Part shown: one piece after another, positions 1 to 64,000 of the stretch
How the letters are laid out: every line of letters starts with the position of its first letter
How positions within the stretch are numbered: the stretch's first letter is position 1
Source: Sitta carolinensis
Lineage: Eukaryota; Chordata; Aves; Passeriformes; Sittidae
Direction of reading: 5' to 3'
DNA length: 64,000 nt
Assembly: GCA_032173965.1 (NCBI GenBank)
Contig: CM063311.1
Span: forward strand, 1,358,271-1,422,270
Program-made: the position numbers and the translations under genes
The notes under the pieces: model-generated
Databases searched by the model: none
What the model was told of the DNA's origin: nothing
The model's input: only the letters and a program-made list of their open reading frames with translations

Positions 1-800
1 AATGGGAAAAAACTGGGGAAAAAACTGGGAGAAACCTGGGGAAGAAAAGGATAAAACCTGGGATAAAACGGGATAAACCTGGGAAAATCTGGGAAAAAAT
101 GGGAAAAACTGGGGGAAAACTGGGGAAGAAAAGGATAAAACCTGGGATAAAACGGGATAAACCTGGGAAAAAATGGGAAAAAATGGGAAAAATGTGGAAA
201 AAATGTGGAAAAAAATGTGGAAACCCCTCCCTGGAATGTCCGGGTGAGTTGCAGGGGGGAGGCAGAATTCCCAAATTCTGGAGTTCTGTGTGCCCTGCCC
301 CGCCCCCCAGCCGCCCCGCTCCATCTGCTCCTGCTGGACACAAAATCCCTGGAAAAATCCCAAAGAGCCCCAGAATGTCCCAGAAAGATCCCAGAAAACG
401 ATAAAGAAAAATTGCAGAGAAATTCATGCTTCCCAGAGAAATCCACGATTCCCAGGAAAAGGGAAAAAAAAAAAAATCCAGAAAATTAAAAATAATTCCA
501 GGAAAATCCATGATTCCCAGAGTAATCCACGATTTCCAGAAAGAGAAAAAAAAATCCAAAAAATTAAAAAAAAATCCAGAAAAATCCACAATTCCCAGGA
601 AAATAAAATAAAAAATAATAATAATAAAAAATAAATCCCCAGTTCCAAAAAATGCCTAAATCCCTGAAAATTAAAAAATCCCAGAAAAAGTAAAAAAAAA
701 AAAAAATTTAAAATCCACGAAAAATTCATTAAAATAATCCCCAAAAAAATTAATAAAAAAAATTGAAAAAATTAATTAAAAAAATCCCAGAAAAACCCCT
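1..800. repeat. A-rich tandem repeats in a NAPA intron
   Basis: 1-215 is a [24 protein letters not shown] repeat. 360-800 is an A-rich AAAATCCA/AATTCCCAGA repeat with long A runs. NAPA exon 6 is not found here, so the intron after exon 5 continues beyond the left edge. Confidence 0.8.
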
Positions 801-894
801 CTTTTTTTCCAGGATTTGGGGCCATTCCCGGCTCTCCCAGGCGCCGGAATCCCGGGGTTTTTTTTGGGAATGTTGGGATTTTCCCATCCCTCAC

Positions 895-3800
895 CTTCTC
901 AATGTCCATCAGGTCGCTCTCGTAGATCTCGGCGATGGAGATGTGGTGCTTGGCAGCGATGGTGAAACGGCCCTGGGGAGAAATCCGGGGAAAAACGGGA
1001 GGAATCCGGGGAAAAAGGAATAATCACGGGAATGGGAGAAATCCAGGGGAAAATGGGAGAAATCCACAGGGAAATGGGAGAAATGCACAGGGAAGGAAAA
1101 TGCACAGGGAAATGGGAGAAATTCAGGGGAAAATGGGAGAAATCCATGGGAAAATGGGAATAATCCAGGGGGAAAACGGGAGGAATCCAGGGGGAAATGG
1201 GAGAAATTCAGGGGAAAATGGGAGAAATTCACAGGAAAATGGGAGAAATCCAGGGGGAAAATGGGAATAATACAGGGGAAAATGGGAAAAATCCATGGGA
1301 ATATGCCATGGGAAAATGGGAATAATCCAGGGATAAAGGGGAATGGTCCAGGGAAAAGGGGGAATGTTCTATGGGAAAATAGGAATAACCCATGGGAAAA
1401 TAGGAGAAATCCATGGGAAAAATCCATGGGGGGAAGATGGGAATAATGCATGGGAAAACGGGAATATTCTGTGGGGAAAATGGGAGAAATCCGTGGGAGA
1501 AAACTGGGAATATCCCAGAGAAAAATGGGAATAATCCAGGGAGAAGCAGCCCAGGGATGATCCCGAGGGATCCGGGAGTGGGAGAAAACCCCAAACCCCA
1601 AATGCCGGGGGAATCCCTGGGGAATCCCGGGAATCCCAGGAATGCCGGGAATGCCGGGAAGCCCTTGGGAATGCCGGGAATGCCGGGAAGCCCTTGGGAA
1701 TGCCGGGAAGCCCTCACCATGTCGGTGTAGATCTCCACGGCGCGCAGCAGGCAGGTGACGGCCTCTGGAACAGCGGGCAAGAGCGGGAATGGGGCCCGGA
1801 ATCCCGGGAGCAGAGCCCCAGAATCCCCGGGATCAGAGCCCCAGATCCTTGGGATCAGAGCCCCAGAATCCTTGGGATCAGAGCCCCAGATCCTTGGGAT
1901 CAGAGCCCCAGATCCTTGGGATCAGAGCCCCAGAATCCCCGGGATCAGAGCCCCAAAATCCCTGGGATCAGAGCCCCAGATCCTTGGGATCAGAGCCCCA
2001 AAATCTTTGGGATCAGAGCCCCAAAATCCCTGGGATCAGAGCCCCAGAATCCCTGGGATCAGAGACCCAGAATCCCTGGGATCAGAGCCCCAGAATCCCC
2101 GGGATCAGAGCCCCAAAATCCTTGGGATCAGAGCCCCAGATCCTTGGGATCAGAGCCCCAAAATCCTTGGGATCAGAGCCCCAGAATCCCTGGGATCAGA
2201 GACCCAGATCCTTGGGATCAGAGCCCCAGAATCCCTGGGATCAGAGACCCAGATCCTTGGGATCAGAGCCCCAGTTGATCAACCAATCGGGATCAGAGCC
2301 CCAGATCCCCTGGGATCAGAGCCCCAGATCCTTGGGATCAGAGCCCCAAAATCCTTGGGATCAGAGCCCCAGAATCCCTGGGATCAGAGACCCAGAATCC
2401 TTGGGATCAGAGCCCCAGATCCTTGGGATCAGAGCCCCAGAATCTTTGGGATCAGAGCCCCAGAATCCTTGGGATCAGAGCCCCAGATCCTTGGGATCAG
2501 AGCCCCAAAATCTTTGGGATCAGAGCCCCAAAATCCCTGGGATCAGAGCCCCAGAATCCCTGGGATCAGAGCCCCAGAATCCTTGGGATCAGAGCCCCAG
2601 ATCCTTGGGATCAGAGCCCCAAAATCTTTGGGATCAGAGGCCCAGAATCCTTGGGATCGGAGCCCCAAAATCCCCGGGATCAGAGCCCCAGAATCCCTGG
2701 GATCAGAGCCCCAGAATCCTTGGGATCAGAGCCCCAGAATCCCTGGGAACAGAGCCCCAGAATCCCTGGGAACAGAGCCCCAGAATCCTTGGGATCAGAG
2801 CCCCAGATCCTTGGGATCAGAGCCCCAGAATCCTTGGGATCGGAGCCCCAAAATCCCGGGATCAGAGCCCCAGATCCTTGGGATCAGAGCCCCAGAATCT
2901 TTGGGATCAGAGCCCCAGAATCTTTGGGATCAGAGCCCAGAATCCTTGGGATCAGAGCTCCAGATCCTTGGGATCAGAGCCCCAGAATCCCCGGGATCAG
3001 AGCCCCAGATCCTTGGGATCAGAGCCCCAGAATCTTTGGGATCAGAGCCCCAAAATCCCTGGGATCAGAGCCCCAAAATCTTTGGGATCAGAGCCCCAAA
3101 ATCTTTGGGATCAGAGCCTCTGAACTTCAGGATCAGTCAGCCCCAAATCCTTGGGATCAGAACCCCAAAATCTTTGGGACTGGACCCCAAAATCCCCGGG
3201 ATTGGAGCCCCAAATCCTTGGGATCAGATCCCGAGATCTTTGGGATCAGAGCCTGAAACTTCCCGGGACCTGAGCCCCAAACCCTCAGGATTTTCCCTAA
3301 ACTTTTTAGGGATGGGATCCCTAAAATTCAAGGGATCAGAATCCCAGATTTTGGAAGCTCAGCCTCAATTCCCAAACAATCAGGGATGGAAGGGATCTTT
3401 AACCCTTTCTTTGGGAATTCCAACCCCCTCCGAACGAATCCCGAGGGATTCCAGGAAGTTTTTCCACTTCCAGGTGGGAAAATCGGGATAAAAAACATTC
3501 CCAGATTTGCCACAAACCCCAGGAGAACAAAATCCGATTTTTTTTTTTGGCTGGGGTTGCTCTGTTATCCCTGAAAATCCCCCCAAAAACCGGGAATATT
3601 TGGAATGGGGAGGGGGCTGGGATCCCGAAGGGTTTCCATCCCAAAAATCCGGCCAAAAATTCTGGAATTTCCACCCCTGCCCGGAGCCAGCGGAAGCCAA
3701 AACTGCGGGAATTCAAAACTGTGGGAATTCTGCCCAAACCTGCGGGAATTCTGCCCCAAATCCTCGGGAATTCTGCCCAAAATCCCTGGGAATTCTGCCC

Positions 3801-6800
3801 AAAATCCCCGGGAATTCGGCTCCATCTGCTCAGCCCCGGGCTGGGAGCGAATCCCGGCCCCGGAATTCCGGCTGCAGCTCCCAAAAAAATGGGGAATTTT
3901 CTCAGCAAATGGGCAAAGAGCCCCCCCCAGGGCCGGATTCCAGGGATTCCAGGCAAAATCCGGGAATTCTGGGAGGTTTAGGGGGATTTTAGTGGGATTT
4001 TTGTGGGATTTCCACGGGATTTGGCAGGATTTCAATGGGAAGGGGTTTAATGAGATTTTAATGAGATTTTAAAAGGATTTAATGGGATTTTCAATGGGAT
4101 TTTAGTGGGATTTTAATGGGATTTTAATGGGATTTAGTGGGATTTTACTGGGATTTTAATGGAACTTAAATAGGATTTTAATTAAATTCTAGAGAAATTT
4201 CAATGGGATTTCAATGGGATTTTAATGGGACTTTAGTGGGATTTTATTGGGATTTTAGTGGAATTTTAACAGGATTTTAATGGGATTGAGTGGGATTTTA
4301 GTGGGATTTTAATTCAACTTAAATAAGATTTTAATGAAATTTTATTTGAATTTTAATAGGATTTTTAATGGGACTTCAGTGGGATTTTATTGGGATTTTA
4401 GTGGGATTTTAATGGGATTTTAGTGGGATTTTAATGGGATTTTTAATGGGACTTTAGTGGGATTTTAATGGGATTTTGGTGGGATTTTAATGGGATTTTA
4501 GTGGGATTCTAATGAGATTTTTAATGGGACTTTAGTGGGATTTTAATGGGATTTTATTGGGATTTTAATGGGATTTTATTGGGATTTTAATGGGATTTTA
4601 GTGGGATTCTAATGAGATTTTTAATGGGACTTTAGTGGGATTTTATTGGGATTTTAATGGGATTTTATTGGGATTTTAATGGGATTTTAGTGGGATTCTA
4701 ATGAGATTTTTAATGGGACTTTAGTGGGATTTTAATGGGATTTTAATGGGATTTTAATGGGATTTTATTGGGATTTTATTGGGATTTTATTGGGATTTTA
4801 ATGGGATTTTAATGGGATTTTAATGGGATTTTAGTGGGATTTACAGGGACTTCCCTGGGATTTCCCCGGCATTCAAAGCGACTCCTGCTGAGACATCCCT
4901 GGCATTCCCGGGGATTTGGTGGAATTCCCGGATTCCCGCGGCCATTCCGGGGCCTCCCACCCCCCGGCATTCCCGGCATTCCCGGCATTCCCGGCATTCC
5001 CGGCCCCTCACCCTGCGGATCTGCCTTCTTGAAGGCGTTCCCGGCGTCCACGAAGTTGGTGGCGGCGTCGTGTTTGCTCTGGAGCTGCAGCTGCAGCTGC
5101 GCCGCCCGCGAGAACGCGGCGCCGGCCTCTGGGACAGCAGGGGGGAAACACCGGGAAAAACATTGGGAAAACACCGGGAAAATATCGGGAATTCACCAGG
5201 AAAATATCAGGGATTAATGGGATTGATATCGGGGATTAACGGGATTGCCGCCCGCGAGAACGCGGCGCCGGCCTCTGGGACAGAGGGGGGGAAACACCGG
5301 GAAAACATTGGGAATTCACCGGGAAAATATCGGGAATTCACCAGGAAAATATCGGGATTAATGGGATTGATATCGGGATTAACGGGATTGCCGCCGCGAG
5401 AACGCGGCGCCGGCCTCTGGGACAGCGGGGGGAAACACCGGGATAAACATTGGGAATTCACCGGGAAAATATCGGGAATTCACGGAAAATATCGGGGATT
5501 AATGGGATTGATATCAGGGATTACGGCATTGCCCGCAAAACGCGCGCCGGCCTCTGGGACAGCAGGGGGAAACACGGGAATAACATTGGGAATTCACCGG
5601 GAAATATCGGGAAATTATCGGGAAATATCGGGGATTAATGGGATTGATATCAGGGATTAATGGGATTGATATCAGGGGATTAATGGGATTGGATGAATCG
5701 GGGATTAATGGGATTGATATCGGGGATAATGGGATTGATATCGGGGATTAATGGGATTGATATCGGGGATTAATGGGATTGCCGCCGTGAGAACGCGGCG
5801 CCAGCTCTGGGACAGCAGGGGGGAAACACCGGGATAACATGGGAAAACACGGGATAACACAGGGAATTCACGGGGAAAATATCGGGAGTTAATGGGGAAT
5901 TCACGGGAAAATATCGGAATTCATGGGGAAAATATTGGGAATTTATGGGGAAAACATGGGAATTCATGGGGAAAACATCGTGAATTCAGGGAAAATACAG
6001 GAATTCACGGGGAAAATATCGGGAATAATGGGAAAACATTGGGAAACACTGGGAATTCATGGGATAAACCAGGAAACACTGGGAATTAACGGGGTTAATA
6101 TCAGGAATTAATGGGGAAAACCTCGGGAATTTGAGGGGGAATTTGGGGCTGGAATTCCGCTGGGAATGCGGAGCTGGGATTCCCAGGATTCCCACTCAGG
6201 GAAATGGGAACGGGACCAGGATTTTTTGGGATTCCCAGGATTCCCAGGGAACAGGACCGGGATTTTTTTGGGATTTTTTTGGGATTTTTTGGGATTCCCG
6301 GGGTTCCACACTCACGGCTCCAGTTCTTGGCCATCTTGAACATGTTGGCGGCGCGGGCGTAGCACTCACAGGCCTCCTCCAGGCGGGAGGAGCCCCTGGG
6401 AATGACACCGGGAATACCGGGAATAACACCGGGAACGGGAACGGCACCGGGAACGGGAATGGGATTAGGAACGGCACCGGGAATGGCACCGGGAATAGGA
6501 ACAGGAATGGGACCAGAACACACCGGGAATGGCAGCGGGAACATCGGGAATGAGAGCAGGAATGGCACGGGAATGGCACTGGGAATGACACCGGAATAAC
6601 ACCGGGAATGGGAACGGGAATGAGACTGGGACACACCGGGAATGGCACAGGGAATGGGAACAGGAACAGCGGGAATGGGAACAGGAAACACCGGGAATGA
6701 CACCGGGAGTGACACCGGGGGGAACGGGGTAGAAAAGAGGGAAATGGGGGGGGAAAAACGGGGAGGTGGGGGGCAAAGCGGGAACGGGGGGAATTCCAGG

Positions 6801-7455
6801 CGCCCCTCTCAGGAAAACCCCCAACTCCCCCTCAGGACCCCCATTCCCATTCCCATTCCCACTCCATTCCCATTCCCTCACCCATTCCCATTCCCCCTCA
6901 GAACCCCCATCCCCCATTCTTCCATCCCCACTCCCATTCCCATTCCCACTCCCATTCCCACTTCCATTCCCATCCCACTCCCATTCCCATTCCCATTCCC
7001 TCATACCCCCCATTCCCATTCCCTCCCCATCCCATTCCCCAATCCCCCCTCATGCCCCATTCCATCCCATCCCATTCCCATCCCACTCCCTTTCAGCCAC
7101 TCCATTCCCACTCCCCCCTCGGATTCCCACCCCTCACCCCATCCCCATTCCCATTCCCACTCCCATTCCCCCTCAGAACCCCCATTCCCATCCCCATTCC
7201 CATTCCCACTCCCATTCCCCCTCAGAACCCCCATTCCCACTCTCATTCCCACTCCCATTCCCATCCCCAATTCCCCCCTCAGACGCCCCCCGCTCATACC
7301 CCCCCCTCCCCGCTCCGCGGCCTCCCCGCTGCCCGCGGCCCCCGCGCTCACCCGAAGAGGCCCCCGAGGAAGGACCGCGCCCCGCGCACCTTCCTGTCGG
7401 CCTCGCCCAGCAGCCGCAGCGCCTCCGCCTCCTTCCCCGCCGCCGCCGCCGCCAT
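895..7455 (-). CDS. NAPA: Alpha-SNAP (NSF attachment protein alpha), N-terminal half, five coding exons; 3' exons lie off the left edge
   Basis: Alpha-SNAP links the ATPase NSF to assembled SNARE complexes on the cytosolic face of membranes so that they can be taken apart after fusion. Coding exons on the minus strand: 7352-7455, 6316-6395, 5012-5128, 1718-1764 and 895-972. Phases join exactly and every intron is GT-AG. The five exons give 142 residues of a family length near 295. Recognisable stretches are [16 protein letters not shown] (exon 1), [19 protein letters not shown] (exon 2), [20 protein letters not shown] (exon 3), [11 protein letters not shown] (exon 4) and [16 protein letters not shown] (exon 5). 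These are the first helical hairpins of the TPR-like superhelix. The start is the first ATG in the CpG island and is followed by an Ala run. SNAP-alpha and SNAP-beta are close paralogues; the neighbours BICRA, EHD2 and NOP53 point to NAPA. No frame break is seen. The 5' end of exon 3 is copied several times into the upstream intron. Confidence 0.93.
980..1560. repeat. AATGGGAGAAATCCAGGGGA repeat, about 20 bp unit
   Basis: Around 28 diverged units between NAPA exons 5 and 4. Open frames on both strands here are by-products of the repeat. Confidence 0.9.
1800..3290. repeat. 23-bp minisatellite GATCAGAGCCCCAGAATCCT(TGG), roughly 65 copies
   Basis: A long regular array inside the NAPA intron between exons 4 and 3. 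Variants are mostly AAATC/AGATC and TTGG/CTGG/CCGG. It is open in all three forward frames for over 1 kb, which is a repeat artefact. Confidence 0.95.
3290..4000. other. NAPA intron, mostly degenerate repeat
   Basis: Unique-looking sequence to 3690, then a GGGAATTCTGCCCAAAATCCC repeat of about five copies (3720-3815). No exon is seen. Confidence 0.6.
4000..4850. repeat. GGGATTTTAATGGGATTTTAGT repeat, about 11-bp base unit
   Basis: T-rich array with a higher-order block of about 110 bases (GGGATTCTAATGAGATTTTT recurs near 4505, 4605 and 4690). It lies just downstream of NAPA exon 3 in its intron. Confidence 0.92.
5100..6115. repeat. Array carrying copies of the NAPA exon 3 acceptor end
   Basis: The unit is about 140-150 bases: exon-3 start plus CTGTCCCAG, then CACCGGGAAAATATCGGG repeats and GATTAATGGGATTGATATC. 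Exon-like parts lie at 5101 (functional), 5241, 5390, 5530 and 5780. From 5830 to 6115 only the GGAATTCACGGGGAAAATAT part continues. Confidence 0.9.
6395..7290. repeat. NAPA intron 1: GGGAACGGGAATG and CATTCCCATTCCCACTCC arrays
   Basis: 6395-6730 is a purine-rich GGGAATGGCACCGGGAAC repeat. 6835-7290 is its near-complement style, ATTCCCATTCCCACTCCC. Together they could pair as a large imperfect inverted repeat, but no unit is exactly mirrored. Confidence 0.85.
7352..7455 (-). CDS. NAPA: NAPA coding exon 1 (start codon exon)
   Basis: ATG on the minus strand at 7455-7453, read through [19 protein letters not shown] to SFLGGLFG, then donor GTGAGC at 7351. The exon ends with two bases of a Gly codon, which exon 2 completes as LFGGSSRLEE. 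Confidence 0.93.
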
Positions 7456-8310
7456 GACGGCCCCGCCGCCGCCCCACGTGACCCGCGCGCCCTCACGTGA
7501 CGCGCCCACGCCGCAAGCGGCGGCTGCGCGCCAGCGGCGCCCCCTGGCGCACGGGAGGACTTCCGGCACTGGGCGTGGTTTATGCAAATAAGCGGTGAAG
7601 AAACTGCGTGTTTTATGACGGGCGTGGTTTATTGTAATTAGAGGGGGCGTAGTGTATGTAAATTAAGTCTACGGGTCGCGGTTGGGTGTGTGGGTTTTTT
7701 GTGATGGGCGTGGTGTATGGTAATTAGAGAGGGCGTGGTGTATGTAAATTAAGGCTACGGGTCGCTGTTGGTGGGGTTTTTTTGATGGGGCGTGGTTTAT
7801 GCAAATGAGTGCTACGGAACTGGCGCGCGGTTTGTGCTGATTTAATATAGCTGTGGGCGTGGCTTGTGTTTATATACAGCACAGTGGGCGTGGTTTACGC
7901 TGGTATATGCAACTTGTGGGCGTGGCTTATGCTAATGAGAGGGCCCTCGGAAAGGGGCGGGGGGGCCTTGGCTGCTGAGGCGCCAGCGCGGAGATGGGGG
8001 GGGCGTGTCTATTCTAATGCCTGTCCGGAGGGGGCGCGGTTTATGCTAATGAATCCCTCTCCGCGCTTTTCTGGGGGGGGCCGCGGGGCCGGGGGGGGGT
8101 CCCGTTAAACCTCCCGGTACCCCCCGGTTGCCCCCCGCCCTCCCCGGCGTCCCCGCCGTGCGCCCGGCTCGGGGCGGCGGCGCGGCGGCCGCGATCAGGC
8201 AGCGCCGCGAACCCCTAAGCGGCGGGGCCCGGCGGGGTCCTGGCGGCGGCGCCCGTGCGGGGGCGCCTGGGAGACCCCGCGCCGGGCGCCGCTCAGGCCT
8301 CACGGTGAGT
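7456..8310. promoter_or_regulatory. Head-to-head CpG promoter region between NAPA and BICRA with an array of GC-box/octamer-like units
   Basis: The NAPA ATG faces left at 7455 and the BICRA leader is expected to face right from about 8.1 kb. The stretch is CpG-rich. It carries 11 units that start with GGGCGTGG or a one- to two-base variant at 7571, 7620, 7645, 7706, 7731, 7788, 7855, 7886, 7918, 8001 and 8032. Most are followed within a few bases by TTATGCAAAT, TATGTAAATTA or TTATGCTAATGA. GGGCGTGG suits Sp/KLF factors and ATGCAAAT is the POU octamer. Whether the array drives one or both genes cannot be told from sequence. Confidence 0.6.
8150..8304 (+). other. BICRA: Candidate non-coding first exon of BICRA, donor at 8305
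   Basis: A very GC-rich CpG stretch ends in a consensus donor, CACG|GTGAGT, with GT at 8305-8306. A poly-A run of about 27 bases follows at once. The next credible acceptor in the same direction is TTGCAG just before the BICRA start exon at 12938. The left boundary is a guess, because no transcription start can be read from the sequence. Confidence 0.4.
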
Positions 8311-8689
8311 CCGCCACAAAAAAAAAAAAAAAAAAAAAAAAAAAAGCGGCGAATCCGCCCCGAATCGCGGCCCTGTCGCGACAGCGGCGGCGACAGCGCG
8401 GCCGCGCGCTCCCCCCCCCCACCCCCACACACCCCCGCCCGCCGCCGCCGGGAAACCCCCCTCCCCCCCCCAGCCCGGTCCCCGCCGCGCCTCCCTCCCC
8501 CCCCCAACCCAACCCCGCGCCCCCCGGGAGCCCCGGTGCCCCCCCCCCCCCCAGCGCGCCCCGAGGAGCGGGGTGGGGGGCGGGGTCCCCTCCCCTCCCC
8601 CCCCAACCCCCCATCCCCCCCTGCTCGCAGCGGGCCCGGGGCTGAGGGGGGCGGGGGGGGCACGGGGTGGGGCCTTCGGCCTCGGCCGC

Positions 8690-9507
8690 CTCCTCCTCTT
8701 CCTCCTCCTCTTCCTCCTCCTCGTCCTCCCCGCGCTGCTGGCGCGGCTCTGCCTCCCTCATCTTCCTCGCCTGCCTCCTGCTCTTCCTCCTCATCTTCGT
8801 CCTCTGCCTCCTCTTCCTCCTGCGCTTCTTCCTCTGCCTCATCTTCCTCTTCCTCCTCATCTTCCTCCTCTGCCTCTTGCTCTTCCTCCTCCTCTTCCTC
8901 CCGCTGCTCTTCCTCCTCTGTCTCTGCCTCTTCTTCCTCCTCCTCCTCTCCCTCCTCTTCCTCGGGCTCTCGGCCTTCGGGTTGGTTCTGTGCCCTCCTC
9001 TTCCTCCTTTCCCTCTTCTCACTCTTCTCCCTTCTCTTCCTCTTCTTCCTCCTCTCCTTCCTCTCCCTCCTCTCCCTCCTCTCCCTCCTCTTCCTCCTCT
9101 CCCTCTTCTTCCTCCTCTTCCTCTTCTCCCTCCTCTCCCTCCTCTCCCTCCTCTCCCTCCTCTTCCTCCTCTCCCTCCTCTTCCTCCTCTCCCTCCTCTT
9201 CCTCCTCTCCCTCCTCTTCCTCCTCTCCCTCCTCCTCCTCCTCCTGCTCTTCCTCCCGTCCCTCTCCTCCTGCTGCTCTTCCTCAGGGATTGGGGAAGGG
9301 GCTGGGGGGGGTGCAGCCTTCATCCCCCTCCTGCTCCTCCTCTTCCTCGGGAGCTGTTTTGGGAATGTCCCAGCTCTGGCTCTGTGTGGGTGGCCTTCCT
9401 CATCCTCTTCCTCCTCCTCTTCCTTTCCTTTCCCTCTTCTTCCTCGTCTTCCTCTTCTTCATTTCCTTCTCTTTCTCCTCATCCTCAGGGATTCAGTTCT
9501 GGAGCTG

Positions 9508-9538
<31 letters not shown>

Positions 9539-9840
9539 CCTGCACTGCTGGCACAGCTCTTCCTCCACTGCCTCATCCTCCTCCTCATCTCCTCTTCCTC
9601 GGCTCCTTCCTCCTCCTCATCTTCCTCCTCCTGCTGCTCTGCCTCATCTTCCTCGTCTCTTCCTCATCTTCCTTCTCCTCTTCCTCCTCCTGCTCTTCCT
9701 CCACTGCCTCATCTTCATCTTCCTCCTCATCCTCTTCCTCCTGCTGCTCTTCCTCATCTTCCTCCCCTTTTCCTCCTCCTCCTCTTCCTCCTCTTTTCTT
9801 CTTCCTCTTCCTCTCCTCCTCCTCCTCCTCCTTCCCCATC
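8690..9840. repeat. 1.1-kb polypyrimidine tract (TTCCTCCTCTCCCTCC)
   Basis: Almost pure C/T on the plus strand, purine on the minus. It lies in the BICRA leader intron just after the CpG island and 27-A run. The Ser/Leu-rich plus and Glu/Arg-rich minus open frames across it are composition artefacts. Confidence 0.93.
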
Positions 9841-9844
9841 CCCA

Positions 9845-10425
9845 TCCCTGTTGTCCCAGTTTGGGGTGGGGTCCCCATTCCCATCCCCATTCCCAGTTTG
9901 GGGTTGGGGTCTCCATCCCCATTCCCATCCCAGTTTGGGGTCCCCATCCCCATTCCTGCTTTGGGGTGGGGTCCCATTTCCATCCCCATTCCCAGTTTGG
10001 GGTCCCCATCCCCATTCCCAGTTCGGGGTCCCCATTCCCATCCCCATTCCCATCCCCATTCCCAGTTTGGGGTTGGGGTTCCCATTCCCATCCCCATTCC
10101 CATCCCAGTTTGGGGTCCCCATTCCCAGTTTGGGGTGGGGTCCCCATTCCCAGTTTGGGGTCCCCATTCCCAGTTTAAGGTGGGGTCCCCATTCCCAGTT
10201 TGGGGTCCCCATCCCCATTGCCAGTTTGGGGTGGGGTTCCCATTCCCCTCCCCATTCCCAGTTCGGGGTCCCCATTCCCAGTTTGGGGTCCCCATTCCCA
10301 GTTTGGGGTCCCCATTCCCAGTTCGGGGTCCCCATTCCCAGTTTAAGGTGGGGTCCCCATTCCCAGTTCGGGGTCCCCATTCCCAGTTTGGGGTCCCCAT
10401 TCCCAGTTCGGGGTCCCATTCCCGC
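9845..10425. repeat. CCCAGTTTGGGGTCCCCATT repeat, about 20-bp unit
   Basis: About 25 units with longer blocks of CATTCCCATCCC. Each unit contains TTTGGGGTCCCCA, a short imperfect palindrome. It is located in the BICRA leader intron. Confidence 0.92.
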
Positions 10426-10689
10426 CCCCCGCTCCCGTGCCGTTCCCAATAAACTGCGCTCGAGAGTCCCGGCGCTGTCCCGTGTTCATTCGGGGCCGCC
10501 CCGGCTCCGCGCTCGCGCCACTTCCGGACACTCGGGGGGATTTCGGGGATTTCGGGGGGGTTGGGGGAATTTTCAGGGGTTTTGGGAATTCTGAGGTTCT
10601 CGGAGGGGAACTGAGTCCCAGCGGGAGGGTCCGGGGGGATTCGGGGCGGGGATGAGTCCGGGAATATCCTCGGAGGAGGAGTTGGAGAG

Positions 10690-11170
10690 GACAGGCTGAG
10701 CCCGGAGTATCCCTGGAATATCCCTGGAGTGTGCTGGGAATGAGGCTCAGAGTATACCTGGAATATCCCTGGAATATCCCGGAGTATCCCTGGAAGTATC
10801 CCTGGAATATCCCGGAGTATCCCTGGAGTATCCCTGGAGTGTGCTGGGAATGAGGCTCAGAGTATCCCTGGAATATCCCTGGAATATCCCTGGAATATCC
10901 CCGGAGTATCCGTGAGCATTCCCAGAGTATCCCTGGAATATCCCTGGAATATCCCTGAGCATTCCCAGAGTATCCCCGAGTCCGAGGTCAGAATTCCAGC
11001 CCGGAGCATCCCTGGGAATGGGGAATTCCAAACTGGGAATGGTTTTTCCAAACTGGGATTGGGGAATTCCAGACTGGGAACAGAGAATTCCAGACTGGGA
11101 TTGGGGAATTCTGAACTGGGATTGGGGAATTCCCAACTGGGAATGGTTTTTCCAGACTGGGAGCAGGGAT
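10690..11170. repeat. TATCCCTGGAATATCCC and AACTGGGATTGGGGAATTCC repeats
   Basis: Two adjacent arrays, 10690-10980 and 11020-11165, in the BICRA leader intron. Confidence 0.88.
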
Positions 11171-11219
11171 TTCTTTCCCCTTCCATTAAAATCCGGCCCG
11201 TGGGAAGCGCTGGGATCCG

Positions 11220-11960
11220 CTGTTGGGTTAGCGATAATCAATAGCCGATAATCAATAGCGATAATCAATAACCAATAATAGCTGATAATTAATAGGTGAT
11301 AATCAATAACCGATAATCGATCGTCGCTTTGTCGCAGCCTCCGCGGCTGATCACGGATTGATCAGGGATCGATCATCGATCGATGATCGATCGGCTCTGC
11401 CGATCAATAACCCCATCGATCAGCCCTGGAGCCCCTGACCAGGAGCTGATCAATCAACAGCCCATTAATTGCCGATCAATTAACGATCAATTAACGATCA
11501 ATTGTCGGCTCGGCCGCCGCGCTCGGGGTTCGATCAGTGGCCGATCAATATTCCGTGGCTGGTCTGTGGGGGGGAGCGGATCGATGTATTGATTAGGGAT
11601 TGGTTAATTACGGGGCGCTTAATTAACGGTAATTAATGGAATGGATGGGGGAGGGTGATTAACGGCCGCTGCTTAATTAACCCGTCGTTAATTGATCCCT
11701 GGCTTGATTAGCAACTCACCAATGGGTGATTGATCAGATTGGCTATTGATTAACGGATCGATGACGTTGATTAGAGCAGCCCTTAAGCCTCAGATTGATT
11801 AATTGATTGGTTATTAACTAATTAATTAGCGGGTTTGATGCCGGCGTTAATTAAGGGCTGGATTAACGATTCCGTTGTGCTGCTGTTAATTAGGGGTTAA
11901 TTAAGGGAGGGGCCGAGCGATCGATCGATCGATTGATCGGGTATTGATCGGTGTATCGGA
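11220..11960. repeat. AT-rich block of GATAATCAATA, TTAATTAA and GATCGATC words
   Basis: An AT-rich island in an otherwise GC-rich window, made of self-complementary words. A perfect 26-base palindrome lies at 11367-11392, and (GATC)n occurs at about 11917-11938. No gene is seen. Confidence 0.85.
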
Positions 11961-12239
11961 TGTGGGATCAATACCAATCCCTTGGGAATTTCCCTCGGGA
12001 TTTCCGCCCGAGTCTGGGATTAGCGCCGGGAGTTCCCGGGGAATTCCCAAATTTCCCAGGATTTGGGGGGAAAAATGGGGAAATTCCGGGAATTCCGCCT
12101 CATCCCGGGCTGGAACGTTCGGAATCCACCCAGGCCCTTTCTTTAGGCTGCTTCCCAAAAAAAATAAATCCCAGGAATTTGGGGAATTTCGGTTCTTCCA
12201 CCCAAATTTGGGGCTCTGGGTTCCGAGGAGGGAGAGGGG

Positions 12240-12900
12240 ATTCGGGATCAATCCATTCCCGGATGGGATTTTTTGGGATCAATCCATTCCCAGATGGGAT
12301 TTTTTGGGATAAATCCATTCCCAGATGGGATTTTTGGGAATCTGTTCCCTCGGGGATTTTGGATCGAATCCTTTCCCTGAGGGAATTCTTGAGGAATCCG
12401 TTCCTTAACGGATTTTTAGGAGTTCCTTCCCTATTTTAGGATTCCTGGGGAAAATTTCCCTGGAGAAACTCAAGGAGGAATTCCTGGAGGAATCCAACCC
12501 CAATTCCCGACGGAATTCCTGAGGAATCCCTTCCCAGCCCTTTCCCGCTTTTCCCCGGCATTCCCTCCCAAACCTGGGACGAAATCCAAGGATTTGGGGA
12601 TTCATTCCCGCTTTATCCCACTTTTCCCTGCCCAGGGCTCCCCAGAGCCCGGGATTTTCTGGGGATTTCCAGGATTTTCCAGGATTTTGGGAGATTTTCC
12701 AGGGTTTTCCAGGATTGTCTGAGATTTTCAGGGGTTTTCCTGGGTTTTCTGGGATTTTCCAGGGGGGGGTTCGGTGCTCTCTGTGATTTTCATGGATTTT
12801 CTGGGATTTTCCTGGGTTTTCTGTGGTTTTCTGGGATTTTTGTGGTTTTCCTGGGTTTTCTGGGTTTTTCTGGGATTTTTTTCCGGGGTTTTCCGGGGTT
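12240..12900. repeat. ATGGGATTTTTTGGGATCAA and GGGATTTTCCAGG repeats before the BICRA start exon
   Basis: 12240-12340 has about three 37-base units. 12655-12900 is a TTTTCTGGGATTTTCCTGGG repeat that serves as the pyrimidine-rich region upstream of the TTGCAG acceptor at 12937. Confidence 0.8.
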
Positions 12901-12942
12901 TTCCCTGGAAAAGTGACCCGGCTGTGTCTCCTTGCAGTTGAC

Positions 12943-15900
12943 ATGGATGATGAAGACGGCCGGTGCCTGTTAGATGTCATCTGGTGAGTCCGGAATTCCC
13001 GAATTCCCGCCGGGAAATTCCCACGGCGAGAGGGAAACCACCCCAAAAACCTCGGGAATGACCCCAGGGAAAGGGGTGGGGAAGGCCCCAAAAAACGGGA
13101 ATTGTGGTGGGAAGGGCTGGGAGAGGTGGGAATTATCCCCAGAAAAGTGGGAGCTGGTGTGGAAAAGTGGGAAATGTCCCCAAAAAAAGGGCTGGGATTG
13201 TCCCAAAAAGGTGGGAATCGTCCTGGAAAGGTGGGAATCGTCCCCCCAATTACCCCAGAAATCTGGAAAGGTGGGAGGTGGCTCCAAAAAGGTGGGAAAG
13301 CTCTTGGGAAGAGTGGAAAACATCCCCAAAAAAAGGCTGGGAATGGCCCCAAAAAATCGGGAATGGCCCCAAAATGCTGGGAATGGCCCCAAAAGTTTGG
13401 GAATCATCCCCGGGGTGGCTCCAGTCCTTCGGAATGCGGAATTCCGGGACGAGGAGCGCCGGGAATTCCCGGTTTTTCCCGGTTTTTCCCTGGAATTCCC
13501 GCCCTGAGCCCTCCTCCCGCCTCTCTCCCCAGCGATCCGCAGGCCCTCAACGATTTCCTCCATGGATCCGAGAAGGTGAGCGCCCCCCAATCCCAAATTC
13601 CCACGGAATTCCCCCTTTTTTTTCCATCAATCCCACCCCCTCTCCATCCACCCTCCCCCCCCGCCCAGGCCTCGCTTTTTTCAGGAATTTTTTCCCCCCC
13701 TCAGCCCCTCAGGAATTCCGGGGCCATTCCGCCCCTCACCACCGCATCCTCCTTTTTTTGTTGTTTTTTTTTCCCATTTTTCCCCCCCATTTTTTCCCCG
13801 TTTTCCCCCCCGTCCTATCCCGAATTCCCAGTAAATCCGATGTTTCTAATTCCAGATTGACAGTGATGATCTCCTGGACAACTCAGGAGATGCTGCCAGT
13901 GCCTTCTTTGAAGGTGCTGGGGTAGGTATTCCCTCCCTCCTCCCACGGCTTTTCCGGGATTTTTTTGACCTTTCCCGACTGGAATTCGATCCCTTGCCCA
14001 GGGCTGGACAAAGAGGCAAAAACCCTCCCGGGATTTCCTGGGAAAACCCCTCAGATTTTGTGGATGGGGGAAAAGAAAAACTTTTTAATTTTTTTTTTTT
14101 TTTTTTGCCGGGCGGATTCGGCTCCTGGGATTTTTAAAATAAAAAAAAAAGGGAAGAAGGAGGAGCCACATTCCCACCACAGGGAATGGGAAAATGGGGG
14201 GAAACGCCTCAAAATTCCAACTTGGAGGAGAAAAATCCCATTTCTCCCAGTTCCTCCGGAGCCCCCGGGTGCAGGGGGGTGGAAATCCAGGATAAATTGG
14301 GAATTGGAGCCCCCAAATCCCCTTTTTTCCCCCTCTTTTCCCCCAAAGCATGGGGTCCCCTGCATGGACAACCAGCATGGAATTCCGGGGTGCATTCCCT
14401 TTAATTTTCCCTGGTTTTCCCTGTTTTTCCCTCGTTCCCTTCATTCAGGGTTGGCTTTTCCCGCTAAAATCCCCGATTTTCATTTTTCTCCTGATTTTTT
14501 CCCTTTCCTCTGAGCTTCATTTTTGGCCGGACCCCCCCCCCAGATCCCGGAATTCCGGAGCTCCCCTTTCCCATGGATCCCGCCTGTTGCCTTTTCCGGG
14601 TTTTCCTCTTTTTTTTCCCTTTTTTTTTTTTCCCCAAATCCTCTTTGCCCTTCCGAGCTCGGGGTTTCGGGGCGGGAGAACCGCGGGACGTCCCTGGATC
14701 CGGGAGCCAATCGTGATTCCTTGGATCTTGGATCCTGGATCTCGTGGGTCCTGTTGGGATCTCATGGTCCTGTTGGGATCTGTGTTGGTTCCGTTGGGTC
14801 TCTTGGGTCCATTGGATCCCTTGGGTTCCTGGTCTTGGGTTTGTCCTTTGGGTTCCTTGGGAATCCCATTGGATCCCTTGGGTTCCACTGGTTTCTGTTG
14901 AGTCTCGTTGGGTCCCATTGGGTTCTTTGGGATCCATATGGGTTCTGTTGGGTTCCTTGGGATCAATTGGGTGCCTTTGGGATCCGTTGGGTTCCACTGG
15001 GTTCATCTGGGTTCCTTGGGTTCCTCTGGTCTTGGGTTCCTGATCTCTGGGATCCTTGGGTTCCTATCCATTGGGTCCTCTGGGATCCATTGGTTGTGTT
15101 CCATTGAGTCTCGTCCATTGGGTTCCATTGATTGGTTTGTGGTTCCATTGGGTTCCTCTGGGATCCATTGGGTTCCTCTGGGTCCATCTGGGTTCACTGG
15201 GTTCCATGGCCTTGGGATCCTTGGGTTCCTCTGGGTTCCTCTGGGTTCCATTGGGTTCCATTGGGATCCATGGGGTTCTGTTGGGTTCCCTTGGGTTCCT
15301 CTGGGTCCCTCTGGGATCCGTTGTGTTCCATTGGGTTCCTCTGGGATTGACTGGGTTCTGTTGGGTTCCTCTGGGTTCCATTGGGTTCCATTGGGATCCA
15401 TGGGTTTTGGTCATGGGTCCATGGGGTTCGTTGGGTTCCATTGGGATCCATGGGGTGGTTCCATTGGTGGGTTCCTCGTTTGGGATCCATGGGGTTCTGT
15501 TGGGTTCCATTGGGTTCCTCTGGGTTCCTCTGCTTTCCTCTGGGTCCCTCTGCATTCCATTCATTTCTCTTGAGCTCCGCTGCCCTCCACCAATCTCCCC
15601 CGAACCCCCAACCCCTCCACCCTCCTCTCCCCCACCGCTGACCCCGTTCCCGTTGCCGCAGCTCCACGGGCAGGAGGCGGCGGGCAACCCGCTGAGCTCC
15701 GAGCCGAGCCAGCCGCCGGCCAGCGTGGACCTGGACTTCCTGGAGGATGACATCCTGGGCTCCCCGGGCGGCGCCGGCGCGGGCGCCGAGCAGCCGTGCG
15801 ACATCCTGCAGCAGAGCCTGCAGGAGGCCAACATCACGGAGCAGACGCTGGAGGCCGAGGCCGAGCTGGACCTGGGCTCCTTCCAGCTGCCGGCGCTGCA

Positions 15901-18900
15901 GCCGGTGGTGCAGGCGGCCGACGGCGCGGCGCAGATCTTCTCGGGCGGCGCCGCCGACCTGCTGGGGCTGCAGCCTCCGGCCGTGCTGGCGCCGCAGGCC
16001 CTGGTGCAGCCGCCGGACGTGGTGAACAAAGCCATCAGCGTGCAGCCCTTCCTGCAGCAGGTAGGGCTGGGCAACGTCACCATCCAGCCGCTTCCCAACC
16101 TGCCCGGCCTGCCCAACGGCAGCCCCGGCGGCGCGCTGGGGCTGGGCCCCATCCAGGTGGTGGGCCAGCAGGTGATGGCCATCAACCAGCCGGCCGCGCC
16201 GCAGCTGCTGGCCAAACCGGCGCCCGTGGCGGCCGTGGGCAGCTACATCGCCCAACCCGAGGCGGCCGCGGCGGCGCAAGGAGCCGGGTTGGTGATCCAG
16301 AAGAGCCTTCCGCCGTGGCCGCCGCCGCCACCACCGCGCTGAACGGCGGCTCCGTGTTCGGCAGCGGCGCCGGCGGCGTGTCGGCGGCCTCGGCGCAGCC
16401 GCTGACCGTCACCTCGGGGCTGGGCGGCTCGCTGGTGCCGGCGCCCAACGTCATCATCCACCGCACGCCCACGCCCATCCAGCCCAAGCCGGCCGGCGTG
16501 CTGCAGCAGAAGCTCTACCAGATCACGCCCAAGCCCTTCGCGCCCGGCGGAGCGTTGGCGCTGCCCGGCGAGGCGCCGGCCAAGGCGCAGCAGAACCTCA
16601 CCTTCATGGCCGGCAAAGGCGCTCCCAACGTGGTGCTCCAAGGATTCCCGCCCAACGTCTTCAAGCCGCCGCCGCCGCAGCCGCCGGCGTTGGGCAAATC
16701 CATGAGCGTGCACGTGCTCAACCAAGGCGGCTCCATCGTCATCCCGGCGCAACCTTTCCAAGGACAGAACCAGTTCCTGCTGCCGGGCCAGCTGGCCGGC
16801 GCTTCGGCCGTGCCGCTGCCGCAGCCGCTCTCGGCGCTGCCGGCCAACGTGGGCGGCCAGCTGCTGCCGGGCGCGGGTCAGGCGCACATCATCGCCGGCC
16901 AAGGCGCCGGAGCGCAGCTCCTGGCCAACCCCGCTCTGCCGGCGCAGCTGCTCAACCAAAACCTGGCCGGGCAGCTCAACCTGGGCCCGGTGTTGGCGTC
17001 GCCGGGCGCGGCGGGCACGGCGCACATCCTGTCGGCGGCGCCCATCCAGCTGCAGCCGGGGCAGCCGGCGCCGGCGCTCTTCCAGATGCCGGTGTCGTTG
17101 GCCGGGCCGCTGCCCAGCCCCGGCGCGGCCGCTCCGGCGCCCACCGTGATCCAGGGAGTGACGCTGGCCAGCCCGGTGGCCATGCTCAACGCCGGGGACG
17201 GGTTGGGCGCCGCCGTCGGCGTGCCGGCCGCCGGGAGCCCCGGAGCCGAGCCCGGTACCGGCGGCGCCGCCCCGGCGGTTTCGACGGCGGCGTCGACGGC
17301 GCCGGCTCAGCCGAGCCCGGGCGTGGCCGCGAGTCCCGAGAAAATCCTGCTGGGAACGGCGGCGCTGGGTCAGGATGGAGTGCCCATGTTCCTGCAGCAG
17401 GTGAGGAGGGGTTGGGGGGTTCGCGGGGGGTTTGGGGTCGGGGGTTTGGGTTCGCGGCGTTCTGGGGGATTTGGGTTTTTGGGATTTGGAGGTTCTCGGG
17501 GTTTGGGGGTTTCCTGGCATTTCCAGGATTTGGGGGTTGCCAGCGTTCGGGGATTCCTGGGGTATGGGGATTGCTGGCGTTCCCAGGATTTGGGGATTGC
17601 CAGGATTTGGGGGTTCCTGGGATTTGGAGATTCTCCAGATTCAGGGATTCCTGGCATTCCCAGGATTTGGGGATTGCCAGGATTTGGGGGTTCCTGGGAT
17701 TTGGAGATTCTCCAGATTCGGGGATTCCTGGCATTCTCAGGATTTGGGGGTTCCTGGGATTTGGAGATTCTCCAGATTCGGGGATTCCTGGCATTCCCAG
17801 GATTTGGGGTTTCCTGGCATTTGGAGATTCTCCAGATTCGGGGATTCCTGGCATTCCCAGGTTTCAGGGATTGCCAGGATTTGGGGGTTCCTGGGATTCC
17901 CGGCGTTCTGGGATTTGGGGATTCCCAGGATTCTGGGATTCCCGGCGTTTTGCGGGTTTGAATTCCATCATTCCCAGCATTTGGAGGTTTTCTGGGATTC
18001 CTGGCATTCTGGGATTTGAGGATTCCGGGACTCCCAGGATGTGGGGACTCCCGGCATTTGTGGGGTTCCCAGGATTTGGGATTCCTGGGATTCAGGGATC
18101 CCCACTTTTCTGCCTCGGGAGCGGCGCCGTCCCCGCAGATTTTGGGTTTTCCCGATGGATTCTGGGGAGGTTTTGAGCCCTAAAATCCAGTTTGGGATTG
18201 GGGGAGGTTCGGGCAGTGCTGGGATTTTCCGGGCATTCCCGGAATGATTTTGGGTTTTCCCGGGACGATCCCAAACCCACGTTCAGCTCCCGGTTTTCCT
18301 GCCTGGTGAAATCCCAAATTTCCATCCCACGGAGCGCTGGGAGCTCGGTGGGAATGGGGGAAAAACGAGCTGGGAGCAGAAAACCGGGATCCAGGCAGGG
18401 AAAACCGGGATCCAGGCAGGGAAAACCGGGATCCAGGCCGGGAAAACCGGGATTCAGGCACAGAAAACCGGGATTCAGGCAGGGAAAACCGGGATTCAGG
18501 CAGGGAAAACCGGGATCCAGGCAGGGAAAACCGGGATTCAGGCATGGAAAACCGGGATGCACGCAGGGAAAACCGGCATCCAGGCAGGGAAAAAATGGGA
18601 TCCAGGCAGGGAAAACCGGGATCCAGGCACGGAAAACCGGGATTCATGCAGGGAAAAATGGGATCCAGGCACGGAAAACCGGGATCCAGGCAGGGAAAAC
18701 CGGGATTCAGGCATGGAAAACCGGGATGCAGAGGTAGAAAATCAGGATCCAGGTGTGCAAATCTGGGATCTCCCGGCCCCGATCCCCCCCGGATCCGTTT
18801 TTCCCACTGGATCCACGGCGAGGGTCCCAAGCCCGCCCGGATCTCCCGGAATTCCTCCCCCCCAAGCCCCGGTCCGGGCTTTTCCCGGCTCTTTTTGCCC

Positions 18901-21900
18901 CCAATCCCGGATTCCCGCCCCGTTCTCCGGCTGCTCCGCTCGCTTGGCGCTCACTGACCCCCGACGCTGCTGCCGCACCCCCAAAACCCCCGGAATTCGC
19001 CCCAAATCCTGGGAGCCTCCCCAGGGCCCTTCCCAGCTCCGGGAATTCGGGAACAGCCCGGCTGGGGCGGGGGGGGGGGGGAAGATCAGATCCAAAGTCA
19101 TCCCTGGAATGGGGAAAAAAAAGCCAGGAATGGGGGGAAAAAAAAACAGGAATGGGGAAAAAAAACAGAAATGGGGAAAAAAACCAGGAATGGGGAAAAA
19201 AAAAAACAGGAATGGGGAAAAAACCAACCAAAAATGGGGGAAAAGCCCCAGGAGTGGGGAAAAAAAACCCCAGGAATGAGGGGGGGAAAAAAAAGAAATG
19301 GGGAAAAAAACCCCAGGAATGGGGGAAAAAAAAACAGGAATGGGGAAAAAAAACCCAGGAATGAGGATTTTTGTGGGGGAAAAATGATGGAAAATCGGTT
19401 TTCCCCCCGATTTTTGGGTGAGAATTCCGGCTCGGAGCCGCTTTGGGGGATCCTCCCGTGGCTTCTGCTTCCCGAAATCCTTCGGGAACGGGGATTTGGG
19501 GGGTCTGGAAGGGTTTGGGGACCCCCGGGCTGGCTGTTCCTGGGATATTCCGCCCCTGGAGCTGCTTTGGGTGGATTTCCCTGGGTTTTCCCCCCATCCC
19601 TGCCTCCCCCAAGGGCTTCAAAAAAGCGGGGGGAGCGGGCTCCTGGGGGCGGCTCGGGAATGCCCAGCGTGGATTTTCCCGGGATATTCCGCTCCTGGCA
19701 CCCCCCGGAGCATCCCCAGGTGGATTTTCCTTCCTCCCCTCGCTCCCCCAGACTCCTCCAAATTCACAATTGGGTCGGAATCGGGCTCCAATTTTTTTCC
19801 TCCTGGGATACTCCGCTCCCAGCGCCCCTTTGGGAACACCCGGCTGGATCCTGCCTCAGTTTCCCTTTTCTCCTGCCTCCCCCAAACGCCCTAAAAATCC
19901 CAAATTTGTGACAGAACCGGGATCTGGGCAGGGCTCAGGACCCTCCCCATCGCTTTTCCCCGGGATCCCCATCCCGCAGCCGCTCGGAAGGAAAATCCAC
20001 CCGCGCATTCCCGCTTTTCCCCCTCCCCGTGCGCATAACCTCACCCGGGACGGGGATGGAATTCCACCCCCCGCCCCGCTTTTCCCGGGAATCCCACCTC
20101 TCCCTCCCGCACTAACCGAGCTCTTCCTCTCCTTCTCTGTTACAGCCGAAACTCCCGGGAGCGTCTCCCGGGGATCCCCGGCCCCGCAGATCCCCGCGCA
20201 GATCCCGCGCAGATCCCCGCGCAGATCCCGCGCAGATCCCCCCGATCCCTTCCCGGCCGCCCTCGCAGCCTCAGCCGCTCTCCCGCCCTCCTTCCCGGCC
20301 GCTTTCCCGACCCCCATCCCAACCCCGACCTCCTTCGGAGCCGCCTCGCCCGGAGCCGCCCCCGGGGCTTTTCGGGGTGCCGGGGGCGCCCTTCGCGGAG
20401 CCCCCGAGCCCCCGGGCCGAGCCCGCATTTCCCGCTGCCGCTGGCGCTGAAAGGAGCGGGAGCGGCGGCGCTGCTGCCGCCGGAGCATTCCCGGAGCTTC
20501 CCGCTCATCCCGGCTCCCTTCCAGCCCCTGCCCGCTGCTCCCACTGCTCCCGCTGCTCCCGCTGCTGCTCCCGCTGCTGCTGCTGCTGCCCCGCCGCAGA
20601 AAGCTGGCCCCGAGCGATTCCAGCAGGTAAATCCGGGAATTCCCCCCAAAAAACATCCCAAATATCCCAAATAGCATCCTAGCCTGGAGTGATTCCAGCA
20701 GGTAAATCCGGGAATTCCCCCAAAAAAATCCCAATATCCAATAGCATCCCGGCCCCGAGCGAGTCCAGCAGGTAAATCCCGGGAATTCCCCCAAAAAACA
20801 TCCCAAATATCCCAAATAGCATCCCGGCCCCGAGCGAGTCCAGCAGGTAAATCCCGGGAATTCCCCGAAAAAACATTTGCCAAATAGCATCCGGCTGGGA
20901 GCGATGTCCAGCAGGTAAATCCCGGGAATTCCCCCAAAAAAACATCCCAAATATCCCAAATAGCATCCGGCCCTGGAGGAGTTCCAGCAGGTAATCCGGG
21001 AATTCCCCAAAAACATCCCAAATATCCAAATAGCATCCTGGCTCCGAGCGAGTCCAGCAGGTAAATCCGGGAATTCCCCCAAAAAACATCCCAAATATCC
21101 CAAATAGCATCCGCCTCGGAGCGATTCCAGCAGGTAAATCCCGGGAATTCCCAAAAAAATCCAAATATCCCAATAGATCCCGCCCCGAGCGATCCAGCAG
21201 GTAAATCCCGGGAATTCCGGGAAAATCCGATTGGCACAAGGTCCTGGTCTGGAGTGATTCCAGCAGGTAAATCCCGGGAATTCCCCAAAAAAAACATCCC
21301 AAATATCCCAAATAGCATCCTGGCCTGGAGTGATTCCAGCAGGTGAATCCAGGGAATTCTCAGAGAAAATCAAAAATGTCCTGGCTCTGAGTGGTTCCAG
21401 CAGGTGAATCCTGGGAATTCCCCCAAAAAACATCCCAAATATCCCAAATAACATCTTAGCCTGGAGTGATTCTAGCAGGTAAATCCCAGGAATTCCAGAA
21501 AAAATCAAAAATATCCCAGCCCCGAGCGCTTCCAGCAGGCAAACCCCGATGGAATTCCGGGAAATCCCAAATATCCCGGGCTGGGACAGGTCAATCCCAA
21601 CAGGAATTCCCAGAAATCCTGGCATTGGGAATTCCCAAATCCCAGCCCCTGCTCAGATCCGAGGTGCTGGATTTGGGATTTGGAGGATTCAGGCGTTGGA
21701 TCCTGCTGGATTTGGGATTTTGAGTGGGTTCAGGTTTGGGATCCCGATGGATTTGGGATCTGGGGGGAAGTCGCCTGTTGGATCGCTCTGGGTTTGGGAT
21801 TTTGGGGGTTCCCAGAGTGGGATCCCTCTGGGTTTGGGATTTTTGGGGTTTTCCAGCTGTTCCTGACAGGATTTTGGGTTTTCCAGCCGTTCCTGCTGGG

Positions 21901-24900
21901 ATTTTGGGGTTCCCAGCCGTTCCTGATGGAAGTCGCCTGTTGGATCGCTCTGCGTTTGGGATTTTGGGGTTTTCCAGCCGTTCCGGGTGGGATTTTGGGG
22001 TTTTCCAGCCGTTCCTGATGGATTTTGGGTTTTCCAGGTGCCCCAGGGGCTGCTCCTGCAGCCGAAGCCGCCCCGTCCAGCCCGGCCCCGTTCCCGGCTC
22101 CGGCCGCTCCGTCCTGGTGCCGGCGGCTCCGGGAACGCCCGGCCCGGCCCTGGGCTCCGGCAGCGCCGCCGCCTCAGGTGGGGACGGAGCCCGCCCCAAA
22201 TCCTGACATCCCAAAATCCTGACATCCCAAAATCCTGATATCCCCAAATCCTGACATCCCAAAATCCTGAACATCCCAAAATCCTGATATCCCCAAATCC
22301 TGACATCCAAAATCCTGACATCCCAAAATCCTGAACATTCCAAATCCTGACATCCCAATATCCTGAACATCCCAAAATCCTGACATCCCAAATCCTGAAC
22401 ATCCCAAATCCCGATATCCCAAAATCCTGACATCCCAAATCCTGACATCCCAAATCTGAACATCCCAAATCCCGATATCCCAAAATCCTGAACATCCCAA
22501 ATCCTGAACATTCCAAATCCTGACATCCCAAATCCTGACATCCCAAATCCTGACATCCCAAAATCCCGATATCCCAATATCCTGATATCCCAAATCCTGA
22601 TATCCCAAAATCCAGATATCCAAAATCCCAATGTCCTGACATCCCCAAATCCCCATTCCCACATCCCCACTCCCATTTTCCCATTTCCCCCAGTTTCCCA
22701 CTCCCATTTTCCCATTCCTCATTCCCCATTCCCAACTCCCCATTCCCATTTCCCCATTCCCAATTCCCCATTCCCATTCCCCATTCCCAATTTCCCCCCA
22801 TATCCCCATCCCCAATTCCCCATCCCCAATCCCCATTCCCAGTTTCCCACTCCCATTCCCATCCCAATTCCCCATCCCAATCCCCATTCCCAGTTTCCCA
22901 TTCCCATTCCCATCCCCAATTCCCCATCCCCAATCCCCATTCCCAGTTTCCCACTCCCCATTCCCATCCCAATTCCCCATCCCCAATCCCATTCCCAGTT
23001 TCCCACTCCCCATTCCCATCCCCAATTCCCCATCTCCAATCCCCATTCCCAGTTTCCCATTCCCCATTCCCATCCCCAATTCCCCATCCCCAATTCCCCA
23101 TCCCCAATCCCCATTCCCAGTTTCCCACTCCCCATTCCATCCCCAATTCCCCATCCCCAATCCCCATTCCCAGTTTCCCACTCCCCATTCCATCCCCAAT
23201 TCCCCATCCCCAATCCCATTCCAGTTTCCCATTCCCCATTCCCATCCCCAATTCCCCATCCCCAATCCCCATTCCCAGTTTCCCACTCCCCATTCCCATC
23301 CCCAATTCCCCATCTCCAATCCCCATTCCCAGTTTCCCATTCCCCATTCCCATCCCCAATTCCCCATTCCCAATCCCCATTCCCAGTTTCCCACTCCCAA
23401 TTCCCCATTCCCATCCCCAATTCCCCATCCCCAATCCCCATTCCCAGTTTCCCATTCCCCATTCCCATCCCCAATTCCCCATTCCCAATCCCCATTCCCA
23501 GTTTCCCACTCCCAATTCCCCATTCCCATCCCCAATTCCCCATCCCCAATCCCCATTCCCAGTTTCCCATTCCCCATTCCCATCCCCAATTCCCCATTCC
23601 CAATCCCCATTCCCAGTTTTCCACTCCTCCGTGTCCCTTCTCCCGCAGGTGCCGCCGCCGCCCCGGCCGACTCGAAGCCGTTCCCCTCCGGCTCCGGCGC
23701 CGTTCCCGGCTCCATTCCCGGCTCCATTCCCGGCTCCATTCCCGGCACCGTTCCCGGCACCGTTCCCAGCACCGTTCCCGGCGCTATTCCCGGTTCTCTG
23801 CCCTCCTCCAAGGGGCTCCCGGTTCCCGGGAAGGCGGGCGCCGCCCTGCCCGCCCCGCCGCCCGCGCAGGTGAGCGCCTGCCCCGCCCTCGCCCCGCCCT
23901 CGCCCCGCCCTCACCTAGCCCCGCCCTAGCCCCGCCCTCGCCCCGCCCTCACCTAGCCCCGCCCTAGCCCCGCCCTAGCCTCGCCCTGCCCTAGCCTCGC
24001 CCCTCGCCCCGCCCTCACCTAGCCCCTCCCTAGCCCCGCCCTAGCCTCGCCCCTAGCCCCGCCCTAGCCCCGCCCTCACCTAGCCCCGCCCTCGCCCCGG
24101 GATTTCCCCTCTTTTCCCCATTCCCGCCTTTATTCCCGAGCGTTCCCACCCTGGGCAGCCCGGGCTTCCCCTTTAGTTCGGGGGTTTCCACCTTTAATTC
24201 CAGTTTTCCACCTTGAATTCCAATTTTTTTCCCTTTAATTCCAATTTTCCACCTTTAATTCCAGTTTTTTTTCCCTTTAATTCTGTTTTTTCTCCCTTAA
24301 TTCCACTTTTCCCCTTTAATTCCAATTTTCCCCCTTGAATTCCATTTTTTCCCCTTTAATTCCACTTTTCCCTCTTTAATACCACTTTTCCCCCTTTAAT
24401 TCCAATTTTTCCCTCTTTACTTCCAATTTTCCCCCTTTAATTCCACTTTTCCCCCTTTAATTCCACTTTTCCCTCTTTAATTCTTTTTTTCCCCCTTCAA
24501 TTCCATTTTTTCTGCCTTTATTTCCCTCCTCACTCTTTATTTCCCATTTCCACCCTCACACCCAGGATTTTCCCGTTTATTTCCCACTTTTCCCGTTCAT
24601 TTCACCATTTTCCTGCTTTTTTCCCCCCAATTTTTTCAATTTCCCCCCTTTCTTTCCCGTTTTTTCAATTTTCCCACTCTTATTCCCCCTTTTTTTTCAC
24701 TTTATTTCCCAGTTTTTCCCCTGGGTTTTCTCCTTTGGGCTCCTCCCCTTTCCCAGCTCCGGGAATTCCTCGGGCATTCCCAACTTTTTCCCGTTTTCCC
24801 CAATTTTTTCCCCGTTTTTTCCGCAGGCGAAGCCGGCCGGGATCAAGGGCCCCCCCCAAACCGTCGGGGGGCGGGAAGGGCCCCCAGGCCCCGCCCATGG

Positions 24901-27900
24901 TGAGCCCCGAAATCCCGGGAATTCCCCCCAAAATCCCGGGAATCCACCCCGAAATCTGGGATTCGGCCCCAAAATCCCGGGAATTCCCCCCAGAATTCCG
25001 GGAATCCGCCCCCAAATCTGGGAATTCACCCCAAAATCCCAGGAATTCGCCCCAAAATCTGGGAGTTCACCCCGGGTCTGGGAATCTGCCCCCAAATCTG
25101 GGAATTCACCACAAAATCCTGGGAATTCACCACAAAATCCTGGGAATTCACCCCAATGTCGTGGGAACTCCCCAGAATCCCAGAATTCACCCCAAATCCT
25201 GGAATTCCCCCAAATCCCAGAATTCCCCCAAAATCCCAGAATTCCCCCAAATCCCAGAATTCACCCCAAATCCCGGGAACTCCCTAAAATCCTGGAATTC
25301 CCCCCAATCCCGGGATTTCTCCGCAGCTGGAGGCGAAGCTGGCGCTGAAGAAGCCGCCGGTGCTGCAGCCCAGTAAGGAGGCCTGGTAAGGAACTGGGAA
25401 TTCCACTGGGAGCACCGGGAATTCCACTGGGAACACTGGGAATTCCACTGGGAGCATTGGCAATTCCACTGGGAACACCAGGAATTCCACTGGGAACACC
25501 AGGAATTCCACTGGGAACACTGGGAATTCCACTGGGAACACCGGGAATTCCTCTAGGAACACCGGGAATTCCTCTGGGAACACGGGAATTCCACTGGGAA
25601 CACCGGGAATTCCCACTGGGATGGGCGGCTCTGGCCCCGCTCGTGCCCAAACCGGGAATTCTGTCCGAATTCGGGTCCAAATTGGGGAATTCCCTCCCGG
25701 TTTGTGTCAGAAATTGGGGGGGTTTGTCCGGGGTTTGGGAATTGTGTCCGGGTTGGGGTTGGGATTTGGGGTTGTGGTTTATTTGGGTCTGTTGGGGTTT
25801 ATTTGGGGTCTTGATCTGGGTCTGTGGTTTATTTGGGGTTTATTTGGGGTCTGTGGTTTATTTGGGTCTTGATGGGTCTGTGGTTTATTTGGGGTTTTTG
25901 GGGTCTGTGGTTTATTTGGGGTCTCTGATCTGGGGTCTGTGGTTTATTTGGGGTTTATTTGGGGTCTGTGGTTTATTTGGGGTCTCTGATCTGGGGTCTG
26001 TGGTTTATTTGGGGTTTATTTGGGGTCTGTGGTTTATTTGGGGTCTCTGATCTGGGGTCTGTGGTTTATTTGGGGTTTATTTGGGGTCTGTGGTTTATTT
26101 GGGGTCTCTGATCTGGGGTCTGTGGTTTATTTGGGGTTTATTTGGGGTCTGTGGTTTATTTGGGGTCTCTGATCTGGGGTCTGTGGTTTATTTGGGGTTT
26201 ATTTGGGGTCTGTGGTTTATTTGGGGTCTCTGATCTGGGGTCTGTGGTTTATTTGGGGTTTATTTGGGGTCTGTGGTTTATTTGGGGTCTCTGATCTGGG
26301 GTCTGTGGTTTATTTGGGGTTTATTTGGGGTCTGTGGTTTATTTGGGGTCTGTGATTTGGGTTTGGGGTTTGTTTGGGGTCTCTGATTTGGGGTCAGGGA
26401 TTTGGGGTTCTTTTGGGGTCTCTGATTTGGGGTTTCTTTGGGGTCTGTGGATTATTTGGGGTCTCTGATCTGGGGTCTGTGGTTTATTTGGGGTCAGTGA
26501 TTTGGGTTTGGGGTTTATTTGGGGTCTCTGATTTGGGGTCTCTGATTTGGGATCAGGGATTTGGGGTTTGTTTGGGGTCTCTGATTTGGGGTCTGTGGTT
26601 TGTTTGGGGTCTCTGATTTGGGGTCTGTGGTTTAGTTGGGGTCTATTTGGGGTCTGTGGTTTATTTGGGGTTCATTTGGGGTCTCTGATTTGGGGTCTGT
26701 GTCCCCACAGCCTGCTGGAGCAGCTGCACAAGCACCAGGGCGCCGTGTGCGGGTTTGGGGTTTGGGATCAGGGATTTGGGGTCTGTTTGGGGTCTCTGAT
26801 TTGGGGTCAGGGATTTGGGGTTCGTTTGGGGTCTCTAATTTGGGGTTTCTTTGGGGTCTGTGTCCCCACAGCCTGCTGGAGCAGCTGCACAAGCACCAGG
26901 GCGCCGTGTGCGGGTTTGGGGTTTGGGATCAGGGATTTGGGGTTTGTTTGGGGTCTCTGATTTGGGGTCAGGGATTTGGGGTTCGTTTGGGGTCTCTGAT
27001 TTGGGGTTTCTTTGGGGTCTGTGTCCCCACAGCCTGCTGGAGCAGCTGCACAAGCACCAGGGCGCCGTGCTGCACCCCGAGCTGCGCGCGCCCTTCCGCT
27101 CGCTGGGCGACGCGCTGCGCCGGCTGCTGCCCTACCACGTGTACCAGGGCGTGCTGCCCGGGGAGAGCGACTGCAGGAGGGGTGAGACACGGGATATCGG
27201 GAATATCGGGAATGTCGGGATATCGGGATATCGGGATATGGGGTATGGGATATCGGGGTATGGGATAAACGCGCTGCGCCGGCTGCTGCCCTACCACGTG
27301 TACCAGGGCGTGCTGCCCGGGGAGAGCGACTGCAGGAGGGGTGAGACACGGGATATCGGGAATATCGGGAATGTCGGATATCGGGATATCGGGATATGGG
27401 GTATGGGATATCGGGGTATGGGATAAACGCGCTGCGCCGGCTGCTGCCCTACCACGTGTACCAGGGCGTGCTGCCCGGGAGAGCGACTGCAGGAGGGGTG
27501 AGACACGGGATATACGGGATATCGGGAATGTCGGGATATTGGGAATATCGGGATATCAGGGCCCTTTCTGCTCCTTCTCCTCCCTTCTCTCCTCCTGTTC
27601 CTCTCTCCCTTCCTTTTCTGTCTCCGTTCTGCTCTCCTTCCCTTTCCAATTCTGTTCCCATTATTCCCACTATTCCCATTATTCCTCATTCCCATTAATT
27701 CTTATTAACCCCATTAATCTCCATTAATCCCCCATTAACCCCAATTAACCCCAATTAACCGCAATTATCCAATTAACCCCAATTATCCCCATTATCCCCA
27801 TTATCCCATTAACCCAAATTAACCCAAATTAACCCCATTAACCCAAATTAACCCCAATTATCTCCATTATCCCCATTATCCCCAATTAACCCCAATTAAC

Positions 27901-30900
27901 CCCAATTATCCCCATTATCCCATCTCTCTCTCCCATTATCCCATTACCCCAATTAACCCCATTAACCCCAATTAACCCCATTATTCCCGTTATCCCCAAT
28001 TAACCCCATTATCCCCATTAACCCTCATTATCCCCATTAACCCCAATTAACCCCAATTATCCCCATTATCCCCATTAACCTCAATTAACCCCAATTATCC
28101 CCATTATCCCGTGTCGCTCTCCCATTACCCCAATTAACCCATTAACCCCAATTATCCCCATTATTCCCATTATCCCAAATTAACCCTATTAACCCCCATT
28201 AACCCCAATTATCCCCCTTATCCCCATTATCCAATTAACCCCAATTACCCCCATTATCCCCATTAACCCCCATTATCCCCATTAACCCCCATTATCCCCA
28301 TTATCCAATTAACCCCCACTATCCCCAATAACCCCCATTATCCCCATTATTCAATTAACCCCAATTAACCCCCATTAACCCCCATTAACCCTCATTATCC
28401 CCATTATCCCGTGTGTCTCCCGTTTCCCAGTGGACGAGGAGTTCGAGGCGGTGTCGGAGCAGCTGCTGCGCCGCACGCGCGCCATGCTCAACAAGTACCG
28501 GCTGCTGCTGCTCGAGGAGTCCCGGGTGAGCCCCCAGAAATCACCCCAAACCACCCAAAAAACCCCAAAATCCATCCCAAAAACCCACCCCAAAAACCCA
28601 CCAAACCCCACCCAAAACCACCCCAAAAAAACCCCAAAATCCACCCCAAAAACCCACCAAACCACCCCAAAAAAAACCCAAAATCCAACCAAAATCCACC
28701 CCAAAACCCCACCCAAAACCACCCTAAATCCACCCCAAAATCCACCCCAAAAACCCCACCAAAACCCCTCACCAAAACCACCCCAAAAAAACCCAAAATC
28801 CACCCAAATCCCCCCAAAATCCACCACCAAAACCACCCAAATCCACCCCAAAATCACCCACCCCAAAACCCCCCCAAAAAAACCCCAAATCCATCCCAAA
28901 ATCCACCCCAAAATTCACCCCAAAACCACCCCAAAACCCCACAAAATCCACCACAAAATCACCCCAAAATCCACCCCAAAACCACCCAAAACCACCCCAA
29001 AAAAACCCCAAATCCATCCCAAAATCCACCCCAAAATCCACCCCAAAATCCACCCCAAAATCCACCCCAAAATCACCCTAAATCCACCCCAAAATCCACC
29101 CCAAAATCCACTCCAAAATTACCCTAAAACCACCCCAAAATCCACCCCAAAACCACCCCAAAACCCCACAAAATCCACCCCAAAACCACCCCAAAAAAAC
29201 CCAAATCCATCCCAAAATCCACCCCAAAATCCACCCCAAAATCACCCTAAAACCACCCCAAAATCCATCCCAAAACCCCCAAAACCCCACAAAATCCACC
29301 CCAAAACCACCCCAAAACCCCACAAAATCCACCCCAAAACCACCCCAAAATCCACCCCAAAACCACCCCAAAACCACCCAAAAAAACCCAAATCCATCCC
29401 AAAATCCACCCCAAAATCCACCCCAAAATCGACCAAAAAAAACCCCAAAAACCCCAAAACCACCCTAAAACCCACCCCAAATCCACCCCAAATCCACCCC
29501 AAACCCCCCAAACCCCCAACCCCGCCCGGAAGTGGCCCGGAAGCGGCCCGGAAGCGGCCCGGAAGCGCGCGAAGCGCCCGTTGTGATGGGTGTGCCCGCA
29601 GCGCGCCAGCCCCTCGGCAGAGATGGTGATGATCGACCGCATCTTCATCCAGGAGGAGAAAACGGCGCTGGCGCTCGACCGGCAGCTGGCCCGCGAGCGG
29701 CCCGGTGCGCGCCGGGATCCCTGGAATGGGAACGGGATCTGTGGGGATGGGATCAACTGGGAACGGGGCGGGATCGACCGGCAGCTGGCCCGCGAGCGGC
29801 CCGGTGCGCGCCGGGATCCCTGGGAATGGGAACGGGATCTGTGGGGATGGGATCAACTGGGAACGGGGCGGGATCGACCGGCAGCTGGCCCGCGAGCGGC
29901 CCGGTGCGCGCCGGGATCCATGGGAATGGGAATGGGATCTGTGGGGATGGGATCAACTGGGAACGGGGCGGGATCGACCGGCAGCTGGCCCGCGAGCGGC
30001 CCGGTGCGCGCCGGGATCCCTGGGAATGGGAATGGGATCTGTGGGGATGGGATCAACTGGGAACGGGGCGGGATCGACCGGCAGCTGGCCCGCGAGCGGC
30101 CCGGTGCGCGCCGGGATCCATGGGAATGGGAATGGATCTGTGGGGATGGGATCAACTGGGAACGGGGCGGGATCGACCGGCAGCTGGCCGCGAGCGGCCG
30201 GTGCGCGCCGGGATCCATGGGAATGGGAATGGGATCTGTGGGGATGGATCAACTGGGAACGGGGCGGGATCGACCGGCAGCTGGCCCGCGAGCGGCCGGT
30301 GCGCGCCGGGATCCCTGGGAATGGGAATGGATCCGTGGGGATGGGATCAACTGGGAACGGGGCGGGATCGACGGCTGCTGGCCCGGGATTGGCCCGGTGC
30401 GCGCCGGGATCCATGGGAATGGGATTGGGAATGGGATCCGTGGGGATGGGATCCATGGGAATGGGATCTGTGGGGATGGGATCCATGGGAATGGGATCCG
30501 TGGGGATGGGATCCATGGGAATGGGATCCGTGGGATGGGATCCATGGGAATGGGATCCGTGGGGATGGGGCAGGATCGACCGGCAGCTGGCCCGGGATCG
30601 GCTCGGTGCGCACCGGGATCCATGGGAATGGGAATGGGATCCATGGGAATGGGATCAACTGGGAATGGGGATGGGATCCACTGGGAATGGGGTGGGATCC
30701 ACTGGGAATGGGGTGGGATCCACTGGGAATGGGGTGGGATCGACAGGCAGCTGGCCCGGGATCAGCATGGTGCGCACCAGGATCTGTGGGAATGGGATCC
30801 GTGGGAATGGGGATGGGATCCGTGGGAATGGGATCCCTGGGAATGGGAATGGGATTGACTGGGAATGGGATTTATGGGAATGGGGATGGGATCCATGGAG

Positions 30901-32763
30901 AATGAGATCGAATTCCTGGGGTTCGGGACCTGTCAAAGGCCCAACAAAAAATCAGGGATTCAGTCAAAGGTTTATTAGAGGTTAATGAAAGGTTTATTAG
31001 GGGTCAATTAAAGCGTTATTAGGGGTCAATTAAGGGTTTATTAGGGGTCAATTAAAGCGTTATTAGGGGTCAATTAAGGGTTTATTAGGGGTCAATTAAA
31101 ACGTTATTAGGGGTCAGTTAAAGGTTTATTAGGGATCAATTAAAGGGTTATTAGGAATCAATTGAAGGGTTATTAGGGGCCAATTAAGGGTTTATTAGGG
31201 CTCAATTAAAGGGTTATTAGGAATCAATTAAAGGGTTATTAGGGGCCAATTAAGGGTTTATTAGGGCTCAATTAAAGGGTTATTAGGAATCAATTAAAGG
31301 GTTATTAGGGGCCAATTAAGGGTTTATTAGGGGTCAATTAAGGGTTTATTAGGGGTCAATTAAGGGTTTATTAGGGGTCAATTAAACGTTTATTAGGGGT
31401 CAATTAAGGGTTTATTAGGAGTCAGTTAAAGGTTTATTAGGGATCAATTAAAGGGTTATTAGGGGCCAATTAAAGGGTTATTAGGGGCCACTTAAGGGTT
31501 CATTAGGGATCAATTAAAGGCTCCTCAGGGGTCACGGGGCAGGGGGCGGATCCCATCATTACCATGCAAATGAGCGCTAATTACTGATTACTGACTGCCC
31601 TCCTTTCCCTTGCAGACGAATACGTCTCCTCCTCCTCCTCCTCCTCCTCCCGCTCCCACCCCCTCCCCCCCTCCTCCTCCTCCTCCTCCTCCTCCTCCTC
31701 GCTGCCCCTCCCCCAACCCTCCCCCGCCCCTCCCCCTCCCGCGCCCGCCCCTCCCCCCGCGCCCCCCAAACTGCTGATCAAGCACGGGGGGGGCTCCCCG
31801 AGCGTCACCTGGCTGGGAGATTCCCGGGAATCCCCGCGGGATCCCCCGCGGGACCCTCACCCCACGCACCGCGGCGATTCCCGCGGCGATTCCCGGGGCG
31901 ATTCCCGGGGGGATTCCCGGGGGGATCCCGCCGAGGACGCGCTGCCCTCGCGGAGCCGCCCCCCGATGAAGACGTACGAGGCGCGGAGCCGCATCGGGCT
32001 CAAGCTGAAGATCAAGCAGGAAGCCGGGCTGAGCAAAGTGATCCACAACACCGCGCTGGATCCCCCCGGGATCCCCGCCGGGATCCCCGCCGGGATCCCC
32101 TCGGCCGCCTCGCAGCTCAACGGATCCCTGGAGAAAAAACCACCGACGGCACCGCAACCCTGCCGGCTGCCTCTAAGGAAAACCTACCGGGAAACCCGGG
32201 AATTGTGCCGAGCCGTGAGCCGGGACGCGAGCCGGGAGCCGCGGGGCAGCCCCGAGCGCCGGGAGCCGCCGGTCCCGGGAGCGGCGGCGCGGTCGGAGCG
32301 GCGCCCGGTGATGCCGGCGCTGCGGCGGGAGCCGTGCCCGCGGCTCCGCGGCAAGGGCCCGCCCGAGGAGGCGTCGGACGGCGAGGAAGAGGAGGAGGAG
32401 GAGGAGAGCTCGTGCCGGGAAGGGCTGGAGCCGCCGTGGGGAGGGAAGAGGCGGCGGGCGGAGGCGCTGGATGTGGATAACGCGTCCTTCTCGAGCGACA
32501 GCCCGCAGGACGATTCGCTGAGCGAGCACCTGCAGAGCGCCATCGACAGCATCCTCAACCTGCAGCAGCCGCGCGGCGCCGCCGCGGGATCCGCCGCGGG
32601 ATCCGCCGCGGGATCATCCTCGGGATCATCCTCGGGATCATCCTCGGGATCATCCTCGGCGGCCGCTCCGCCGTTCCCGGGACCCCCGCGCCGCTCCGAG
32701 CCCCTCCTGCCCCCCCCCAGCCACAACGGCGGCATCGGCGCCGCCCGGACGTGCACGAGATGA
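12943..32763 (+). CDS. BICRA: BRD4-interacting chromatin-remodelling complex-associated protein (GLTSCR1), 13 coding exons
   Basis: BICRA is the scaffold subunit that defines the non-canonical BAF (GBAF, BRD9-containing) SWI/SNF complex in the nucleus. Coding exons: 12943-12983, 13533-13575, 13856-13921, 15662-17400, 20146-20626, 22038-22177, 23649-23869, 24827-24899, 25327-25385, 27033-27181, 28431-28525, 29602-29704 and 31616-32763. The start is MDDEDGRCLLDVICDPQA, preceded by TTGCAG. Exons 4-8 encode a low-complexity Gln/Pro/Ala region. Exons 9-12 encode the conserved GLTSCR domain (LEAKLALKKPPVLQPSKEAC through LLPYHVYQGVLP and RAMLNKYRLLLLEE to SPSAEMVMIDRIFIQEEK). The last exon holds PPMKTYEARSRIGLKLKIKQ and DSLSEHLQSAIDSILNLQQ. 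About 1,450 codons fit the human length near 1,560. Exons 4 and 8 are one base off frame, and exons 5 and 6 also do not keep one good frame. Boundaries of exons 5-6 are the least certain. Confidence 0.9.
14725..15545. repeat. GGGTTCCATTGGGTTCCTCTGG repeat
   Basis: About 10-12 base units with local higher order, filling most of the intron before BICRA exon 4. Confidence 0.92.
15662..17400 (+). CDS. BICRA: BICRA large exon 4 with a one-base frame break near 16310
   Basis: Opens after CCGCAG with LHGQEAAGNPLSSEPSQPP and ASVDLDFLEDDILGSPGG, typical of BICRA, and ends MFLQQ before donor GTGAGG at 17401. Both junctions are phase 0, yet the exon is 1,739 bases, one short of a multiple of three. The frame from the start hits a stop at 16340-16342 after GLVIQKSLPPWPPPPPPR. 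The +1 frame carries on naturally as AVAAAATTALNGGSVFGSG. One missing base between about 16308 and 16316 (CTTCCGCCGTGG) explains this. Later parts are Gly/Ala/Gln-rich with LTVTSGLGG, NVIIHRTPTPIQPKPAGVL and FMAGKGAPNVVLQGFPPNVF. Confidence 0.88.
17410..18085. repeat. GGATTCCTGGCATTCCCAGG repeat, higher-order unit near 65 bp
   Basis: Begins ten bases after the exon 4 donor. GGAGATTCTCCAGATTCGGG recurs at 17629, 17702, 17763 and 17824. Confidence 0.92.
18385..18740. repeat. 21-bp AAAACCGGGATTCAGGCAGG minisatellite, about 17 copies
   Basis: Very regular units differing mainly at ATTC/ATCC and CAGG/CACG/CATG. Located in the intron between BICRA exons 4 and 5. Confidence 0.94.
19100..19370. repeat. 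GGAATGGGGAAAAAAAACCA repeat
   Basis: About 13 units with variable A-run length in the same BICRA intron. 19370-20140 holds no exon and only degenerate repeats. Confidence 0.88.
20146..20626 (+). CDS. BICRA: BICRA exon 5, Pro/Ser-rich to Ala-rich, length out of phase
   Basis: Acceptor TGTTACAG at 20145, donor GTAAAT at 20627. The first part reads PKLPGASPGDPRP and then GLFGVPGAPFAEPPSP. The last part reads, in another frame, LPLALKGAGAAALLPPEHSR, FPLIPAPFQPLPAAPTAP and QKAGPERFQQ. The exon is 481 bases, one more than a multiple of three, so one extra base near 20430 would join the two readings. Its last 15 bases are repeated with the donor about 14 times in the following intron. Confidence 0.65.
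20605..21550 (+). repeat. About 14 tandem copies of the BICRA exon 5 donor edge, ~70-bp unit
   Basis: Each unit has (G)AGCGATTCCAGCAG, then GTAAATCCCGGGAATTCCCC and CATCCCAAATATCCCAAATA. The first copy is the real exon end. Later ones show GTGAAT, GTAATC or GCAAAC at the donor position. Confidence 0.93.
21840..22037 (+). repeat. Repeated acceptor-like GGTTTTCCAG units before BICRA exon 6
   Basis: GGGTTTTCCAGCCGTTCCTG occurs about five times with small changes. The last GGTTTTCCAG precedes the exon at 22038. Confidence 0.85.
22038..22177 (+). CDS. BICRA: Probable BICRA exon 6, frame uncertain
   Basis: Follows TTTTCCAG and ends before GTGGGG. It begins VPQGLLLQPK in phase 0. A different frame in the second half gives VLVPAAPGTPGPALGSGSAA and joins in phase to the next exon (APADSKPFPSGSGAVPG). 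No single frame reads well throughout, so an indel near 22070-22080 or a different exon limit is likely. Confidence 0.5.
22195..23630. repeat. ATCCCAAATCCTGAC array followed by CCCATTCCCATCCCCAATTC array
   Basis: 22195-22640 is a 15-18 base unit with GATATCCC variants. 22640-23630 is a C-rich unit near 56-57 bases (CAGTTTCCCACTCCCCATTC...), about 17 copies, ending only 20 bases before BICRA exon 7. Confidence 0.93.
23649..23869 (+). CDS. BICRA: BICRA exon 7 with an in-frame minisatellite of VPGSIPG type
   Basis: Follows CCCGCAG, with donor GTGAGC at 23870. Entered with one carried base it reads APADSKPFPSGSGAVPG, then repeated SIPG/TVPG units of 12-15 bases, then SLPSSKGLPVPGKAG and ends PPPAQ in phase 0. 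The CCATTCCCGG-type repeat inside the exon resembles the intronic arrays on either side. Confidence 0.7.
23880..24725. repeat. CTAGCCCCGCCCTCGCCCCG array, then TTTAATTCCACTTTTCCCCC array
   Basis: 23880-24100 is a GC-box-like CCCCGCCC repeat. 24180-24520 is a pyrimidine-rich ~19-base repeat. Both lie in the intron before BICRA exon 8. Confidence 0.88.
24827..24899 (+). CDS. BICRA: BICRA exon 8 with an extra base in a C run
   Basis: Starts AKPAGIKG after CCGCAG and ends KPSGGGKGPQAPPM before GTGAGC. The two readings are one frame apart and meet at a run of eight C (24850-24857). Seven C would give a 72-base exon of 24 codons, exactly in phase with both neighbours. A homopolymer length error is the simplest reading. 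Confidence 0.75.
25327..29704 (+). CDS. BICRA: BICRA exons 9-12, GLTSCR conserved domain
   Basis: Exons 25327-25385, 27033-27181, 28431-28525 and 29602-29704 are in phase and intact. They carry the domain that anchors BICRA in the BRD9-type BAF complex. The Cys codon of KEAC spans the first junction and the Val of VDEEFE spans the second. Donors are GTAAGG, GTGAGA, GTGAGC and the weak GTGCGC at 29705. Parts of exons 10 and 12 are repeated in the neighbouring introns with their splice sites. Confidence 0.92.
25390..26705. repeat. GGAATTCCACTGGGAACACC array and 61-bp GGGGTCTCTGATCTGGGGTC array
   Basis: 25390-25620 has about 12 units of ~19 bases. 25740-26700 has a near-identical 61-base unit repeated about eight times (25920-26350), then looser copies. 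Confidence 0.93.
26711..27032 (+). repeat. Two extra copies of the BICRA exon 10 acceptor edge, 161-bp unit
   Basis: GTCCCCACAG followed by the first 35 bases of exon 10 (CLLEQLHKHQGAV) occurs at 26711 and 26872, before the functional copy at 27033. In both, the sequence then turns to TGCGGGTTTGGGG intron. Confidence 0.93.
27182..27520 (+). repeat. Two extra copies of the BICRA exon 10 donor edge, ~158-bp unit
   Basis: The last 72 bases of exon 10 with donor GTGAGA recur at about 27270 and 27428, separated by GGGATATCGGGATAT repeats. The third copy has lost one G (CTGCCCGGGAGAG). Confidence 0.93.
27660..28425. repeat. CCCCAATTAACCCCATTATC repeat
   Basis: About 12-base units across the whole intron between BICRA exons 10 and 11. 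The C-strand pattern CCCCATTAA resembles but is not telomeric CCCTAA. Confidence 0.92.
28530..29520. repeat. ACCCCAAAATCCACCCCAAAA repeat
   Basis: About 11-13 base units in the BICRA intron between exons 11 and 12. Long Pro/Lys/Asn open frames on the plus strand are artefacts. Confidence 0.92.
29675..30905 (+). repeat. About ten copies of the BICRA exon 12 donor edge, 99-bp unit
   Basis: GACCGGCAGCTGGCCCGCGA plus GCGGCCCGGTGCGCG and GGGATCCATGGGAATGGGAA recur at 29675 (functional), 29775, 29874, 29973, 30072, 30171, 30268, 30367, 30574 and 30739. The later copies are diverged (GGATTGGCCC, GGATCGGCTC). Confidence 0.94.
30955..31535. repeat. GGGTCAATTAAGGGTTTATTA repeat, ~23-bp unit
   Basis: About 25 units before the last BICRA exon. 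ATGCAAATGAGC and CTAATTACTGATTACTGAC follow at 31564. Confidence 0.93.
31616..32763 (+). CDS. BICRA: BICRA terminal coding exon
   Basis: Acceptor CCTTGCAG at 31615; the carried G makes DEYVSS. A Ser run and Pro tract are followed by KLLIKHGGGSPSVTWLG, five GDSR-type repeats (31870-31930), then RPPMKTYEARSRIGLKLKIK and QEAGLSKVIHNTALDP. Next come an acidic patch, DNASFSSDSPQDDSLSEHL and SILNLQQ. A repeated SSGS unit (32585-32660) follows, and the frame ends GAARTCTR at the stop 32761-32763. The frame is open throughout. Confidence 0.92.
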
Positions 32764-35700
32764 CCCCGGGGGGGGCACCGGGAATGGCACCGGGAATTCG
32801 GGGCCGGGAAACCCGGGAGAGGGGCCGGGAAACCCGGGAGAGGCACCGGGAACCCGGGAGAGGCGCCGGGAACCCGGGAATGGGACCGGGAACCCGGGAC
32901 CGGGAACCCGGGAGAGGGGCCGGGAAACCGGGAGAGGGGCCTGGAAACCGGGAATGGGAACCCGGGAGAGGGGCCGGGAACCCGGGAATGGGACCGGGAA
33001 AACCGGGACCGGGAACCCGGGAATGGGACCGGGAATTCGGGGCCGGGAAACCCGGGAGAGGGGCCGGGAAACCCGGGAATGGGACCGGGAAACCGGGACC
33101 GGGAACCCGGGAATGGGACCGGGAACCCGGGAATGGGACCGGGAATTCGGGGCCGGGAAACCCGGGAGAGGGGCCGGGAAACCCGGGAATGGGACCGGGA
33201 CCGGGAACCCGGGAGAGGGGCCTGGAAACCGGGAATGCGACCGGGAACCGGGAATTCGGGACCGGGAGTGCGACACCGGGACCGAGAATTCGGGATCGGG
33301 ACCGGGACCGGGAGTGCGGCGCCGAAATTGGGGAGAGGAGCGGGGAATTGGGGAGCGGGAATTGGGGAGCTGCTCCCCCGGGATCGGAGCTGCCTCGGAC
33401 TGCGAGAGAGAGGAGCGGGAAGAAATTCGGGAACGTGGGATCGGCCCCGGGATTGGGAGTGCGGGATCAGCCTCGGGATTGGGAATTTGGGAATGCGGGA
33501 TCGGAAATTCGGGAATGGGGGGGGGAGCTCGCCCGGGATCGGAGCCGCCCGGGACTCGGAGGAGCTGGAAAATTCGGGAAGGCGGAGACGCCGCGCTGGG
33601 GAGAGCCCCGGGACTGGGAAATTCGGGATGGGGGAGAGAGAGGAGCGGGGAATGTGGGAATTCGGGAGCTTTCCCGGGATCGGGGAGAGCCCCGCATCCA
33701 GCGGGATCGGGAATGGGACCCCCAAATCCCCGGGGATTGGGAGCGAGGGAGAATCCCGAGCTGGCCCTGCCGGGATTGGGGTCGGGATTGGGGTGGGAAG
33801 GGAACAGGAGCAGCGAGGGAAGATCCCAAAATCCCTCGGAACCCCCGGACCGGGATCAGGAACCGTCGTTTCCCCAACTCCGCCCTTTTTCCCCAAAAAA
33901 ATCGGATTTTTGGGGGAGAATCTTCCCCAAAAATTCCCGCCCCAAATCCCCCCCCGGGACGAAATTTCCGTGGATAATTCGGGATTCGTGGAGCGGCCCC
34001 TTCGCCTCCCCCCTACACCACCCCACAAACGCCTCCCAAAAGGGGCAAAATTCCAAATTATCCCAAATTCCCGCCTTGTTTTGACTCGTTCCGCCTTTTT
34101 TTAGGTCTTGCCCCTCCAACCTGTCCCAGAAATTCCCCAGAAGGGGCAAAAATTCCAAATTTTTCCCTTTATTTTATTGAACTAATGCTGGAGATTTTTG
34201 GACCCTCCCCAAATCTCACCCCCAAAAATTCCCAAAACTGGGGTGGAACTCCAGAATTTCGGCCTTTTTAGTACAAATTCCGGAGATTTTGGGCTGAAAA
34301 AGAAGCAGAAAACCCCAAATTCCTTTTAAAAAAAATGAAATTTTCCAGTGGATTCCCCCGGCGCAGCGGATCCGGGTGGGAATGGGGGCTCTGATCCCAT
34401 TTTCCCCCTTTCCCGCCCCAAACCTTCCATTCCAACCGCAAAAAAAATCCCAGTTTTTTGCTGGAAAACCGGGAATTTCCCGCTGCCTTCGCCTTGTTTC
34501 CCCCAAAATTCCATTTTTTTTGGGGGGGGGGGGGGAAAGACGCCGCCTCAGGCTCCGCCTTTTCCCGTTTTTTCCCGCTTTTTTGGGGGGAATATTCCCA
34601 ATTCCCGGAGTTTGGGGATCCCGGGATTGCAGGGGGGGGGGGAGGCGGGACCGGGGAATTCGGGCGGGACCCGCCCCAGATTTTCCGGGATTTTTTCCGG
34701 GGATTTTTCCGGCTTTTCTTGGGAATTTCGGTGGCTTTTCCCGGGAAACAGCGCGGGAGCCCTCGAATCCCGGTAATTCCCCCCGAATCCCGGTAATTCC
34801 CCCGAGCAATTCCCGGAATTCCGGGCTGGGGAGGCGCCGGCGGAGCCGCCCTGGGGCGGCGCCCGTTGCGTTTTTTCCATGAAAAACACAAAAATCGGGA
34901 TTTTCCCGGGCCGGGAGCGCCCGGAATTCCAGCAGGGATCGGCCCCGAGTCCTCCCCAAATCCCAGGAATTCGCAATTTCTTTCCGGTTTTCCCTCCCTT
35001 TTTTTTTTTCTTTATCCCGGTTTTTTTTTTTTTTTCTCCATCCTGTTTATGTTATCGATCCCGGGTTTATTTATCTTTTTCTATCCTATTTATTTTCCTT
35101 TTCCCCGTTTTTCCCTGGATCCCATTTATCTCCTTATCCCTCTTCCACCCCATTTCTTTTCCTTTATTCCGGTTTTTTATCCCGTATTTTTATTTATTTC
35201 TATTTTAATTCATCCCATTTCTGTTTTCCCTTTTTATCCCATTTATTTTTTCCTTTCTCCTTTTCTGCTTCATCCCATTTATATTTTTATCATTTTTTAA
35301 CCCCATTTTTTATTATTTATCCCATCTCTGTCGTTATTTCCCTTTTCCCACCTTTTTTTTTTTTTTTTTTTTTTCCATTTATCCCATTTTTTTAAACCCT
35401 TTATCCCAATTTTTGCCTCATCCCCTCCTGATTTTCCCATTCTCTGCCAGGTGGATCCACTGGAAAACCCAAAAATCGCCTTTTTTTGGCCCAAAATCTC
35501 TTTTTAGCCACGAAATTTCCCCTTTAAATAAAATAATCCTGCTTTTCCCTCAAGAATCTCCATTTCCACCCCCAAATCATTTTCACCAAACAAAAAAAAA
35601 ATCCCTTTATCCCCGAAAAAGTCACTTTTTCCACCTCCAAACTCTCCCTTTTTCTTGAAGAAAAATCCCATTTTTAGCCCCCAAAATCTCATTTTTTAGT

Positions 35701-36180
35701 CCCAAAATCCCACTTTTTGGCCCCAAAATCCCTTTTTTTTTTTTTTGCCCCAAAATCCCATTTTTTGGGCCCGAAATCCCGGGGGTTTTTGCCCCCCCAA
35801 ATCTCCGTTTTTGGCCCCAAAATCCCCTTTATTTTGGCCATAAATTCCCAGTTTTTGGCCCCCAAATCCCAGGTTTTTTCCCCTCACTCGCTCACCCCTC
35901 CCCCTCTTCCTTTTCCCACCGGGAATTCCCTCCCGGGGTTTTGGGGGGGATTTTAACCCTTTCCCTCCCTTTTTTCCCGGAATTCGGGGAGGATTCGCTG
36001 CCGGGGCGGGGTCGGATCCCAAATTTCGGAGAGGAGAATTCCCAAAATCCCGGGACGGGCCCGGGGAGGTTCCCGGCTGGAATTTTGTACTGTATTTATT
36101 GTCTATACCGAGTTTTTTAATGAATTCTGGACATTTACTATTTCTGGTGTAAATTAAAATCACTTTTAATTAATTAATGA
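32764..36180 (+). other. BICRA: BICRA 3' UTR, ending near an ATTAAA signal
   Basis: Starts after the stop at 32763. The first 600 bases are a GGGACCGGGAACCCGGGAAT-type repeat. From about 33.9 kb the sequence is less repetitive, with T-rich and polypyrimidine runs at 34980-35380. Around 36086-36160 it becomes AT-rich, with TGTACTGTATTTATTGTC and an ATTAAA at 36153-36158 shortly before TTAATTAATTAA. That is a normal 3' end. No other gene is seen here. Confidence 0.6.
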
Positions 36181-38130
36181 ACCCCGGCCCCGCTGATTCC
36201 CGCCGGGAAAGCCGCGGGGGGAGGGGGGAAATTCCAAAAAAACAACGGAGTTGGGATTTGGGGGGGCGGGGGGTGAGGATGGGATTTGGGATTTGGGATT
36301 TGGGATTTGGGATCGGGATCCCCCCCCATTCCACGATCCCATTCCCGGCTCCCCGGGAACCCCGGGAGAGGTGGGGAGGATCCCAAATCCCGGCTGGAAT
36401 TCCCAAAAGGGAATCCCGGAGCTCGGGGCGGGGGGGTCCCTGCGATCTTCGGGATCTTCTGGGACTCCCGGGGATCGCCTGGAATTCCCGGGGACCTTCT
36501 GGAATTTCCGGGATCCTCTGGAATTCCCGGGATCCTCTGGAATTCCCAGGGATCTTCTGGGACTCCCGGGATCTTCTGGGACTGCCGGGGATCGCCTGGA
36601 ATTCCCGGGGATTCCTCTGAGACTCTCGGGATCTTCTGGAATTCCTCGGGATCCTCTGGAATTCCCGGGATCCGCCGGGCTCGTCCCTCGCTCCCGCCCC
36701 AACCTCGGATCCCCCCAGCGCCATAATTTATTAATTTATCAATTTATTAATTTATCAATTTATCAATTTATTAATTTATTAATTTATTCACGCCCCCATT
36801 AATTCCCCGTTGCCCTTTTATGGCGCAGCTCTGCCCGCCGGCGCCGCTTTATGCAAATTTATGGAGATTTATGCAAATCATTTCCCCCCCCCCTTCCCTT
36901 TCTCCCGGATTTTTCCCTCGGCGCGGGAGCCCCGGGCGGGCAGAGCGGCGCCCGCGGGAGAGCGGAGCGGAGCCCCCGGGACCCCCGGGACCCCCGGGAC
37001 CCCCGAGCAGGTCGGGATCGAGCCGGGATCGCGCCGGGAAAACCGGGAACCCAGGGGCGGAAAAACGGGAATTCTCCCAGCGGGAAGAGGAGAAAAACCC
37101 CACCCTGGGGAAAGCGGGGAGGAGGGGGGGAAAAAAAATGGGATTTTTGTGGGATTGGGAGCGAGGAAATCCCGGGAGTTTCGGGTTTCCGCTTTGAGGA
37201 GCGGGGTGGGGTTTGGGTTCCTTGTTTTTCCGGGAAAATCCCCCGAAGTTCGCTTGTCCTGCTCGTTTTCCGGCAGGGAATCCCGAAAAGTTCATTTTGG
37301 GGCTGGGTTCTGTAGGCAAAATCCCTAAAGTTTCGTTTCTCGGTTGGATTTTATGGGGGGGAAAGCCTGGAAGTTCGTTTTTCTCCTCGTTTTTACGGAG
37401 AAACATCCCCAAAACTTCTCCCTTTTCCCTTGACTTCGTGGGAAAATCCCTAAAATTTCGTTTCTCTGTTTATTTTGACAGGGAAAAAAAACCCTCCCAC
37501 AACCTCAATTCCCCTCAGTTTACAGCAACTTCACTGAAACTTCACTTTTGGCTCGGTTTTATGGAAAAAATTCCTCCTGCTTTACTTTTTCCCTCCTTTT
37601 AAGGGAAAAGCTCCCTAAAACATTTCTTTCCCTCCTCACCATTAGAAGGGAAGCCCCTGAAATCCTCGGGTTTTCCCTCATTTTCCAGCAAAGATCCCGA
37701 AAACTCCACTCCCCGCTCAGTTTTTTTGGGACCCCGCCCCAAGCCTTCCTTTCCCACCTGGATTTTTGGGGATAAATCCCCCAAATTCGCTTCCCCCCCC
37801 CCCCCGAATCCTCGTTTTTTTCCGGCGGATCCAAGTGGGAATTCCCACCCCCCCCCCATGGCTCCCCGCTCCAGCTGAGCCCCCCCCGTTTTCCCCCAGA
37901 TCCCCCCAGATCCCCCCAGATCCCCCCCGCTCCAGGGCCTTTTGTCCCCGTGATCCCTTTGGATCCCTCGGGATCTCCACCCTCCCCGCAGATCCATAAA
38001 TTCCAGAGGGATCCCCCCGGGATCCCCTCTCTCCCCGCAGCCCCCCCCCCCCCAGCTCCAGAGCCCCCCCCGGGGCGGCTCCAACTGCCCGAACCCCCCC
38101 GGGACCCCCCGGGACCCCCTGTGACCCCCT
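36181..38130. other. BICRA-EHD2 intergenic stretch with a probable EHD2 promoter or leader
   Basis: 36290-36310 holds a short GGGATTT repeat and 36440-36690 a GGAATTCCCGGGATCTTCT-type repeat. 36725-36790 is AT-rich (AATTTATT units). TTTATGCAAAT occurs at about 36848 and again near 36870, then a CpG-rich block at 36910-37060 contains PuGCGGGAG-type GC boxes. This is the best candidate for the EHD2 promoter and leader exon. 37100-37800 is unique-looking sequence with no convincing exon. Confidence 0.35.
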
Positions 38131-38923
38131 AGATCCGCCAGGACCCCCGGTTCCCCCCATTTTTCCCGATCCCCTCATCATTCCCGGTTTCCCCCCCCGT
38201 TCCCTCCTCTCTCCCTGAGCCCCCCGGTTCCCCCCCAGTCACCCCCGGTTCCCCCCGGTTCCCCCCGTTCTCCCCCGGTTCTCCCCGGTTTTCCCCCCGG
38301 TTCCCCCCATTTCCCCCCGGTTCCCCCCGTTCCCCCCGGTTCCCCCCGGTTCCCCCCGTTCTCCCCCCGTTCTCCCCCGGTTTTCCCCCCGGTTCCCCCC
38401 ATTTCCCCCCGGTTCCCCCCGTTAGCCCCGGTCCCCCCGGTTCTTCCCGTTCCCCCCGGTTCCCCCCGGTTCTTCCCGTTCCCCCCGTTCTCCCCCGGTT
38501 CCCTCCGGTTCTCCCGGTTCCCTCAATCCCCCCGTTCTCTCCCCGGTCCCCCCGTTCCCCCCGGATCCCCCGGATCCCCCCGATCCCCCCATCACTCCCG
38601 TCCCCCCCGGTTCCCCCCGTTCCCCCCGGTTTCCCCCCATTTCCCCCCATCTCCCCCCGATCCCCCCCGGTTCTCCCGTTCCCCCGGTTCCCCCCGTTCC
38701 CCCCGTTCTCTCCCGGATTCCCCCGTTCTCCCCGGATCCCCCATCACTCCCGATCCCCCGGATCCCCCCATCACTCCCGATCCCCCCGGATCCCCCATCA
38801 CTCCCGATCCCCCCGGATCCCCCCATCACTCCCGATCCCCCCGGATCCCCCCATCACTCCCGATCCCCCCGGATCCCCCCATCACTCCCGATCCCCCCGG
38901 ATCCCCCCATCACTCCCGCGGCG
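38130..38923 (+). repeat. C-rich GGTTCCCCCC / GGATCCCCCCATCACTCCC array abutting the EHD2 start codon
   Basis: Short units of 9-28 bases run without a break to 15 bases before the ATG at 38924. Between the AG at 38424-38425 and the AG at 38930-38931, inside the coding sequence, there is no AG dinucleotide at all. A leader exon must therefore splice at or before 38425, or transcription starts within the array. Confidence 0.85.
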
Positions 38924-41900
38924 ATGTTCAGCTGGCTGCGGCGGCAGCGCCCGCCGGTGCCCGCCGTGCCGCCGGTGGCCGAGGCGCTGCGGGCGCTCTA
39001 CCGGGCCAAGCTGCTGCCGGCCGAGCAGTTCTACTCCTTCGGCGCCTTCCACTCGCCGCCGCTGCAGGACGCGGATTTCGAGGCGAAGCCCATGGTGCTG
39101 GTGATGGGGCAGTACTCGAGCGGGAAAACCTCCTTCATCCAGTACCTGCTGGAGCAGGAGGTGCCGGGCGCGCGCGTGGGCCCCGAGCCCACCACCGACT
39201 GCTTCACGGCCGTGATGCACGGAGCCCGCGCCGGCCTCGTGCCCGGCAACGCGCTCGTGGTGGATCCGCAGAAACCCTTCCGGCACCTGGCGCCCTTCGG
39301 CAGCGCCTTCCTCAACCGGTCAGGGAGCGGCGAGCGCGCACGGGGCACAGGGGAGCCGGCGGGGAGAGGGGAGAGGGGATCCGGCGGGGAGAGGGAGAGG
39401 GGAGCCACACAGGGATTGGGGACGGGATCCAGCAGGGAATCCACCCTGGGATTGGGGACAGGATCCAGCGGGGGATCGGGGAGGGGATCCACACAGGGAT
39501 TGGGGGCAGGATCCAGCAGGGAATCCACCCTGGGATTGGTGAAGGGATCCAGCGGGGAATCCACCCTGGGATCGGGGACAGGATTCACCATGGGATCCAC
39601 ACTGGCATCAGGGATGGGTTCTAGTGTGGGATCGGAGATGGGATCCACACTGGGATCGGGGATTGGGATCCAGTGGGGGATCCACCATGGGATCCACACT
39701 GGGATTGGGCACAGCATCCACTGTGGGATTGGGGGTGGGATCCACCCTGGGATCGGGGCTGGGATCCACCCTGGGATCGGGATCCAGTGTGGGATCGGGG
39801 CTGGGATCCACCCTGGGATAGGGCACGGGGTCAGGGCTGGGGTCCACTGTGGGATCCACTCCGGGATAAAGGCTGGGATCCACCCTGGGATCGAGCACAG
39901 GATCCACCATGGGATAGGAACAGGGATCCACCATGGGATCTGCCCTGGGATCAGCCCCAGGATCCCCCAGGGTTTCCCCTGGGATCAGCCCCGGGTATCC
40001 CCCACAGATCCCCAGGATCTGCCCCAGGATTGACCCCGGGATCCCCCCGGGATCCCCCCCGGATCCCCGCTTTCCCCCCCGCTGCTTCCCCCATTTTTTG
40101 GACATTTCCCCCCCCGGATTTGGGGGCACCGCCCCCCCTCCCCTCCCCCATTTCCCCTCCCTCCTTCCCCAATTTCCTCTCCAATTCCCTCACTAGCCCC
40201 ATTTCCCCCCATTGTTTTCCCAGTTTTCCTTGGATTTGGGCGCTCCCCGCCCCCCCACCCCAAACCCGGGGGGGGCACCGCCCCTTCCCCCCTTTTTTTC
40301 CCCCTTTTTTTCCCGTTTTTTCCCCGTTTTCCCTCCCTCTCTCCCTCTCCGGGTGCCCCCCGGGATGAGCCATCCCTCTGGAATTCCGCCCGCCCGCTGC
40401 CAGTCCCGGCCGCGCGGGCGGGGCCGGGTTCGGGGGGGGGGTTTTGGGGGGGGTTTGGGGTTTTTTTGGGGGGTCCTGACCCGTCCCGGCCCCCCCAGGT
40501 TCTTTTGTGCCACGCTGGACAATCAGGTCCTGGAGAGCATCACCCTGATCGACACCCCCGGCATCCTGGCGGGGGCCAAGCAGAGGGTCTCCAGGGGTAA
40601 GGGGGGGTCCCCAAATTGGGGAGGGGTCCCCGAGATTGAGGAGGGGTCCCCAAATTGCGGTGAGGCCGAAAAAATCCGGGAGAGCCCCAAAAAATCGCGT
40701 GGGAAAAGGAGGGAACTGAAAATTGGGGAGGGGGGATCCCAGTTTCCCTTTTGGGGCGGGGGGGGGAACCAGGAATTTGGGGGTCAAGGGGGGGGGCCGA
40801 AATTGGGGAGGGGTCTCGGGAATTGGGAGGGAGGGGGGGTGTCTCTGGAATTGGGGTGGTCCCGGAAAAAAAAACCGGGAAAGCCCCAAAAAACTGGCGT
40901 GGGAAAAGGAGAGATCCCAAACTCGGGGGATTCAGGGAAGTTTTGGGATTTTTTTTTTTTGGGGGGGGGGATTTGGGGGGGCGGATTTTGAGGGAATTTC
41001 GGGGGAATTTTGGGATTCCTGCCCGGGGTTTGGGTGCCAAAGGGCGGGGGAGGGGAGTGGCGGGGGCGGGGCCGGCCCCGAATTCCCGGGAATTCCGCCA
41101 ATTTTCCAGGCGGGGCCGAACCCCCCCGGGCCCCTCCCCCCGCTTCCTCCCCCACCCCAAAATCGGCGGCGGCTGCCAAGGGAGGGGTGGGGGAGGGGCC
41201 GGGAATGGGGGGGGGAGGGGTGGGAAAAGAGGGAGGGGAAAAAAAAAGGGGGGGGGAATTTGGGAATGGGGGTGGGAAAAGGTTTGGGGTGGGGCTGGGA
41301 ATGAAACCGGGCTCGGCTGGGATCGGTTTGGGGCGGGATTTGGGGCGGGGGTCCGGCCGGGTTTGGGGTCCTTCTCCCTTTCCCCCTTTTCCCCAAGCTG
41401 AGAATTCCCGGGGGTTCTCCCGGAGCTCTTGCAGTGGGGTTATCTCGGGATTTGGGGGGATTTGGGGGTTCCATCGGGAAATCGGGAACCAATCCCAATT
41501 TCCCCCCAGGCTGCGACTTCCCGGCCGTGCTGCGCTGGTTCTTGGGCTGGATTCCTTTGGGATTGGGGCAGGATTTAGGGTTTCTCACTGGGATTTCAAG
41601 TTCCAAACCCCAATCCCATTTCTCCCAGGCTGTGACTCCCCAGCCGTGCTGCACTGGTTCTTGGGCTGGATTCCTTTGGAATCTGGGATTGGTTTAGGGT
41701 TTCCCACTGGGATTTTCAGACCAGTTCCCCTTTTTCCCAGGCTACGACTTCCCGGCCGTGCTGTGCTGGTTCTTGGGCTGGATTCCTTTGGGATTGGGGC
41801 AGGATTTAGGGTTTCTCACTGGGATTTCATGCTCCAACCCCAATCCCATTTCTCCCAGGCTGTGACTTCCCAGCCATGCTGTGCTGGTTCTTGGGCTGCA

Positions 41901-44900
41901 TTCCTTTGGGATTGGGGCAGGATTTAGAGTTTCCCACTGGGATTTTCAGACCAGTTCCCCTTTTTCCCAGGCTACGACTTCCCAGCCATGCTGTGCTGGT
42001 TCTTGGGCTGGATTCCTTTGGGATTTAGTGTTTCCCACTGGGATTTCAAGCTCCAAACCCCAATTTCCCCCCAGGCTACGACTTCCCGGCCGTGCTGCGC
42101 TGGTTCGCCGAGCGCGTGGACCTGGTGGTGCTGCTCTTCGACGCTCACAAGCTGGAGATCTCGGACGAGTTCCAGGAGGCTCTGTGGGCGCTGCGGGGCC
42201 ACGAGGACAAGCTCCGGGTGGTGCTGAACAAGGCGGACGCGGTGGAGCCGCAGCAGCTGCTGCGCGTGTACGGGGCGCTGCTCTGGAGCCTGGGCCGCGC
42301 CGTGGGCACGCCCGAGGTGCTGCGCGTGTTCGTGGGCTCCTTCTGGGCGCAGCCGCTGCGGCGCGCCGAGGCGCGGGAGCTCTTCGAGCGCGAGGAGCAG
42401 GAGCTGTTCCAGGAGATCCGGCAGCTGCCGCGGCACGGGGCGCGCCGCAAGCTCAGCGACCTGGTGAAGAGGGCGCGGCTCGTCAGGGTGAGCTCTGCGG
42501 GGGTCTGGGGGGGATCGGGGGGTTGGGATCGGTCTGGAGGTCCTCGTGGATTTTTTGGGATCCCAGAGGATCTGGTGGTTTGGGATCAGCCTGGGAGTCC
42601 TCGTGGATTTTCAGGGATCTTAGAGGATTTGGGGGGGGATCTGGGGGTTGGGATTCATCTGGAGGTGCCTGTGCATTTTCAGGGATCTTAGAGGATTTGG
42701 GATCACCCTGGAGGTCCTTGTGGATTTTCAGGGATCAGGGGGATTGGGGGGTTTGGGGTTTTTGGGATTGGTCTGGAGGTGCCTGTGGATTTTCAGGGAT
42801 CTTAGAGGATCTGGGGTTTTGGGATCACCCTGGAGCTCCCTGTGGATTTTCAGGGCTCCCAGAGGATCGGGGGGGGTTGGGATCACCCTGGAGCTCCCCG
42901 TGGACGTTCCGGGGGTCCCGGGGGTCCCGGGGGTCCCGGCTCTCCCGGTGACCCGCCCCCGTGCCCAGGTGCACGCGCTGATCCTGTCGCGGCTGCGCCG
43001 GGAGCTGCCGGCCCTGCTGGGCGACCGCGGCCGCCGGAAGCGCCTGAGGCAGCGGCTGCCGGAGCTGCTGGGGCAGATCCAGAGCGAGCACCAGATCCCG
43101 CCCGGGGACCTGCCCGACTGCGCCCGCCTGCAGGTGAGCCGCTGGGAGCCGCTGGGATCGGCTGGGATCGGCCGGGAGCCGCTGGGATCGGGGGCGCTGG
43201 GATCGGCTGGGAGCGGGACGCTGGGATCGGCCGGGAGCCGCTGGGATCGCTGGGAGGCGGACGCCGGGAGCCGCTGGGATCGGGCGTGGGATCGGCTGGG
43301 ATCGGCACGGGGAGCCGCTGGGAGCCGGCTGGGAGCTATCGCGGGACGCGGGGACGCTGGGGGAGCAGGCTGGGAGGTGATCGGCTGGGATCGGCCGGGA
43401 GCCGCTGGGAGCGGCTGGGATCGGCCGGGATGGGCTGGGAGCTGCTGGGATGGGCTGGGATCCGCTGGGATCCACCGGGGACTGCTGGGACCCACCGGGA
43501 TCCATGGGATCCGCTGGGATCCACCCGGGCTGCTGGGATCCACTGGGATCCACCCCGTGCTGCTGGGAGCCGCTGGGATCTGCTGGGAGCCGCTGGGATC
43601 CACCTGGGCTGCTGGGATCCACCTGAGATCTGCCAGGGTCCGCTGGGATCTGCTGGGATCCATGGGATCCGCTGGGATCCACCCGTGCTGCTGGGATCCA
43701 CATGGGATCTGCCAGGGTCCGCCGGGATCTGCCAGGATCTGATGGGATCCAGGGGGTCTGCTGGGATCCACCGGGATCCACCGGGATCTCTCGGATCTGC
43801 TGGGATCCACCAGGATCCAGGGGCCCCCACCGGGATCCACCAGGATCCACTGGGACCCACCAGGATCAGCGGGATCAGTTGGGATCCACAGGGATCTGCT
43901 GGGATCCACCAAGATCCCCCAGGATCAGGGGGATCCGGGGGTGCCCCAAGCCCCTGTGTGTGGGTCCTGAGCCCCAGGCTGGGGGGGATCTGGTGGTGGG
44001 GGGGGGGTTGGGGGATCTGGTGGGGGGGGGTTGGGATCTGGTGGTTTGTGGGGGGTTTTGTTTTTTTTTTTTTTTTGTGATCTGATGGAGGATCTGATCC
44101 AATGGGATCTGATGTGGGGTTTTTGGGATCTGATGAGGTTTATTTTAGTCTGATGGGTTTTTTTTTTTAATCTGATGAGATTTTTTTTTAATCTGATGAG
44201 ATCTTTTTTTAACCTGATGATTTTTTTTTTTACTCCGATGAGCCTCCCCCCAACTGAACAGAACTTCCCATGCCCCAAGGGGGATTATTTTAGTGATCCA
44301 ATGGGATCTGATGTGTTTTTTTGGGGATCTGGTGTGGGTTTTTTGGGATCTGATGTGGGTTTTTTGGGATCTGATGTGGGTTTTGGGATTGATGGTTTTG
44401 GAATCTGATGGGTTTTTAATTGTGTTTTTTCACTCCGATGAGCCTCCCCCCCCCACCGAACAGCTCTTCCCGTACCCCAATGGGGATTTTCCCCCCTCTC
44501 TAACCCCTGCCTGCCCCCCAGGAGCAGCTGCTGAGCCGGGACCTGTCCCGCCTGCCGGGACCCAAGCGCCGGCTGCTGGCCGGGCTGGAGGAGCTGCTGA
44601 GCCGGGACCTGCCAGCCCTGGCCCCGCTGCTGGCCGAGGAGGGACCCCCGGGGCCGGGCGTGCGCGGGGGAGCCCTGGACGGAGCCCTGGGACCCTTCGG
44701 GGCCGCCTCCGAGGAGGAGGACGAGGAGGAGGATGAGGAAGGCGACGAGTGGGTGGTGCTGAAGGACAAAGCCAAATACGACGAGATCTTCTACGGGCTG
44801 GCGCCCAGCGGGGGCAAGCTGAGGGGGCGGCGGGCGAGAGGCTGGATGGTGGCCAGCAAGCTGCCCAGCTCCGTGCTGGGGCGCATCTGGCAGCTCAGCG

Positions 44901-45052
44901 ACGTGGACAGGGATGGCATGCTGGACCACGAGGAGTTCGCGCTGGCCGGGCATCTGATCGGGGCCAAGCTGGAGGGCAGAGGGCTGCCCGCTGATCTGCC
45001 GCCCCGCCTGGTGCCGCCATCCAAGAGGAGGCACAAGGGATCTGCTGAGTGA
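38924..45052 (+). CDS. EHD2: EH domain-containing protein 2, five coding exons, full length
   Basis: EHD2 is a dynamin-like ATPase that forms rings at caveolar necks and holds caveolae at the plasma membrane. Coding exons: 38924-39318, 40499-40596, 42075-42487, 42969-43133 and 44522-45052. All are in phase, giving 533 residues against 543 in human. The N-terminus is MFSWLRRQ. The P-loop GQYSSGKTS is at residues 62-70, DTPG at 150-153 and NKAD at 216-219. The helical domain follows ([11 protein letters not shown]), then an acidic linker [17 protein letters not shown]. The C-terminal EH domain has [30 protein letters not shown] and the EF-hand loop [13 protein letters not shown]. It ends [13 protein letters not shown], as in mammalian EHD2. 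The first donor is GTCAGG; the rest are ordinary. The intron before exon 3 carries five partial copies of the exon's start. Confidence 0.96.
39400..39990. repeat. GGGATCCACCCTGGGATCGG repeat in EHD2 intron 1
   Basis: About 20-base units, BamHI-site-rich. The rest of the intron to 40498 is C-rich and G-rich low complexity with no exon. Confidence 0.9.
41510..42074 (+). repeat. Five decoy copies of the EHD2 exon 3 acceptor edge in a two-type alternating array
   Basis: Exon-like starts lie at 41510, 41629, 41741, 41859 and 41971; each has the 32 bases GCTACGACTTCCCGGCCGTG... to TGGTTC after a CCCAG. Types with TGTGACT and TACGACT alternate, and same-type copies are 230 bases apart, so dimers were amplified. 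Confidence 0.93.
42075..42487 (+). CDS. EHD2: EHD2 exon 3 (end of G domain and start of helical domain)
   Basis: Acceptor CCCCCCAG at 42074; reads [60 protein letters not shown] and ends KRARLVR before GTGAGC. It is the only copy that continues past RWF into coding sequence. The five upstream copies switch to intron after the RWF codons. Confidence 0.94.
42490..42965. repeat. Repeat of GTGGATTTTCAGGGATCTTAGAGGAT type in EHD2 intron 3
   Basis: About seven ~60-70 base units with GATCACCCTGGAGCTCC. Ends just before exon 4. Confidence 0.88.
43140..44500. repeat. CCGCTGGGATCGGCTGGGAT and GCTGGGATCCACCGGGATCT arrays, then T-rich GATCTGATG repeat
   Basis: 43140-43950 is a ~10-base unit starting directly after the EHD2 exon 4 donor. 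44030-44440 is GATCTGATGTGGGTTTTTTG with long T runs. CCGATGAGCCTCCCCCC appears twice (44236, 44436). Confidence 0.9.
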
Positions 45053-45671
45053 TTCCTCCCCCTCTCTCCCCTAAAAAAAAAAAAAAAAAAAATCAGAGTG
45101 AAAGGTCCACCAAAATTCAGCCGGGAAACTCCTGGGGATTGGGGATTTGTAGGTGCTGCCCTGTAAGAGGAGGTGTGAGGGTGCTGGTGAGTGAGCACAG
45201 AAATTCTTCCTAAATACCCCGAAGAGCTCTAAAATACACCCCAAAATACACCCAGGAATATCCCAAAAAATACCCCAAAGAGCTCCAAAATACACTAGGA
45301 ATATCCCAAAAAATACCCCAAAGAGCTCCAAAATCCACCAGGAATATCCCAAAAAATACCCCAAAGAGCTCTAAAATACACCAGGAATATCCCAAAAAAT
45401 ACCCAAAGAGCTCCAAAATACACCCCAAAATACACCCAGGAATATCCCAAAAAATACCCCAAAGAGCTCCAAAATACACTAGGAATATCCCAAAAAATAC
45501 CCCAAAGAGCTCCAAAATACACCCCAAAATCCACCCAGGAACCATCCAGGAATATCCCAAAATCAGGGATTTACAGAAATTCCAAGAGGAGACACAAGGG
45601 CTCTGCTGAGTGACCCCAAATTTCCTCCTCAAAAATATCCCAAAGAGCTCTAAAATCCATCCAGGAATATC

Positions 45672-45703
<32 letters not shown>

Positions 45704-45940
45704 AAGAGCTCTAAAATCCACCCAAAATCCACCCAGGAATATCCCAAAATCAGGGATTTACAGAGATTCCCGTGCCTGGTGCCGCCCTCCAAGAGGAGGC
45801 ACAAGGGGCCCCCCCTGAATGACCCCCAAAAGCCCCAAAATCACCCCAAAATCACACCCAGATAAAAAAAAAAACAAAATAATAATAAAAAAAAACAAAG
45901 TCAGGGATGCCCCAATAAAGGCAGAGAGAAGCTGAAGGAG
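45053..45940 (+). other. EHD2: EHD2 3' UTR with AATAAA at 45914-45919 and two extra copies of the end of the coding sequence
   Basis: After the stop come a poly-A run at 45075 and an array of AAAATACCCCAAAGAGCTCC units (45215-45760). The text around AAGAGGAGGCACAAGG and the stop codon recurs at about 45577-45620 and again at 45774-45820. A canonical AATAAA at 45914 is followed by unique sequence and then a new repeat, which suits the transcript end near 45935. Confidence 0.65.
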
Positions 45941-45949
45941 CTGTGCTGA

Positions 45950-46515
45950 GTTTTGGGGTGCAGGGGGGGAAAAGGCACATTTGGGGGGATTATTTGGGGG
46001 ATTTGGGTTCATTTTGGGGGGATTTGCGTTCATTTTTGGGTGGCTCATTTTTGGGGGATTTTGGCCTCATTTTGTGGGGTTTTGGGGTTCTTTTGGGAGG
46101 AGTTTCAGTTAATTTTTTGGGGGGTTAGGGGCTCATTTTTTGGGGAGGTTGGGGCACATTTTGGGGGGATTTGGGGCACATTTTGGGGTTTATTTCTGGG
46201 GGATTGGAGCACATTCATGGGGGGATTTTAGGCACATTTTGGGGTTTATTTCGAGGGGGTTGGAGCACATTTTGGGGGGCACATTTTGGGGTTTATTTCG
46301 GGGGGTTGGAGCACATTCATGAGGGGATTTAGGCACATTTTGGGGTTTATTTCTGGGGGATTGGAGCACATTCATGAGGGGATTTTAGGCACATTTTGGG
46401 GTTTATTTCGGGGGGCTTGGAGCACATTTATGAGGCGATTTTAGGCACATTTTGGGGTTTATTTCGGGGGGTTGGAGCACATTCATGAGGGGATTTTAGG
46501 CACATTTTGGGCTCA
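45950..46515. repeat. GGTTGGAGCACATTCATGAGGGGATTTTAGGC... array, about 60-65 bp unit
   Basis: From 45950 a looser TTTTGGGGGGATTTGGGGCA pattern passes into a regular unit with GGAGCACATTCATGAGGGG and CACATTTTGGGGTTTATTTC, with about six copies to 46510. It separates the EHD2 3' end from the NOP53 promoter. Confidence 0.85.
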
Positions 46516-46519
46516 GTTT

Positions 46520-47113
46520 TGGGCGATTCGGGGCTCCTCGCGCCCCCTCAGCCGCTCCGGGCCCCGACCTCACCCAGATGGCGCCCGGCCCGCGCCGAGC
46601 CCTTCCCAAAATGGCGGCGCAGCGTTTCCGGTCCTCCCAAAGATGGCGGCGAAGCCATTTCCGCCCTTCCCAGAGCGGACACCATCCCATTTCCGATCCT
46701 TACCCAGAAGGCGACAGCAGAATTTCCGCTCCTTCCCCCTGAGGCTGACAATATTTTTCCCGTTCCCTCGCAAGAAGCGAAAAAAAGCATTTCCGCTCCT
46801 CCCAAAAACACCGCCCGCGTCTCCGCTGCCCCGCCCGAGATGGAGGCCAGGCCTTTCCTCCCCGCCGTGCTCGGGGGTTTGCGGCAGATCGGGCGGCTCC
46901 GAACACATCTGGGCGCGGTTTTTAACGCATTTTAAACCCGCTTTAGGAGCACCCCACCCCCGCGACCTTCCCAAGATGGCGGCCTGCCTCGTGGCTCCCT
47001 CCCCAAGATGGCGGACGCCGCCATTCCCGCCTTTTTTTTCCGCCGGGGCGGTGCCGGAAGTCGCCTCAGGTCACTTCCGGCTTCTTCCCTCGCCTCACGC
47101 TGCCCCTCACGAA
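46520..47113 (+). promoter_or_regulatory. NOP53: NOP53 CpG promoter with repeated YY1-type AAGATGGCGGC boxes
   Basis: ATGGCGGC or AAGATGGCGG occurs at about 46610, 46640, 46973 and 47005, and once more at the start codon (47114). A related AGATGGCG lies at 46577. ETS-like CACTTCCGG sits at about 47070, and CTTCTTCCCTC just before the start resembles a 5' TOP pyrimidine tract. YY1 boxes near the start site are common in ribosome-biogenesis genes. The exact transcription start is not readable. Confidence 0.65.
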
Positions 47114-50100
47114 ATGGCGGCGGCCGAGTCGTTCCTCGCCTTCAGCCCCGGCGCCGCCGCCGCCTCCTCCCGGCGCCGCGCCCGCGGGCCCCGCAACCGC
47201 AAGAAGGGCTGGAAGCGCTGGAGCGGCCCCGAGGCGCGGCTGGGTCGCGAAATCGGCGATTTCTTGGAGGATGTGGGGTTGCAGGAGCGAGCGGCGGGGT
47301 GAGCAGGGGGGGATTTCGGGGCTTCGTGAGGGAGCGAGCGGCGGGGGTTGGGGGTCCCTGGAGCTCCTGAAAGGACTCGGAGGGGATTTGGGGGTCCCCG
47401 AGCTCCTCCAGGGAGCTGTAGGGGGTTTGAGGGGGCTCCTCATGGGATTTGGGGGTCCCTGAGCTCCTCAGGGGGTTTGGGGCTCAGAGAGGGCTCCTCA
47501 TGGGGGGTTTGGGGGTCCCTGGAGCTCCTGAAAGGACTCGTAGGGGGTTTGAGGGGGCTCCTCATGGGGGATTTGGGGGTCCCTGAGCTCCTCAGGGGGT
47601 TTGGGGCTCAGAGAGGGCTCCTCATGGGATTTGGGCGTCCCTGAGCTCCTCAGGGGGTTTGGGGCTCAGAGAGGGCTCCTCATGGGGGGTTTGGGGGTCC
47701 CTGAGCTCCTGAAAGGACTCGTAGGGGGTTTGAGGGGGCTCCTCATGGGGGTTTGGGGGTCCCGAGCTCCTCAGGGAGCTGTAGGGGATTTGAGGGGGCT
47801 CCTCATGGGGCTTTGGGGGTCCCTGAGCTCCTGAAAGGACTCGTAGGGGTTTGAGGGGGCTCCTCATGGGGATTTGGGGGTCCCCGAGCTCCTCAGGGAG
47901 CTGTAAGGGATTTGAGGGGGCTCCTCATGGGGTTTGGGGGTCCCTGAGCTCCTGAAATGACTCGTAGGGGATTTGGGGGTCCCCGAGCTCCTCCAGGGAG
48001 CTGTAGGGGGTTTGAGGGGGCTCCTCATGGGATTTGGGGGTCCCTGAGCTCCTCCAGGGAGTTGGGGGGCTCAGAGAGGGCTCCTCATGGGATTTGGGGG
48101 TCCCTGAGCTCCTCAGGGGGTTTGGGGCTCAGAGAGGGCTCCTCATGGGGAGTTTGGGGGTCCCTGAGCTCCTGAAAGGACTCGTAGGGGATTTGGGGGT
48201 CCCCGAGCTCCTCCAGGGAGTTGGGGGTCTCACAGAGAGCTCTGAGCCCTCCGAGGGGAGGTCTGAGCCCCCCCAATTTTCTGAGCCCCCGAGGGGAGGT
48301 CTGAGCCCCCCAAGTTTCTGAGCCCCCCTAATTCCTTGCTCCGCTCTCTCCCAGGGGTCTCATCTCGGAGCAGCCGGACGAGGGTCTTTTCTTCCTCGAC
48401 ACTGGGAGCCCCCCCAAAGGTGCGGATTTTGATTTATTTTCCCCTCAGGATTGGGGGTTTTGAGGGGTCCTGACCACCCTGAACCCCCCCAGGACGGAGC
48501 CCCCCCAAACCCCCGCAGAAACCGCTGCACGTGGACCTGGTGCTGCAGCCGCTCTCCAAGGTGCCGCCCCCCAAAAAGTGAGTCTGGGGGTGCTCTGGGG
48601 GCTTTTTGGGGGTCCCTGCATCCGGGGCACCTCCACACACGCTTTGGGGTCGCGATTTTGGGGGGCTCACTCCCAGTTTTCATGGGAAATTGGGGGGTGT
48701 GGGCGCCAGAGTTGGGGTGTGGGCTCTAAAATTGGGGGTCTGGGTGCCAAAATTGGGGGGTCTGGGCCCTAAAATTGGGGGTCTGGGCCCTAAAATTGGG
48801 GGTCTGGGCCCTAAAATTGGGGGTCTGAGCGCCAGAATTGGGGTGGGCACCAAAATTGGGGGGTGGGCACCAAAATTGGGGGATCTGTCCCAATGTGGGG
48901 GGTCTGTCCCCAATGTGGGGGGTCTGTCCCCAATCTGGGGGGTCTGGGCCCCCATTTGGGGGGGTCTCTCCCCAATCTGGGGGTCTGTCCCCAATCTGGG
49001 GGGCTCTGTCCCCAATCTGGGGGGGTCTGTCCCCAATCTTGGGGGTCTCTCCCCAATCTGGGGGGCTCTGTCCCCAATCTGGGGGGCTCTGTCCCCAATC
49101 TTGGGGGTCTGTCCCCAATCTGGGGGACTCTGTCCCCAATCTGGGGGGGTCTGTCCCCAATGTGGGGGGTCTGTCCCCAATCTGGGGGTCTGTCCCCAAT
49201 CTGGGGGGTCTGTCCCCAATGTTGGGGGGTCTGTCCCCAATCTGGGGGTCTGTCCCCAATCTGGGGGGGTCTGTCCCCAATGTGGGGGCTCTGTCCCCAA
49301 TCTTGGGGGTCTGTCCCCAATCTGGGGGGCTCTGTCCCCAATCTGGGGGGTCTGTCCCCAATGTGGGGGGTCTGTCCCCAATCTGGGGGTCTGTCCCCAA
49401 TCTGGGGGGGTCTGTCCCCAATGTTGGGGGGTTCGTCCCCAATCTGGGGGTCTGTCCCAATCTGGGGGGTCTGTCCCCAATGTGGGGGGTCTGTCCCCAA
49501 TCTGGGGGTCTGTCCCCAATCTGGGGGGGTCTGTCCCCAATGTTGGGGGTCTGTCTCCAATGTTGGGGGTCTGTCTCCAATCTGGGGGTCTGTCCCAATC
49601 TGGGGGTCTGTCCCCAATGTTGGGGGGATCTCTCCCCAATCTTGGGGGTCTGTCTCCAATGTTGGGGGTCTGTCTCCAATCTGGGGGTCTGTCCCCAATC
49701 TGGGGGTCTGTCTCCAATCTGGGGGGTCTGTCTCCAATGTTGGGGGATCTGTCCCCAATCTTGGGGGTCTGTCCCCAATCTGGGGGCTCTGTCCCCAATC
49801 TGGGGGGCTCTGTCCGCAATCTGGGGGGCTCTGTCCCCAATCTGGGGGGTCTGTCCCCAATCTGGGGGGCTCTGTCCCCAATCTGGGGGGTCTGTCCCCA
49901 ATCTGGGGGTCTGTCCCCAATCTGGGGGGTCTGTCCCCATTTGGGGGGTCTGTCCCCAATGTGGGGGTCTGTCCCCAATCTTGGGGGTCTGTCCCCATTT
50001 GGGGGGTGGTGTCCCAATCTGGGGGGTCTGTCCCCATTTGGGGGGTGTGTGTCCCCAATCTGGGGGGTCTGTCCCCATTTGGGGGTGTGTGTGTCCCAAT

Positions 50101-53100
50101 CTTGGGGGTCTCTCCCCTTTTCCCACAGGGGCTGCGCCCCCCAGACCGCGCCGGGGCGGAAGGAGCGGCGGCTCCGGGAGTTTTGGGAGAAAAAGGCGGA
50201 ATTTGGGATTTTCCCGCGGGGGGAGCGGCGGCTGCGGGCCCGGCTGAGGAGGGGGGGACCCCCTGCCCCCCAAAAACCCCCCGAGCTGGGGCGCTCGGAC
50301 CCCCACAGGGGATTCTACGACATCTGGGGGGAGCACAGTGAGTCCGGGGGGATTTGGGGGGGCTCCTTTCCGCGGGGGGGTTCAGGTTTGGGGTGCGGGG
50401 ATTTTGGGGGATCCCCCCCTGAGCTCTCTGTGCCCCCCCAGACCCCCTGGATGCCCCCCTGGCCGGGCAGGACCCCTGGTACCTCCAGCAGACCAAGAAG
50501 CTGCGGGTGCAGGTGGGACCCCCAAAATTACCCCTGGGACCCCCAAAACATCCCTGGAACCCCCGAAATTACCCCAGGACCCCCAAATCACCCTTGGGAC
50601 CCCCAAAACACCCCTGGGACCCCCAAAACACCCCTGGAACCCCCAAATCACCCCTGGAACCCCCGAAATTACCCCTGGGACCCCCAAATCACCCCTGGGA
50701 CCCCCAAAACACCCCTGGGACCCCCGAAATCACCCCTGGGACCCCCAAAACATCCCTGGAACCCCGAAATTACCCCAGGACCCCCAAATCACCCTTGGGA
50801 CCCCCAAAACACCCCTGGGACCCCCAAATCACCCCTGGAACCCCCAAATCACCCCTGGGACCCCCGAAATTACCCCTGGGACCCCCAAAACACCCCTGGG
50901 ACCCCCAAATCACCCCTGGGACCCCCAAAACACCCCTGGGACCCCCAAATCACCCCTGGAACCCCCGAAATTACCCCTGGGACCCCCAAATCACCCCTGG
51001 GACCCCTAAAATTACCCCTGGGACCCCGAAATCACCCCTGGGACCCCCAAATCACCCCTGGGACCCCCCAGATCACCTTTGGGACCCCTGAAATCACCCC
51101 TGGGACCCCCCAAAACATCCCTGGGACCCTCAAATCACCCTTGGGACCCCCAAAACATCCCTGGGACCCCCCCAGAATCCTTCTGGGACCCCCAAAGTCC
51201 CCCCAGGATGCCCCCAAAGCCCCCTGGGACCCCCCCAAACCCCCCCCTGGACCCCCCAAATCCTCTCTGAGCCCCCCCCCGAGGTTGGGGGGGGGTCTCA
51301 TTTTTTGGGGGTCCCCCCCTCCCCCCCTTTTCCCAGCGCCCCCCCCGGCTGCAGGTGAAGCCGTCGCCCCTCCCCCCCGTGGAGGTGATCGGCCAGGGGG
51401 GCTCCTACAACCCCCCCTTCCAGGACCACCAGGTTTGGGGGGGCCTGGGGGGGCTTGGGGGGGTCCTGAGGGGTTTTTGGGGGGGCTTGGGGAGGTTTGG
51501 GGGGTCCTGAGGGGGCTTGGAGGGGTTTTGGGGGGGTCCTGAGGGGATTTGGGGGGGTCCTGAGGGGGTTTTGAGGGGGCTTGGGGGTCCTAAGGGGGCT
51601 TTTGGGGGTCCTAAGGGTTTTTGGGGGGTCTTGAGGGGTTTTGGGGGTACTGAGGGGGCTTGGGGGGGTCTTGAGGGGGTTTGGGGGGGTCCTAAGGGGG
51701 TCTTGGGGGGGTTTGGGGGGTCCTGAGGGGGTCCTAAGGGGGCTGGGGGGGCTCTTGAGGGGTTTTGGGGGTCCTGAGGGGGGTCTTTTGGGTTCCTAAG
51801 GGGGTCTTGGGGGGTCTTGAGGGGGTTTGGGGGGTCTTTAGGGGGTCCCAGGATGGTTTTTGGGGGTCCCAGGGTGGTTTTTGGGGGTCCCAGGATGGTT
51901 TTTGGGGTCCCAGGATGGTTTTTGGGCTCCCAGGGTGGTTTTTGGGGGTCCCAGGATGGTTTTTGGGGCTCCCAGGGTGGTTTTCGTGTTGGGTCCCAGG
52001 ATGGTTTTTGGGGGTCCCAGGATGGTTTTTGGTCCCAGGTGGTTTTGGGGGTCCCAGGATGGTTTTTGGGGTCCCAGGGTGGTTTTTGGGGTCCCAGGAT
52101 GGTTTTTGGGGTCCCAGGATGGTTTTTGGGGTCCCAGGATGGTTTTTGGGGTCCCAGGAGGTTTTTGGGGTCCCAGGATGGTTTTTGGGGTCCAGGTGGT
52201 TTTTGGGGGTCCCAGGGTGGTTTTTGGGGTCCCAGGATGGTTTTTGGGGTCCCAGGTGGTTTTTGGGGTCCCAGGATGGTTTTTGGGGTCCCAGGATGGT
52301 TTTTGGGGGTCCCAGGATGGTTTTTCGGGGGTCCCAGGATGGTTTTTGGGGTCCCAGGTGGTTTTGGGGTCCCGTGGGGTCCCAGGATGTTTCCGGGGGT
52401 CCCGGGTGGTTTTGGGGGTCGGGGGTTGGGGGGTTGCCCCCCGTTTCCAGGCTTGCTGCAGCGGGCGCTGGAGGTGGAGATGGAGTGTGGGGCAGAGGAG
52501 GGAAGGTGGAGCGAGCTGAGGTCCCGAGGGGCCGCACCTCGGAGGTGGGTGCCAGAATTGGGGTGTGGGTGCCAGGAATTGGGTGTGGGTGCCAGAATTG
52601 GGGTGTGGGTGCCAGATTGGGGTGCCAGAATTGGGGTGTGGGTGCCAGAATTGGGGGTCTGGGTGCCAGAATTGGGGTGTGGGTGCCAGAATTGGGTTGT
52701 TTGGTTGGCCAGATTGGGGGGTCTGGTGCCGGAATTGGGGTCTGGCACCAGTTTTGGGGTGTGGGCACCAAAATTGGGTCTGGGCAGCAGAATTTGGGAT
52801 CTGAGCTTGATAATTTGGGCTCTCATCCCTGGGATTTGGGATTTGGGCTCTGATCCTGATTTGGGTTCTGATCTCTGGATTTGGGTCTGATCCCTGGATT
52901 TGGGCTCTGATCCCTGGATTTGGGCTCTGATCTCTGGATTTTGGATCTCATCCCTGGATTTGGGCTGTGATCCCTGGATTTGGGCTCTGATTTTGTCTCT
53001 CATCCCTGGCTCTGGCTCTCATCCCTGGCTCTGGGCTCTCATCCCTGGCTTTGGGCTCTGTGATTTTGTCTCTCATCCCTGGCTCTGGGCTCTGATCCCT

Positions 53101-56100
53101 GGGATTTGGGATTTTGTCTCTCATCCCTGGCTCTGGGCTCTGATCCCTGGGATTTGGGATTTTGTCTCTCATCCCTGGCTCTGGGCTCTGATCCCTGGGA
53201 TTTGGGATTTTGTCTCTCATCCCTGGCTCTGGGCTCTCATCCCTGGCTTTGGGATTTTGTCTCTCATCCCTGGCTCTGGGCTCTCATCCCTGGCTTTGGG
53301 ATTTTGTCTCTCATCCTGGCTCTGGGCTCTCATCCCTGGCTCTGGCTCTCATCCCTGGCTTTGGGCTCTGTGATTTTGTCTCTCATCCCTGGCTCTGGGC
53401 TCTGATCCCTGGGATTTGGGATTTTGTCTCTCATCCCTGGCTCTGGGCTCTGATCCTGGGATTTGGATTTTGTCTCTCATCCCTGGCTCTGGGCTCTGGG
53501 CTGCCGCAGGAGGCCGTGCTGCAGGAGCAGCTGCAGGGGCTGCTGGAGGAGGAGCAGGAGCAGGATCAGGATCAGGATCAGGATCAGGATCAGGAGGGTC
53601 CCGGGCGTCGCCCCCCAGCCCGCGCCCAGCCCGGCCGGAAAACCGAGAAACAGCGACGGAGGGAGAAGGAGCAGAGGGAGAAGGTGAAGGGTCGGGATTG
53701 GGGTGGGATTGGGATGGGATTGGGATGGGATTGGGGTCAGGGTCGGGATTGGGGTGGGAGCCCTGGGATCCATGGGATGGATGAGAAGGAGGGGATTGAT
53801 GGGGGGGATCCATGGGATGGGATCAGGGACGGATCCGTGGGGTCCCTAATGGGATTATGGGATCAGGGCTGGGTTTACGGGGCCAGGATGGGATCAGGGA
53901 TCCCTGATGGTTTTTGGGGTCCCTGATGTTTTTCTGGGATCCCTGATGGTTTTTTGGGATCCCCGATGCGTTCTGGGGTCCCTGATGGTTTTTGGGTCCC
54001 TGATGGGTGTTTAGGATCCCTGATGGTTTTTTCTGGGATCCCTGATGCGTTCCTGGGATCCCTGATGGGTTTTTCTGGGATCCCTGATGGTTTTCCTGGG
54101 CTCCCCGATGTTTTCCTGTGCTCCCTGATGGTTTCCTGTACTCTTGATGGGTTTTCCCGTGCCCCGATGTGTTTTCCCGTGCTCCCTGACAGTTTTTAGG
54201 ATCCCAGATGGTTTTTTAGGATTCCCGATGGGTTTTCCCCTGCTCCCTGACAGTTTTTGGGCTCCCCAATGTTTTCCCCGTGCTCCCGATGTTTTCCCTG
54301 CTCCCCGATGTTTTCCCCTGCTCCCCGATGTGTTTCCCTGCTCCCTGGCAGTTTCCCTGTGCTCCCCGATGTGTTTCCCCTGCTCCCTGACAGTTTCCTG
54401 TGCTCCCCGATGTGTTTCCCCTGCTCCCTGACAGTTTTCCCCTGCTCCCCGATGTTTTCCCCTGCTCCCTGGCAGTTTCCCTGTGCTCCCCGATGTTTCC
54501 CCTGCTCCCTGGCAGTTTCCCTGTGCTCCCCGATGTGTTTCCCCTGCTCCCCGATGTTTTCCCCTGCTCCCCGATGTGTTTCCCCTGCTCCCTGACAGTT
54601 TCCCTGTGCTCCCCGATGTTTTCCCCTGCTCCCTGGCAGTTTCCCTGTGCTCCCCGATGTGTTTCCCCTGCTCCCTGACAGTTTTTCCCCTGCTCCCCGA
54701 TGTGTTTCCCCTGCTCCCTGACAGTTTCCCTGTGCTCCCCGATGTGTTTCCCCTGCTCCCTGGCAGTTTCCCTGTGCTCCCCGATGTGTTTCCCCTGCTC
54801 CCTGACAGTTTCCCTGTGCTCCCCGATGTGTTTTCTCCTGCTCCCTGACAGTTTCCCTGTGCTCCCCGATGTGTTTCCCCTGCTCCCTGGCAGTTTCCCT
54901 GTGCTCCCCGATGTGTTTCCCCTGCTCCCTGGCAGTTTCCCTGTGCTCCCCGATGTTTTCCCCTGCTCCCTGGCAGTTTCCCTGTGCTCCCCGATGTGTT
55001 TCCCCTGCTCCCTGGCAGTTTCCCTGTGCTCCCCGATGTGTTTTCTCCTGCTCCCTGGCAGTTTCCCTGTGCTCCCCGATGTGTTTCCCCTGCTCCCTGA
55101 CAGTTTCCCTGTGCTCCCCGATGTTTTCCCCTGCTCCCTGACAGTTTTCCCCTGTCCCCCAGGCCGGTGCCCGTGCGCGGCGGCTCCTGGCAGCGCGGTG
55201 CCTGCAGGGGCTGTTCCGCCTGCGCTCCCTGCGCCGCGCCCTGCGCCAGCGCGACGCCGAGCTGCAACTGCGCCGGGAGCGGCGGCTGCGGCTGCGGCTG
55301 CGCCGGGACACGGAGCCCAGGAGGCTGGGCAGGCTCAGGTGGGGAAACGGGGGGAAAATGGGGTTGGGATGGGGGAAATGGGGATTAGGATGGGGGAATG
55401 GGGGTTGGGATGGGGGAATGGGGGTTTGGGATGGGGGAAATGGGATTGGGATGGGGAGAGGGGGATTGGGAGAGGGGGAAATGGGGATTGGGATGGGGGA
55501 GAGGGGGTTTGGGTGGGGAGAGGGGATTAGGGATGGGGGAAAGGGGATTGGGATGGGGGAGAGGGGGGTTGGGAGGGGAAATGGGGTTGGGATGGGGAAA
55601 ATGGAGTTGGGATGGGGGAGAGGGGGTTTGGGTGGGCAGAGGGGGGTTGGGAGGGGAAATGGGGTTGGGATGGGGAAAATGGAGTTGGGATGGGGGAGAG
55701 GGGGTTTGGGTGGGGAGAGGGGGGTTGGGAGGGGAAATGGGATTGGGATGGGGGAGAGGGGGTTGGGATGGGGGAGAGGGGATTAGGATGGGGAATGGGG
55801 ATTGGGATGGGGGAGAGGGGGGTTGGGAGGGGAAAATGGGATTAGGGATGGGGGAATGGGGGATCTGGGTGGGGGAAATGGGGTTTGGGATGGGGGAGAG
55901 GAGATTTGGGATGGGGAAAGGGGATCTGGGTAGGGGAAATGGGGTTTGGGATGGGGAAAAGGGATTTGAGATGGAAAGGGGATTTAGGGGGGAAAAAAGG
56001 GATTTCGGAGGGAAATAAGGATTTGGGGATGGGGCTCAGGAGTGACCCCCCAGCTGTGGGGTCTGGAGGGGCTCTCCCTTCCCTGGCCCCCTGGGAATGG

Positions 56101-57401
56101 AATCCCACAGTGCTCCTGCCCCTGCTGAGCCCCAGGGCTGCAGTGTTGGGGTCTCTGCAGGTTCGAGGAGCCGGGGCCCGAGGTGCAGCTGAGCGAGGAT
56201 CTGCCCGAGGGTCTGCGCAGCCTCCGGGTGGGTTTGGGTGGAAAACCCCGATTGGGGGGGATTGGGGGGGATTGGGGGGGCTGCCAGCACCCAGTGATGA
56301 GAGCCATCCTTGCGCTGTGAGGATTCCCAGCTCTGGGAATGTGAAGGGTTTTGGGGGGTCCCGGGGTTTGGTCGCGTGGACGAGACCCCGGGCGAGGCTG
56401 AGGGTGCTGAGGGGGTCCCCGAAAAAAAAAAAACAAAAAAAACAACTCGGGGGGTTCCCAAAAAAATGAGGGTGGGGGTTAAAAAATAAAAAAGAAATTG
56501 GGAATTTTGCCCACGTTGCAGCCGGAGGGGAACGTGCTGCGGGATCGGTTCAGGAGCCTGCAGAGGAGGAACATGATCGAGCCCAGGGAGAGAGCCAAGT
56601 GAGGGGGGATCCGGGGGGATCTGGGGGGATCCTGGGATCTGGGGGATCCAGGGGGATCCTGGGGGATCCTGGGATCTGGGGGGGGGGGGGGGGGGATCCT
56701 GGGATCGGGGGGGATTCTGGGATCGGGGGGGGATCCTGAGATCTGGGGGGATCCAAGGGGATCCTGGGATTGGGGGGGATCCAGGGGGATCCTGGGATTG
56801 GGGGTGACCCAGGGGGATCCTGGGATCTGGGGGGGGATCCTGGAATTCAGGGGGATCCTGGAATTGGGGGGATCCTGGAATTCAGGGGGATCCTGGGATC
56901 TGGGGGGAAATCCCAACATTGGGGGGGGAAATCCCAGGATTTAAGGGAAAATTCCCAAAATGTAGGGAAAAAATCCCAACCCAATTTAGGGGAAAATCCC
57001 CAAAATTCAGTGCAAAATTTACAAAGGGGTAAAAACCCCAAAACTCACTGTGGAAAACCCCGGAATTTAGGAGGCAAATCTCCACATTTAGGGGGAAAAA
57101 AACTCCTCAAATTTAGCGGAAAAAAAACCCAAATTTCGTGGAAAAACCCCCAAATTTCCTGGGAAACCCCCCAAATTTCCTGGGAAACCCCAGAATTCCT
57201 GGGAAACCCCCGAATTCCAGGGGAAACCCCCAAATCCCGGCGTTGCCCCCCCAGGTTCCGGCGGCGGTACCGGGTGAAGTACGTGGAGAAGAAATCCTTC
57301 CGGGAGGTCACGTGAGTCTGGGGGCTCCGGGGGGGGGGACCCCCAAATCCTGGCACCCCCAGAGCCTCCCTGACCCCTCCCCCTTCTCTTCCAGGCTGTG
57401 A
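47114..57401 (+). CDS. NOP53: Ribosome biogenesis protein NOP53 (GLTSCR2/PICT1), 13 coding exons
   Basis: NOP53 is a nucleolar factor that recruits the MTR4-exosome for 5.8S rRNA maturation on pre-60S particles and also binds RPL11/5S RNP. Coding exons: 47114-47298, 48355-48419, 48493-48577, 50129-50337, 50442-50512, 51337-51432, 52451-52544, 53510-53683, 55163-55338, 56161-56227, 56522-56598, 57255-57311 and 57395-57401. Matches to the family: [102 protein letters not shown] and [20 protein letters not shown]. It ends [18 protein letters not shown]. All exons keep phase except 52451-52544, where [16 protein letters not shown] is one base out, so its limits and length are uncertain. AATAAA lies at 57417-57422, just after the stop. 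Confidence 0.94.
47299..48250. repeat. NOP53 intron 1: GGGGGTCCCTGAGCTCCTCAG repeat, higher order near 60-110 bp
   Basis: Built from GGGTCCCTGAGCTCCT, GGGGGTTTGAGGGGGCTCCT and GGCTCAGAGAGGGCTCCTCA blocks. The end of exon 1 (GAGCGAGCGGCGGGG) is partly duplicated at 47332-47346, inside the intron. Confidence 0.9.
48680..50115. repeat. NOP53 intron 3: GGGGGTCTGTCCCCAATCTG minisatellite, ~19-20 bp, over 60 copies
   Basis: 1.4 kb of very regular units with ATCT/ATGT/ATCTT variants. Every unit has a run of four to seven G. All six frames are open for long distances because of the unit. Confidence 0.95.
50515..51265. repeat. CCCCTGGGACCCCCAAAATC repeat, ~19-bp unit
   Basis: Starts two bases after the exon 5 donor of NOP53 and fills the intron. 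Confidence 0.93.
51435..53505. repeat. NOP53 introns 6 and 7: GGGGGTCCTGAGG, TGGTTTTTGGGGTCCCAGGA, GTGCCAGAATTGGGGTGTGG and TCTCATCCCTGGCTCTGGGC arrays
   Basis: 51435-51835 G-rich, 51840-52400 ~21-base unit, 52550-52790 ~20-base unit after exon 7, and 52800-53500 with a 57-base higher-order unit ending in GGGATTTGGGATTTTGTC. Confidence 0.93.
53510..53683 (+). CDS. NOP53: NOP53 exon 8 with a coding GAT-CAG repeat
   Basis: Reads [18 protein letters not shown], then five Asp-Gln dipeptides from a (GATCAG)n run, then [18 protein letters not shown]. The equivalent human region is an acidic Glu/Gly stretch of different length, so the DQ run looks like a local six-base expansion. It is in phase on both sides. 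Confidence 0.9.
53690..55160. repeat. NOP53 intron 8: CCTGATGGTTTTTGGGATCC array passing into GTGCTCCCCGATGTGTTTCC array
   Basis: From 54240 the unit CCCTGCTCCCTGACAGTTTC + CCTGTGCTCCCCGATGTGTT (about 42 bases) repeats some 20 times up to 12 bases before exon 9. Each unit contains GACAGTTTC or GGCAGTTTC, an acceptor-like CAG. Confidence 0.94.
55340..56030. repeat. GGGGATTGGGATGGGGGAGA repeat
   Basis: Purine-rich ~21-base units immediately after the NOP53 exon 9 donor. Confidence 0.92.
56600..57240. repeat. GGGGGGATCCTGGGATCTGG array, then AAATCCCCAAATTTAGGGG-type repeat
   Basis: NOP53 intron 11. A run of 16 G lies at about 56678-56694. Confidence 0.88.
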
Positions 57402-57445
57402 TTGGGACCCCTCCCAAATAAATTCACTGGAGCGGCTCCGGGTCT
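57402..57445 (+). other. NOP53: NOP53 3' UTR and polyadenylation signal
   Basis: Very short: the stop TGA at 57399-57401 is followed by AATAAA at 57417-57422 and then a GT-rich stretch (GGGTCTGGGGGTC) from about 57439 that could serve as the downstream element. Confidence 0.7.
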
Positions 57446-58375
57446 GGGGGTCTTTCTTGGGAAAGGGGGGGGGTGAGGGCAAATTGGGGGCAGCTGAGGC
57501 TGTTTTGGGGGGTCCCACCCCATTTTGGGGGGGGCTGACCCGTTTGGGGGGTTCTGAGCCCCATTTGGGGGTCTGACCCAGTTTGGGGGGTTCTGAGCCC
57601 CATTTTGGGGGGTCTCACACAGTATTGGGGGGGTCTCACCCTGTTTTGGGGGTTCTGAGCCCAGTTTGGGGGGTCTCACCATGTTTTGGGGGGTCTCACC
57701 ATGTTTTGGGGGGGTTCTGAGCCCCATTTTGGGGGTCTCACCCCATTTGGGAGGGTCTGACCCAGATTTGGGGGGTTCTGAGCCCAGTTTGGGGGTTCTG
57801 CCCCCATTTTGGGGGGTCTCACCATGTTTTGGGGGGGTTCTGAGCCCCATTTTGGGGGTCTCACCCCATTTGGGGGGGGTCTGATCCCAGTTTGGGGGTC
57901 TCACCCAGTTTTGGGGGGGTCTGAGCCCAGTTTTGGGGGGTCTCACCCAGTTTAGGGGGGTCTCACCATGTTTTGGGGGTCTGACTCAATTTTGGGGGTT
58001 CTGATCCCATTTTGGGGGTTCTGCCCCTATTTTGGGGGGTCTCACCCCATTTTGGGGGGGTCTCACCTTGTTTTGGGGGTCTGACTCATTTTTGGGGGTT
58101 CTGAGCCCATTTTGGGGGTTCTGCCCCTATTTTGGGGGGTTCTGATCCCATTTTGGGAGTTTTGAGTCCATTTTGGGGGGGTCTCACCCCATTTTGGGGG
58201 GGTCTGACCCAGTTTTGGTGGTTCTGAGCCCTTTTTGGGGGGGTCTGACTCAATTTTGGGGGTCTCACCCCATTTTGGGGGGCTTTGAGCCCCCCCTTTC
58301 TCTCGGGGGGGATTAAAGGGCCCCAAATCTGGGGAGGGGTCCCAGGAAATTTGGGGGGTCTCACCCCAGGAGGCT
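57446..58375. repeat. TTTTGGGGGGTCTCACCCCA repeat, ~30-bp unit
   Basis: About 28 units between NOP53 and the connexin gene. No gene is seen. Confidence 0.93.
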
Positions 58376-58439
58376 CTCAGGTCTCTGTGACCCCTTTATT
58401 TACACTTTGGGGGGCTCTGCCCCCCCCAGCACCTCTGAG

Positions 58440-58775
58440 ACCCCCCCAAAAAAAATAAACTCACCCCAAATAAACACAAATATCCCCAAAATAAATACAA
58501 ACATCCCTGAAATAAATACACCCCAAAAAATAAATACCTAAATAAATACAAACACCCCAAAATAAACACAAATATCTCTAAAATAAATACACCCCAAAAA
58601 TAAATAAATACACCCCAAAAATAAATACACCCCAAAAAATAAATACAAACCTTCCCAAAATAAACACCCAAATAAATACAAATTCCCCCAAAATAAATAT
58701 AGATCCCTCAAATAAATAAATACAAATCCCTCAAATAAATAAATACAAATCCCTCAAATAAATCCAAGCCCCCCC
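58440..58775. repeat. AATAAATACACCCCAAAAAT array
   Basis: AATAAA occurs more than twenty times on the plus strand in about 330 bases, 1 kb after the NOP53 stop. The plus strand is A-rich, so no signals serve the connexin gene on the minus strand. Confidence 0.92.
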
Positions 58776-59735
58776 AAATCACCACGGCCCCTTTTGCACC
58801 TGGGGGGGACCAAAATTAAAGGGAATAAAATTGGGGGGACCCCCCACCCCCCCCAAGATTTGGGGAAAGCAGCAGCAACTTTTGGGGTGAAACCCTGAAA
58901 TTTGAGGATTCTGGGGGGGGGGATGTGATGATTTTAGGGATGAATTCCCAACAAATTCCGGGGATAAACTTCGGTGTTTTGGGTCCAAAGTCCAGAAATT
59001 CCAGGGAGGTTTTTGGGGACAAATCCCAACGATTTGGGGCTGAAATCCTCTCGGGTTTGGGGCCAAACCCCAGGAATTTGGGGGTGAAATTCCAGCAGTT
59101 TTGGGGGACAAATCCCAAGGATTTGGGGCTGAAATCCCCTCGGGTTTGGGGCCAAACCCCAGGAATTCGGGGCTGCTCCTGGCATTGAGTCCCGGCCGTC
59201 GTGGCTCCAATTCCCGACGATTCCGGCTCCAAGCTCCGGCAATTTAAGGATGAAATTCCAACAATTTGTGGATCCAAACCCCAAAAATTCCGGGGTGAAA
59301 TCCCAGCGATGGCAGCTGCACTTCCCCTCCATTTGGGGACAAAGTCCCGACGCTCTGTGACCCCAAACCCCAGCAGTTCCAGGATGGGAATTCCAGGATG
59401 AGGATTCCAGGATGGGAATTCCAGGATGGGAAATCCAGGATGGGAATTCCAGGATGAGGATTCCAGGATGGGAATTCCAGGATGGGAATTCCAGGATGGG
59501 ATCCCCACAGCTCTGGCTCCAGTCCCGGTGGCTCCAAACGCCGACAATTTGAGGATCAAATCCCAGGAATTCTGTCTCCAGTCCTCACCATTTTGGGACC
59601 GAGATCCTCCCAGTTCTGGCTCCAGTCTGGGGCTGAACTCCTGCCCGCTCCCTCTCCTGACCCCAGCCCACTCCTGATCCCACCCAATCCCATCCAGCCC
59701 CTCTCCTGACCCCAATATCCCAATATCCCAAAATC
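58776..59735. other. Intergenic or connexin 3' flank, no gene seen
   Basis: 58850-59360 holds a loose AATTTGGGGTGAAATCCCA-type repeat. 59385-59500 has nine GGAATTCCAGGATG units. Possible connexin 3' UTR. Confidence 0.5.
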
Positions 59736-59739
59736 CCCA

Positions 59740-60420
59740 ATAGCACACATTGGCAGACTCGCTGCTCCGTGTCCTGCCCAGTGCCAGCCCCAATCCCATC
59801 CCAATATCCCCAATCCCATCAAACATAAACTGACTCGCTGCTGTGTCCTGCCCATTCCATTCCCAACCCCATCCCAATATCCCAGTATCCCACTATCCCA
59901 GTGTCACACATAGGCAGACTCGCTGCTCTGTGTCCTGCCCATCCCCGTCCCTGTTCCCGTTTCCATCCCCGTTCCCGTTCCCATTCCCATTCCCATCCTG
60001 CCTCCCGTGGATCTGTGCCGGGCTCCATTCCCACTATCCCAGTATCCCACTATCCCAGTGTCACACATAGGCAGACTCGCTGCTCTGTGTCCTGATCCCA
60101 TCCCCACTATCCCACTATCCCAGTGTCACACATAGGCAGACTCGCTGCTCTGTGTCCTGATCCCATCCCAGTATCCCACTATCCCAGTGTCACACATAGG
60201 CAGACTCGCTGCTCTGTGTCCTGATCCCATCCCAATATCCCACTATCCCAGTATCCCAGTGTCACACATAGGCAGACTCGCTGCTCTGTGCCCTGATCCC
60301 ATCCCACTATCCCAGTATCCCACTATCCCAGTGTCACACATAGGCAGACTCGCTGCTCTGTGTCCTGCCCAGCCCCGTCCCCGTCCCCGTTCCCGTTCCC
60401 ATCCCCGTTCCCATCCCCGT
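59740..60420 (-). repeat. Six good and two decayed copies of the connexin C-terminal codons and stop
   Basis: On the minus strand GGACACAGAGCAGCGAGTCT + GCCTATGTGTGA recurs, with stop positions at about 60334 (functional), 60262, 60190, 60125, 60061 and 59904, and decayed copies near 59825 and 59745. They are spaced by GGGATAGTGGGATACTGGGA repeats. Confidence 0.93.
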
Positions 60421-60717
60421 TCCCGTTCCCGTCCCACCTCCCGCGGATCGGCGCCGAGCCCGCGCTCCCCGCACGGCCGCGCGCACCTTGCGCCAGCCCA
60501 GGTGGTTGAGCTCGGCCAGGTTGAGCAGGACGCAGACGCCGGACACGGCGAACATGAACACGAGGAACACGGTTTTCTCCGTGGGCCGCGACACGTAGCA
60601 CTCGACCTCCTTGACGCACGGGTAGCGGTCGCACTCGAAGATGGCCGGGACGTTGAAACCGTAGAGGAAATACTGCCCGCCCAGGAAAGCGATCTCCAGC
60701 GCGTTCCGGAACACCAC
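60334..60717 (-). CDS. GJD2-like: Connexin last exon (second extracellular loop, TM4, C-tail)
   Basis: 128 codons including the stop, opened by TTTTGCTCAG on the minus strand. The cysteine pattern [12 protein letters not shown] is intact. After RRRSAGGG the tail becomes a run of GT/GM dipeptides from a GGGAACGGGGATG repeat, where Cx36 has a unique sequence. It then returns to the conserved [10 protein letters not shown] end. The stop is at 60336-60334. Confidence 0.88.
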
Positions 60718-63700
60718 CTGAGCAAAACACAGGCTGAGAATGGATACAGAGTGCCCTGAAATAAATACAGATAGAACAGAACACCACCTGAGCAAAACAC
60801 AGGCTGAGAATGGATACAGAGTGCCCTGAAATAAATAGAGACTGTCCTGAACACCACCTGAGCAAAACACAGGCTGAGAATGGATACAGAGTGCCCTGAA
60901 ATAAATACAGATAGAACAGAACACCACCTGAGCAAAACACAGGCTGAGAATGGATACAGAGTGCCCTGAAATAAATACAGATAGAACAGAACACCACCTG
61001 AGCAAAACACAGGCTGAGAATGGATACAGAGTGCCCTGAAATAAATACAGACTGTCCTGAACACCACCTGAGCAAAACACAGGCTGAGAATGGATACAGA
61101 GTGCCCTGAAATAAATACAGACAGTCCTGAACACCACCTGAGCAAAACACAGGCTGAGAATGGATACAGAGTGCCCTGAAATAAATAGAGACAGTCCTGA
61201 ACACCACCTGAGCAAAACACAGGCTGAGAATGGATACAGAGTGCCCTGAAATAAATACAGACTGTCCTGAACACACACCTGAGCAAAACACAGGCTGAGA
61301 ATGGATACAGAGTGCCCTGAAATAAATAGAGACAGTCCTGAACACCACCTGAGCAAAACACAGGCTGAGAATGGATACAGAGTGCCCTGAAATGAATACA
61401 GACAGTCCTGAACACCACCTGAGCAAAACACAGGCTGAGAATGGATACAGAGTGCCCTGAAATAAATACAGATAGAACAGAACACCACCTGAGCAAAACA
61501 CAGGCTGAGAATGGATACAGAGTGCCCTGAAATAAATACAGACTGTCCTGAACACCACCTGAGCAAAACACAGGCTGAGAATGGATACAGAGTGCCCTGA
61601 AATAAATACAGACTGTCCTGAACACCACCTGAGCAAAACACAGGCTGAGAATGGATACAGAGTGCCCTGAATTAAATACAGACTGTCCTGAACACCACCT
61701 GAGCAAAACACAGGCTGAGAATGGATACAGAGTGCCCTGAATTAAATACAGAGTGCCCTGAACACCCTTTGGGGTTCATTTTGTGCCCATTTTATTACCA
61801 TTCTCTCCCCACTTTCTCCCCATTTTCTCCCCATTTTCTCCCCACTTTCCCCCCCGTTTCTCCCCCTTTCTCCCCATTTTCTCCCCATTTCCCCCTGTTT
61901 CTCCCCATTCCCCCCACTCTGTGCCCATTCTCTCCCGTTTCTCCCATTTCTCCATTCCCCTTTTCTCCCCATTTCCCCCCTGTGCCATTCTCCCCATTTC
62001 CCCTTCTCCCGTTTCTCCCCCCCCCACTCCGATCCCATCCCCTCTCTCTCCCCCCCGCCCATCCCCGCCCGTGTCCCACCTGGATCAGGTAGAACCTGGA
62101 GATGCCCCGGTGCCCGTGGCTCCTGGCGGGGCGCTGCCCGGGCTCCCGGCGGGCTCTGCCCGTGCCCGTGCTCGCTCCCGTGCTCGCTCCGCTCGCTCCC
62201 GCGCTCGCTCCCGCTGCTCCGCGCTCGCTCCCGCTCCCGCGCGCGCCTCCAGCAGCGGGCACAGCAGGGGCGGGCGGCGCTCGCGCTGCTTGGCGGCCTG
62301 GTGCACCTGCGAGGAAAGGGTTAACGGGGACCGGGCACACGGGGAGGCACCGGGGGGAAAGGGGGAAAGGGGGGAGAAAAAAGGGGGAAAAAAAAGGGGG
62401 AAAAAACGGGGAGAAAAAGGAGGGAAAAAGGGGGAAAAAAGGGAAAAAAAGGGGGGAAAAGGGGAAAAAAGGGGGGGAAAAAAGGGAAAAAAGGGGGGGA
62501 AAAAAGGGAAAAAAGGGGGGGAAAAGGGGGAAAAAGGGTGAATAAAAAAGAAGAAAAAAAAAAGAAAAAAAAGGGGAAATAAGGGGGGAAAAAGGGGAAA
62601 AAAAGGGGGAAAAGGGGAAAAAAAAAGGGGGAAAAAATGGGGAAAAAAAAAAAAAAAAAAAAAGGAAAAAGGAGAAAAAAGGGGAAAAAAGGAGGAAAAA
62701 AGGAAAAAAAGGGAAAAAAGAGAAAAGGGAAAAAAGGGAAAAAGGGAAAAAAGGAAAAAAAAAAAAGGGAAAATAAGGGGGAAAATAGGGAAAAAAAGGG
62801 GGAAAAAAAGGGGGAAAAAAAGGGGGGGAAGGGGAAAAAAAAGGGGAAATGCCATTTTTGGGGTGATAAGTCCCATTTTTGGGGCGATAAATCCCATTTT
62901 TGGGGTAATAAATTCCATTTTTGGGGTAATAAATCCCATTTTTGGGGTAACAAATCCCATTTTTGGGGCGATCAGAGCCCCATACCCACCGAGTAGGTGA
63001 TGAAGCAGAGGCTGGGCGTGGGAATTGGGGTTTTTGGGGTGATAAATCCCCATTTTTGGGGTGACAAATCCCATTTTTGGGTCGTTTTTGGCCCGTACCC
63101 ACCGAGTAGGTGATGAAGCAGAGGCTGGGCGTGGGAAGGGTTTGGGGTTATTTTGGGGTGATAAATCCCATTTTTGGGGTGAAAATCCCATTTTTGGGTC
63201 GTTTTTGGCCCCGTACCCATGAGTAGGTGATGAAGCAGAGGCTGGGCATGGGAATTGGGGTTTTTGGGGTGATAAATCCCATTTTTGGGGTAACAAATCC
63301 CATTTTTGGGTCGTTTTTGGCCCCGTACCCACCGAGTAGGTGATGAAGCAGAGGCTGGGCGTGGGAATTGGGGTTTTTGGGGTAACAAATCCCATTTTTG
63401 GGGTGATAAATCCCATTTTTGGGGTGATAAATCCCATTTTTGGGTCGTTTTTGGCCCCGTACCCAGTGAGTAGGTGATGAAGCAGAGGCTGGGCGTGGGA
63501 ATTGGGGTTTTTGGGGTATAAATCCCATTTTTGGGGTGACAAATCCCATTTTTTGGGTCGTTTTTGGCCCCGTACCCACCGAGTAGGTGATGAAGCAGAG
63601 GCTGGGCGGACATAGGGATTGGATAGACCCATGTTGGGGTGGAAAAGCCATTTAGGGTGGGTTGGCCCGCTGAGAGTGTTGATGAACAGGCTGTGCCCTC

Positions 63701-64000
63701 GTGATGGGATTATTGGGTGATAAATCCCATTATTCTGGGACAAAATGATTTGGGGAATATGCCCCGACCTACCAGGATCTAGGTGATGAAAGAGAGTTGG
63801 GGCGTGGAAAATTTGTGGAGATCCTTTTGGGGTGAAACCATGTTTGGGGTGACAAATCCCATTTTTGGGTCGTTATTGGCCGTACCACGGAGTGGAGGGG
63901 ATGAAGCAATGGCTGGGCGTGCACAGCAGGATGATCTGGAAGACCCAGTAGCGGATTGGGAGATGGGAAGGCGCTGTCGTAGCAGGCCTGGTGCAGCGGG
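60334..64000 (-). CDS. GJD2-like: Delta-group connexin (connexin 35/36-like, GJD2-like), 3' part with three exons; 5' end off the right edge
   Basis: Connexins form gap-junction channels; the delta Cx35/36 type builds neuronal electrical synapses. On the minus strand the exons are 64000-63889 (partial), 62306-62080 and 60717-60334. The first gives ACYDSAF and [13 protein letters not shown] (second transmembrane segment). The second gives [11 protein letters not shown], a Glu/Arg/Ala cytoplasmic loop and [11 protein letters not shown]. The third gives [40 protein letters not shown] (second extracellular loop cysteines), [20 protein letters not shown] and [18 protein letters not shown]. It ends [11 protein letters not shown], a PDZ ligand like that of Cx36. 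Introns at TYS|VH and IQ|VV are not expected: GJD2 is normally split only near codon 23. The middle exon is 227 bases, one short of keeping frame, and the partial exon has several apparent base losses. It could be GJD2 or its GJD1/Cx34 sister, retained in non-mammals. Confidence 0.85.
60711..61765 (-). repeat. Fifteen 70-bp units carrying the connexin last-exon acceptor
   Basis: Units begin every 70 bases from 60711. On the minus strand each ends TGTGTTTTGCTCAG followed by GTGGTGTTC, the first codons of the last exon. Only the unit at 60711 continues into CGGAACGCG coding sequence. Units differ at a few sites (AGAACAG/GACTGTCC/GACAGTCC). Confidence 0.95.
61790..62860. repeat. Pyrimidine CCCATTTTCTCCCC array and 500-base polypurine GGGGGAAAAAA array flanking the connexin middle exon
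   Basis: 61790-62030 is CTCCCCATTT-type. 62335-62860 is A/G only on the plus strand (hence a pure pyrimidine tract upstream of the middle exon on the coding strand). Confidence 0.92.
62080..62306 (-). CDS. GJD2-like: Connexin middle exon (cytoplasmic loop), one base short
   Basis: CCTCGCAG precedes GTGCACCAG ([11 protein letters not shown]). The loop is Arg/Glu/Ala-rich from repeats of a GAGCGCGAGCG type. The end, GISRFYLIQ, is in another frame and is followed by donor GTGGGA at 62079. Both junctions look phase 0, so 227 bases implies one missing base inside the loop. Confidence 0.72.
62860..63888 (-). repeat. Tandem copies of the connexin TM2-exon donor edge, ~115-bp unit
   Basis: The minus-strand text CCCAGCCTCTGCTTCATCAC + CTACTC and donor GTGGGT recurs at 62991, 63104, 63221, 63334, 63468 and 63581, with a decayed copy near 63785. 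CCCATTTTTGGGGTGATAAAT units lie between. Confidence 0.94.
63889..64000 (-). CDS. GJD2-like: Connexin exon with end of first extracellular loop and TM2, cut by the window edge
   Basis: Reads CYDSAF, then [16 protein letters not shown], in shifting frames. Compared with the connexin pattern, single bases seem to be missing near 63990, 63972 and 63961. The last coding stretch differs from its tandem copies further left (SLCFITYS), which are cleaner. The accuracy of this end of the sequence is doubtful. Confidence 0.65.

Follow-up and report, generated by a model that had tools for sequence, protein, structure and literature searches.

Copies of exon edges, each joined to the adjacent splice site, lie in tandem in introns of NAPA, BICRA, EHD2 and a connexin gene within a 64,000-nucleotide stretch of DNA (hereafter the window), and copies of coding ends lie beyond the stop codons of two genes. 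The original prediction assigned this pattern to no named class, but judged by its sequence it is what Hron et al. 2026 call exon stuttering (PMC12954441). We consider it likely, with a probability of roughly 0.8, that exon stuttering reflects tandem duplication that takes no account of exon borders and is trimmed by coding selection. Border-spanning copies were found at 7 of the 65 splice edges tested, compared with a mean of 0.05 and a maximum of 1 over 40 swaps of the exon parts.

Arrays at splice borders

We mapped 74 exon ends and skipped nine that were arbitrary or not splice ends, leaving the 65 tested edges; the map has gaps at the start of BICRA E6 and the end of NOP53 E4, and NOP53 E8 and E10 are unplaced. 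Gene identities were checked against Pfam (SNAP, EHD domains, GLTSCR1, Nop53 and Connexin). Using the border-nearest sites, spliced reading frames were open across NAPA E1–E5, EHD2 E1–E5 and BICRA E10–E14, and frameshifts resembling base-level indels were present in BICRA E5 and the connexin middle exon. All eight cases named by the original prediction were recovered, with BICRA exons numbered one higher here (its exons 5, 10 and 12 are our E6, E11 and E13).

NAPA exon 3 (5012..5128, minus strand), placed by the exon map and its open spliced frame, is the source of an acceptor array at 5101..5805 (minus strand) with four copies of up to 28 exon bases plus the acceptor, located at -146, -288, -425 and -678 relative to the real acceptor. 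Three of three matches end at +28 and one of these begins at base 3; the fourth copy matches without gaps over only 10 exon bases. This array was missed by TRF. EHD2 exon 3 (42075..42487, plus strand), also within an open spliced frame, has an acceptor array at 41488..42106 (plus strand) comprising five copies of 32 exon bases plus the acceptor, with a higher-order period of 230 bp. All five edge matches end at +32, and two begin at base 6.

BICRA, on the plus strand, has four arrays. The E6 donor array (20606..21577) contains 13 copies at steps of 60–76 bp; its unit, with about 14–23 exon bases copied, resembles a donor in which CCAGCAG ends the exon and GTAAATCC begins the intron. The real donor lies between 20626 and 20627, GT is kept in 12 of the 13 copies, and inner limits differ among copies (-22, -20, -19 and -14). 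E11, a GLTSCR1-domain exon (27033..27181), is copied at both edges: bases 1–37 and 78–149 recur, and no copy was seen of bases 38–77. Its acceptor array (26689..27069) adds two acceptors with 37 exon bases in a 161 bp unit matching at 99%, and its donor array (27110..27556) adds two donors with 72 exon bases per unit, in units of 159 and 157 bp; at each edge both copies share their inner limit. The E13 donor array (29675..30898) has nine copies of a unit of about 100 bp, full copies carrying 30 exon bases and the donor, and the inner four are identical in their exon part. All nine matches start at -29, and three end 2–8 bases short of the border.

The connexin gene is GJD2-like, its nearest PDB match being gap junction delta-2. 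Its last coding exon (60334..60717, minus strand), identified by Pfam and PDB matches, ends in the stop codon. A border-spanning probe revealed an acceptor array at 60705..61766 (minus strand), in which the junction of TTTTGCTCAG with GTGGTGTT occurs exactly 14 times (the source and 13 copies), at steps of about 70 bp with one 141 bp gap. The exon part of these copies comes in two lengths, 9 and 13 bases, and because it is so short, exon-only probes missed the array (62 such edge probes were run and seven marked strong, one of which, at the arbitrary end of the connexin middle exon, was not counted). The TM2 exon donor array predicted for this gene was likewise found, at 62918..63608 (minus strand), with units of 113–134 bp and six well-formed copies, four of which keep GT; its intact source exon lies outside the window. 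What looks like the TM2 exon at 63956-63900 is degenerate at one end, which makes it either a broken copy or an exon that has been damaged.

As anticipated, units span the exon border and carry the splice site: by our own count across all splice arrays, GT or AG is kept at the matching place in 51 of 54 copies. Copies in six confirmed splice arrays reach the border base, with exceptions in EHD2, NAPA and BICRA E13. The expectation that copies are diverged held for several arrays but not for the BICRA E11 acceptor copies or the inner four E13 copies, which are nearly identical. Similarity tends to fall with distance from the exon in NAPA and BICRA E13, and not in EHD2 or BICRA E6, and the outer ends of arrays are heavily eroded.

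These features bear on whether single-copy borders were multiplied by long-read stuttering or misassembly. The near-identity of the BICRA E11 acceptor units, the degenerate connexin exon at the window edge and the indel-like frameshifts are what such an artefact might leave. Against it stand the diverged copies or higher-order structure of several arrays and the open spliced frames of NAPA, EHD2 and BICRA E10–E14. In chicken, moreover, raw nanopore reads confirmed an example in PHF8, and length varies in 183 of 192 introns with exon stuttering (PMC12954441). We therefore regard an assembly artefact as very unlikely.

Chance similarity was ruled out as the source of the copies by swapped-exon, other-intron and shuffle controls. 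At or above 42.1 bits there were 21 same-locus copies (by our own count, 13 at splice edges and 8 at stop codons); the maximum for shuffled sequence, the control for this level, was 32.2 bits over 20 runs. Three other-locus matches reached 42.1 bits; one is the same EHD2 copy, picked up through an overlapping flank, and we read the other two as low-complexity. Four inverted matches did so, all of them pairing the serine-rich stretch of BICRA E14 with the CCT-rich flank upstream of NAPA. Three weak candidates that beat all 30 other introns by narrow margins were not counted: the donors of NOP53 E1 (30 versus 23), NOP53 E2 (28 versus 27) and BICRA E8 (26 versus 24). The border-spanning search gave no match at the 22 NOP53 edges tested. 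A 15-base exact copy, below threshold, lies 47 bp past the NOP53 E1 donor.

Stop codons, coding repeats and a proposed duplication process

The extra copies had been expected beside splice borders, which the eight splice arrays bear out, but they also occur at two stop-codon edges that have no splice site. In the 3′ flank of EHD2, whose real stop codon ends at 45052, two copies of the coding end lie at 45581..45807 (plus strand). The first (45581-45613) reproduces the last 33 coding bases including the stop; the second (45774-45807) reproduces 34 bases, ending 13 bases short of the stop end. In the connexin gene, an array at 59751..60367 (minus strand) repeats the coding end, TGA and 3′ flank. 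Its five copies besides the source have in common 29–38 exact bases back from TGA; one aligns over about 111 coding bases at 86%, and a weaker further copy lies at the far end of the array. The third complete stop-codon edge in the window, that of BICRA, has no copies, so the stop-codon support comes from two edges, EHD2 contributing just two separated copies.

Tandem repeats as a whole do not favour splice borders. TRF arrays cross 6 of the 65 splice edges, compared with 36.5 (sd 4.8) expected, and none of 1000 circular shifts gave a count as low, a test that chiefly measures avoidance of coding DNA. Rows of period at least 6 cover 67.9% of noncoding but 13.2% of mapped coding bases. Inside coding exons the period is divisible by three in 23 of 24 TRF rows, which overlap and represent about ten separate loci, versus 151 of 433 noncoding rows. 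An example is the tandem repeat within NOP53 E9 (53545..53596, plus strand), with periods of 6, 12 and 18. Together, the stop-codon copies and the coding repeats in multiples of three point to duplication that ignores gene structure, with selection shaping the visible pattern.

We propose that local tandem duplication and expansion act throughout this repeat-rich segment regardless of exon borders. Where such a duplication falls across a coding border, selection would continue to act on the copy still attached to the body of the exon, and the remaining copies would become noncoding DNA containing an exon fragment and its border signal, whether donor, acceptor or stop codon. Arrays might then grow and shrink by slippage or unequal exchange. 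With a unit that crosses the border and an exon that is retained, the copies would end up on the noncoding side.

The original prediction held instead that duplications were seeded across borders and then expanded. Its second half has support: seven splice arrays have an intact source, and in five of them the copies stop at a common inner limit, as a single seed followed by expansion would leave. We infer this one-seed history, like the mode of growth and the action of selection, from the pattern of the sequence. The varied inner limits in BICRA E6, the short fourth NAPA copy, the two connexin acceptor lengths and the stop copy of about 111 bases suggest that several seedings are possible.

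As for the first half, a preference for seeding at exon borders, with a feature of the splice site (polypyrimidine tract, GT/AG context, R-loops or pausing) triggering duplication, appears unlikely. The border itself is included in all eight splice arrays, and the splice core is above the array average in conservation in four of the five arrays tested (midranks 0.127, 0.13, 0.055, 0.092 and 0.72). A tandem copy beside an intact exon, however, is visible only if its unit spans the border, so that geometry alone fixes its position. The deficit of arrays crossing splice edges and the stop-codon copies likewise argue that borders are not special. We take the conservation of the splice core as a weak hint of constraint and make no claim of selection on the extra sites. 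A G-quadruplex motif was present in four of ten units tested and absent from six, and the connexin acceptor unit, with its 13 copies, is 46% GC; a G-quadruplex within the unit is therefore not required.

Extra splice sites and the connexin introns

The ladder of competing splice sites foreseen for these genes is present as sequence, and is most extreme at the connexin last exon (13 extra acceptors) and BICRA E6 (12 extra donors). Were the extra sites kept and used for regulated isoforms or splicing delay, their high rate of intact GT or AG would be expected, as would sites that preserve the reading frame. Five of 34 ladder sites do so, including the first extra donor of BICRA E11 (+159), which would insert 53 residues, and BICRA E13 +99, which would insert 33. 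The other 29 would bring a premature stop, copies of stop codons are useless for splicing, and array growth alone could explain intact sites in young copies. A functional ladder strikes us as highly improbable. The use of duplicated splice sites could be examined in the specific genes that the window offers.

Border copies also form a ladder in both connexin introns, on the donor side of the first and as the 13 acceptors of the second. The connexin coding sequence is split between Ser and Val and between Gln and Val, positions that we take to fall within a single coding exon in human GJD2. These splits could indicate that the arrays record the birth of introns through tandem duplication of coding segments with a splice-like AGGT, at least in this gene. 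The second junction, ATCCAG before the border and GTGGTG after it, is a classic proto-splice site, and the beginning of the second intron is similar to that of the next exon, with a local score of 16 that 1 of 27 controls also attained. Matches anchored at the two ends of this intron were 8/20 and 9/20, a level that 3 of 27 controls equalled at either end; for the local score of 12 at the 3′ end, 8 of 27 did so. Tandem duplication is a known route of intron gain (PMC3443670). On balance we find such an origin of the arrays doubtful, and it is similarly improbable that exon stuttering also makes introns by splitting the connexin exon at these two sites; if it did, dot chromosomes would be a place to watch intron birth.

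Comparison with known systems

Exon stuttering, or sequence stuttering, was described on the dot chromosomes of birds, in chicken (Hron et al. 2026, Genome Biol Evol evag038, PMC12954441), where 190 of 236 introns with exon stuttering lie on dot chromosomes and the copied exon part ends within one base of the exon border in more than 90%. The gene content and repeat load of the window fit such a chromosome, which is probably its origin. Here, too, partial exon-edge copies with the adjacent donor or acceptor follow one another as direct tandem repeats in the intron next to the exon, within repeat-filled genes; introns are heavy in tandem repeats and source exons intact, except for the frameshifted BICRA E5 and connexin middle exon. 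Exon parts span 9–72 bases here versus 20–187 (median 36) in chicken, and copy numbers 2–13 versus 1–44 (median 4). NAPA, BICRA, EHD2, NOP53, GLTSCR1, connexin and GJD2 are absent from the main text of PMC12954441, whose Fig. S5 gene list may include them.

The window departs from that account in its copies at two stop codons, in the copying of both edges of a single exon (BICRA E11) and in exon parts below the 20-base cut-off used there (PMC12954441). The published screen covered exon copies within introns and left the mechanism open (PMC12954441); the stop-codon copies and the multiple-of-three coding repeats narrow it.

Other systems share parts of the pattern. Where tandem genomic duplication at AGGT gives rise to introns (reviewed in PMC3443670), splice-site sequence is likewise doubled and exon-intron structure altered, but the duplication falls inside an exon and yields a new intron; in the window, borders that were already there are multiplied into introns that were already there. 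The internal tandem repeats that modify human genes in segmental duplications, with units of about 30 bp on average (PMC2812944), are also minisatellites that in some cases lie at exon-intron boundaries and alter gene structure; unlike a chromosome-wide process, they concern recent human paralogs. Ordinary intronic minisatellites resemble these arrays in their tandem units, higher-order periods and diverged copies, but their units are purely intronic, whereas those described here carry coding bases and a border signal.

Copies of exon borders in a repeat-rich segment

Tandem repeats make up 61.7% of the 64-kb window, which contains 0 N and holds five protein-coding genes recognized by Pfam: NAPA on the minus strand, BICRA, EHD2 and NOP53 on the plus strand, and a GJD2-like connexin on the minus strand, which also has PDB matches to gap junction delta-2. 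We take the order NAPA, BICRA, EHD2, NOP53 to agree with that of human 19q13.3, and the likely source of the window is a bird dot microchromosome. All copy numbers come from a single assembly and could be inaccurate. Frameshifts in BICRA E5 (about 16300; exons are numbered E throughout) and in the connexin middle exon (62306–62080) interrupt otherwise conserved coding sequence, and base-level indels in the assembly of this GC-rich DNA are the probable cause. The protein-like sequence of BICRA E6 (20300–20626) and E7 (22038–22177) switches frame partway along each exon, which suggests indels or unplaced small introns. Upstream of NAPA lie about 1.1 kb of CCT/TCC-rich repeats (8689–9832), where more than one phase stays open over long stretches, and in the NAPA intron following exon 3 an 11-bp unit, TTTAATGGGAT, is repeated about 72 times (4046–4842). 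An excerpt of PMC7914757 places GJD1 and GJD2 in separate groups and describes gjd5 as absent from reptiles, including birds, so the window's connexin may be GJD1.

The original prediction was that splice sites are amplified within tandem repeats at about ten borders. We mapped 65 splice edges and ran a probe of 12 exon and 20 intron bases from each against the adjacent intron. Extra border copies were found at 7 of the 65, namely the acceptors of NAPA E3, BICRA E11, EHD2 E3 and the connexin last exon, and the donors of BICRA E6, E11 and E13. Swapping in the exon part of another exon left a mean of 0.05 edges (maximum 1 in 40 runs), confirming that splice-edge copies are real; donor copies of the connexin TM2 exon provide an eighth case. 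A BLAST screen for same-locus copies, modelled on a published screen (Hron et al. 2026), returned 21 at or above 42.1 bits, and the best of 20 shuffles scored 32.2. Three other-locus matches reached 42.1 bits, one being an EHD2 copy re-listed through an overlapping flank and the remaining two looking like low-complexity sequence. Four inverted matches also reached this score; in each, the serine-rich portion of BICRA E14 paired with the CCT-rich flank upstream of NAPA. The 12+20-base probe detected no border copy at 22 tested edges of NOP53, which has only a 15-base copy near E1.

BICRA E11 is flanked by copies on both sides: the acceptor unit (161 bp) carries the first 37 exon bases and the donor units (159 and 157 bp) the last 72, and no copies of the middle 40 bases were seen. 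The nine donor-edge copies of BICRA E13 all begin at a common exon base. The BICRA E6 donor is copied 13 times, with the GT kept in 12 copies, and CCAGCAGGTRAATCC is matched 12 times there, source included. The connexin last-exon acceptor has 14 exact occurrences in 70-bp steps with a single 141-bp gap (0 occurrences in 100 shuffles). The connexin TM2 donor copies lie at 63.6–63.0 kb, and the window contains no intact source exon for them. The TM2 exon copy at 63880–64000 has a broken frame and its end is degenerate; it is a long copy that has been disrupted or else a damaged exon, the intact one then lying beyond the window.

Stop-codon copies and the repeat process

Border copies also arise without splice sites. 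The connexin coding end and stop codon have five copies downstream, matching for 29–38 exact bases back from TGA. Two pieces of the EHD2 coding end (33 and 34 bases) are repeated in the 3' flank, one alone reaching the stop, and no coding-end copy was found at the BICRA stop.

TRF arrays cross 6 of the 65 splice edges, compared with 36.5 ± 4.8 under circular shifts (0 of 1000 as low). With respect to coding constraint at least, the arrays therefore avoid exon borders rather than seek them out. Of the 24 TRF rows within coding exons (about ten separate loci), 23 had a period that is a multiple of three, against 151 of 433 rows in noncoding DNA. Together, the stop-codon copies, the few edge crossings and the multiple-of-three coding periods fit one duplication process across the whole segment, with selection purging protein-breaking events. 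Such a duplication would span a border, the copy attached to the exon body would stay functional, and the remaining copies would be noncoding owing to their position.

Copies in five of seven arrays have common inner limits, which argues for one seed per array and later growth; the BICRA E6, connexin acceptor and connexin stop arrays vary more, and several seeds may have contributed to them. The proposal that duplications were seeded across exon borders and then expanded is supported in part: the shared inner limits favour expansion from a seed, and the TRF crossings do not support a preference for borders. A G4 motif occurs in 4 of 10 units; the connexin acceptor unit has 46% GC and lacks one.

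Predicted splicing and the connexin introns

With border-nearest sites, frames are open through NAPA E1–E5, EHD2 E1–E5 and BICRA E10–E14. As predicted from sequence, the extra GT/AG sites of six arrays in NAPA, BICRA and EHD2 would keep the frame in 5 of 34 cases (BICRA E11 +159 and BICRA E13 +99, +399, +594 and +1065, in bp from the real donor) and cause a premature stop in the other 29; for the BICRA E6 sites the frame was followed only over a stretch that begins 90 bases upstream of the donor and takes in 60 bases of E7. The splice core ranked above the array average in four of five splice arrays, a pattern only suggestive of constraint.

Two introns interrupt the connexin, one at Ser|Val and the other at Gln|Val (noted at 62080–62306 and 60717, minus strand), both presumably at positions within the single coding exon of human GJD2. 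The second sits at a proto-splice site, CAG|GTG, and border arrays are present in both. The two introns are possible lineage-specific gains. That stuttering gave birth to them is a bolder reading, which we consider quite improbable: the connexin middle exon has a frameshift, and in the second intron the echo of flanking exons expected from tandem-duplication intron gain was mixed, with a local score of 16 at the 5' end (reached by 1 of 27 controls) and 12 at the 3' end (reached by 8 of 27), and anchored matches equalled by 3 of 27 controls at each end.

As separate observations, the NOP53 intron that separates E2 from E3 (99 bp, 48420–48518) ends in GGAGCCCCCCCAAA..., echoing the E2 end (local score 28, reached by none of 27 controls), and the anchored 3' measure for NAPA intron 1 lies above all 27 controls.

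Relation to exon stuttering in chicken

Such arrays had been thought to belong to no named class, but the phenomenon is already known as exon stuttering (Hron et al. 2026; PMC12954441, cited here from excerpts). A literature search on the term returned no other paper. The excerpts describe 236 introns in 115 chicken genes, 190 of these introns on dot chromosomes, with more than 90% of copied pieces at most 1 base from the border, a median exon part of 36 bases and a median of 4 copies, which include the splice donor or acceptor. The PHF8 structure was confirmed in raw nanopore reads, and length varied in 183 of 192 exon-stuttering introns (PMC12954441). The authors leave the mechanism undecided among replication stress, G4 structures and meiotic repair, and the excerpts make no mention of stop-codon copies. 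To the chicken description, the window adds these stop-codon copies, the scarcity of splice-edge crossings and coding-repeat periods in multiples of three.
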